In this document: positions 1 through 64,000 of the stretch, in pieces | Numbering within the stretch: position 1 is the stretch's first letter | How the letters are laid out: each line of letters begins with the position of its first letter | From: Pleurostoma richardsiae | Lineage: Eukaryota; Ascomycota; Sordariomycetes; Calosphaeriales; Pleurostomataceae | Direction of reading: 5' to 3' | DNA: 64,000 bases | NCBI GenBank assembly: GCA_030052745.1 | Contig: JANBVO010000009.1 | Location: 682,001-746,000, forward strand | Translations under genes and position numbers: made by a program | The notes under the pieces: model-generated | Databases searched by the model: none | Told to the model about the DNA's origin: nothing | Seen by the model: only the letters and a program-made list of their open reading frames with translations

Positions 1-11062: not shown

Positions 11063-12508
11063 CTAGCACACCTCAAGCTCACTTCGTGCTCTAGTACGCC
11101 TCCGCTTGGCCCTCGGAGACAGCGGCGTCGCGCTCGGAACGCCGAGCGCACTCGAAACATTTGACCCTGTGCCGGTCTCGTGGCTCTCGTCTGGCTGGCT
11201 CTCGAAGCTCTGATTGACAACCTCCGTCAGCGCCTCCCGGTCGCCTCTCCTGCGTTTCCGCGAGCCCAGCCGCGCCTCGCGGTCCTCTTGGGTCTCCCAT
11301 GTCTCAATGCTCTCTGCATCGTTCAGGCCGTCCCCTGCAATCTCATGACCCAGTGCCTTTCCCAGGCGCTCCTTAAGACCTAGGATCGGCCATATGGGAA
11401 CCCTGGCGTACTCGATCTTCATACCACAATCGTGTCCATCTTCAAGCTTGGGCAGCTTGGCCGGAGAAGACCACCGCTGCAGGAAGGCTGCGGTCACCAC
11501 GGCGGTGTAGATGATGAACTCGGAGGTCTCATCGGTGTGGGTGATTATTTGCACCTTGACGTCCCGGAAATCTGAGTATGCCGGATCTTGGCTTCCAGCA
11601 GGCGACTTCAATGGCTGAGATGACATTCTGGACGGTGGAGGAGTGCCCGGTTCGTAGAAATGGGCTTGTGCCATGGCAAGCAGAACCCCGACGAAGTGGG
11701 CATCGTGGTCCACGTTCGCCGGAATCAGCAACTTACTACGCAGCCGTTGCAGGCTAGAGACGGGCCCATTGCTTATATCTCCGCTCTGCGGTCCTGGGAC
11801 CACACGGAAGAGGTTTGCTCGGATAGCCGCCAGGTGAGTCCGATTGATATACGCCAATATAGGTCCAGTCTGGGATACTTGGCTGTTGTCAATCGACCTG
11901 CCAAAATTGCTGCTGCTGCCAGGTCTCTTGCCGAAGGAGCTTGCGGGCCGGGTGATAGCGCTGTCGAATGAAGAACTGGCGGACTCGTGGTGTTTCCATA
12001 CGACTGGTACGCGGATAGCTTTGCGGAAGACGCGGTTTCCGAAGTGGATGTCCAGCTCTGCGGAGCTTTTCGCCTTGGACAACCCGAGTGGGAACAGCGT
12101 GGACAGTATGCTCTTGATTGCCATTGGCTTGAAATACTGCGGCGTCGCACTGCCGCTTAATAGATGGGTCAATTCGCTCGACAGCGCCCTCGCGGTCAGG
12201 CTCGGCTGTGGCTGTGGATTGGACGAATCTATCGGAGGGACAGGTGCGAGGACGGGAGGGAGCTGGACGAACTGGGCATCCAGCAACTGGGCGTGGAGGT
12301 CAGTCCAGCAGATGGGGAGGACATAGAGACTGGTGCCGCAGTACTCGCGAAGCAAGCCGTGGAGGGATCCCTGCTCTGGGCGGGTTCGCCGCCGGCGCGT
12401 GCTCCTTCTGGACGACTCCGTCGGAACGGGCTGGGAGGCTGAGGAGGAGCTTGATGGTTGGTGTGTTTCGCGCGTCATCGCGCTGTCTTCGTCGGTGGGC
12501 GACGCCAT
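11063..12508 (-). CDS. Uncharacterised basic, probably nuclear protein, 481 aa
   Basis: One exon; I do not recognise the family. The first ~45 residues are Ser/Thr/Arg-rich and disordered (ending SRRSTRRRRTRPEQG). A folded section runs from about 48 to 390 and includes hydrophobic strands such as SLYVLPICWTDLHAQLLDA, HFVGVLLAMAQAHFYEPG and EFIIYTAVVTAAFLQRW, interrupted by Ser/Pro-rich loops. The C-terminus has two clusters that look like nuclear localisation signals (GSRKRRRGDRE and RAKRRRTRARSE). Base composition and the long single frame argue for a real gene. A nuclear role is inferred from the basic clusters only. Confidence 0.75.
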   Translation of the reverse strand: MASPTDEDSAMTRETHQPSSSSSASQPVPTESSRRSTRRRRTRPEQGSLHGLLREYCGTSLYVLPICWTDLHAQLLDAQFVQLPPVLAPVPPIDSSNPQPQPSLTARALSSELTHLLSGSATPQYFKPMAIKSILSTLFPLGLSKAKSSAELDIHFGNRVFRKAIRVPVVWKHHESASSSFDSAITRPASSFGKRPGSSSNFGRSIDNSQVSQTGPILAYINRTHLAAIRANLFRVVPGPQSGDISNGPVSSLQRLRSKLLIPANVDHDAHFVGVLLAMAQAHFYEPGTPPPSRMSSQPLKSPAGSQDPAYSDFRDVKVQIITHTDETSEFIIYTAVVTAAFLQRWSSPAKLPKLEDGHDCGMKIEYARVPIWPILGLKERLGKALGHEIAGDGLNDAESIETWETQEDREARLGSRKRRRGDREALTEVVNQSFESQPDESHETGTGSNVSSALGVPSATPLSPRAKRRRTRARSELEVC

Positions 12509-13727
12509 TCTGACAGCTCTGTGCCGCAGCTTGACCCAGTGGTGTTTATGGTAGATGATGGACCTGAAAGAGTAGACGTGTTAGGAACGGCTGGTGCATC
12601 ATGAATGAGCGTAGAGGCGAGAGCTGCAGGAATCGCAACAAATGCAAAATGCAGGTCGGCATACAGCGTAAATTACTTGATCGAGACCATCTGGATGCGC
12701 CGCCTCAAGGGATGTGCAGTGTAATTAATGCGCTTCGCTCCCTTGTTCCTGGCTTGGCGACGTCAGTGGCACGACGCGTCCCCCGGAAATGCCCCGCGAA
12801 AAAGCAAAGATAAGGCTGGGATGGCTGCAAGCACGCGATTGACACTTACCGGAAATGCAGATCCTTGGATTGGCCCTCGCCGATTGTAGACACTCTAGAA
12901 ACAGACGCGCGCGCTTTTCTTTCTTGTCGCAGCCTCTCCAAAAACTCTATAAGTGATTTTCTTGCGTGTAATGAGTAGTGAAGCCGAAAAGAGGGTCGGT
13001 AGACAGGCTCTGGCACCGGCCTATTTGGAATGATGGTGCGGGAGAGGAAAGGGAGGATGAAACGCAGGTCGCGACACGTCTGGCGGCGCGGGCGCAAGGG
13101 CTGCCTTTATCAGTTTCGCTGCCCCGGAAGGTACCTCACACACCGCAGGTACACTGACTGGGAGATGTGACCCGCCACGCAGGCAGCGGAACGTAGCAGC
13201 GGTTGAGGTACGGAGTAGGTACTTTATGTAGGCACATTTGCCGACCGCAGGCACAAAGAATTCGGTAAAAACCGTGCAAGGGCGCAAGTTTGCGCGACTT
13301 GCCACTCCCGTCCCGCCAAATCAGGGCGCTGCGTCTGCATCCGGCCTCCACGAGATGGTTGCGAAGTCACATGACTCCAGGCACCCGTTCCGGTAAGTGT
13401 GGCGCATATGCTCTTTAGCCGGGGTTAGCCGGTGGCTTGAGGTGATACGTGCCCTCTCAAGGTTTGCTGCCTGAGTCAGCGGTGAGGCTACGACGAGTCA
13501 TCTCTACTTTCACGTGACTCACTATGAGTTATGATATCTGCCCCACCATTTTGTTGCTGCCTTACAATTCCGGCTGTAATGGGCCCCACACTGCTCACGC
13601 TTGCGACGTCAGCCACCAAGAGACAAGAGCGCCTCACCCCGCCGGTGCTGGAGATCCAGCAACAACAGCTGTCGACTTCACCTTGAGTAGCTGGCTGTCA
13701 CCCCTTTCACGGTGACGTGAACTCACA
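12509..13727. other. Divergent intergenic region
   Basis: Lies between the starts of the unknown nuclear protein (leftward) and ARPC3 (rightward). It contains a GACGTCA sequence near 13604-13610 (CRE-like half palindrome). No coding region was accepted. Confidence 0.4.
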
Positions 13728-14531
13728 ATGCCGGTACGCATCACCACTGATTTGCCCACATAGCCTAGTTTGACCTCTAATACTCACGGCCGCCGCGCTC
13801 ACTGCTTCTGAGTGACATCCCAAGCTGACCACGCGAACTTATCACAGGCCTACAACTCCGTCTTCAACTCCGACCCCAATGTCCCCCGGCTGGTCGGGAA
13901 CTTCCCTCTCCTGCCCCTGCGGACGAAGACGCGCGGACCCGCTTATACCCTTCCCTTCCCGTCCCCGCCCCTACCGGCCGGCGAGACCCCCGACCCGGAC
14001 TCGGACAGCTACGACATCCTCGATGAGGTGCTCACCCTGTTCCGTGCCAACACCTTCTTCCGCAACTTCGAGATCCAGGGCCCCGCCGACCGCCTGCTCA
14101 TCTACGGCATCCTCTTCGTCAGCGAGTGCCTGGGCAAGATACGGCCTCACCAGGGCGTGCGCGATGCGACCAAGGATGTCATGAACATCGCGCTGGACCT
14201 CAACTTTGCGATTCCCGGCGACCCGGGGTTCCCACTGAACCAGGTCAGTCTCTCCCCATGCCTGCCTCGCTCTCGCTGTTGGACCGGCTGTTGAGCATGA
14301 GTTGGAACCGTGGCGGAACAAGGCGCATAAGCTGATTGCGTGACTTCGCAGATGTACGAACCTCCCAGAGATAGACAGGACGCAGAGCTTTTGCGGCAAT
14401 ATCTCTCCCAAGTGCGGCAGGAGCTGGCCACGAGGCTGCTGGCGAGGGTGTACCCAGAGGGCGGCGATGGCAAGCCGAGCAAGTGGTGGCTGAGTTTCAC
14501 GAAGAGGAAGTTTATGGGCAAGTCGCTGTGA
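13728..14531 (+). CDS. ARPC3: Arp2/3 complex subunit 3 (p21), 193 aa
   Basis: Small subunit of the Arp2/3 complex, which nucleates branched actin filaments for endocytosis and polar growth. Exons: 13728-13733 (only ATG CCG), 13848-14243 and 14352-14531; introns 114 and 108 bp. The joined start MPAYNSVFNSD fits the family start M-P-A-Y-H-S. Next come NFPLLPLRTKTRGPA, YDILDEVLTLFRANTFFRNFEI and DRLLIYGILFVSECL, all hallmark p21-Arc segments. The last exon ends KPSKWWLSFTKRKFMGKSL, the conserved C-terminus. The two-codon first exon is required to supply a start; without it the protein would lack an initiator. Confidence 0.93.
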
Positions 14532-14909
14532 TAAAAGGAATGGCAGGAGGACGAAGAGAGGCAGGGAGAGCTAGACGGCGAGATCACGTCGGTTACCGGA
14601 GACCTAAAACGGCTTGAGGGTAAAGGGACTGGGATTGATGCGAGGTTGCCGATGGAGAGAAGGTGTAGCTTCCGCGTAGAAGGAGAAGCACGCATGGCAG
14701 ATGCAGGATGCGGGCGAAATGGACGCTGGGCACGATAGAGGTCCCTCGAGGGAAAAATCAAATGAACCATTTATGCATTTCCGCTGCTCCAGCTAATGCA
14801 CCCCGTGAGGCTGTTGGGTATCTATCAGGTCTATGCCTCCTGTACCTTATAATGCAACACTTTTACCAATGACTCTCAACCACCGGGTCCACCGTCCTGA
14901 ATGATATAA
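14532..14909. other. 3' intergenic between convergent ARPC3 and TRM6
   Basis: Only 3' flanking sequence of two convergent genes; no element recognised. Confidence 0.4.
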
Positions 14910-16891
14910 TCACAGAATTTCGCCGATTTTCCGCTTCCTGAACTTCCCTCTCGCCTCGATTTTCCCCTCAGCAGGCACCGCCTTCCACCCGGTGAGCACG
15001 TACCCCTCCGCGGCGCCTCTGGCCGTCATGATGGGGTGTGTCCGCCCCGGGAGCACCTGCCACTGCCTCGCCCTGCTTGTCTGGATCTGCACGCCCAGCA
15101 GCAGCGTCGGGTTGACCGGGAAGTCCTCGTCGCCCGCCCAGTGCTCCAGCTCCCGCACCGACTTGCCCTGTGCCTCGGCCGGCCTGCCCTCGCCGTTCCA
15201 CGCGATCCGCCGCGCGATGCTGAAGCAGTCCGCCAGCTGCGACAGCGGCTCGATGCTCTGGCTGTACACGGCGACGGGGGCGCCGCCGGCCAGCAGCGGC
15301 AGCAGGGGCCGCAGGACGCTGGCGGGGTCCATGGTGCTGGCGGTGACGAGGCCCGAGAAGCCGCCGGCGCGGGCGCTGTCGACGACGAAGCGCGTGCGCG
15401 CCCAGCGCCGCCGCTTGCGGTGGTAGTTGCCGCGGCGGTTGGCCTTCCAAGAGGCAAGGACGTCGTCTGACACGGAGGGCGGCTCGGCCGTGTAGACGGG
15501 GTCGGACGCCGGCTCGACGAGCTGCAGCCAGGTGAGGGGGAGGAGGTGGTTGACAAGAGGGTGGGGAGGGTGGTTGGGGTTGGTGACGTCGTACCCGTAG
15601 TACGTGAGGTGGGCGAGGTTGGGCTGAGTTGCCGGGTGGACGAGGGTAATGGTGTTGTTGAGGCTGTACGGAATCTGGAAGTCCGAGCCGCGTGGATGGC
15701 GGTGTCGCGGCTTTCTGGGGTTGGCATCGGAAGGGGCCGCAGTGGAGGGCTCTTGTGCCGACTCTTGGAGTGCGGATGCTGTGGCATCGGCCGCCTCAGA
15801 TACTGTAGGAACCTCGGTTCTTGCAGCGGCGGTGCTTATCCCCTCTGCTCCACCCGTAGATTGTTTGCTTTCAGTCGCCGCAGATGCCACGCCGTTCAAC
15901 TTAGTGCCAAGCTCGTCCTCCTGCTCCTCTGGCGCGTAGAGAATACCCATTCTCTCCGCCATAGCGGCAACCAGAAGCCCACCCGTGTCATCGACGACCA
16001 GGTACCTCGTCCCCTCAGGCTCTTTGGGGCGCTTAACATCCTCGATCTCCGCCTGCTCGTTCCTCCCCTCCGCCAACTGCCCGTCGCCGCGGAATTTGTC
16101 CAGACCGCCGCAGTGCACATTGCCCCAGCAGCCCAGCAGCCCCAGCATCTCGTCCCTCATCTCCAGGATCCTCTGCCCCTCCTTCTCATGCAGGAACCAG
16201 CCGGCGAACGTGACCACATCGAGCGGCAGTACCGAGAACCGCCGGATGTACTTTTTCGTCTTGAGGATCTTGTACTTCGCCAGACTGTAGCTCGTCTTCT
16301 GGTCGAGCCCCGTGTGCGACAGCATCAGCTTAGCGATGATCTCCTTGCCCGCGTCGGTGCCGTCGCGCTTCAGCGCCTCGATCTCATCGTACGTCAGCGT
16401 CTGACGCGCGTTGTCGTCGATGATCTCGCGGTTGGAACGCGCGACAACCGAGCCAGTGATCTCGTCGACCAGGCTGTACTCGACGCCGTCGGTGGGGGTG
16501 ATGATCTTGTCGGACTCGTCGGCCGCAGCGAGGCTGTCCTGGCGGGATGTGGGCGAGGAAGTGATGCCTGCCTCCTCAGCAAAGATGTCGGCGTAGAGCT
16601 CATCGGTAGGAACGATGCGCAAGCGGGAGAAGTTTTCGTCGGGGCGCTTATCGAGAAGTTCGTAAGTAACGTGGTAGGGCCGCTGAAGGATCAAGTTACT
16701 GGAGAATGAGCCATATTTCCCCAGTGATATCGTCCTGAGGCGGAGACAACCGTTAGCATCTGGTTCACCTCAAGAAGTTTACGCAGCAAGGGGGCCGCTA
16801 CTCACGTATTGGGCGTGACCTGGAGGACTCGTGTGTTGCCGGATGGCAGCTTCAAAGCCACCCAGACATGTGGCTGGATTAGGGAGTGCAT
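14910..16891 (-). CDS. TRM6: tRNA (adenine58-N1)-methyltransferase non-catalytic subunit TRM6/GCD10, 636 aa
   Basis: Exons 16891-16806 and 16734-14910, 71 bp intron. The joined N-terminus reads IQPHVWVALKLPSGNTRVLQ then TISLGKYGSFSSNLILQRPY, the Gcd10/Trm6 signature. Further matches are LTYDEIEALKRDG, ELLAKLM-like EIIAKLMLSHTGLDQKT, and YSLAKYKILKTKKYIRRFSV. The C-terminal half has a degenerate Rossmann-type methyltransferase fold, as in the non-catalytic partner of Trm61. The complex makes m1A58 in the T-loop of tRNA, including initiator tRNA-Met, in the nucleus. A low-complexity acidic/Ala-rich insertion lies around residues 300-365. The start MHSLIQPHVW is preferred because homologues begin just before Q-P; an in-frame upstream ATG at 16993 would add 34 unconserved residues. 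Confidence 0.93.
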
Positions 16892-16989
16892 AGCCAGCTC
16901 GCTCCCGTTTGTCCACAGCTGGTAACAGTGTTGTTGACTGAACCTTCGTTGAGGTTGGAAAGTTTTTGAGGCGATCAAAAATAGTGGAG

Positions 16990-17210
16990 TCACGTCATAC
17001 TAACTACAGAATTGACAAATCTAGTTGCATATTTTCTTATATATCAAGTTATTAACAGCGTTAAAAGTTACCTAAAATAATATATATGCAATATGTGTTA
17101 TTGATATTAAATGATTTGACCTTACGCTAATGAGGATTAAATTCCTTACAGTAAAGGATTAACCTCGGGGGAAAATATGCATTAATTTGAAGAAATAGCT
17201 GTCGCTTACC
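16990..17210. other. AT-rich tract
   Basis: About 200 bases rich in TA/AT steps (for example 17030-17130) in otherwise GC-rich DNA. It could be a mutated repeat relic or a simple promoter-distal tract; no element ends are visible. The flanks 16892-16989 and 17211-17497 hold nothing recognised. Confidence 0.45.
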
Positions 17211-17497
17211 GTACTCTCCTAGGGTTACGTTTTCGACAAGGAGCGTACTATAACGGCAACTCCGCCCCTTTTTTACGTGACTGGTCCGGAGCGCACGTCT
17301 GCGAGGACGTTGCTACACATCGACACGGTAATGTTTTGCATGATTCGCGAGCCTGGAGATATGTGTTATATGGGGGAGGCGAAATCTATATACCTCTCAG
17401 GCCAGCCACCGTTGCCGACTTTCGACAGCTCACCTCTTCAGTTCACTTCTAGATTCATCATTTGACGAAGTATACCCCTGCATCATCCGTGACACTC

Positions 17498-18501
17498 ATG
17501 AGTACATTTGCTGGCTGGCCGCCGGTGGCCGTGGGCACGGCTGCACAGATTGAAGCCAAACTTGGTCGCAAGCCGATGAGAACACCGCCATGGATGAGAC
17601 GCACCATGTATATTCCGCTGCACGATAACGGCGTCACCAATCTTCCCATCTACGATATCGATGAGGAGTATCGCCGGAGTATAAGTTGCTTGCCATTAGG
17701 TTCCAGCCTCTTCAGAGTAAGTTTATCGTTAATGAAAAAGCCGTCTGGAGATGGGACGGATGGGGACGTACGATATTTGGTCGACTTCTTCCCCGGCAAA
17801 ATGCCCACTGCTGTGATTAGAAGGCGCGCTTTGGATCAATCATGTATGGAAATGAACATGTGAGCTAATCACAACCGAGTCCTCCTCCTGGTCAAGATAC
17901 AAGGGCTTATCACAAGACATGTAGTACTCTGTTGTCGAACCCAGAAGACGGCTTCACTATTGAAGCACCATGCGGAAACGTGCCAGTGACAGTCTCGTTT
18001 CCCATTGCTCCCTCAGTTCAGGGTGTCATATCCAGCCGCAACCCATACTTCACATTTATGGTACCATCACGCACTGGCTCCATCCCAGTGCAGTGGCAGA
18101 TCCATCCGGAGGAGGATGGGCTGTATCGCTACACACTCGTCAGCCTCCGGCCGAGAGCGCCAGCAGCTTCTTCTCCGCCGGGTGGCAACAGCGTTTGTGG
18201 CAGAGCAGAAGCCGTTGCCATCTACAACCACATCGGCATAGGCGCCTCGCTGTGTCAAGAGGCTAGCCACGGCGTTCTACTGCTTCCAGAGAATGATAAT
18301 CCAGAACTCGAAACCTTAATCATGGCAAGTCTGCTTGGTATGCTTTGGCAAACTCGAGCGATGCACGGGTTGAAAAGCAAGATCCCATTGGCGGTGCCCG
18401 GCAATAATAGTTGCATGTCCAAAACAGAGACGGGTAAAGTCTTGAGGTCGTGTGGCAAGGGTTTCTGCAGGTTGTGTGGTCTGCAACGTCTTGTTTCGTA
18501 A
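17498..18501 (+). CDS. Uncharacterised protein, possibly Tubby/LURP-one-like fold, 312 aa
   Basis: Two exons (17498-17859 and about 17925-18501) joined by a ~65 bp intron GTGAGC..TGTAG, which restores the frame: M-E-M-N-I-T-L-L-S-N-P-E-D. I do not recognise a named family. The order of elements (V-R-Y-L-V-D-F-F-P-G-K, then TAVIRRR, a strand-rich middle with PYFTFMVPSRTG, then AEAVAIYNHIGIGASL, ending in a hydrophobic helix ELETLIMASLLGMLW) resembles the LURP-one/Tubby-C-terminal barrel with its closing helix, but this is a weak structural impression. A GTAAGT inside exon 1 (about 17719) could serve as an alternative donor. The last ~35 residues are Lys/Arg/Cys-rich and may be non-homologous tail. 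The exon 2 start may be off by one base. Confidence 0.5.
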
Positions 18502-19804
18502 ATTCTTGAATCGATCATATACCCCGTTACGAATTGGACTACTGAGGGTGGATCTGGTAGACTAGAAAATACATTGTTAGTTTCTTCAGAAGGACATACC
18601 AGCACGGGCTATAATGGATTTTGTAACGATTGAGGTCTCTGATCTTTTCGGATACCACTGTTACGTAGCGGACCAGGCCGTTATATCGCGGGTTGATGGA
18701 AAGGAACATCTCCGCTAGCACAGCGGCCGGCAGGCTCTGCTCCTTGGATGGCGGATCGATCAGAATGTGCGATGCAGAAGCAGGCGCTCACGTCCGCTGC
18801 TGTGCTCGCCGCCATCGGTGGGCCTGCGGAATGAACTAGGCTGCGGCCGTGACGGACCTGGCGGCCAGCTGGAGCTGGGGGCGTGGCTGTTGCGCTGCGA
18901 GATGGAGAAGGCCGTAGAAGGAGACCTCGGCCTCAGACCACACTGTTATCCTACCGACAAGCTCGCCTGCCCGCTAAGTGTCGGTGAACTTCGCCTTCTT
19001 CTTTGCACTTGTATTTAGCTGACGTTCATCATGACGATGATCACCTTGTTCCTTGTCGCCGTAAGCTGCCTGCGGTGCAGAGGAATCCCTGCGGAAGAAA
19101 CCCGGGTGCTTCCAGTGAGACAAAACGTGGCGTGAATGATGGGGACTCTAGTACAGGGGCAAAGAGACCCCAAGTCAGCTGCCTGACTCCTGAGGTCGGA
19201 ATTACCGCAAGTAGTGGCAGATGTTGCAGTGTTCCTAAGATAGGTAGTCCGCCCAAAGGAATGTGGACTTCATATCCCTTTCGCGGAACTTCCGACAGAT
19301 GCGTCTGCATCAATCAAGGTTGTGACAGGCATGCTTTGTCAGATTACGAGTGGAATCTGGAGGGAACAGAGTGCTGAGCGACAGTAGGGTGACTGCCCCA
19401 GGGGCCGCGGTCTCGACCCTTTCCAGCCTTTCGAGCCATGTGCCTGAAAGAGACATCAAGAAAGACTAGCACAAGACGGGCCATTCCGCTTCAGAGAATG
19501 TGTGGCATACGACGTACTTCCGTTAGTGGCTCTATCTCGAAACACTCAGTCTTGACAGCATGTGGCCTAGGTTCAGATTCAGTGTCTCGCCCCATCCCTG
19601 AAGTCATCCCCGTCGCCGTCGGTTTTGCGCCATCATGCCACCCGTTCATGACGGAGCCATCGTGGCTAGCGGAGAGAAAGCTATAATTTCTTACCGCTGC
19701 TGTTCTATGGCCCTAAGGCAGCGTTCTATGAAGCTCACTTGGTCTCTCTGGAGACTTGCCCTTTATGGTTACTGCCCTCTTTTTAGATCCTTTGGTCGGA
19801 CACT
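18502..19804. other. Intergenic, no gene supported
   Basis: Several short frames overlap on both strands with no conserved features and no consistent splice pattern. Confidence 0.4.
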
Positions 19805-21038
19805 ATGAGTAAAACCCGCGATTGCGAGAGATGCGCCATAACAGCCCACCATGAACGGTAAGAAAGGAACCTATCTCTCTCTGCACTGTTCGACCTAGAA
19901 ATAGTGCTGACGACATTATAGATGCTCTTGTACTCCATCATTTATGCTCCTCCCAGTGGAACTACAGCTTCACATCATCTCTTATCTGCCTCTCGACGAT
20001 GTCTTGAATCTTGGGCATGTGTCGAGGGAATTGCGGACCACTATCAGCTTGAACAACTGTTCTATTGCTCGCTGCCAGCTTTGTTACCACATCCCTACCT
20101 ACGCATCTCATATTTATCCGTTTATTGAAGAGACGAAGATTGACCTGCACTATGTCGCCGGCCTATGTCGTCGTCTACATGCTGCTGTGGAGTTGTCTTC
20201 CACTGTGTGCGAATGGGTGGCAGAGGACATCTTCCTCTGCACATCAGACGGCAAGCGTCAGGAGTTTGCCCCCCTAAAGGCACGCATGCAACGGCGGCTT
20301 ACTCCCGTTCTGTTTGCACTGGCGTATTTCTTTGAGATATACCACAGAATGTGCCCCTCAATCCTCGAGCACGATTGCGGTGTGCCGCTGGATGATGTCG
20401 TCGCCTTAAAAATGCACGGCCCCCGGGTACTGAGTATTTTTGACGATCGAATACTCCTTCGTGTTTACCAAGCTTTCCCTTTAATCATCTCATCATTTGA
20501 CCGACGACTACATCGATGGTGCCGTGAGAACGTGCCAACGATTCAAGCACGAGTTGTCGTGCCGGACTCGGACAAGGAAGGCCAGACTTGGGATACAAAT
20601 GATGTGGCAAGCTGGCGTTGCCTGAAATATGGTGTATACGCCTACTATCCGTGCATCTCGAGAGGTCCAGGAGGGCTCCAGGGGCCATGCCAGAGAATGA
20701 TGGGTTCAAATTGCAACACGCCGTCACAGGAAGAAGGCGGCCGGGCTCAAGCGATGTCGCGATGGGCCAGGGCGACAGATTCGAAAATGACAACGGGAGA
20801 TGATTCCGCTCGAAAGACTTACAAGGGCCTCAGCGCGATTATGAGAATGCTTGGTTGTTATCACGTTGGTCGTATGCCATTTGATTTAATGTCTTTCCAA
20901 CGCGCATGGTTAGAGGTCGTGGAGGAAGTGATTCTTGATCGGAAAGCTGTTGAGAAAATCCAGGATGTGAGGCGTGACGACCAGGTCATTTTGGACTTGA
21001 TCACAGATGACGGCATAGAAGAGGAGGACCTTTGGTAA
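19805..21038 (+). CDS. F-box protein with short Cys/His-rich N-terminus, 389 aa
   Basis: Exon 1 19805-19857 and exon 2 19922-21038; the 64 bp intron has a GCTGAC branch site and an ATAG acceptor. Exon 1 encodes MSKTRDCERCAITAHHER and continues C-S-C-T-P, so the N-terminus has C-x2-C, paired His and C-x-C, a possible small zinc knuckle. Directly after it is an F-box (about residues 26-66): LLPVELQLHIISYLPLDDVL, then HVSRELRTTI. F-box proteins recruit targets to SCF ubiquitin ligases through Skp1. The rest (about 70-389) shows no repeats or known substrate-binding domain but is continuous. Without exon 1 the protein would start at the F-box itself (ATG 19944), so both forms are conceivable. Confidence 0.78.
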
Positions 21039-22694
21039 TTTCAGTTTATCTTGTGATCTTCTCTGTGAGGATGGACAATTCATATTAATGATGTATGTAA
21101 GATCGTACCAAGTTGACCACCGTCAGAGAATGGAGACAGAAGCTGAACCAATTTGGTGGACTCAGGTGATGAGTTGAGACGACGCTTGAAGAGGGAACAC
21201 ATCAGGGACACAGTCTGCCCCCACCTGTTGGTATCTGCTCTATCGCATGTAGAGCGTAGCCAGACATAGTCTCCTCTAACAACCAGCTCCAGGACATTTG
21301 AGCCTTTCGCTAGCTATCACCAGCAAGCTGCGCGTTTGGGGCAACGTACCGCAGGATGGGCTCAAATGCATGAGTCCGGAATGGCTAACTCAAGCCAAGC
21401 GCCCGTAAGCTCTAGAACCCCTCCGGTGTTGTATCCGGGTCAACCCCATCGGAACATGCCCGCTGGTTCTCGTACATTGTGGATTTCATATGCCTCCTCG
21501 CTGGCCGAAATGCAGGAAGATCTGGGTTCGGAGATGCCATATATGACAGGCGGGTGGGCACTCGCATTTGCATATACGTGTGTCTCCCAAAGATGGCTGT
21601 GCTAGCGTTAAAACTACGGGGTAGTTATACCCCTGGCTAGTTGGGCATCGAAGCGCTAACCTGACCGTACATGGCCATTCCGCTTCATAATCCGTCACTC
21701 AGACGACTTATTAGCGATATTCCATTTTGGAAATATGCATGCCGAAGCCGACAGAGCCGTCCGCGCAAGTGCGGTATTCCTGGATGAGACATGGTACTTG
21801 ATTGAGCCTCTGCAGCCATGCAGAGCCGCCCGACTGCGAGGGTCTCCCGCAGCTGCCGCCACCATGATACCAAGAGCAGGAAGGCAAAGATGCCAGCGCG
21901 AAGGCGACGAGATATGTCCTATCAACGAAGCCACCTCTGCCCCTCAATGTCGCTTCGTAGAGGAATGGAGTATTCATGGTACAGGAGTCCTGCCGAAGGC
22001 ACTACTGGATGCAACACAGGTTCTGGGTCACGTCCAGATGCAAATGCTTCGATCTCGCGTGCCGTCAGTGGCGTTTCTATCCTGAACAAGAAGTAGGGCA
22101 GGCTTTGGGATTTCTTTCCGCCGCCATACCCACACTCGCAGCAGACGTCGTCACACAAGACGGACCGAATCGGCGGTGGTCAAGGGTGCAAATGATACAT
22201 ACGCCTGGAATAGGCTGCATACCGTGGCTACCTGTGCCACGGGGGAAAGGAAAGGGGGAGCTGCACGGAGCCGGCCCTGCCCTACGCCTTCCCCGCTGCT
22301 TCCCCAGGTCAACCTGCCTTGATCGTACAAGGTATACGCACCGTTGCCCAGCAGACTCGGGAGCGGCGAAGCGGAGTCCTCTCCCTAGGCAGGTCCGCTA
22401 CTCCCGCATTTATCAATGATACAAGCAGTTCTCCCAGTAGGTACCTGCTGGCGAGGTCCTGGACGAGTGGATCTGAACATATAAAAGCGCCTTTAGCATA
22501 ACTAATACTATGCTGATATTACTATTCCGAGCCCATCCCTTCATTTTCGTCCTTTTTGCCTTCTCCTTCTTGCCCTGTAGCCGCCCCGTAAGCATTCACT
22601 TGCCCTTCTTGCTTGCTGCTCAACCTGCTCTTCTGCACGCAGCCCAAGGTCACAAACACCCAGTCTCGCGCACAAGCGACAGTTTCTGGAGAAG
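21039..22694. promoter_or_regulatory. Intergenic with TATA box of the DUF1479 gene
   Basis: TATAAAA at 22480-22486 with a C/T-rich leader (about 22520-22620) before the start at 22695. Frames between 21336 and 22420 overlap on both strands and were not accepted. Confidence 0.4.
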
Positions 22695-24218
22695 ATGCCC
22701 CAACTACTTGCTGCCATCCGTCCGTCGTTACTTCCTCATCACCTACGATCGGTGGGGAGTTTTAGGGCGGTCGCTACTCGAACCCAGGGCAAGAAGGAAG
22801 GCGATATCTCGTCCGTCTTCGTCTCCCTCTCAGGCGCTGAGCGCCAACCCTTGCCGGACCGCTTCCGTGTATTGAAGCAGTCACTTGTTGCGGGCCATGA
22901 AGACGCAGTCATTGCCTCTTGGGTCCGTCTGCTGTCCAGGTTGCAGAGAGAGAACCAAATCGTTGCCGAGAAAGGACCTGCCATCATCCCTAGTATTGAG
23001 TTCAAGAACCTCAAAAGCGACTTGAACAGATTCAAAGCCGAGATTAAGCTACGTGGCGCCGCTGTTATACGTGGCGTGATTGATGAGCAGGAAGCTCGGG
23101 CATACAAGGACGAGGTGGAGGAGTATGCGAGGAAGAATCCACAGACAAAAGGTGTGGCACATCCCCTTCCCGCTTTATGTGTTTGGAAAGCCAGCCACTG
23201 ATCTGTAACACCAGCATTTCCCGCAGATAACCCCCAAGTCTTCGAGCTTTACTGGTCCTCACCGCAGCTTAAGGCACGGTCCCATCCAAACATGCTTGCC
23301 ACGCAGTCTGCCTTGATGCAAGATCTCTGGCGGGTCTCTCCTGACGATCCCATCTCCTTGACCCCCGTAAGCTACGCTGATCGACTACGTATCCGCCAGC
23401 CCGGCGATGCTACCTTTGCCCTCGGCCCACACATTGACGGCGGCGGCGTCGAACGTTGGGAGAGTAATGGATATGGAATTGGCGGTGTCTACGATGCCGT
23501 CTTCCGCGGGGAGTGGGAAGCCTACGACCCCTGGAACGCGGGGCCTCGCATCCATGCCGTGACGGACCTTTATGAGGGTGCTGGAGCCTGTACCATGTTC
23601 CGGATGTTCCAGGCGTGGCTGTCCATGAGCCATAGTGGTCCACGACAAGGCACGCTGCTCGTTAATCCACTGTTGCAGTTGTCGACTGCATACGTGCTGC
23701 TGCGGCCCTTCTTTACGCCGCGACAAGACGGTAAAGGTGATGAGTTTCTGGACCCCCAGAATTGGGTGTTCACCGCTGGCGAGGACATGACCAGCGAGCT
23801 GCAGGGTGCGACACCTGGGCACGCACAAGAATTGACCGATGCCCTGCATCCACATCTGGAATTGAACAGGACGATGGTACACATTCCCGAAATCAAGCCG
23901 GGCGACTACGTAATTTGGCACTGCGACCAGATCCACGCGGTAGACAAGCTACACGAGGGCAATGGCGACTCTAGCGTCATGTACATCCCAGTGTGCCCAA
24001 CGACGGAGTTGAACCTGAAGTATTTGAAGCGCCAGCGCGATTCTTTCCTTGCCGGAACCCCTGGCCCGGATTTCCCGGGGGGCAGGGGCGAGGCTGACCA
24101 CATCGGCAGGCCAGGCCGGGACATGATTTATGGCGCCGAGGGCAGAAGGGCGATGGGCCTAGAGGCGCTCGAGGGCGTAGACTCTATTAAGCAGGCAAAT
24201 GCAATTCTAGGATTCTAG
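22695..24218 (+). CDS. DUF1479 family protein (YbiU-like, 2-oxoglutarate/Fe(II) oxygenase fold), 486 aa
   Basis: Exons 22695-23151 and 23215-24218; the 63 bp intron joins Q-T-K-A-F-P-A-D-N in frame. The N-terminal ~45 residues (MPQLLAAIRPSLLPHHLRSV...) are basic and hydroxylated, compatible with a mitochondrial leader. The body matches DUF1479: SIEFKNLKSDLNRFKAEI, LRGAAVIRGVIDEQEARAY, then FALGPHIDGGGVERW with an H-x-D metal motif. A distal His occurs in KPGDYVIWHCDQIHAVD. The family adopts the double-stranded beta-helix of 2OG/Fe(II) dioxygenases; its substrate is not established. Length is normal. Predicted oxygenase, substrate unknown, no obvious partner gene. Confidence 0.88.
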
Positions 24219-25166
24219 GTGTTGGATTCGGCACTTGCAGCTTACTGATGGGAATGGCCGAGTGATTTACCCGATTTCAGTCTACGGTGTGAACTTTTCT
24301 CAAATATCTCTAGTGGCCTCTCGGATTTCTTCTGCCAGAGGGGGGTCGATGAGACTAACTATATATGATGTTGCAAGCAAAGAATTAGCACGTTAGGTCC
24401 TGTAGATCTTTGTTGACGACGTTAGCAGTGTTCTTCCCACCCTACTCGTCTGGCCGTCACGATGACAGAATCGGTGACCTCGCCTACGTGCCGCCCGCCT
24501 CGTTCCGGATCTTGTACGAAGTCGACTAGCCCATGTTACGGCTGCCAGCTGTGGATCACCGCCATGATGCTCTAACTACTCCGTCCTGTGGCACCACTGC
24601 GGCTGGCGGCTTCTACCTCCACGCCGTACCGGACGTTGATTTTGGCCGACGACTTCCGGATGGCTGATGCGTCCAGGCATAATATTTGCTGACGCAATCG
24701 GCCCTCTGTCAACATCAAAGGATAGACAACAACAACACTTGAGGAGAGCTGCCCTGGCGGTCACAGAATTGGCGATATTTCCTCGGCCAACGGCTTATTA
24801 CTCTGGTCTCCTTCTCTAGATCTTACCATACATGAGACGTATGAGGATTATATATCTGTGTTCACATTATTAGAAGTCTTTCACACTGAGGAAGGGACTA
24901 AGGACCTAGTTCCCCATGTAATCATTATGTGCTTCAATGAAGGTCTGAAAGCAAACAATCTGCAGCTCACCGTCGAAATGTACGTTCCTTGGGCGATAGT
25001 AATGTATATTTTATTCCCGGTCAGTCAAAGCCACCGTGTGTGCATAGGATTTGTATTGTTATCAAAGGTCATAGTTCGAAAATCAACAACTCCCCTCCTT
25101 GTACAATACCAGTCCATTCTTTGATCCAAAAAGCAGAGCCAATGATCCATGTTCGATGCTATCTAT
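24219..25166. other. 3' intergenic between convergent DUF1479 and sugar transporter genes
   Basis: No coding region supported. Sequence is less GC-rich than the genes. Confidence 0.4.
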
Positions 25167-26856
25167 CTAGGCGTTGTTCTCGGGATGGTTTGTCTCACCA
25201 GCAGACTTCTTCACACCACCCACATCCTTATGGGGGACACGGCTGGGCTCCCATTTGGCGGAATTGATAGGATTAACGCGTTGTACATGCATGATGTCGA
25301 TCTCCTCCAGAGAGTGGCCCTTTGTCTCGATGAGGAAGAAGAAGACAATGAGTGCGAGGCAGCCACAACATACGGCGAAAACTAGGCCATAATAGAAGTC
25401 GATCTTCCGGGTGATGTAAGGCGTGCTATCGATAGTTAGTCATAGTTACGGGGAGTGGACAGAAAGCCAGGTCAACCTACAAGAACCCGATCAAGAAGTT
25501 CCAGAACCAGTTGGTAGCAGTTGCTAGCGCCATGCAAGGACCACGATACCGAGACGGATACATCTCAGCAATGACAGTCCAGGCGAGAGGTCCCCAGGTT
25601 GCCGCAAAAGCAAAGATATCAAGACAGGCAAAGACGATAAGAACCTTACCAATACCAGGGGTTTCCGTAGGATCGGCAAGGTTCAGCTTGAGGTGACCGA
25701 CGAAGGCGTAGATAAAGAAGCACACCATCATCCATACGGCACCAACAATGAGACCCTTTCTGCGACCAACATTGTGTGCAACCCACAGACCAGGGAAGGT
25801 AGAGATGACATTAACGGAACCCAGAATGATCTGAGTGACGTAACTGTCGGTGAGGCCAGTACTCTTGAATATTGTCGTTCCGTAATAGAAGTAGTAGTTG
25901 ATACCAGTCAGTTGCTGGCCAGCCTGGAGAACCATGCCAAGTACGGTACGGTACATCATGCGAGGACCGGTGAAGATTTCATACCACTTGACGTCCGCAG
26001 CACTCTTCTCCTCCTCGAGTTGGGCGCGCATCTGGTTGATCTGGTCGTCGACAGAGAGGTGATTGGGATCGACACCAGCAAGATCGCCAATGATTCTGCG
26101 GGCTTCACCTTCTTGGCCTTTACGATAAATATATCGAGGGCTTTCAGGCAGCAGAAGGATGCCAACGCCGAGAATCAGAGCCCAAAGGAGACCAAGGCCG
26201 TTAGTGATACGCCACTGAGAGCTGTCGCTGTAAGATTTGTGCGTTCCCCAGTTGACCATGTTCGAAACCCAGATGCCGAGGGTAACGAAGAGCTGATAGC
26301 AAGAGATCAGGAAACCGCGAATGACAACAGGGGCACTCTCCGATTGGTACATTGGAACGACCACACTCAAGGCACCAATGGATAGACCAGTGACGAAACG
26401 GCCGATCGCAAATTGGTACCAGGCGTGCTGAGATGAGATCTCGATGATGATACCAATGCAAGCCCAAAAGGCAGAGAGGCAGATAGTCATTCGACGACCA
26501 ATCCTGTCAACGACTTGGCCAATAATCAAAGCACCAAATAGACATCCAACAGAGAGCAAACCGACAATAGCACCTTGTCGGGCAGCACTGAATGTGTTAT
26601 CGTGGCCAAATCGTTTGGCGTAGTCGGACATGCTGAAATAACCCGAGATTTGACCACTGAGAATGGGGTCAGTAGGAGCTGAGGCCACGACTAAGGTCAA
26701 GAGTACTGTTATAGACACGGCGTACCTGACGTATCCGAACATGAAGCCACCTACACTAGCGATTAAACCAAGGAAGCAAGCCTTGAGGGTGACTTTCTGT
26801 CCCATGCTATCAGCCGTTGTGCCGACTTGAGAGACACTGCCTTTGGGGAAGCGCAT
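25167..26856 (-). CDS. MFS hexose transporter (RCO-3/HXT-like), 521 aa
   Basis: Exons 26856-26726, 26656-25481 and 25425-25167; introns of 69 and 55 bp. Joined protein has the 12-helix sugar porter layout: SVGGFMFGYVSGQISGY in helix 1, VDRIGRR loop, helix-6/7 marker PESPRYIYRKGQEGEA, QAGQQLTGINYYFYYGTTIF in helix 7, WVIAEMYPSRYRG-type motif (here TVIAEMYPSRYRG) and the tail FLIETKGHSLEEID. These are plasma-membrane proton-coupled or facilitative glucose carriers in fungi. QQLTGINYYFYYG suggests hexose rather than disaccharide transport. It lies divergent to a glucokinase gene 1.8 kb away. The two introns would otherwise read as spurious insertions after FGYV and at the C-terminus. Confidence 0.92.
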
Positions 26857-28692
26857 GATTGTTTATCTTCAGTTGAGATGGGCTGGATAAGTTAAGATGT
26901 TAAGACTACGGTGAAGAAAGTTGGAAGGCTGCTCTAGGAGAAAGACGGAGTATATAAGAATAGCAAAGACCTCGATGGAAACCCGCGGAGTCAACGTTTC
27001 GCGATGGTCACCCGCAACGTTTGAATTTGCTCAGACGAAATATCACACGACATCAGTCGGTTTCCGAGCATTCCACGTCAACTTCATGAGACCCATTGGA
27101 AACTGCTACGTAGTACATTGCTCCCAGGCGGTAGACCTTAATCTGGAAAGTGAATAGATATCCGTCTCTGCGGCCTCAGGTGACCGGGGATCCAGAATGT
27201 CGCCGAGACAGAACCGCCACCCCTCAGGCATTGCTGGGTACTCTGCTAAATCTCGGCACATCTTTGCAAACACGAGGCTGCGGTGAAGCACAGACAATCG
27301 AAATGCCCCACAGATACCTTGAGGTGTGATTGTAATAGATGCCAGCGCGTCGGAGGATCCAGTCTCGTCCTGTCCGGATCTGAGTGGAGCCTTGCAGGGT
27401 AAGCCAACAGGAAAGCATGTGGGAGGACAGAAAATGTCTATCGTCACGGGGATATCTTCTTTCTCGGAGCTTCAATGTGATCATCGCGGAGGTCACCCCT
27501 AGCACCGAGGCCCAGAAGCTTGTTTTCAAATACAGCGACCACAGCATAGGTCCCCCACAAGCCGCCTATTTCGAACCCTGGTTTGAAAATCGAGCTTTCA
27601 TTTTAACGGCATTTCCATGGACTCACAAGCCCCGTCAAAGAAGTTCGGGAACCTGTTTTTGCTGTATAGACATAAGTGATGAGCGGAAAGGGGAATTGGT
27701 TGAGAAGGCGGCGTGAATTCTTAGCGGGAAGAGAGCCGCCGTGGAGTATACGGAACTGGCATCTCCGTCTTCGCACTGCTCAGCAAAATTTCTTGCTCCC
27801 GCACTAGTATCATATAAATGCATTAGTAAAAAATTATTCACGATTGAGCAGATCTTCTGAGAGGACAGTATTTCTCGCAATTGCTTACCGACAAAGGGGT
27901 ACCCTTCGGGAGGTGAGTGCCGGGCATGTCGGAGTATCTTGCGAATATGCGGAGCTTCTCTTTTAGACAACTCCAGACCATTAGGAGCTTCTCAGCTTAG
28001 TTGCTCCGCGGGTTGGAAACACCACCATTCACGAGTTTGCCCGATACGTGGTAAACGTCTGTCGCTTCTAGACTCTATTTCGCCGACAACGATCATGATA
28101 TGTTCAATGTGACCCAGTATTCATCGTTTCGGTCTGGCATCAGTCACGTTCGTCTCTTCTTATCCCGCTCCACGACTTCGTAATTTAATGGTGTTGGAAC
28201 TGTGGACATCTTCGACAATACGTTTCAGAGCCTACTGAAAAAGGATTCCTCCGGGATTTCCAGCCGTAATTTACTAGGTGGAACCCTGGAGCAAATAGCG
28301 ACGGGGCTTCGTCTTCAGCTCGGCTGATAGCCCCTTTGAGAGGTTCCAGAAGGGTGGTAGCATCAGACTCTGCATGTTCAATTCATTCATCCTAGTTGGT
28401 CTTTCTTATTGTGGCGTTGGTAGGTTCTCGACCAACGCCATGCCAGTCATATGCACAAGACCTCGTGCCTGCGTCACACCACAACTGCGCACCGCAGGAA
28501 GAACTGATGGGCCTCCATGACCACTGGACGAACTCTGCATGGCCGATGTGAAGAGTTGGTACTCGGGTATATCTACTCCACACCCCCTTGCCTTCCTACT
28601 GCCTTTCTCCTTCGGATCCAGTGGATCAAGAGTCTACCTGTACACTTTTCGTTCCATTCCCCACTACCCAACTGGTGTCAAGACTAGAAAAC
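26857..28692. promoter_or_regulatory. 1.8 kb divergent region between hexose transporter and glucokinase
   Basis: Shared upstream region of two sugar-uptake genes. One CCGGGG matching the CreA core SYGGRG is near 27185; a single site is not strong evidence. No gene accepted inside. Confidence 0.4.
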
Positions 28693-30326
28693 ATGACTTT
28701 GGCAGAAGATACTAAGCGCATTACGTCGCGATTCGAACTCACAGATGACGAACTTAACCGGGGCGTCAAAGAGTTCCTTCAACAGATGCGTACGTTCAGC
28801 CCGATCATCACGCATGTTCGGCTATGCGAGCTTGGAACTAATCATCAGCTGTGTAGATGATGGCCTAGAAAAGGACGGAACTAGTTTAAGTCAGATCCCT
28901 TCATATGTAACTAGCATTCCCAACGGCACTGAGAAGGTGAGCTTCTATTAACTGTCAACGTCAGTCCCGTACATGCTTCGCTGACTTCTTTTGTCAGGGT
29001 CTTTGCCTAGCAGCTGATCTCGGAGGCACTAACTTCCGAGTCTGCTCTGTCAATTTCAACGGCGACACGACCTTTAAATTGACGTATACCAAAGTTACGA
29101 TCCCGAAGGAGTTGATGTTTGCAAAGACGGCCGGACAGCTCTTTGCGTTCCTAGCCAAACAGATTGAGGAGTACCTCGAGCTCCACCACTCGGAACACTA
29201 TGCGGCCATTATCCGTAAGCGACAGACTTCGAGCAACCTCGAAGGCTTTGAGGACGAGCAGATCTTCCAGCTGGGTTTCACCTTCAGCTTCCCAGTACAA
29301 CAAGTTGGTATTAATAGGGGAAAGTTGATTCGGTGGACCAAGGGTTTCGACATCCCGGATGCCGTTGGAAAAGATGTCTGCGTTCTTCTGCAGCAGGAGA
29401 TTGACAAACTCAAGCTTCCTGTCAGGGTGGCTGCTTTGGTCAACGATACTGTTAGCACGCTCATGGCACGCTCCTATACTTCACCTGGCAAAACCAAGAC
29501 CCTTCTCGGTGCTATTTTCGGCACTGGCACCAACGGTGCGTATGTCGAAAAGCTCGCCAACATCCACAAGCCCATTGAGGGAGAGTATGATAAATCCAGC
29601 GGGGAAATGGTAATCAACACGGAATGGGGTTCCTTCGACAACCAGCTTAACTTCTTACCAACCACCCCATACGACCAAGAATTGAACAAGTCAACTCCAA
29701 ACCCCGGTACTCACATGTACGAGAAACATGTCTCCGGCATGTTCTTAGGCGAGCTTACGCGTCTAGCTATCGTGGATATGCTGCAGAATCCTAACACCTT
29801 GCTGTTCCGCGATAAGAACTCGAGTGTCAACAACTGGACGTCAAATACAGCTATCTCTGGCGAGTCGCCCGTCCTAGCAGTCTGGGGCCTTGAATCCGCG
29901 ATATTGTCCGTTGCTGCAGCTGACAACACACCGGACCTCAGCGTATTGCGCCAGCAACTGGAAGAGGTGCTTCACATTCATGCTCCCTCATTAGATGACG
30001 CACAAGCTTTTAAGGAGGTTGCAGGCTCTGTCGTTCGTCGCGCCGCCCGGCTATCTGCTATCCCGCTAGCTGCAATCATGATCCACTGCGGTGCTCTCAA
30101 CGACGGTACCGACGAGCCCATCGATATCGGTGTGGACGGCAGCGTCATCGAGCACTATCCTTTCTACCGGCACATGGTCTACGAGGGTCTTCGAGCCATT
30201 AAGGAGATCGGAACGAAGGGCGCCGACAGAGTCCGCATTGGTATTACCAAGGACGGTAGCGGTGTTGGTGCCGCTCTGATTGCTCTTGTTTCGGACAAGA
30301 CTACACTCGTAGATACCGACCTTTAG
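28693..30326 (+). CDS. Glucokinase-type hexokinase, 501 aa
   Basis: Exons 28693-28789, 28857-28936 and 28998-30326 (introns 67 and 61 bp). The join gives FLQQM-H-DGLEKDGTSLSQIP and then TEK-GLCLAADLGGTNFRVC, the phosphate-1 motif. Further hexokinase signatures: FTFSFPVQQ, RWTKGFDIPDAVGKDVC, VAALVNDTVSTLMARSY with the catalytic Asp, AIFGTGTNGAYVEK and INTEWGSFDN. At the end is GITKDGSGVGAALIAL. The reaction is ATP-dependent phosphorylation of glucose in the cytosol. D-A-V-G-K-D-V-C and DGTSLSQIP favour fungal glucokinase over hexokinase. Several normally invariant spots differ slightly (LCLAADLGG, GITKDG), so it may be a diverged paralogue rather than the main enzyme; active-site residues look intact. 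Confidence 0.92.
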
Positions 30327-31364
30327 TGCTGCCAGGAACTTAGTATAACCCTGAACTTTATGCTACAGATCAAGACGGAGGGACGCTGCAGTTCTTTTTA
30401 TTGTATGTCCGGGAAGAGACTTGGTGGACGTTGGACTCTGGTTCATTAGCCTGCCCAGAAACGGGTTTACTATGTAGATTGACCTCGATAGCCCGCTGAC
30501 GGGGTTCTCGTTCAGTCTAGCAATGTCAATAATAATGCACTTGCGACCACGGCCTTGTGACCCATTCCGGAGTTCAGTTTGGTAGACTTTGACCGGCCTT
30601 GACTGGCCTTGACCGGCCGGGTTGGACTGACTTGACGTACCTGTGCCACGCCCCACTTTATCTGGCTCTCGTTCCCTCATGGCCTCTCTCGGCAGCGGCA
30701 TGAATCAGCCTGGGCGCCAACTCCCACGCAGTTTACAACCTTGATGCTGCCTTCCCATCCCCTCAGATAGACTGTTATTTTTCAAGAGTTGGCGACGGGA
30801 TGTGTCCGATGCGGTTCTTCAAGTCATAAGGTAGTTAGAGACTGGGACATGTACCAAAAACATCTCTTGGTGACGGTTCGGCAGAGAGGCCCTGGCTGCT
30901 ACCATCGAGCCCGGCACGCGTCTCCTGATAGAGACATTGCAACCGCTTAGTATTTACATCGATTTTGTTCATACATTGGCGAATAAAATACAATAAAATA
31001 CTGAATAAAGTTCTATGCATTGACTTGACCCTCGCCCTCCGGTACAAGTGAGCAGAGGACATTCCTTGTATGTCGATGTGAAGGTGCAGGAGGTACCTAC
31101 CTCTACAGTAAAGAATCAGTGCCGGGCACAAGTCACTGTGGGTCCTCGGCATGTTCCACCGCTAGCGCGTAATCCGCTTGCATAAGTGCTGCTGCCGAAA
31201 CCTTAACGGCCCCACAGTAACCTGCTCCACCTGAGGCCCCACCTCCTTAGCGTGTAAGCCAGTTGCGTCAGGTATAAACCCGCCATTGTGCCACCAGGAG
31301 ACGCGGGTGACGGTTGCGCCAGCTGCGTCTAGCATCTCGAATCTAGAATCTTACACCCTCCGCA
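30327..31364. other. Intergenic with a short tandem repeat
   Basis: No gene seen. Contains the TTGACCGGCC repeat listed separately. Confidence 0.4.
30589..30618. repeat. TTGACCGGCC tandem repeat, three 10-base units
   Basis: Three direct units, the middle with one substitution (TTGACTGGCC). CCGG-containing repeats could bind a Zn2Cys6 factor, but this is speculative. Confidence 0.75.
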
Positions 31365-32365
31365 ATGGACGACGATGCATCAGCCCAGCAAGGCGTCCCG
31401 TCAGGCGCCATCTCAGGGCGGCTACCCCGGCTGACAGAGGTGTGGAACCCGCGCGATGACTGGAGTGGCATCACGGACCCCGTGGAGAGGAAGAAGCGGC
31501 AGAATCGCCTTAACCAGAGATCATGGCGTCAGTTTCCGTTTTTGGCTCGTCATCCTCTCAGTTCCCCCAGGCCTGTCTGCTGACATCTGCGTGATTGGGT
31601 CTAGGGAAGAGGAAGCATGCTCAGCTGGAACACTCTCCGCCTCCCGAGCTGGTGTCCGCCGTAGTCCTCGGAGCCGTCGCAGCTGATTTCCAGCCCTCTA
31701 CACAACAGGGAGAAACAATCCAGGACGAGGCTAATAACACCATTCGTCAGCTAACTCATCTCGTCCATGTCTGCCCTCGACGCCGTGCCAAGGTCTATAG
31801 GTTCACCCGTGAGGCCTATAATGACTACACCATGCATGTCCCTCGACCAACATACCTGCCGCTACTGATCCGACTGAATGTCCTCCATGCCATCGCGCGG
31901 AACGCAGCGGCAATCGGATTCACTGCCGAAGGGTTGTGCAATGACGATCTGATATCGCCATTCAACATCCACGGGCCAAGACGCGCCAACGTGCCTCCCA
32001 CCTGGGCATCGTGCCCCCGAGACCTCCAACCCACAGCAGTACAGTTGGCGCTAACGCATCATCCCTGGATCGACCTGATCCCTATCCCTGTCCTACGAGA
32101 CAACGTTCTGCAGGTCGCTGCTGCCGGGATAATCGACGAAGATGAGCTCTGCGGTGATTTGCTTGATGTGGTGGACACTTCAACCGAGAAGGCTTCTCTT
32201 ATCATCTGGGGCGAATCGTGGGACATTCGAGGCTGGGAGGCGAGTGTCCCGTTCCTGAAGAAGTGGGGATTCCTCCTCCGTGGGTGCCCCGAGATTCTGC
32301 AGGCGACGAACTACTGGCGTGGAAGGAGAGGGGAGAAGAGACTTGATCTCACACTATTGCCATAA
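31365..32365 (+). CDS. bZIP-like transcription factor with DUF3425 domain, 307 aa
   Basis: Exons 31365-31527 and 31605-32365, 77 bp intron. Residues ~24-58 read RLTEVWNPRDDWSGITDPVE then RKKRQNRLNQRSWRKRKHAQ, a fungal bZIP basic region whose intron sits inside the DNA-contacting N-x2-x-R-S-x-R-K-R segment. No clear leucine heptad follows, as is usual in this family. The C-terminal half is DUF3425: PTYLPLLIRLNVLHAIARNA, then PRDLQPTAVQLALTHHPWIDLIPIPVLRDN and near the end WDIRGWEASVPFLKKWGFLL. Predicted nuclear regulator; targets unknown. It is the only regulator near the sugar transporter/kinase pair, which may or may not be meaningful. Confidence 0.88.
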
Positions 32366-32577
32366 GCAGCCAGGTCGCGGTGCTCTAGCCATAATAGCGG
32401 GCCTACATTGACATCACATCACGTCCGGTGATTGGATCGAACACGTCTTTGTGACAGGGGAACTATCTTGGGCAAGAAACGTAGTGCAATTAGCAATTTT
32501 CTTCATTAATCCAGATCCACAGGAATACCCGTTATGGGTGAAGGAACCACGGCTCTGGATCCCATTCTCTTCTCTAC

Positions 32578-33813
32578 CTAATTTGCGTCCTCGTATCCTA
32601 TAGGGCTCGGGTACTTGACCACGGCGATCGAAGCGGACGAACCGAGGAGGCCTACCGCCTTGCCCGTCTCCCTGATATCAGGCCCAATGAAGGTATTCGG
32701 GAACCCGGGATCAAACGGCATCACGCCCTCCAGAGACTCGATCTGCTCGCGAGTCAACTTGATCTTGAGAGCCTGGATATTATCCTGCAGATGCTCGACC
32801 TTCCTGCCACCGACGATCGGGAACACGTACGGCGTCTTGGCCATGACGTACGCGAGCGCGACCGCCGTGACCGACTCGATGCCGTGCTGCTCCGCCACCA
32901 GCGCCAGCGCCTCGCTCATCCTGCTCTCCTCGTCCGTCTGCTCCGGCCCGCGCAGGCTGCGCAGCCCCTCGCCGCTCCTCTTGCGCTCCTCGAGCGCCTT
33001 CTTCGTCTGGAACTTGCCCTGGCCCAGCACGTCCCAGGGCGCCAGGGCCATGCCGAAGTGGCGAGCCATGGGGATGATGTCGCGCTCGAAGTCGCGCCGC
33101 ATGACGTTCCAGCGGCCCTGGTAGACGGAGAAGGGCGTCTTGCCGTGGTCGCGGGCGTACGTGTTGGCGGCGCTCACCACCCAGGCGGGGCTGTCGGAGA
33201 TGCCTAGGTAGAGCACCTTGCCCTGCTCGACGAGGATGTGCAGGCTGTCCATGACCTCTTCGATCGAGGTGGTGTGGTCCCACCAATGCAGGTAGAGGAT
33301 GTCAATCCACTCAGTCTGGAGCTTGGCCAGCGAGTCGCGCACGCTCATGTACAGGCTCCTCTTGTGGTTGCCGCAGTGGTTAGCGACGTTGCCCTTGCCG
33401 TACTCGTAGGACTTGTAATCGGTGGTGTACTTGGTTGCGACGACGAGGCGATCACGGTTCTTGCGGAGCTGCATCCACTCGCCCAGCCAGGTTTCTGACT
33501 CCTCGTTCTGGTAGTTGTTTGCCGTGTCGATGAAGTTGCCTCCGGCCTCGAAGTAGGCATCGAGGAGCTTGAAGGACTGCTCCTTGTCCATGCTCCCCAT
33601 GAAGGAGGACCAGGCACTGCCGATAGACATGGCGCCGAGCTGGAGGGGAGAGACTCGGATGCCGGCGGTCGGGGAGAGGATGCGATACCGGCCGAGCTCA
33701 GTCGGCGGCTCAGGGGCAGGTGCGAACAGAGACATATTGACGGTTGTAACTCGGCTGAGGGTCAAACTTGGGCGTGTTTTGCGCAATGGGCTGCGAGAGA
33801 GGAACCTCCTCAT
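32578..33813 (-). CDS. Aldo-keto reductase, aryl-alcohol dehydrogenase/norsolorinic acid reductase type
   Basis: Single exon of 411 codons. From [20 protein letters not shown] (ATG at 33735) it matches AAD14/NorB-like AKRs. Markers are [26 protein letters not shown] with the catalytic Asp and Tyr, KYTTDYKSY with the Lys, and [13 protein letters not shown] with the His. The NADPH loop region is [23 protein letters not shown]. Expected reaction: NADPH-dependent reduction of an aryl aldehyde or ketone. In-frame codons from 33813 add a 26-residue Arg/Ser-rich leader that may be a real targeting peptide or mis-start; family members normally begin at MSLFAPAP. It stands alone without polyketide genes, so a mycotoxin role is not suggested. 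Confidence 0.88.
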
Positions 33814-36144
33814 GAGATATTCTCAGAAGGTGGCCTGGGACAAGATGCAAGACCTCGACAGCTTCACCCTCGAGCTTTCTGTCTTTTATGGGACGCGGCG
33901 GCCATGTCTTTCACGGACTTAACGGACCTATTGCGACTTCATGGCCAGGAGTTAAAGCTGCCACCGGAGCTTGAAAACAGACTGAAACGACTCAGTTTCC
34001 ACTTTCCTGACTCTTGACGGGCCGGCACCACACCGGGTCTTAGACCACCACGTCTCTGCCGGCATATCATGACCTCATGAAGGGCAGATCGACACTACCG
34101 AATAGTATTGCTCTAGTGCGTAATCCAGCTGCAGTCCTTCGTACTAGCGGCCATCGGTAAACTCGTAGGTCCCGTCTCTCCGCACTCCACCTCTACAGTA
34201 CAAGGACCTAAGGTCCGATGTCTCACAGTGCCACCCGTTCTCCCGCATTCCTGTCGACATACCACAGTAATGTCAAGGTATTACCGCTAGCGGGCTTGGA
34301 AACAGGGATCAATTGGGAGATTTAAAGACGATGGGCTATCCTTTAATAGTACTTGGGCTTGATCCCGGTAGGCTCACAGCCCGAGAACAGTGAAAGTCAA
34401 GACACCGGGCATCCAAGTCGACGGCTAAACTGCGACTGATCAACGCACGTAACATTATGCAAAACAGAAATATCAGGTTTCTATTAAGGTACCATGTAGT
34501 CAGCCCGCCATGCATCCATACAGTCTTTTGCAATTGAATGTACGTGACGCGCCACGGCGTTGTTTGCCCAGCGCCGCTACGAGTCAATCATTAGGGACAT
34601 CAACAGTTGAAAGGAGTTGGCTATCGTGGCTGTGCTGAACCAGAGAGGCTGGGTTATAAAGGCGACGGCCAACGTGCAATGGAAGACGAAGCAATTGGTT
34701 TGAATGTCTGACACCTTCCTGGATACTCAGATAAAGACGCTCTGGCAATCTTGAACACTAAGGTTGCTACGCAGATGCTCTTCGCCCTTCTCCTAGGTGT
34801 AGCAAAGGCTGCGGCGCGCAATACACTAAAGAAAGCGACGATGGCGCCTCGCCTGCCAAGGAAGTGTCAGCCACCCCTGTCGACCCGTTGCAATGTACTG
34901 ACATCGAGTAGGCTGGACAATGCAGAATTGAGCATTGTTAGATCCCTCGACGTCAAAGGGATCTCCGGGGAAGGAGAATGTTGCCATGCCCTATATAGCT
35001 GGAAGTCTCTTAATGGGGTCGCCACCATCTCGCTGGAGCTTTTGTTTTTGTGCAGTACCCCTAGATATATTGGCCATGTGGACGGTGATGGCCATGTATT
35101 AGGCATCTTCTTGTGCGGCCTTGGCTAGCCACCCCGTGCTCTCGCCGTACCACAGTTTGTCAATGACAGTGATTCTTGACAGTGGCCCTTGACAGTCGCT
35201 AATGGATATAAATGGGATGGAATCCGTGGCGATAGCCTGCTAGATTACGGAATAGAGAATCCCTGGATAGGTGCTCGCATCCACCGTGGCTGCCAGACTG
35301 AATTTGTTGTAACTACCTGAGCGAATATCCGTGCTTTACAACGCAGAAGACTATCCTGACAAGTTGGAGATGGGGGTTCTTCATCAAACCGACGGAGTAA
35401 CAGGAGCAAGTCAGAAGCTCATCAAAAGCTCATCATAGTCTTATTACTCTCAATAGGAAGGCAGCCCGATCATCCATTAAGTGGGATCTGCTTTCTGGCT
35501 TCTCCAGTGAGTTTCAGTCCGCTATAATACCATCTTTTCCCCATCTTAATCAAATCTAGGCTCTATTCTTCCTTCTTGTACTATCTGCACTCGTTCCACC
35601 AGAGTGCGACATGCAACAGACCATTTTGGGGACATGAGGACAATTTGTGGACCCTGTTGTTGCCAAGGGAGACCTAAGTTGGCAAGATCTATACTCAGAC
35701 CAAGTAAATAGCGGGAGCGCAACACCGGCATCATGATGGGTTGACTCGTTTTCAACCTGTGTTTCAGCGGAGTTATTATCCCCGTTCTGCACCGCACAAT
35801 CGCCGGGGCGCCTGGCTAGGTAGGCGGTAAATTAGCCGTGACCTCAGGCCACGGGCGAGTACGATTGCGGTTTAGTGTACGAGTTTGGCGTGGAGCCGCG
35901 CGTCAGGCGTTGCCGTTTATAGACGGCTTTGCGGAGGCGGAGATGCTACCTCCATCTCTGGACGACACAATGAGCATCCTTCGATATACTCGAACTCGCT
36001 CACTATAAGAAGGGGCTTTGCTCCTTCGAAGTCTGTTTCCTGTGGTAGTTGATATGATCAGCTACCGAACCCTTCCTCACCCTCCATTACGATTACTCAT
36101 AATCCTCAATACTCCGCGTTGAAGTTTCTGGACAGTTTGCACTC
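33814..36144. other. 2.3 kb intergenic region
   Basis: No gene accepted. A 117-codon frame at 34775-35128 starts with a hydrophobic stretch and has six cysteines but no other support. A TATAA-like sequence at 36004-36008 may belong to the hydrolase gene. Confidence 0.35.
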
Positions 36145-37653
36145 ATGACCTCGGCCGGCCCTGGCGACAGGCCGCCAGAGTACCACGGGTCAGCGGCTAT
36201 GGACGATGACGATGACCACAAGCTTTGGGGGAAGTACCTGGAGTACTCGGACCATCCGGACATCTTTGTGCCACATGCATTCCCCGAGCAAATTGTCGAC
36301 CTCGGGGAGATCCGCATGAACTACGCCGTGGCCGGCGAGCCTTCTAATCCTGCCCTGCTCCTGGTCCCGGGCCAGACCGAGTCCTGGTGGGGCTACGAAG
36401 ATGCCATACATCTGCTCTCAAAGGCATATCGGGTTTATGCCGTGGATCTCCGCGGCCAGGGCCGCTCGACCTGGACTCCTGGTCGATATAGCATTGATCT
36501 CTTCGGCAATGACCTGGTCCGCTTCATCGACAGAGTGATCGGCCGACCCGTGGTTGTCTGCGGCCTTTCCTCTGGCGGCGTCATCAGCGCCTGGCTTTCG
36601 GCCTTCGCGCTCCCGGGCCAGGTTCTCGCCGCCGTTTACGAGGATCCGCCCCTCTTCGCCTCTCAGACCACCCCGGCTGTCGGGCATTCCATCCGGCAGA
36701 CAATGGCGGGTCCTATGTTCCGTATTTTCGCTAAGTACATTGGCCCACAGTGGTCCGTCCACGATGAAGAGGCCATGGGAGACGCCTTGATGAGCGAAGT
36801 GCCCTCCTGGATGCCCAAAGCCATCGCTGAGATCATGGCCGTGTCGGGAGGAAATCCGCTTGGGGCGTCTCTGAACCTCAAGGAGTACGATCCCGAATGG
36901 GGTGATGCGTTCTGGACTGGTCGCGCGACCATCAATTGCGACCATGAAGCCATGCTGAAGCAGGTCAAGGTGCCGGTGCTGTTCACACACCACTTCCGGA
37001 AGATCGACCCCGATTCTGGGAACCTCGTCGGCGCCCTGTCTGATATACAGGCCAAGAATGTCCAGCGGCTGGTCGAGGGCGCTGGAAGGTCGTTCACCTA
37101 CAAGTCGTTCCCCACTCAACCTCATTCAATGCACGGCCATGATCCCGTAACGTATGTCACCGCCATCACGGAGTGGTTCGCGAGCCTTGGCCTCGGACCC
37201 GCGCTGCACCCCACGTCTGACCAGATCCCCGCCAAGGAGAAGAAGCCTGCGGCCGCCGACACCCCTGGTGTCTCTGAAGCCCAGTCAGGCGTCAGCAACC
37301 TCAATGTGGCACCAGAAGAGCAATCGTCATCGGGCGGTGAACCAGGAAACCCTGTCGTGGATGGTGTTTGGGACTTGACGGTCAAGGCTCCTGGAGGCAA
37401 GATCCAGAAAATTAAGCTGACTTTGAAGTCCTCGGGCACTTCCTTGAGTGGTAGCCTGGATGGAGACGAGGGCATCAACAAGTTTGACAATGGCAAAGTC
37501 GAGGGGTCGTCCATCACGTTCCGCGCCCAGCTGACTCGACCTTTCAAGGTCAAGGTTAACTACAAGGCCACCATTGACGGCAATAAAATCACTGGGCAGG
37601 CGAAGGCGGCCATGTTGCCGCCTCTCCGCTTTAGTGGTGCTCGGGCACCATGA
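36145..37653 (+). CDS. Alpha/beta hydrolase fused to a C-terminal beta-rich domain, 502 aa
   Basis: Residues ~50-360 form an alpha/beta hydrolase: beta-strand RMNYAVAGEPSNPALLLVPG, then VYAVDLRGQGRSTW, the nucleophile elbow G-L-S-S-G (Ser142) in VVCGLSSGGVISAWL, an acid candidate after VPVLFTHHF, and the late His in PHSMHGHDPV. A Pro/Ala/Ser-rich linker (about 360-404) leads to an independent ~98-residue domain (405-502) with alternating strands (GVWDLTVKAPGGKIQKIKL, SGTSLSGSLDG, KVNYKATIDGNKITGQ) that looks like a small beta-barrel seen also as stand-alone or fused domains in bacteria. Single exon. The hydrolase could act on an ester, lactone or epoxide; the barrel may bind ligand or drive oligomerisation. 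Neither substrate nor barrel role is known. Confidence 0.85.
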   Translation: MTSAGPGDRPPEYHGSAAMDDDDDHKLWGKYLEYSDHPDIFVPHAFPEQIVDLGEIRMNYAVAGEPSNPALLLVPGQTESWWGYEDAIHLLSKAYRVYAVDLRGQGRSTWTPGRYSIDLFGNDLVRFIDRVIGRPVVVCGLSSGGVISAWLSAFALPGQVLAAVYEDPPLFASQTTPAVGHSIRQTMAGPMFRIFAKYIGPQWSVHDEEAMGDALMSEVPSWMPKAIAEIMAVSGGNPLGASLNLKEYDPEWGDAFWTGRATINCDHEAMLKQVKVPVLFTHHFRKIDPDSGNLVGALSDIQAKNVQRLVEGAGRSFTYKSFPTQPHSMHGHDPVTYVTAITEWFASLGLGPALHPTSDQIPAKEKKPAAADTPGVSEAQSGVSNLNVAPEEQSSSGGEPGNPVVDGVWDLTVKAPGGKIQKIKLTLKSSGTSLSGSLDGDEGINKFDNGKVEGSSITFRAQLTRPFKVKVNYKATIDGNKITGQAKAAMLPPLRFSGARAP

Positions 37654-39000
37654 TGGATGGAAGTTCATCCTTTCAAGACATAGCGTAGTTAACTGTATCA
37701 TTCTTTTCCACGCGTACTGGGACAGTAGGACTACGGTTTGAGACTATATATACATGATGGTGTGCCTTACATCTAGATGTTTACGGAAGCACTCCAGTGT
37801 ATCTCACAGCTGGTTACCAAGTTAGCATCTCCTTCGATGATGTATCTGCTTGATATCGTAACACGAGCGAAGCTGTGCGATTTTCATATGCTACAAGTTT
37901 GAACAGGCAATTGCAGACTATTCACGATGCAGGAAGCAATTATTTCAAGCTCATGATTCTGCGATTAGAGCTTCTTCTAACTCGTTCAGTATTGAAGGTA
38001 GACATAGCATAGTATATCGTCTCGATTCAACGAGCCCTGAAGAATTCTTCCTCATCACCTTAAGAACGAGTTATCATATCTACACCTCAATTGTTTTTAA
38101 AATATCATCATCGGCACTTTCCCTGACATAATGAAATTGCAATGGCACGTCTGAATACGTAGCGTATGAAAGAGACTGCCACCGCATAGCGTAGATTACC
38201 CTACGTGATTAGCATTTCAGCCTTTCAACTTGTGTATCTTCGCATAGAGGCCAAATAGACCACGAGTCTCCTGAACTTGACGTTCTGAAACCCCTGAAGT
38301 TGGAAGACAATAGGGTCAGTCATTGCGGTGTCTAAGTGCCCCTGAACTTATTAGAGTGGGACCCTGCAATTCAGCAAGATTGACCCACACGGCCGCACTG
38401 CTTGATACGGCGGCCTAAGCATTCGGTTCCTGAATCTACCAGGTACGATCCTGTCGGTAAGCGGTTCTTTGAAAAATGGGGCAGGATGGTTTAGGGGGGT
38501 TGCACCCGGGCGTCCAGCATGCCTCAAGCCTGTCCCGCAGTCGGATGCCTGCCATGCTCTCGTCCAGGGATGACAGCGGCCCCGCGTGGGTCCGGCCGCA
38601 TTGGTTATCTCTCCTTTTTCGATACCACCAATCAGCTGTTAATCCTTGGCTGCAAGGTTTCTTGTCCCGCCCGGACGGGCTCTCTCTATCGCGGCACCGT
38701 TTGCGCCTTAGTTACATTCTTTGGTTGGGATTTGACCCTGAATTCTAGGCACAGGGCGTAATTTCAGGCTACTGACGCTTCCGTGAGCTTTATGGAAGCT
38801 CTGGGCGCGAGGTATCAAGCACGAGGTGCAGGGCCGAGATGCGCTAAGTATATACCTCTCTGCCGCCGACGGTGTTGCGGATCACACACCTGTCGAAGAC
38901 TACTCAGGGTTCAGTCACGCTGATCGCAAACGACTTCCATTCGATTTGCAGTTTCATCCACTTCGCAAGTTTCTGCCTTCTCGCGGCGTTAGGCTTCAGA
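37654..39000. other. 1.35 kb intergenic region
   Basis: No gene supported. Part of it (37.7-38.2 kb) is comparatively AT-rich. Confidence 0.4.
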
Positions 39001-40070
39001 ATGGTTGCCGTCGCTGTCGCAGGGGGTCTGGGAGACATGGGGAGATTAATTGTCGAGGAGCTCCTGAAGAGGCGAAAATACGAAGTCTATGTATTGTCTC
39101 GCAGGGTGAGAAGCCCCCGTCCCTTTTCGTATTGAGGCGCGAGATGTTGCAGCCGAGGAGACGGCCAGGCTGACAAGCTTCAAAACAGGCTCCGGCGCAA
39201 CAAACCACGCGGATTTCGCCCCTTTCCGGCAAGGAATATTCTCCATTGATCCAAGCGGACTACACGTCGGAAGATCACCTGGTGGGGACATTGTCCGAGT
39301 ACAACATCAACACCGTCATTTGTGCCATGGCCCTCGACTTCGAAAGCGCCGCAGATGCCCAAGTGAACCTCATACGGGCCGCCGATAGAGCGCCCAGCGT
39401 CAAGCGCTTCATTCCGTCCGAGTTCAATGTCGATTATGACCTGGGGGACGATGTCCTCCCCTATCCCGAAAAGAAATATCACACTGTCGGTCGGCGTGAG
39501 CTGGAAAAAACAAGCCTCGAATTTACCTACATATACAATGGCATGTTCATGGATTACTATGCGATGCCCAACGTCGAGACGAACCTCCGGCCGCTTTACA
39601 ATGTTGTGGATGCATCAAACGGCGTCGCGGCGATCCCCGGAGACGGGAACACGCTGGTGGCGCTGAGCTTCACCAGGGACGTTGCTCGGTACACGTCGTT
39701 TCTGCTCGAGCTTGAGCAGTGGCCGGCCGTGGCCACGATTGTGGGGTCTCAAATAACGCTGAGGCAGCTGGTCTCGTTGGTTGAGAAGAGTCTCGGTCAA
39801 GCTTTGGAGGTGGCTTACGACCCGATAGAGAAGTTGAAGAAGCACGACGCTACCATTCTGCCAAGCAATGAGCCTTTCCTGGGCCAGTTCCCCGGTGGTA
39901 GGGATCAGGTCAAAGCTCTGCTGGCAGACCTCGGTGCCGCGATGGCCCTGGGCGCTTATGACTTCTCGTCTCTGGATAACAGCCTTGACGTCGTTAAGTA
40001 TTTCGCGGGCAAGACCGAGCCACCGCTGGAGGTCGAGGAGCTCCTGAAAAATGCATGGGCGGTTCGGTGA
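39001..40070 (+). CDS. NmrA-like / isoflavone-reductase-like NAD(P)-binding protein, 328 aa
   Basis: Exons 39001-39105 and 39189-40070, 83 bp intron joining VLSRR to APAQQTTR in frame. Starts MVAVAVAGGLGDMGRLIVEELL, the atypical dinucleotide loop of NmrA/phenylcoumaran-benzylic-ether-reductase proteins. Further family marks: VICAMALDFESAADAQVNLI, RAPSVKRFIPSEFNVDYD, YIYNGMFMDYYA and a C-terminal substrate-binding half. Such proteins are either NADPH-dependent reductases or redox-sensing regulators like NmrA. The catalytic Lys seen in plant reductases is not clear here. It is convergent with a Zn2Cys6 regulator with only 47 bases between stop codons. Enzymatic versus sensory role is open. Confidence 0.87.
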
Positions 40071-40117
40071 GTCGCTGTCGTGCCAAGAGCGGCCGAGAGA
40101 AAGCGCTTTGTTCCAAG

Positions 40118-41901
40118 TCAGATCAATATCTGAGTCTGTCCGAGATGCTGCATGACCTCCTGCCAACGTCCAGGAATTGCTCCACCATGATTGACCCGGT
40201 CGCGTTGATTCCAAACCTCTTCCACGATCATCTGTGCGTTCTTGTAGTTATCGATCCCCAACAGGTCCAGGTGCGGCCACCGTAGCCGGATGTAATCCCT
40301 CTGGTCGTTCAGATCGACCTCCGCGCCGAGCACGACAAGACACCATCCCAGATTCGCGCCAGGGCCAAGAGCATCTGGCACGAGAGTAAGAAGCTCGAGT
40401 GCTGTCTGGAGCGAGTCCATCATTGGCGGTGAAAGACCTTCGCTTGGAGGATGTACGAGACGGTACACATAGATATGACAGGCGTGTCGGAAGATCTCGG
40501 CCGTGGCTATCATGCGGCGCCGCAGCTCGTCCTCATCCAGATCGACCGTAGTGAAGAGCGATTCGGCTGTCTGTTGGCAGAGGATATGAACGCGAGGGTT
40601 CGAGTCCATGGACAGTCTCGTCGAGTAAATCTGCTCCTGAAGCCGGTCCACCCTGTCGCAAACCAGCTCCCAGGGGGTCTGGCCGTCTTTCGAAGCAGCA
40701 TAAAGCTGTGAAGCCTCCCACTGCATTCCTATTCAGCAACATATATGCGGCAAACAAGGGGTCGCAGGACATACCATGAGCTGGGGAAGTTTCGAGGAGC
40801 ACCCGAATAGGGCATCGATGGAATCTTCCGTGCCAGCGGGCATCTGCTCGTCCGCCAACCACTGCCGGATTTCAGGCATCGCTGGAACCCCAATGTTCAG
40901 GGCAGATTGCGTGTCTATGAGGCAAATCCAGGCTTTGAGGAAGGGGTCCAGGTTGGAGCAGTCACCTCGAGCGCGGACCCAGCCGCGGATGGCCTCGTGG
41001 TGACCCCTCCACCTGCTTGAGCCGGAGAACACCTGTTTATCTGTCATTAGAGAGCAGCGCATGACGCTAGGCATGCTAAGATCTTTGAGTACCTCGTATG
41101 TGACCAAGGCCAGCATGCAGGCGAGCGTGACCGGGCTCTGTATGAGGTCCGGCTGGCTGAACCTGGTCTGGAGCGCCTCCAGTGCATGGCGGCGATATCT
41201 GCGAGATGCTGTCTCCGTCGTCCTTTGCCACCTGCCGTAATGAGACGCCGCCACCGCAAGCAGGGCGCTCATCAGGCCCGACTCTGTCATGGCCATGGGC
41301 AGGAGTGATCGGTAGCCGTTATTATTGTAGTCTATCGCCAGCGCGACTCTCGCGAAGTTGCCTAACAAGTCTATCAGCTGCCGGATACGAATCGCCGTGG
41401 TGATTCCCCGGAGGCTCACGCAAAAAGTGCTGCATAAAGAAGCTGTCTTCATGAGGCAGCGCGAGTGACGACAAGCCGACGGACAGCCCGGGACGCTGTT
41501 CAGATGGAGATGACTCTACGCCCAAAACTCGCTGTGCTGGGCTTGGGCAACGCGCAGTCCGTTTGCCCCGCCGCGTCTTCGACTTGGCCGTGCTCGCCAC
41601 GTTGGATGGCCACTGAAGGCGCACGGCAAAGCCGCGACACTTGAGCCCGCTTTCGCGGCAGTTCTTACAGACTGCGGAGCCTTTGTCAGCATGAACCGTG
41701 GAGGGACGAGGCTGATGAGGGCCGAGAAGGCCGAGAGAGAGGGCGTCGTCAAGACTTCCCCGCTTCAGCTCCCCAGAACCGACGTGAGGTGAGGAGAGAC
41801 CAACTGGGCACAGTCCCGTCGCATGTCCGTTTCCATCTCAAGCACGTCCAGCAGCCGCCGTCCTCGTTGCTGCGATCTATTCGCGGTATCCTCTGATCCA
41901 T
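40118..41901 (-). CDS. Zn2Cys6 transcription factor, 515 aa
   Basis: Four exons: 41901-41805, 41671-41420, 41370-40775 and 40720-40118; introns of 133, 49 and 54 bp. The zinc cluster is split by intron 1: GGCWTCLRWKRTCDGTVP joined to I-C-K-N-C-R-E-S-G-L-K-C-R-G, giving all six cysteines with normal spacing. After intron 2 comes the fungal-specific factor domain: FFMQHFLHLLGNFARVALAI, SLLPMAMTESGLMSALLAVA, and later FKAWICLIDTQSALNIG. The C-terminal part follows the usual helical pattern through LGQTQILI. Start MDQRIPRIDRSNEDGG is conservative; an in-frame ATG 28 codons earlier is possible. Nuclear DNA-binding regulator; likely targets are neighbours such as the NmrA-like or hydrolase gene, by position only. 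Confidence 0.87.
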
Positions 41902-42304
41902 TGCAGCGGTGGGGGCTTCGGGTTTCCGCCGGGGGAGTGCTGGCGAAAGAGAAGGGGATAAGAAGTGCCTCATGTCGAAGGTGCTTATCATTGACGGACC
42001 CACCCCCTGGAGATAGGTAGATGCCGAGTCCGTCTGGCCTCCTCCACGGGGCTTATCTGAGCTCCACACGATAAACCCCTCCTCTGCTTTAGATGCGCCA
42101 ACGCGTCGTACAGCAGATTCGTCCTTGATGTTCACAGTACACGACGAAGGAGCTACGAGCGCGACGCGGTACGAAATGTGTATCTTGATGGTTCACAATC
42201 ATGAGAAAGTGTGCCACGGGTTTAAGCCTAGTGGCCACGGTTCAGAGTGAATATGGCAGGGCGGCTTTGCATGAGGATATTGGGAGATAGCAATATATAT
42301 CATG
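41902..42304. other. Intergenic between two leftward Zn2Cys6 genes
   Basis: 5' flank of one regulator and 3' flank of the next; no further element recognised. Confidence 0.4.
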
Positions 42305-45057
42305 TTATGACCCGGCCGCCCCATAGCTTGTACACGGTGCGGTGCCGGTCGTGCTGCTGTCAGCATGCTGGCCTCCATGGATGGATAGCCTTGACCACAA
42401 GTCGTCGTCCATCAGTGCTTGGTCCACTAGAGCGGTCCAAGTCTCGGTGCCACTAGGGTTACCGTCGAGGTCGCTGAAGTTGCCGAATGGCGCAAATGCG
42501 AATCCCGGAGATGGTACCATTGGGCCCCAGAGCTGGCTTGGGTTCCAAGCATTGGCGAACGCCGTCACAGGCGTTTGAGGCATCACGCCTCTGCCGAGAA
42601 CTGGCCCTTGGTGGGTCCCTGCCGACCTGGCTGCGGCATCTAACGACTGCGAGCTCTCGGCCAGATTTGCGGAGCTGCTGGATTCTGACATGGGGACTTT
42701 GCTCGGTGACTCGAGCGATAGACACCCGCCCGGCCCCTGTACGACTATCTTGTCTGACGCGGCGGTCTCATCGCCGTCGTCAGATATGTCCTTGGCCAAG
42801 TGGCTCGCATAGTTGCGGAGCCAGTCCTCCTGCCCGGCCGACGCACCATTCTCCGGCACAGCCTCTACGCCGTCTTGAGCTTGCTCCCTAGACTCAGACG
42901 TATCTAACTGCTCATCCTGCATCAAAGCACCCGACCTGTGGTCGTTTTCAGCCAGTAATTTAGGCCACAACGTGACGAATCCCGGTTCTTCAATGCCGAC
43001 AAACCGGCTGAAGTAACTACCGAACGCCTCCTCAAGGGTGTCAGATTCGTGCTTCATTGGCGCATTGGGATCATGTATCCGAAAAAGCGTTTCAATCTGG
43101 AGGGCCAAACATGATACATTAGTAAAGGTTTTGGTTTCTCTAAGAAGCAAACAGACACAAGGTGGTGCGGCAATGAAAGGGCAGGGGGAAGTTACCCAAT
43201 CATGAGCAGGTGCATAGAAGTGCTCGACCGCCTTCAACACAGTAAAAGTGAACCTCAGGTTTTCTAGAATGATCTCATCGTACGGCCTTGAGGCTCTGTG
43301 CAGCTGGTTTATGAGAACGGTAATGCTCTGCATGCATGAGAAGCCCATCCATGGCGCCAACTGGCGAGTCTGTCAGTATTAGGCATGTTACGGCCAAGCA
43401 ACTAGGATTCGTCGACTCATACCAAGAAGAATTCCCCGTTTGCCACAATCTCCTTGCAAATGGTGCATATCGCTGCTGCGCTTGCCTCGCAGCTGTGGAT
43501 ATTCTCTTGTAAGAAAAGGACTGGGGCCCCCGGGAAGTGAAGGCTCCTGACAGTGGCATGCCAGTCCGCATTCGGATCTCTGCGTCTCTCAGGGATAGGC
43601 AGAAACGTCCGCCCAAGCACAATGGTGCAGCAATGCCACGCGAGCGTTGACATTGCGGTGTCTACGCTGTCGCTAATGCAGTGATCGGAAGGATCTGCGT
43701 CAGCACAGTAGGTGAACGGGCGTCGGATGAGGCGCAACTGGAGTTCTTTCCGCAGAGCCTGGAAGTCGGAATCTGGCTTCCACGGATCTGGCTTCTGTTG
43801 TGGAAGCGGTCGCAAGCAGAATTGCTGGATCCGGACAAGGAGGCACAGCATTTGTAAAAACTGAGGCGAGTTATTACCCCCAGAGGCATCTGGGCATGTT
43901 TCCGAGACACGATCAAGCCCCATTACACCCCTCTTGAGCAAGCTTGGCTGGGAAATACTACAGCAGCATTCCATGATTCTGAGGTAATGGTCTGCGTCTC
44001 TCAGAATCTGAGGATCTGAGGCAGGTCGGTCGTTGGCCGTTCCTGCTAGATCGATAAGGCTCCGTGCTATTGCTGCAGTGCGGTGCGTGGTCAGTAATCG
44101 TGGCGGCCAGCGAGGACGCAACTGAGTTTGAGCATACCCATGTCAGTCCAAGAGCGAGCCCCATTGCCTTTGCTAGCTCCATACTCGACAAGTACGCAGT
44201 AGGTCTGAATATGTTCGAACCCGCCTCCACCGGTACCCGTCAAGTCCGTCTCTGCTCTTGCACGGGCTTCGAACTGCTCCTCGAGAGCTGCTCGGCAGCT
44301 ACCCTGAGTAGCCTTGTGGACAGAGAACCTCACGACACATGCGCATATCGCGTATACCAGTCCTCGCGGACACGCGCCAGAGCAGATTCGCTGGATGAGA
44401 TGCGAAGGCGACAGCAGTGTTTTCACCAGGTACGTTTCCCGGGTCCATAGCAGTCCGATAAGATGGCACACCAACTGCATATGGCTGAAATCATGGCTGA
44501 GGATGTGCGGCAAGCGATTAGCTCATGCGCTGCGATACTCGGGAAAACATCGTCGTTGCACTTGCCGCCTTGTCGCACGCCCGCGGGACTTACTCTGTAG
44601 CCGCGCCATTCCCCCCGAATAGGATTATTTCTAGGCCCTGCTGCCAGATCTCAAACGGCGGCATCTCATTGATCTCGAGCCGGTCGTCTTCCGATTCTGA
44701 GGAATCGGAGAGCAGCTCGACTGCCGGGATCTCCTCCGCCGCGCTGGCGTTGCGAGGCGGGGCCGGAGCCAGGTCCCGGGTCGCCTTCTCGGCGGGCTGC
44801 CGGCGCCGTGGTCCTCGGCGACCGCGGCCTTTCTCATCGAACGTGCAGGCGCGGCCACTTACGCTGCAGAGATCACAGGGCTCCCTTCCGCTGCACTTGA
44901 CCTGCGGTTTGTTAGTAGGCGAACGCTGACAGGCTCCATGTTTGCGCACCCGTCTCTTGCGGCACGCGTCGCACGCAAGTGTGACTTTTCTCCTCAGGGG
45001 CCCGAGCACCGGGGGTTGCCTCTGCGGTTGTGGCACAGCTCGCGTGGCATCCGCCAT
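42305..45057 (-). CDS. Zn2Cys6 transcription factor, candidate regulator of the amine/homogentisate cluster, 792 aa
   Basis: Six exons: 45057-44950, 44901-44594, 44484-44138, 44072-43423, 43369-43196, 43096-42305. The cluster CDACRKRR joins V-K-C-S-G-R-E-P-C-D-L-C-S-V-S-G-R-A-C across a 48 bp intron with a CTAAC branch site, giving six normally spaced cysteines. The middle homology region appears as LVYAICACVVRFS, then W-T-D-M-G / M-A-I-A-R-S-L across intron 3, the last part of the canonical fungal TF domain. A long acidic, Ser-rich C-terminus (after ~residue 590) may be the activation region. The 48 and 99 bp introns (1 and 5) are multiples of three without stops. The exon 2/3 acceptor (44485) is the least certain; here the start of the regulatory domain is weakly conserved. 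It is divergent from the amine oxidase gene. Confidence 0.82.
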
Positions 45058-45570
45058 AGTACGCGCCGCCGCAATGCAATGGTGGTGAAGCCTGTGATGG
45101 ACGGTAGTTACTCTCACAGGCAGAGTGGAACAATCTGGGCGCGACGAATCGCGGGATCTTCCGGCACTTGTTCCACTTAATAACTAGCAACCGCACTTGC
45201 ACTCGACGAAGGGGCGCCTTGTTGGGGGAGCCGTATCTTTTGGCCGCGTCTGGCCGGGGCTAGATTACTGTCACTATCGCAAAGCGCTCTCTTTCGCCCA
45301 TTGGTCAAGTTATTCCGGAATCTTGTAGTTTGTCCTTGGTCCGCGACTGTGACCATCCGTCTCTCCAGGTGATCGGCCTCGGGTGCAGGGCCCCAGTTGT
45401 ACGCGATGGATAGCGCAGGGCCGTATCCTCAAGGGGTTTCGGCTGGCAAGCATAAATCCTCAACTGCATTGATTCGATGACCACTTGGGCAGCGTCGAGC
45501 TCAACGAACCCAACCCTCCAGCCAATCAGCTGCAGAGATCACGCAGTCTGTACATCAGGACTTCGTAGGC
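45058..45570. promoter_or_regulatory. Bidirectional promoter: regulator gene and amine oxidase
   Basis: 513 bases between two divergent starts. Contains a perfect 10-base palindrome ATTCCGGAAT (45312-45321), i.e. inverted CCG/CGG triplets of the type Zn2Cys6 dimers bind, plus CCAAT boxes in both orientations (about 45299-45304 and 45518-45524). Confidence 0.5.
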
Positions 45571-47291
45571 ATGCTTTCCAAGGACGGCGCAACTTGGACT
45601 CCTTCGGCAGGCCTCCGGCACGGCCTGCCGACGATCGGTGTCGTTGAGCCCCCCAGCTTGAACGCGGCTTCAGGTGACGACAAGATTTACGATGCCATCG
45701 TCATCGGGGCTGGGTACGCAGGGTTGACGGCTACCAGAGACCTGGCTACCCAGGGTGAGATTGAAATCCTATTGAGCATTGAGAGCCTTGTGGCACCTAC
45801 TGACAGAGCCAAGGGAAGAAGACGCTTCTTCTCGAAGGCCGGGACCGACTCGGAGGCCGAACATGGCATGCCACTATCAATGGCTTCAACTACGAACTGG
45901 GCGGCACGTGGATCCATTGGCACATGCCGCACATCTATCGAGAGGTTTCACTTTACGGCTTGCAGGACGACTGGACTGTCACTCAGATCCCCGGCTCAAA
46001 GGAAGACTACACCACCCTCAGCAGTTACGGGGCCCAGAGAAAGCTGTCGAAGGACGAGGAAGTCAGCATCGTCAGCCGCGTCTGGCGCCTTTTCTGCAAC
46101 GTTGACGGAGACGACCTCCGACAGGCCTGGAAATATCCTTTCGGCACCAAGCAAAGCCAGAAACTCGCTGAGTGGGACACATGGTCCTGCAAGGACCGCC
46201 TGGACCAGATCAGGCGCCAGCTGAGCGTCGAAGAGCTCGGAGCTCTGTAAGCCCGCCCTACATTCTATATTACCCTAGTGGGCATTTATACTAATTCTAA
46301 CGCAACTACAGAGAGTCTTTCTTGCAACAGATGGGCGGTTCGTCCCTCAAGAAGATGGGATTTCTCAACGCGCTGCACTGGTGGGTGCTGGGATCCCATA
46401 CACCCACCGGATTGAACGACATTGCCCTGCACACCCGCCTGACCAGCGGCAACAGCACTCTTCATCGTCTTATGTTCGATCACGCGGTCTCCACGGGGAA
46501 TCTTTCCTACAGGTTCCAGTCTCCCGTGGCCAGTGTCAAGGACGCTGGGGGGATTGTCGCCGTGACGACTCGAGACGGGGTGACCTACAAAGCAAAGAAC
46601 ATAATTTGCACAGTTCCACTCAATGTCCTTTCATCTATCGAGTTTTCGCCAGAGCTCCCCCAAGATAAACAAAGCGCTATGGCCGAGGGCTCGGTCAACA
46701 AATGTAACAAGGTCCATGTTGATCTGAACGACCCGGACTGGATATCCTGGGCGGCACTAGGCGCTCCGGGTAAAGGTCTAGTCTCTGCCTTTGGAGATGG
46801 TCTCACGCCGGCCGATAATTCCCACCTCGTCGCCTTCGGACCAGATCCCGACAGCTCTAACGGCATCCCGCTCGGCGATCCGGGCAAGATCCTAGATGCC
46901 ATGCGAGACCTCCTTCCCAAGGAGAAGGTCGACGAAGTCATCTTCAACCGAATCGTCAGTAGCCCAGAGACACGTGGCGGCAGATCAGTGCTAACCAGCT
47001 CCTGACCAGGTCTACCATGATTGGAATGCAGATGAGTTCTCAAAGGGGACTTGGTGCTACCTCCCTCCTGGAACCACCACCAAGAGCCTTGCTGCCCTTC
47101 AGCGCCCGCATGGGAATGTGCTGTTTGCGAGCGCAGACTTTTCGGACGGGTGGCGTGGTTGGATAGATGGTGCCGTACAGATTGGAACGAAGGTGGCAAA
47201 GGAGGTTGTTGATGTTCAGGCAAAGCAACAGGGCGGATCGAAAGTCAATGGTTCGAAAGTCAATGGTACGATCGAAGTTGACCATAACTAA
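45571..47291 (+). CDS. FAD-dependent (mono)amine oxidase, 513 aa
   Basis: Exons 45571-45754, 45814-46246, 46312-46954 and 47010-47291 (introns 59, 65, 55 bp). Dinucleotide-binding start YDAIVIGAGYAGLTATRDL, then across intron 1 T-Q-G-K-K-T-L-L-L-E-G-R-D-R-L-G-G-R-T-W, followed by YELGGTWIHWHMPHIYRE. The body has ICTVPLNVLSSIEFSPELP, and the C-terminal FAD contact is FSDGWRGWIDGAVQIGTK. These match fungal MAO-N-like enzymes, which oxidise a primary amine to an aldehyde with release of ammonia and hydrogen peroxide. There is no C-terminal SKL peroxisome signal; the tail has a short duplication (two S-K-V-N-G units). With the aldehyde dehydrogenase, HGD and FAH nearby, an arylethylamine such as tyramine is a reasonable substrate guess. 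Confidence 0.9.
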
Positions 47292-47755
47292 CTCATATGG
47301 CGGTTATACACCTGCTAGAGATAACGCTCTAACTCGGTCGACAAGTTTCACTTGAGAAAGCTCTTATAGGAGCCCTGTATCTAGTTTATTCTAGCTAGCA
47401 TTTCCAAAGATCGAAAGCATAAGAGTCATGAAATACACCCGTTGGCTTTACTCGCTTTTCTATGCTTTTACTGCACAGGGAAATTGTGCAGTCCTTGGCC
47501 AGCAGGTCGCTAGTCAACCGGCTGTAGGTAGGCACGCGGCTTTTGTCATATTACCTTCAGAGTAATTAGAGTAATTATTTGATAAAGTCGATATCTTATA
47601 AGGATGTAGTATGTCATCGTATTATCTATCATCGGTCTTCGTATTCTCTCCGCATCATCGTAGTCTGAACTGTTCTATCTAGATGGCACTCTCCCTTTCC
47701 ACTCAGAGTCAAAAAGCCGGGGGTCCGACATCCAGTCTCTCTTCTTAAGTCTGTG
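47292..47755. other. 3' intergenic between convergent amine oxidase and permease
   Basis: AT-richer 3' flanks; no gene or element recognised. Confidence 0.4.
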
Positions 47756-49808
47756 CTAGACGCGGATCTCGGTGGCTTGTGCATACCGGGATGGCTGACC
47801 CTCCGTGTTCTTTTCGACCTCGTCCGCCGGCGCCTCAGCATCAATGATTTCCAAAGCGCCCTGATAATTCTTCTTCCCATAGAAGAACCACCCCAAAACC
47901 GAGAAAATTATGATAGCACCAATGAGAGTCGAAGCGTAATTCCTAGACGCTGTTAGTGTCGCCCAACAACACGACTGGGGATGCGACTTGCATATTACTA
48001 GCTGTGACGGGACGGTAGACTGGAAACGACATGAATACGATCATGAAGCACCCAAACACCAGACCTAAGGCATTGACAAAAGGTGTAAAATAACCCAGAT
48101 GGAAAGGTCCCCGTTCCAAAGGCAGATTCCGTCGAGCGTAGAACAGATTCAGCGCGAGGGGTATGACGTAGGAAATCTGAAGCGCGACCAGGACACCGGC
48201 CATGATGCCGTAGAAAGCAGTCGTGTTCCAAATGTAGATCATGTAGATGATTACGGATGGAGGGATCATGATCAAGTTCACGACGAAGTTGAGATTCCCT
48301 TTCTCGTCGACTCGACCAAGCCACGCGGGAAGGCCGCCGTCTCTCGCCATTGACCACAAGGAGCGGGATGCCGCGCCCCAGAGATCGAAGCCTGCGGCAA
48401 AGGCAACGGAGGTGCTGAGACCATTTACGAAGATTGCCAAGGGCACACTTCCGGTGGCGTCGATGAACATCTGAGTGAAGGGACTCATGAGCCCAATGGG
48501 TGAGGCCAGGACCTGGGCAAGGTCTTGGCTGCAGAAGACCACCGCGATCACGAGCGGGAAAGTGGAAATAGCACTACTGCTTGCCTGAAGGATCACTACT
48601 CGAAGAGCAGGGCATGTCAGCATTTTCTGCCAAAGTTCAGGGCGCACCAGGCAATGACTTACTTGCTCGAGGCACTGCGACGTTCGCCTTTGGTATCTCC
48701 TCGGCAAAATGGGCGGCAGCGTCTATAGAGAAGAAGGCATAGAGCGCTGAGAGAAGGCTAATGGACCAGGAAACAAAATCGTTGTCCCATCCCGTGTAGC
48801 TGTGGAAATCGGTGAAGACGTACGTTGCGTCATGCTTGTTCTTTGTCAATCCGGTCAGGAGGCCGATAGTAATTAAGTAGCCGACAACATGTACCACGAG
48901 AACTAGAGGGATCCAGTGGTAAGTTTCCAACCCGCAGATATTGCCATGTGTCAAGAACGACGGCGATGACGCATGGCTGCACTCACTAAAGGAATTCATG
49001 TAGTGCAAGAATTTGACATAGAAGATATTCACGGCCACCCAACAAGCCAAGCAGGCCACATTGATCTAGATGACGATTAGCGGAGTCGAAGTACACAATG
49101 GCATGTCTTTTCAGATGATTCAATACTCACCAGGAATGCATGCCATGTCAACGGCGCATAGTTACTGGCAGAAGCCGCGTAGGACTGGATCTGAACTGCG
49201 ACACCCATGCTGCAAGACAACGAACCGAGCCAGAGACCCGCAATACTGATCCACGCAGTAAACCAGCTCTTGCAGACAAAGTCAGCGTTTGCTCTGCCCA
49301 TTGCTCTGCCGGAGTCGCGCATAGAGAGACTCACCACAAGCCTAGCATACTTCCTAGGGCTTAGGTGGGATGCCCAGACATATTGTGCCCCAGCAGAAGG
49401 CCACATGCTTGAGAGAAGAATGGTTAGAGGCTGCTCTGGAAGTCCGCAACCGGACCTTGTCTATCTTACCTGGCGAATTCTCCGAGTGTCGCAGCCATGC
49501 ATGTTATGCCGACAGACACGAACACCCAGCCCCAAACCAGTCCCACGGCGCCGCCGCCAACGATGCCCTGACCTATCGAAGCCACCCATCCCTCCCACTA
49601 CGATAGAGTTGCCGAGTTAGTATTTCCTTCTCGATCCAGAGCCACGGCGGGAAGTGGAGAGACTCACGGCCCCAGATGTACAGATGGCAATGCCTAGTGC
49701 TGTCCAGAAGTTGAACTGTTTCTTGACTTTTCGCTCCGTAGCAGCCTCCGTGGCAGCCTCCGTGACCGAAGTCGTCGGTGCTCGAGGGATTGGGCTTTCT
49801 TTGCCCAT
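47756..49808 (-). CDS. APC-superfamily amino acid/amine permease, 557 aa
   Basis: Seven exons: 49808-49668, 49597-49470, 49407-49335, 49268-49131, 49065-48663, 48595-47992 and 47942-47756; frames are consistent through all six introns. Twelve-helix APC layout: NFWTALGIAICTSGA-WEGWVASIGQGIVGGGAVGL, TCMAATLGEFASMWPSAGAQ across intron 2, SWFTAWISIAGLWLG, and VPRAMILQASSSAISTFPL. The end is VTASNMNYASTLIGAIIIF then a Lys/Glu-rich cytosolic tail. This is the GABA/choline/amino-acid permease group of fungi. The final intron (49 bp) requires a GC donor (GCAAGT) to give N-M-N-Y-A-S. In context it may import an aromatic amine or amino acid; specificity cannot be read from sequence. Confidence 0.9.
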
Positions 49809-50903
49809 TTCCGAGCGAACTCGTCTATGTCCGGAGGTATAAATGATGGCCTACCTTCAAAATTGGCTGGTTGTCTGCAGATTGTGAGAGCTTTTGTGCC
49901 GGTTCTCACGTTCAGAGGAAGCGAGTGGTTGGGACAGGGTGAGTCTGGGGCGGTTCTCTTAAAGTCGACTAGGGATCGGGGAGCCCGGGGAGATAGGTAT
50001 GTGCTTTTATCTTGATGTATTCTAACTGTCCGGGTCACCGGGCTAGAATTACGATTTGGAAGTTGCCACAGCACAGGGTTGTAGTCATGGAAATGGGGTG
50101 GCTCGCACTATCTCGGCCAACGTTGAGAGGGCTTAAGTTTGCACCGGAGTTCGCAATAGATAGGGAATAATTACGGTGTTGGTTAGCGCGGCACGTTCCC
50201 CAGACACCTCTGGCTCCACAGCGATAGGAGAGAGATAACTTAGTGGGCTCGGTGCAGCGGATGGGGCGTCAGAGTGATTGATACAGCGCTGTTGACTTAA
50301 TTCGCCTCGCCGTGATAACCAACACCTCCTAGATTCAGCCTTCCACTGATAAAGAAATGTATAGAGAAGTCTGACTCTTTTCATACCGCCGCCGTCGACC
50401 GAGCTTATGAATTCCTGGCCCCCTTCTGGTGATAACACTTGGCCTGCAGACCCAATCTCGAGTGTCCCTAACGGTAGACCGCTTTCATAGCTGTAAGATG
50501 GTATCGTCCAAGTCAAGTCTCATTAGAATGCTTCCTGGGATGCTCATCCCGGGGTGCTCTGCTTCAATGGGTAGTGTCCCAGTGGCAGCCCCCCGGATTA
50601 ACTACACCTATCACCGTCCAGCTCGAGCGATAGTGAATAGGCTTGGCCTCTCAGAAGAAGTTCCTTATGCCACCGAATGGACTCCTTTCAACAACAGCGC
50701 CGATGACCCTAGCCCTCTATCTAGCCCAGATGCAAGAGGCATGGCACGAGTTTCGTGCCTTAACGTGTGAGATGTGTTAGTGCACCAAGTTCACCTGTGG
50801 GAAACAGTACACAGGAGCCATTGAAACCACTCAGGAAATCAGACATCAACACGGGTATTCAGTACGACATGCGATCGTGGTGTCATTTTGTTATATTGGG
50901 CTT
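49809..50903. promoter_or_regulatory. Intergenic: permease promoter and FAD hydroxylase 3' flank
   Basis: About 1.1 kb. Short overlapping frames on both strands (50.1-50.8 kb) lack conserved features. Upstream sequence of the leftward permease should lie at the left end. Confidence 0.4.
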
Positions 50904-52330
50904 TTATCTAACAGCGACAGGATGCCTCTTGGTGACATTCCTACTATCCAGCCCATAGTCACCACCTGCCGGGAGGGCAAGTTCCTGAATTGTCCCTTGA
51001 CGTCCACTCTTGACGTCCTGGGCCAAGTGGTCAAAATGCTGCTCCGCGTTCTCCGCCTCATCATGCTCGAGGACCCAAGCAGGCCGCGGCAAGTTCAGGA
51101 TATGGGGATTCTTCAGAATATCGTCACCGTCCCAATCCACATTATGGTACCCGTCTCTCGTCGAAATTGAAGCCATATGCGTGACGTGGGATCTGTTGAA
51201 ACGTATCCTCTCAAACACACGAAGCGCCAAAGGTACGTCACCCTTGGAACGATGCAGGGCAACGGCTACGGCGACGCCGTCCTCCATGGCCTGTGAGCCT
51301 CCTTGTGCGGACGTAGGGAGGTGACAATGCGCTGCATCACCGATGACCGCGATCCGCGCTGACTTGCTGAGCCACGTGTCAATGGGCTCCCTCCAGACTA
51401 GCTTGTAGTCGACCAGATTCTCAGGGGGAGTGTTTCTGACGATCTCGTGCAGCTTCGGCTCGAAGTTGCCCTCCTTTAGACACTGAAGGACATCTTGAAT
51501 GTTGCCCTTGAACGACCAAGACTCCCCAATGTCCGCGTCATCCTACATGGCGATTAGTCCTCTCTTTCCCGGGGCTTCGGGGGCACTGATGCGATATAGC
51601 TAACCTTGTGCGTGAGGACCCAGCCGAGGTCCTTGCCTTTGTTCCAAGTGTAAACAATCATGTGAAGGTCCTTTGCGACCCAGAGTTTAGTGTCGTCCAC
51701 TGTGGGATCACAGAACTCCTTCAAAAGAGGGTTCCTCTGGTGCTCTTCAGTCAGGGTGTAGTAAGCCCTGAAGATTGCATAGCCACTGTTGACCTTGTTG
51801 TCTGGTAGGCCCAGAACCTGCTCCCGAGCAATTGAGCGAGGGCCGTCGGCCGCGAGAACTACATCGCCGGTATAAGTCTTACCACTGGCGGTAATCACGC
51901 TTGGTCTGTCCCCGTCCACGTACTGGACGACCTTGTCGCCGAACTTGAACTCTACTCCGATCGACTGTGCGTAGTCGACAACCACTTCGTGCATCTGGCC
52001 GCGGTGTCCCGCATACTGCCTCCAGAAGTGATGAGGCTCCAGGATCCAATCCTCCTGCCAGATCAAGGTGCCATCGGATTTATAGTATTTGAACTTGTCG
52101 CCCTGGTTGATGCACTGCTTCATGAGTTCCCGGCCAACGCTGCCATTGTCCCACTTCTCGATAATGCGACCGCCGTTGGGGAAGAAATCGATGATGTCTC
52201 CGAAAGCAGCGCTGGTTGGGTAGGTCTCAATGATGGTTGCGTTCATCCCCCGGGTTCGGCATTCGATAGCCGCGGTGAGGCCGCCGAACCCGCCTCCCAC
52301 AATGATCACGCTAAGTCCGTCGCTGGTCAT
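50904..52330 (-). CDS. FAD-dependent aromatic monooxygenase (salicylate-hydroxylase-like), 454 aa
   Basis: Exons 52330-51605 and 51542-50904; the 62 bp intron joins VLTHK to DDADIGESWSF. Group A flavoprotein hydroxylase signatures in order: GxGxxG in SVIIVGGGFGGLTAAIECR, the DG motif in VVLAADGPRSIAREQVLG, and the GD motif in RIAVIGDAAHCHLPTSAQGG. One-component enzymes of this class use NAD(P)H and oxygen to hydroxylate a phenolic or aromatic acid. Length is typical, no membrane anchor. Its setting beside HGD and FAH suggests it supplies homogentisate, for example from 4-hydroxyphenylacetate (1-hydroxylation with side-chain shift) or from a hydroxyphenylacetate isomer. This is inference; the sequence alone only supports an aromatic hydroxylase. 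Confidence 0.9.
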
Positions 52331-53082
52331 TCTTGGATAGTCATATGCCGTTGGGTGAGGTGCAAAATGTTACAACGCAGGAGTAACTGCCGAAGACTGA
52401 CTGTAAGTCATGTCTTGAGGAACAAACAGCATATAATGATTGAGGCGGTCGAGAGTCAGCCCCGAGCGCGTTCGTCCAGAAAGCCGACGCGATTGTCACG
52501 ACCGGAGGAGTCCGAGTCCGGCTAGCTCTCCTGCTCCCATTGTAGACTCCGGATCTCCCCCCTCCCCCTGTCTATCTGTCTATCAGTCTATCAGCACTGC
52601 GAAATCCGACAAATCAGGTATTATTCCCTGCGTTGCGCTAAACAAAAACGGGTCGCTGAGAAGAGGACCGGATCTGTCCGTACAGCTAGAACGCCTCTTC
52701 TGCCTTAGCTATCACCTTATCTCGGACTTGTAGTACACCTAGTAATACTGCAGGTACAGTGCCTTTCCGCCAATCTAGTACGTAATGTGCATTGTCAGAA
52801 GCAGTCTCAGGTCGACAACGGGCCTAGTGCGCACACTGGAGTGACTTAGTCGCCGGCCCTAGGCTGAGGGTTGATCTGGGAGTTTTGAGCCAGATCGATG
52901 TGCAGTATCGAGCCCCAACAACCCATTGCAGGCTTGAGGCTCGTTATTGGCTATGCCATGAGAGTATGGACGACTCCATCGGCACCACATTATGACGGGG
53001 CTTTTTGACAAGAGGTGTCACTTAAGGAGGACGCAGATCGACTTTTGGACCGGAAAGAACAAAACTTCGAACGAATCTAGAA
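52331..53082. promoter_or_regulatory. Promoter region of the FAD hydroxylase, with short repeat
   Basis: Upstream of the leftward hydroxylase gene. Contains the TCTATCNG repeat listed separately. No gene supported. Confidence 0.4.
52571..52594. repeat. TCTATC(T/A)G tandem repeat, three 8-base units
   Basis: Three contiguous units, preceded by a C-rich run. Confidence 0.7.
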
Positions 53083-54443
53083 CTAGAATTTCTTGATTGG
53101 GCTTACTCCAATGCCCATAATCCTGACAGCGATAAAACAAAGCAACGCAACCACGTAGGCTGAACCGGCAAACATGATCAGGCCCGAGTATTCACCATTC
53201 GACGACTCAAGAATACGGCCGCCAAGAGGGACACCGATCAACGAACTAGCGAGGCGCGGTCAGTACAGGTGTTTGGAGACCCGGCTGAAGGTGCTGGAGC
53301 TACTTACCCGATGGAGGCAATGCTGTAGACTGCTGTGAACGTCTTGCCGTAGTCTTTGGTGTCACAGAGTTGTGCGATGCATACCGGCACCAGGCTGATC
53401 CCGCTGCCGCTGCCTATACCGAAGACGACGGCAAACGCAAATAACGCACCAGTGCTGGTTCCGGCCTGTTTCCAAATGCCGAAGATGGCCACCAATGACA
53501 GGAACAGAGCGCAGACCTGGGCGTTGAATCTGCCGAGTTTGTCCCCAATATAGCCCGGGAGCCACCTCCCGATAAACGAACCGACGTTCAAGAGAGTCAC
53601 GACGTTGTAGGCGGCCTGAGACGATGCTCCATTTGCAACGGCGTACGATGCAATGTAAGTCATTGGGATAAACAGACCGAGCTCCACGAAGAACGCCCCA
53701 GCCGTGAGGACGGATAGTTGCGGGTTCAGCAGAAGTCTCGGGTTGGGCAAGATGCCCTTCCACGAGAACGCCCTTTGAAGACGACCTCTCAGCAGCAGGC
53801 ACCCAGCCGCAAGGCATGGAAGCATGATCAGTGTCGTTACTCTCATTGTCCATGCGAATCCTATCCTGGGAAGTAACTTCCCAAGGATAAGAGGAAATAC
53901 GATGCCACCCACGCTTCCTCCGGAGATCGCACAGCCGGTGGCGATGCCGCGCCGGCGAAGGAACCAGTGCTGAATGGTCCCCACAGAGGCTGTGAAGAGC
54001 AGGCACGTCGAGAGACTGCCAACCAGTCCAAGGCAGAGGAGGAAGTGCCAGTACACCTTGCAGATGCTGAGCAACAGGTATGTTGCAATCAGGAGAACAG
54101 ATCCGACCAGCAGGAGTGGAAGAGGGCCCTTGACGTCAAATACGGGCCCGAGGGGAATCCCGGCAAAGAAGCTCATGAAGTTGTAAAAGCCAAAGATCCA
54201 GCCTATCCGTCCAGGCGACTCATTCGCTAGTTGGTGACCAGAGATCCAGGTCTCGTATGCACCGATAGAGTTCATCAATGATAAGCCAGCGAAGAACATG
54301 CAGAAGCTCCCAAGCACCGTCAGCCATGCTCTCTTCCCCCCGTCAGGATAGTCGACGACCTCATCCGACGCCGTCGCGGTCGTCAAGATCGTGCCATCGT
54401 CAGTGAGGACGAGCTTGCTTTCCTCGGTCGCCGGCTTGCTCAT
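53083..54443 (-). CDS. MFS monocarboxylate-type transporter, 432 aa
   Basis: Exons 54443-53308 and 53245-53083; the 62 bp intron joins SIASIG to SLIGVPLGGRILE. The N-terminal cytosolic stretch ends in DYPDGGKRAWLTVLGSFCMF, the D-G-G / W signature of the monocarboxylate porter family (fungal Mch-like). Twelve hydrophobic segments follow, with LRRRGIATGCAISGGSVGGIVFP at helices 4-5 and GDKLGRFNAQ in the helix 8/9 loop. Short central loop and length are normal for the family. In this cluster it may carry an aromatic acid such as a hydroxyphenylacetate across the plasma membrane, or export an intermediate. Family assignment is strong, cargo inferred. Confidence 0.9.
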
Positions 54444-54927
54444 GGCGGTAAGTACTGGTGGGGCTACGGCGTTGTTGGCAGACGTCTCGTTGGTCTGGTC
54501 CGACCTTTGTTGTCTCTTATACTGGGCTTTAGTCCCGAGTCATTGGAATATTTGAGATTGGAGTTTAGGACGACTCAGAACAAATGCTTCTGCTGTTTTT
54601 CTTTTTCCCACCTCCTGTCTTTCCCCCCTCGCCCAGCTGGGGCCGAGGGAGGGAAAAGAGAAGTGGAGATAGGGAATAATATCCCATTGGTGCAGTGAAC
54701 TCCTACCGCCGTGTTTACACTAGATTTGCCAAAATCGGGTGCAAGTCAGTGTCTGCATGCGCAGATGATGAGTTGCTTTTGGTGCCTTTCCCTAGGGCGT
54801 TTCGGTACTCGTCAAAGATAAAACAGCCCATCTCAGTCGGCTTGACGGTGCACTTGAATTCGTGGTGAGCCTGGAGCCTAATATTCTATACCCACAAGTC
54901 TATCAATCAACAGGTCTAGAAACCACC
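54444..54927. promoter_or_regulatory. Bidirectional promoter: MFS carrier and cupin gene
   Basis: 484 bases between divergent starts. No clear TATA box. Pyrimidine-rich stretch near 54595-54640. Confidence 0.45.
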
Positions 54928-55406
54928 ATGGTATTCGAGTTCAAGAGCGAGCGGGAGCTTTACCGTATTCCCAAGCTTCAGGGGGCACCCCCTCCGGTTC
55001 ATTTTGGTACGCCCTTGAACAAATGTATCGCTCGATTCTCGGGACACTGACCCTTGTTGCTGCTAGTGGACGTGTTTTCCAGCGCGAAGCAGGATGTCGC
55101 CAATCCTTTGACAGGGTCGTACTTCCTGCTCGAGTATGCGGAGCAGCCAGAACCTGCTCCTCCGTATGACTACGACGAGTCTGGGGTTGTCCTCAAAGGT
55201 AACACGCACCACCCCCCTGGGAGGCAATCCACAGTAGACCGCTGACAACGTACTCTTCAGGAATCCTGAACATCGAGGACGAAAAAGGAAACAAGGCCTC
55301 GCTGCAAGAAGGCGACACCTTCTTCATTCACCGTGGCAGTAACATTACCTTTTCGTCGCCGAGGTTCGCTGTGGCATACAAGGTTGCTTCTCGCGCAAGC
55401 CTTTGA
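54928..55406 (+). CDS. Small cupin (EutQ/cupin_3-like), 118 aa
   Basis: Three exons: 54928-55006, 55067-55198 and 55261-55406 (introns 60 and 62 bp). The joined protein reads MVFEFKSERELYRIPKLQG, then P-V-H-F-V-D-V-F-S-S-A, GSYFLLEYAEQPEPAPPYDY, DESGVVLKGILNIED, ASLQEGDTFFIHRGSNITF and a closing strand VAYKVASR. This is a single beta-barrel cupin resembling ethanolamine-utilisation EutQ-type proteins. Metal-binding His residues of classical cupins are mostly absent, only one near FFIHRG. Could be a binding, isomerase or accessory protein of the cluster; catalytic role not shown. The short exons are supported by three consistent reading-frame joins. Confidence 0.8.
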
Positions 55407-55801
55407 GGGGCTAGCTATGACCCGGTCTAGTTAAGAAAATACTGATGAAGAGCTTTGAGTGGCGGATAATGAGGTAGTAATAGAATATAAATTTCTATTC
55501 GTTCGACTGCAGCGATACCTTGCGGAAGTTGACATGTTGATGGCACGTATACCACCCCGGGCTTGATGAGCCTATGTTTTGTGACTCGCCGACGTTCCGC
55601 TCTGTTGGCCCCATGAGACGACCTCGCAAGATATGTAATTATACAGCTTTGTATCTGTTACGCTGGGGCCCCGATTCAATTCGATATCGTGATACTGCTC
55701 GAGTCTCCAACTGCAGTGATGCAGACGTTCTTCATTGTTCCATTCCGTTCGACAGTTACCCTCTGTGGAGACATACGAGACAATCAGATAATAAGTCGAC
55801 G
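55407..55801. other. 3' intergenic between convergent cupin and FAH genes
   Basis: No gene or element recognised. Confidence 0.4.
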
Positions 55802-57218
55802 TCAGGAACGCTGTATAGCCGGGAGAATTCTTGTCACGCATTCGCCGAATCCCACCAAGCCAGAAACCTCATCTCCAGCCAATCCCCTAATGATAACAGT
55901 ATCGTTATCCTGCACGAATTTTCTCTCTCCACCACCAGTGAGAGGGATAACCTGCTTGCCTCCCTGCGACTGCTCCAGGAAACTTCCGTAACTACCGCGT
56001 TCAGTCCCTGAGATTGTGCCGGAGCCGAAAAGGTCGCCCACACGTAGATTGCAGCCCCCAACAGAGTGGTGAGCAATCATCTGCGGCCAAGACCAAACCA
56101 GGTACTTGGAGTTAGTGCGGCTAATGGTCGTGACGTCTCCAGCGGAAGCTATCATGTGTCAGCGCTGAACTCCTGTGCGAACAGGAATCGTAACTATAGA
56201 ATGACACACACCCACACACACACACACAGAGAGAGAGAGTGAGAGAGAGAGAATACTGACTTTTCAATTCTACCTCCAATCGGATATCATGCACGCCGGC
56301 CTGTCGCGATTCGCTGAGATAGGGCAGTAGCTCAATCGGGTTTTCCAAGCCAGCAGCTCGGAAAGGTTCCAGCGCGTCAGCCAAAACCACCCAGGGGCTG
56401 ATGGTAGTTCCGAAGTTTTTGGCGTTGAATGGCCCCAGAGGGACATACTCCCAGACCTGGATGTCGCGGGCACTCCAGTCGTTCATCAAGACGTAACCGA
56501 AAATGTGCTGCTCTGCTTCTTGGACAGGAACAGGCTGGCCGAGCCCGTTCTCCTTGGTCACGAACATGCCGAGTTCCAACTCGATATCGAGTCGTCTGGA
56601 CGGGGAGAAGATTGGAACTTTGGTCTCGGCGGCGGGGTTCTCGATGATCTGGCCCCACGGCCTGTGGAGGGGCGTTCCGGAGACCACAACGGAACTCGCC
56701 CTCCCGTGGTAGGCGACTGGGATGTGATTGTAGTTCGGGTTCAGAGCGTTCTGTGCGCCACGGAAAAGAGTCCCCACGTTGCTAGCATGGTTGCGGCCGG
56801 CGAAGAAGTCGGTGTAGTCGCCGATGGTCAGGGGAAGGTGGTTCTGAACTTCGCGCTGCGGGATGAGCGCGGCTGCCTGTAGAGGCTTGTTGTCCTTCAA
56901 GATTTCTGGATGGCGAGTGTTCTCAGACAGTATGTCCTGGAGGTACTGTCTCACTGCTCGGTGGGTAGGACGACCCAGCGCTGCGAAGGCATTCAACGTA
57001 GGAGATGCGAAGGCCCGGGCCACATCATCCTTCCGCTTACCCAGCCCGCCGAAGCCACCTTGTTTGGCAAAGGCCAGCAGGTCGAGAGCATGCTCGCCGA
57101 TAGCAATGGCAGGGCGGTGTTCAGGCGTGTTTGCCGTTGATATGATGCCGAACGGGATGTTGGCGATGGAGAAGGAAGACCCGGTGGGCACCGAGACCCA
57201 AGATTTCAAAGAGGCCAT
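55802..57218 (-). CDS. fahA: Fumarylacetoacetase, 434 aa
   Basis: Hydrolyses fumarylacetoacetate to fumarate and acetoacetate, last step of homogentisate breakdown, cytosolic. Exons 57218-56261 and about 56148-55802; intron ~112 bp containing a dinucleotide microsatellite. N-terminal SH3-like part MASLKSWVSVPTGSSFSIAN and NIPFGIISTANTPEHRPAIAIG. Catalytic region: IGDYTDFFAGRNHASNVGTLFRG (with the active His and metal Asp), HGRASSVVVSGT, DIELELGMFV (metal Glu pair) and FGYVLMNDWSARDIQVWEYVPLGPF. The join E-V-E-L-K-T-S-A-G-D-V leads to NGCNLRPG-like GGCNLRVGDLFGSGTISG. All key residues present; length normal. Start at MASLK matches homologues; the codons upstream are not conserved and begin with TTG. 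Divergent from the HGD gene. Confidence 0.94.
56204..56253. repeat. (CA)n/(GA)n compound microsatellite inside the FAH intron
   Basis: About 50 bases of CA then GA repeats on the + strand. On the transcribed strand it is a long TC then TG tract just after the 5' splice site. Exact ends are approximate. Confidence 0.85.
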
Positions 57219-57842
57219 CACTGGCTCAAGAGAGGAGACTTCGAGTTTCCACCTGCAAAGCCATCGAGCGGACACGTGAGCTGCCGAGGCATCTGAAGAG
57301 GAGAACAACACATAATAACAGTTCCTGGTCGAGTGCAGAGAATGAGGTCATGCCGTCTGCCGCCGTGCGATCACGTCCACAGTAGGACACGGAGCGCTGT
57401 GGGCCAGGCCTGGGCTCGGAAATTTGGCTGATTGGCCCCCCCGGATCCCGCCGGAATCCCCCTGCGGGCGGGCTGCGGCTAGTTGATCACCTACCTACCT
57501 ATCGCTTGCTTACCCTACAATCGTAGCAGTGTATGCCCCTGTTTCTAGTACGCTGTGAGAGCCGGCACAGCGAGTCAAAGGAGTCCCCGGCTGGGCACGC
57601 TTGGGGTGATTTGTTTCCTGGGGCAATGGATGCGACAGGGGATGCACTGTGTTCTCGAAGCTCACAGCATTCATGTGAAAGAGCTGATGGTACATTTTCG
57701 GGCGGCGACGGGAGGTAAATATCGCACATAAGAGCGACTAAGTGCCCTTCTGATCCTGCACTCAGCTGCCTTCCATGTGATTGATATACCAATAACGTCT
57801 AGGCACAGCCAGGATTCACTACGCACGAGCACTTCCATAAGG
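57219..57842. promoter_or_regulatory. Bidirectional promoter: FAH and HGD
   Basis: 624 bases between divergent starts. Contains GC-rich CCGGAATC (57451-57458), an 8-mer also present in the palindrome of the amine oxidase promoter, and a nearby second CGGAT. Also an ATTGG (reverse CCAAT) near 57431-57435. Confidence 0.5.
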
Positions 57843-59241
57843 ATGCCCGTCACCAACTTCAAGACGCCGGAGAAGTACCAATACTTGAATGGCTTCGGGT
57901 CGTACCATGAGTCTGTATCATCGCTCACCATCTCGATTCTTGCTGACCGTCTTCAGGTCCGAAGCCATTCCGGGCGCCCTGCCAGTTGGTGCCAACTCCC
58001 CCCAGAAGCCGCCATATGGACTTTACGCCGAGAAGCTCTCCGGCACCGCCTTCACGGCACCGCGCTCGGAAAATCTGCAGTCGTGGCTCTACCGCATCCT
58101 CCCCTCGGCTGCTCATTCGACCTTCGAACGGTACGAGACAATCGAACTTGGGTCGTGTGGTCTTTCCACGAGTATCCCCAACGCGATGCTCCATCAGATA
58201 CCCAACCAGCTGCGTTGGGATCCCTTCGACCTTGAGGAGGACGTGGACTGGATCCATGGTCTCAAGCTGCTCGGCGGCGCGGGCTCACCAGTCCTCAAGA
58301 CCGGCCTGAGCATATTCATTTTCGCCGCTGGAAAAGATATGGCTGCCAACGCGGCCTTCTATTCTTCGGACGGAGAGTTCCTCATCGTGCTGCAGCACGG
58401 GCTTTTGGATCTCCAGACCGAGCTGGGCAGACTGCTCGTCAGACCTAACGAAATTGCGGTGATTCCCAGAGGCATTCGCTATAGGGTCACGCTCCCCGAG
58501 GGACCCTCTCGAGGGTATATTCTCGAGCTCAACCAGGGCCACTTTGTTCTCCCGGAGTTGGGCCCAATCGGCTCGAATTGTCTTGCCAACCCGCGCGACT
58601 TCCAGGCACCTGTTGCGTCGTTCGATGAGGATACGTCTTCAGACTGGACTATTGTCAATAAGTTCAATGGTACCCTGTTCGCTGCCAAACAGGGCCATAC
58701 GCCTTTCGATGTTGTAGGCTGGCATGGCCGTTACTACCCTTACAAGTACGATTTGGGCCGGTTTTCCGTTATTGGAAGCACATCATTCGATCACCCAGAC
58801 CCGTCTATTTATACTGTTCTTACGGCCCCGTCGGACCACCCTGGCACTGCCGTTGCCGACTTTGTCATCTTCCCACCAAGATGGCTTGTTCAGGAGGATA
58901 CATTCCGTCCGCCTTGGTATCATCGTAATACTATGTCCGAGTTTATGGGGCTTGTCTGCGGCAGTTATGACGCTAAGGAGGGAGGCGGGTTTCGTCCCGC
59001 GGGTGCGAGCTTGCACAATATCATGTCGGCCCACGGGCCAGATGCGGACACGTTCGAGAAGGCAAGCAACGGTGAGCTGACGCCCGTCAAGGTGGGCGAA
59101 GGGAGCATGGCGTTTATGTTCGAGAGCAGCTTTATGATCGGGGTTACAGACTGGGCATTAGGTACGTGCAAGAAGCTTCAGGACAAGTACAGCGAGCACA
59201 GCTGGTCCCGCCTCAAGCCTCATTTTAAGCGGCATTCCTAA
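57843..59241 (+). CDS. hmgA: Homogentisate 1,2-dioxygenase, 450 aa
   Basis: Non-haem Fe(II) enzyme opening the homogentisate ring to maleylacetoacetate. Exon 1 57843-57910 and exon 2 57957-59241; the 46 bp intron joins [10 protein letters not shown] to [16 protein letters not shown], the classic HGD N-terminus. Further signatures: [51 protein letters not shown]-type [14 protein letters not shown], and the metal site [15 protein letters not shown] followed by [20 protein letters not shown] (two His, one Glu). Length matches the family (about 445). Its presence beside FAH but without 4-hydroxyphenylpyruvate dioxygenase or maleylacetoacetate isomerase in the window suggests a specialised copy. 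Substrate assignment is strong because all metal ligands and neighbouring residues are kept. Confidence 0.95.
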
Positions 59242-59314
59242 GGTGTCACATCCATTCCTTACGCAGCAATGCTCTCAATGATGCTTTTCATATTATGGGG
59301 ATGTGTCTCGAACT

Positions 59315-60918
59315 TCACTTCAAAACATGAACCTTCACAGTTTTCGTCACGGTCCAGTTTTCGAGTGCCTCGTGTCCCATATCCCTACCAAACCCACTTT
59401 GCTTGACGCCACCAAAAGGTGTGTTTGCGTGAACGAGGCCCCAGCAGTTGACCGTCACCGTGCCCGTCTCCATAGCCTCGCTTACCCTCATGGCCCGGCT
59501 GATATCGTTTGTGAAGACGGCAGAGTTCAATCCGTAATTCGAGTCGTTCGCTTTCTCGATGACCTCCTGCTCGCTAGTGAAGGGAGCGATACTGGCGAAT
59601 GGCCCAAAGACCTCTTCCCGCATGATGGCATTATCCTGCTTAACATCTGCAAAGGCAGTATTGGCGACGAAATGGCCGTCCCCGGGGAGCCTTTCTCCAC
59701 CATGGAGCAGCCTAGCACCTGAGTGCTTACCCTTTTCCACGTACGACAATATCCTAGTCAGTTGATCTTTGCTAGCAACCGCGCCTTTTGTGGTCTCCGG
59801 GAGAAGCGGATCTCCGTGTATGGCATCTCGGCTCCGTTTGCTGAACTCTTCGAGAAACCTCTCGTAGATGCTGTCTTGGACGTAGATGCGACTTCCGGCA
59901 GCGCAAACCTGGCCGTTGCTCGCGGTGATACCCAGAGTCGTCCAGAAGAGAGCGTTTTCCCAGTCGGCATCCTCGAAGATAATGCTTGGCCCCTTACCTC
60001 CCAGTTCCAGAGTCACCTTCTTCAGGTTAGACAGAGCTGCGGCCTGAAGGACGCGGCGACCGGTGGCCGTGCTCCCGGTGAAAGATATCTTCTTGACGTC
60101 TACGTGCTCTGCAAGGGCTTGGCCAGTCACGCTGCCCAGACCTGTGATCACGTTGATTACTCCGGGAGGGAAACCGGCCTCCCTCACGAGCTCTGCAATC
60201 TTCTGGCCCCAGAGCGGCGTGGGTTCCGGCGTCTTGACGACTAGGGTGTTGCCAGCCGCGATGGCGGGGGCCAGCTTCCAAAAGAAGATCATCCTAGGTA
60301 GACTACAATCAGCACAGAACGAGACGATCTGAATCCAGATCCTGTCTCGGCCGGCTCTTACAAGCTGTTCCAAGGGACAATGGCGGCGCAGACACCGATG
60401 GGCTCTCGCCTGGTGTAGCCAAGCCCTTCGGGGATCGACATCGTTGCGCCGTCGAGTTTATCAGCCCAGCCCGCGAAGTAGCGCAGATTCTCCACGGACT
60501 GAGCTACATGGAGACTCAGTGAGTCTCGGTAGAGCACGCCGCCCTCGAGAGCCTCTAGTGAAGCCAATTGCGTTCCGTCACGCTCAACGAGATCAGCAAG
60601 TTTTTGAAGAAGTGCCCGCCTGGTAGTCGGGCTCGCTTTCTTCCAGGTCCCAAAGGCCTTCTTGGAGGAGCTGACGGCGCGTTCGACATCCTCTTTCTGC
60701 GCAGCGGAAACCGTGGCTAGATGAGCAGCTGTGCTCGGATTCTCAACATCGAGGGTGGCGCCAGTTGTCGCCTGGACAAATTCGTTGTCGATGAACAGCT
60801 GAGTATGGACTGGGCATTGGGTTAGCACATTAACATGTCTCTCCTCACAGATTCGGCCGGCGGCTGACAAACCAGTGATCTCGAGGCCCTCAACCCCACG
60901 CAGGGTGACAGATGCCAT
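59315..60918 (-). CDS. NAD(P)-dependent aldehyde dehydrogenase, 498 aa
   Basis: Exons 60918-60849, 60809-60362 and 60293-59315. Intron 1 is only 39 bp but has a perfect GCTAAC branch site and yields G-R-I-F-H-T-Q-L-F-I-D-N-E-F-V, a normal ALDH start. Intron 2 (68 bp) gives I-V-P-W-N-S-L-M-I-F-F-W-K; another acceptor at 60303 would add three residues. Active-site features: PWN (oxyanion Asn), FTGSTATGRRV (cofactor loop), LELGGKGPSIIFEDAD (Glu), GQVCAAGSRIYV (nucleophilic Cys) and EEVFGPFASIAPF. No targeting signal; expected cytosolic. In this cluster it would oxidise the arylacetaldehyde made by the amine oxidase to an arylacetate. Specificity is inferred from context. Confidence 0.9.
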
Positions 60919-61575
60919 GTTGATGCGATACGTTACAAGTTCCTGCAGATATTCGAAGAGACTCGAGGTCCGAGAATCAACGCCGTGCTTGTGGTTCCTA
61001 CTTGTCTGAGAGCGATCTCAAACCGTCGGTCTTCTCTTCCAAAGGCTGCAGACTGCCGAGGTTCAAGTGGGACAGGCAGCTACTGGTGAAGAGAGAGTCT
61101 TCAACCAAACAAGTGAACCCATTGTCTGCGCGGCCATCTAGCGGCGCATGCGTGTTGGAGAAGAGGAAGATACTCCGAGTGGAGTGGGGAGAGCCTAGCC
61201 TCGCTGTCGGAACAATTTCTGAGACGCGCGGTACAACGTCGTGGAGCTCCTCATCTGGAAGAAATGGCCGAATAGGGGGGCACTGGCAAGCGTTTACGCC
61301 ACGTTAACCAGGTCGGCGGGAAACGCGCGGAGGTGCAGGGATTCCTGCATCGGTGCCAGGACGTCACACCCAGTAGGGGAAAGGGGCTAGGAGCCACGAC
61401 CGGCATAGGGAACAGCAAAGCCTTTCTATATTCACTACTGCTGACCTGGGCAAACTTGCCGTGGATCCTCATACTGCGTCGCTACCGGCAGTCGTGCAGC
61501 CCCCTCACTCAGATAATCAACCGCCCGCCCACCACCACATGTTCACACAGATATTTTCACTCCCGCACCACAGTC
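60919..61575. promoter_or_regulatory. Bidirectional promoter: aldehyde dehydrogenase and Dabb protein
   Basis: 657 bases between divergent starts. Contains the inverted repeat TGCAGG-GATT-CCTGCA at 61334-61349. Confidence 0.45.
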
Positions 61576-61960
61576 ATGGCATCAGGCAAGCGCACTAATC
61601 GTATCACACTGTTTAAAATCCCCGACAAGGACAATGTCCATAAACTGTTGGAAATATACAGAGGGATGCCTCAGAAGGCAGTCAAAGCAAGTGACCTCGG
61701 CTGCAGCTTGACAGGACATGACAACTAATACTTGGCATCACCAGGATGGAAAACCCTACATCCTCGCCGTGACAGCCGGCGAAGCAGCACCGGACCACCG
61801 GGCACAAGGGTTTACCGTGGCCGTGGTGTCGGTATTTGCATGCAAGGAGGACATGGTGTACTACGACAACCAATGCGCGGCCCACGCTGAGCTGAAGTCA
61901 TTTGCAAAGACTGTACATCATGGCGTAATGATGGTGTATTTTGAAGACATTTTAGAGTGA
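61576..61960 (+). CDS. Dabb/stress-responsive A/B barrel protein, 108 aa
   Basis: Exons 61576-61686 and 61745-61960. The 58 bp intron must use a GC donor (GCAAGT) so that A-V-K joins D-G-K-P-Y-I-L-A-V. Protein: MASGKRTNRITLFKIPDKDN, then EIYRGMPQKAVKDGKPYILA, RAQGFTVAVVSVFACKEDM and YYDNQCAAHAELK. This is a dimeric alpha+beta barrel of the Dabb family, which includes small dimeric enzymes (cyclases, isomerase-like) and stress proteins. Conserved YYD and H (in QCAAHAELK) are kept. Its role in the cluster is unknown; it could handle a reactive intermediate. Its stop codon is 22 bases from that of the convergent RidA-family gene. Confidence 0.85.
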
Positions 61961-61982
61961 GGCGAAGGGCAGAAATTTGCAT

Positions 61983-62479
61983 TCAGTTTGGTAGCAGTGC
62001 TTTTACCGTGATCTCAATATGTACATCTGGATGGACTAAAGCCTTGACCTGCACTCCAGTCCAGGTTGGCTTTGTTTGCTTGAGAAACTTCCGGGCAATA
62101 GGAATGACCACGTCACTAATCCCCTGTCCATCTTTCGCTACCTCGAATGTTTGGATCTAGATCCGTGATTAATCGTGGGTTAAGACAGTTTCCAGGGGAC
62201 AGACTGCCGCACCTCGTAAACGTATTCCCAAGCATCATCCCCAAGACCGGCAGCTTTGAGACTGCGTGCGACATGCTCAAAGGCCTCCGTCACCTCTTCC
62301 TCGATGTTCTCGGATACAGTGTCGTCTTCCCGAATACCAAGCTGCCCCCCTACCATGATAGTTTGCACACCAGCAGGCAGGACTAGGGCATGAGAAATGC
62401 CGAAGGCTTCCGCAGGGCCCTCTCCACCGGGCCAATTGTAGAATCGGACGCCATGGGCTGCAAGCTTTGATTCACCCAT
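61983..62479 (-). CDS. RidA/YjgF/YER057c-family protein without the usual catalytic Arg, 146 aa
   Basis: Exons 62479-62213 and 62156-61983; the 56 bp intron joins W-E-Y-V-Y-E to I-Q-T-F-E-V. Start MGESKLAAHGVRFYNWPG. RidA-fold features: ISHALVLPAGVQTIMVGGQL, EEVTEAFEHVARSLKAAGLG, and the C-terminal segment TWTGVQVKALVHPDVHIEIT. In true imine/enamine deaminases the corresponding stretch is P-A-R-S-x-V-E-V, with Arg as the catalytic residue; here P-T-W-T-G-V-Q-V puts Trp at that place. So this belongs to an Arg-lacking Rid subgroup, probably not a standard iminohydrolase. Trimeric cytosolic protein by family. Function in the cluster unknown. Confidence 0.88.
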
Positions 62480-63402
62480 TGCTTCGAATGCTAGGCAATG
62501 GTTGATTCTGGAGGAGTCCAATGACAACAAAACAATGAAATGAAGGGCCAATCTAAAAGGGGGAGTTGGCTGGCTGTTCTGCACTACTCGTGTTGATACC
62601 CAGACTGCTCTATCTTATCTTCACTTTATTCCCCCGGAACCTGTTGCGTCCTTCGTCATCTGTGATAAATCTGTTGATAGTTTCTCACCACGTCAATCTG
62701 GTGCGAGCGGGTAAATATCCCATTGGCTCAGATTTTCCACGGTTGAGAGTAGCTTATCCTACTAGCTGTACACACTACTTTCAAGGTGTTGAGCGACTCG
62801 CCCCCAGCATCCCTCTCCTTCCGGCCTCTTACTGCAACTTGACCCAATAGGGCAAGACATCTATTCACGGCACTCTGTCTTTATCTCACGGCATTTGCAT
62901 ATTGGGGGTCTCTTGTAACCTCGAAGCTGCTCTTGTCAAGCTTGTTTGCATTCGGAAAGTAAGGAAGAGACTATTATACTACAGCGAGCCAGAATCTGGG
63001 GAAACCAGATCCACAGTCGATCCTTAGAGATAGGAGAGGTCTCGGCTGTCTACCCACTGACCAGGGGTGATATCACGACCTTTGATTGGTCTGACCAGCT
63101 ACTGTAGTGTAGTCTTGCCGTACATCCCGAAGATATATCGCTATGTTGAGGTGCAGTGCCATTGTCGACTCTCCCACCAAGGGCATGCAGTCGCTATCAT
63201 CACAGCTGATAGACATGGGTGACGAGGAAAGCTGACGAAAGTTACTAAACACCCGCCCCCGCCCCCCTCGTGGGTGATTCCCCAACTCGCACTTCGCACG
63301 TTCTTCAAACAATAGCCACCTCTGAGTCTCTGACAGAACCATCGACTCTGCCCGAAAGGCCTCACTCTAGATCTCTGACTGTGCAAGAACGAATCAGACA
63401 AG
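62480..63402. promoter_or_regulatory. Divergent promoter region: RidA-family gene and second permease
   Basis: About 920 bases; no gene accepted. Short T/C-rich stretches precede the permease start. Confidence 0.4.
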
Positions 63403-64000
63403 ATGGGTGACGCTGGAGACGCTGTGAAGAATGTGTCAACAATCACCGACGATGATGCTCTTGAATTGGAGCATTTGGGCGTCGTGCCCTCGAAGATGAA
63501 GCGGAACTTCAACGTGTGGTCCTTGCTCTTCATGTCCTTCTGTACAAGTGTTACCTGGGAAGCAATTTCATCCTCGATTGCTCAGGCTCTCACATCTGGG
63601 GGGAGTTCTAGCCTTGTCTGGGGATATGTTGCCTCGGCACTGGGTGCCTTTCTCATCGTGCTTTGCATGGCAGAATACGCCAGCATGGTCCCCACGGCAG
63701 GCGGCCAGTATCACTACGTGGCCGAGCTCTCACCGTTGAGTGTGAGGAGGGTTTTCTCCTGGTATGCTGGTTGGATCACGATGATCGGCTGGCTTCTATG
63801 CGCAACTGCGGGCATCTTCGCTACTGCAATGCAAATACAGTCATGGATCATCCTCTTCGCCGAAACTTACGTCTATGAGCGATGGCACACCAGTTTGGTA
63901 ATTCAACCCGTTTTCTGTTGGGCTTTCCCCAAGGCTCATTGTGCTAACGACTCGATATTTCCAGCTCGTCATCGGCCTCACTACCTACTTCACTTTGTTC
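63403..64000 (+). CDS. APC-superfamily amino acid permease, 3' end beyond the right edge
   Basis: Exon 1 63403-63897, intron 67 bp (GTAATT..TTCCAG), exon 2 from 63965 to beyond 64000. The visible 177 residues have a ~40-residue cytosolic N-terminus (MGDAGDAVKNVSTITDDD...) and then MKRNFNVWSLLFMSFCTSVT-WEAISSSIAQALTSGG. Next is LIVLCMAEYASMVPTAGGQYHYVAELSP, the hallmark of fungal APC amino-acid/choline/GABA permeases. At least four membrane segments are present, all intact. A second transporter of the same superfamily flanking the cluster suggests import of two related substrates or an unrelated neighbour; the left permease is much diverged from it. Partial only because of the window end. Confidence 0.9.
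   Translation, partial: MGDAGDAVKNVSTITDDDALELEHLGVVPSKMKRNFNVWSLLFMSFCTSVTWEAISSSIAQALTSGGSSSLVWGYVASALGAFLIVLCMAEYASMVPTAGGQYHYVAELSPLSVRRVFSWYAGWITMIGWLLCATAGIFATAMQIQSWIILFAETYVYERWHTSLVIQPVFCWAFPKAHCANDSIFPARHRPHYLLHFV

What the first reader, a model, noticed from the sequence alone, without database searches (positions are those of the whole stretch)
42305..64000. Candidate aromatic-amine to homogentisate catabolic gene cluster
In one 21 kb block lie a Zn2Cys6 regulator, amine oxidase, aldehyde dehydrogenase, FAD aromatic hydroxylase, homogentisate dioxygenase, fumarylacetoacetase, two APC permeases, an MFS carboxylate carrier and three small proteins (cupin, Dabb, RidA-like). The enzymes order into a path: arylethylamine, arylacetaldehyde, arylacetate, homogentisate, maleylacetoacetate, fumarate plus acetoacetate. 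Enzyme identities are seen in sequence; the path and substrate (for example tyramine) are inference. I know of HGD/FAH/MAAI clusters in fungi but not of this combination.
Basis: partly seen in the sequence, partly recalled or inferred. Interest (0 to 1): 0.85.

Follow-up and report, generated by a model that had tools for sequence, protein, structure and literature searches.

The report
Fungal amine-to-homogentisate breakdown gene cluster
A stretch of a fungal chromosome groups genes that appear to take up an amine, oxidise it to an aromatic acid and open its ring; it looks like a new arrangement of known breakdown enzymes, and its substrate is still unknown.

Summary
The window is from Pleurostoma richardsiae (proteins identical over full length). 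Homogentisate dioxygenase (HGD) and fumarylacetoacetase (FAH) pass curated equivalog cut-offs.

Two corrections. The cluster runs past the window: within 5.5 kb follow a cytochrome P450 and a second FAD monooxygenase (57% and 62% identical to the first, FADH1, over its two exons). And no maleylacetoacetate isomerase passes cut-off in the genome.

Conservation could only be tested indirectly, by shared contig length and locus tags. Of 26 non-window FADH1 rows at >=68% identity, 13 share a contig with a listed cluster-type amine oxidase (MAO); about 2 are expected. Only 2 of 26 do so with a listed HGD, but that list shows 120 of 8000 matches. All three genes lie on one 25.6 kb metagenome contig.

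Best reading: catabolism of an arylethylamine-type amine through an arylacetate to homogentisate. Substrate and hydroxylation route are inference. FADH1's nearest solved structures are fungal alkaloid (indole) monooxygenases, so indolic amines stay open. It is a new variant of known fungal homogentisate clusters.

The parts
42305..45057 (-). Zn2Cys6 regulator (several exons; inner exon borders not modelled)
   Evidence: C6 motif CDACRKRRVKCSGREPCDLCSVSGRAC after removing one intron
45571..47291 (+). MAO-N-like flavin amine oxidase, 513 aa, 4 exons
   Evidence: Amino_oxidase 176 bits; MAO-N 2vvl E=2.9e-117; 100% identical to deposited protein
47756..49900 (-). APC permease 1 (start approximate)
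   Evidence: AA_permease_2, TIGR00907 subfamily below cut-off
50904..52330 (-). FAD monooxygenase FADH1, 454 aa, 2 exons
   Evidence: FAD_binding_3; 100% identical to deposited protein; model pLDDT 89
53083..54443 (-). MFS carrier, monocarboxylate type
   Evidence: MFS_1 85 bits; weak TIGR00892 and L-lactate MFS matches, below cut-off
54928..55406 (+). EutQ-like cupin, 118 aa, 3 exons
   Evidence: EutQ 23.5 bits, cut-off 21
55802..57218 (-). Fumarylacetoacetase, 434 aa, 2 exons
   Evidence: TIGR01266 equivalog over cut-off
57843..59241 (+). Homogentisate 1,2-dioxygenase, 450 aa, 2 exons
   Evidence: TIGR01015 equivalog over cut-off; 8 of 8 checked catalytic residues kept
59315..60918 (-). Aldehyde dehydrogenase (at least 2 exons)
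   Evidence: Aldedh 404 and 121 bits on its two ORFs; start read
61576..61961 (+). Dabb protein, about 106 aa (donor site uncertain)
   Evidence: PF07876 45.9 bits, cut-off 25
61983..62479 (-). RidA-like protein, 149 aa, 2 exons
   Evidence: PF01042 39.9 bits, cut-off 27.3
63404..64000 (+). APC permease 2, runs on to C126:747121; beyond the window follow a P450 (C126:747656-749449) and FADH2 (C126:749964-751439)
   Evidence: AA_permease_2; continuation and next genes in L010

Best explanation
A catabolic gene cluster that imports an aromatic amine (APC permeases), oxidises it with a MAO-N-like amine oxidase to an imine/aldehyde (RidA perhaps speeding imine hydrolysis), oxidises the aldehyde to an arylacetate (ALDH), hydroxylates the ring to homogentisate with the P450 and/or the two FAD monooxygenases, opens the ring with HGD, and splits the product with FAH to fumarate and acetoacetate; a Zn2Cys6 factor probably controls it. 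Shown here: gene content, intact frames, enzyme families, HGD residue conservation, and MAO-FADH1 linkage in other fungi. Inferred: every reaction, their order, the substrate, the transport roles and the regulation.
For: HGD and FAH pass equivalog cut-offs; HGD keeps 8 of 8 checked residues. MAO is a full-length MAO-N homologue in a clade of 41 rows (SH-aLRT 100), 23 of which share a contig with a typed FADH row, against 1 of the 14 other rows (55 of 120 listed rows used). 13 of 26 non-window FADH1 rows at >=68% identity share a contig with a listed MAO (1.98 expected); on contigs of 1 Mb or less 6 of 15 (0.13 expected). Tags are adjacent or near in Cladophialophora psammophila 04991/04992, Cylindrodendrum g124/g130 and Beauveria mimosiformis 5357/5362. 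FADH1 and HGD are two tags apart in Sporothrix eucalyptigena 009403/009401, and all three genes are on one 25,593-base metagenome contig. The genome has a second ALDH-HGD-FAH-FAD_binding_3 group on C62, where the MAO query found nothing.
Against: No expression or substrate data. HGD linkage seen in only 2 of 26 non-window FADH1 rows (truncated list). No maleylacetoacetate isomerase passes cut-off in the genome. FADH1's nearest solved relatives act on indole alkaloids, not phenylacetates (activities recalled). No shared promoter motif found. On the MAO tree the linked label is not clustered beyond shuffles (18 changes, shuffled mean 18.1). The 26 rows are not independent (several Cordyceps/Beauveria rows).
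Confidence: 0.68

Rival explanations
1. Two neighbouring but independent modules: a MAO-FADH(-P450-permease) module for using or detoxifying an amine, next to a general arylacetate module (ALDH, HGD, FAH) that is not fed by it.
For: MAO-FADH1 linkage is wide (13 of 26 non-window rows) whereas HGD linkage was seen in 2 of 26. The C62 group carries ALDH, HGD, FAH and a FAD_binding_3 protein without a MAO match.
Against: The HGD list shows only 120 of 8000 matches, so missing pairs say little. All three genes share a 25.6 kb metagenome contig, and FADH1 and HGD are two tags apart in Sporothrix. The genes interleave: HGD, FAH and ALDH lie between FADH1 and FADH2.
Confidence: 0.13
2. The substrate is an indolic amine (for example tryptamine): MAO and ALDH give indole-3-acetate, the FAD monooxygenases oxidise the indole ring, and HGD acts on a later dihydroxylated phenylacetate or a relative of it.
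Against: HGD looks like a true homogentisate enzyme, and I know of no route from indole-3-acetate to homogentisate. A shared fold does not fix the substrate.
Confidence: 0.12
3. A detoxification cluster for a plant defence compound (MAK1-like FAD monooxygenase plus a P450 of pisatin-demethylase kind), whose aromatic remnant drains through homogentisate.
For: Several close FADH1 relatives are deposited as 'MAK1-like monooxygenase'; the P450's kind is recalled from its haem region only.
Against: The deposited names rest on distant similarity; a MAO, two permeases and RidA point to an amine substrate.
Confidence: 0.05

Closest known systems
L-tyrosine degradation (TD) cluster of Aspergillus fumigatus (hppD, hmgX, hmgA, fahA, maiA, hmgR); Greene et al. 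2014, PMC3914699 (abstract, passages and section 11 read)
   Same: HGD and FAH side by side, with a regulator in the cluster
   Different: No hppD here (the only match is on C54) and no maiA match; instead MAO, ALDH, two FAD monooxygenases, a P450 and permeases
Gentisate catabolism (GC) cluster (adhG, sahG, gdoG, ctfG, sdoG, fphG); same paper
   Same: ALDH, a salicylate-hydroxylase-like FAD monooxygenase, a ring-cleaving dioxygenase, a hydrolase and a C6 factor
   Different: The dioxygenase here is an HGD, and the front end is an amine oxidase rather than a stilbene dioxygenase
[not shown]
   Same: An arylacetate is hydroxylated to homogentisate, then HGD and FAH act
   Different: Two FAD monooxygenases are in the block; whether its P450 is a CYP504 was not tested
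Bacterial mhaAB beside hmgABC (3-hydroxyphenylacetate 6-hydroxylase; PMC3053370, passages)
   Same: An FAD hydroxylase feeding homogentisate, clustered with the central pathway
   Different: MhaAB is a two-component enzyme (566 + 60 aa); the word 'amine' does not occur in that paper's main text
MAO-N of Aspergillus niger (2vvl)
   Same: Full-length homologue, E=2.9e-117; the Trp of the KGxW motif is kept
   Different: Belongs to a clade apart from the 14 other MAO-N-like rows used; the Phe of MAO-N GWRSF is Trp here

Membership tests
Homogentisate 1,2-dioxygenase (TIGR01015) | Scores over the equivalog cut-off | tested here: met
   678.2 bits, cut-off 510.75
Homogentisate 1,2-dioxygenase (TIGR01015) | Fe ligands and substrate-binding residues (human H335, E341, H371; R336, N337, Y350, K353, H365; list recalled) | tested here: met
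   8 of 8 kept in the window copy
Fumarylacetoacetase (TIGR01266) | Scores over the equivalog cut-off | tested here: met
   440.7 bits on the ORF holding the first exon, cut-off 375.3
Fungal TD (tyrosine degradation) cluster | hmgA and fahA in the cluster | tested here: met
   Adjacent at 55802-59241
Fungal TD (tyrosine degradation) cluster | hppD in the cluster | tested here: not met
   The only TIGR01263 match of the genome is at C54:88114
Fungal TD (tyrosine degradation) cluster | maiA in the cluster | tested here: not met
   No TIGR01262 match on C126; best in the genome 46.3 bits on C49, cut-off 171 (six frames, introns not modelled)
Gentisate catabolism (GC) cluster | Gentisate 1,2-dioxygenase as ring-cleaving enzyme | tested here: not met
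   The dioxygenase found is an HGD equivalog; no gentisate dioxygenase model was searched for
MAO-N-type amine oxidase | Full-length homology to MAO-N | tested here: met
   Residues 1-488 align with 2vvl 1-483, 395.5 bits
MAO-N-type amine oxidase | Oxidation of primary amines | not testable with these tools
   Needs an enzyme assay
CYP504 phenylacetate hydroxylase | P450 of family CYP504 | not tested
   No CYP504 reference was fetched; only the P450 family was shown
Salicylate 1-monooxygenase / 3-hydroxybenzoate 6-monooxygenase | Scores over the equivalog cut-off | tested here: not met
   TIGR03219 54.4 of 446.35 bits; NF006021 124.9 of 459 bits

The most novel reading that the evidence does not exclude
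A cluster-type MAO paired with an FqzB/MAK1-type FAD monooxygenase is an old, widely kept Pezizomycotina module for catabolising aromatic or indolic amines, which in some lineages (here, Sporothrix, one metagenome fungus) works with its own homogentisate dioxygenase and fumarylacetoacetase, giving a flavoprotein route from amine to homogentisate that bypasses both hppD and the CYP504 enzymes.
Probability: 0.35. Interest if true: 0.6.

Novelty: new variant of a known kind. Interest (0 to 1): 0.45.

Why it matters
If right, it gives a nearly complete, testable gene set for how filamentous fungi turn aromatic amines into central metabolites. It would assign a function to a large group of FAD monooxygenases now deposited as 'salicylate hydroxylase' or 'MAK1-like', and to a MAO-N-like clade apart from the well-studied enzyme. 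It also places homogentisate dioxygenase outside the tyrosine (hppD) context, in a genome with nine HGD-family places.

Tried and rejected
Shared promoter motif: gapped 3+3 and 4+4 patterns and CGG/CCG pairs over nine cluster promoters against dinucleotide shuffles gave nothing convincing: 3 patterns occur in 9 of 9 promoters (20 shuffles: mean 0.7, maximum 4); CGGCGG in 6 of 9 against 2.3, the best of 66 spacings tried. Null.

HGD tree (49 of 120 listed rows plus C52): the window copy falls with the metagenome cluster copy in a 24-row, mostly Sordariomycete group with support 89, not starred; Sporothrix and C62 copies fall elsewhere. It neither shows nor excludes a cluster-specific HGD clade. 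The C52 row was a raw ORF on a long branch.

MAO tree: 23 of 41 against 1 of 14, but the label is not clustered on the tree beyond shuffles.

FADH tree (63 of 120 listed rows plus FADH2): FADH2 falls in another clade than FADH1, with Thelonectria, Neonectria, Dactylonectria and Ilyonectria rows; the second FAD monooxygenases near FADH1 in Cladophialophora (04999) and Elasticomyces (020459) do not group with it, so a two-monooxygenase cluster is not shown to be ancestral.

Structure of FADH1: confident model (pLDDT 89), but fold rank does not fix the substrate.

The first neighbour search used four queries with a wrong frame (ALDH, MFS, APC1, Dabb); repeated with correct frames, which then found the C62 ALDH.

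Literature: ten searches over open-licence PMC papers; by titles and abstract beginnings no listed paper described this gene combination. Lists were cut at 10-20 rows and most subscription papers are not held, so this is no proof of absence. The Gluck-Thaler and Slot 2018 survey was seen only as a citation. W. dermatitidis (PMC4059230) and S. apiospermum (PMC5716253): passages only.

Lists end at 120 and proteins are collapsed at 90% identity, so missing pairs say little. The expectation of 1.98 assumes one MAO and a 38 Mb genome and comes mostly from one 37.5 Mb contig.

Gene order in relatives could not be read: fungal DNA is not in the searchable collections.
Full report
What the region is. 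The window is G000:C126:682001-746000 of a 39.4 Mb, 136-contig assembly. Proteins identical over full length to my spliced models are deposited from Pleurostoma richardsiae on a contig of 870,983 bases, the length of C126, so the organism is that fungus.

Gene content. From left to right in the finding: Zn2Cys6 factor (-), MAO (+), APC permease (-), FADH1 (-), MFS carrier (-), EutQ-like cupin (+), FAH (-), HGD (+), ALDH (-), Dabb (+), RidA-like (-), APC permease (+). Several neighbours are divergent pairs sharing one intergenic space. The models of MAO, FADH1, HGD, FAH, cupin, RidA and Dabb are in frame after removing short introns; the Dabb donor site and the exon borders of the permeases, ALDH and the regulator are uncertain.

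Beyond the window. The next 5.5 kb carry the rest of the second permease, a cytochrome P450 (L010:1656-3449, inner borders not modelled) and a second FAD monooxygenase, FADH2 (L010:3964-5439, 470 aa), 57% and 62% identical to FADH1 over its two exons. After that come genes without an obvious link (a DEDDh-type protein, a GH3 fragment, an NmrA and an SDR).

Central pathway. HGD scores 678.2 bits against the HmgA equivalog (cut-off 510.75) and FAH 440.7 (cut-off 375.3). HGD aligns to the human enzyme at E=6.8e-146 and keeps 8 of 8 catalytic positions checked (the residue list is recalled). The only 4-hydroxyphenylpyruvate dioxygenase match is on C54. No maleylacetoacetate isomerase passes its cut-off; the best GST-like hit has 46 of 171 bits. 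That step may be spontaneous with glutathione, done by an unrecognised enzyme, or the gene was missed because introns split it.

Front end. The amine oxidase is a full-length MAO-N homologue. In a tree of 55 of the 120 listed rows, 41 cluster-type MAOs form a clade with support 100; 23 of the 41, and 1 of the other 14, share a contig with a typed FADH row, though the label is not clustered on the tree beyond shuffles. The genome's other close MAO (C88, 39-45%) also lies near an APC permease, which fits a permease that imports amines; this is inference. RidA proteins are known imine deaminases (established knowledge), so one near an amine oxidase makes sense.

Conservation. Fungal DNA cannot be searched here, so I compared contig lengths and locus tags in protein hits. 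With one MAO in a 38 Mb genome, 1.98 of 26 would be expected, most of it from one 37.5 Mb contig; for the 15 contigs of 1 Mb or less, 6 were seen against 0.13. Rows from related Cordyceps and Beauveria species are not independent. Of the 49 less similar rows, 15 also share a contig with a MAO. The 20-row FADH1 clade (support 96) covers Sordariomycetes, Chaetothyriales and Dothideomycetes (class names recalled). The HGD list shows 120 of 8000 hits, so HGD membership elsewhere is open. Positive cases are Sporothrix eucalyptigena (tags 009401 and 009403) and a 25,593-base metagenome contig with all three genes.

HGD family in this genome. Nine places carry HGD-family genes (one search lists ten matches, two of them pieces on C76). 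Window, C62 and C52 copies keep 8 of 8 checked residues. Of the six divergent copies (43-49% identity over the aligned parts), five have Glu at H365 and none of these five has Lys at 353; C46 was not covered there (tblastn alignments). C62 carries ALDH, HGD, FAH and a distant FAD_binding_3 protein (25% to FADH1); the MAO query found nothing in that 20 kb. It is a second homogentisate group with another front end.

Known systems. TD clusters have hppD and maiA, which were not found here; GC clusters use gentisate dioxygenase (PMC3914699). Rhinocladiella mackenziei has CYP504 and HGD genes with neighbouring tags (PMC5844311). A. terreus has a homogentisate cluster and orthologues of the phenylacetate hydroxylases (PMC7842363). 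None of the passages read describes an amine oxidase with HGD. I rate this a new variant of a known kind.

Verdict. Observation confirmed and extended; interpretation partly supported. The substrate and the hydroxylating enzyme remain to be found by experiment.

Noticed in passing
G000 C2, C57, C76, C93, C77, C46 (L016-L027): Six divergent HGD-like genes (43-49% identity); five keep the Fe ligands but have Glu at H365 and no Lys at K353, and C46 was not covered there. Possibly ring-cleaving enzymes for other substrates.
   Followed up: partly
L012:6791-8419 to L013:7206 (C62): Second homogentisate group: ALDH, HGD, FAH, a Cyclase-family protein and a distant FAD_binding_3 protein, no MAO match.
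   Followed up: partly
39174-42192: Just left of the cluster: an NmrA-like protein and a second Fungal_trans_2 regulator; not clearly part of it.
   Followed up: no
2-3354 (-) and 6844-8556 (+): An NPHP3_N-type NLR-like gene with ankyrin-like repeats (repeats read by eye) and a HET-domain gene, the kind found in fungal incompatibility loci.
   Followed up: no
L028:6845-8462 and L029:474-1256 (C88): A second MAO-N-like gene (39-45% to the cluster one) near an APC permease and a Fungal_trans_2 regulator.
   Followed up: partly
whole genome G000: No maleylacetoacetate isomerase match over cut-off (best 46 of 171 bits), although HGD and FAH have several copies.
   Followed up: partly
25477-30326: A sugar transporter and a hexokinase-like gene lie close together.
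   Followed up: no
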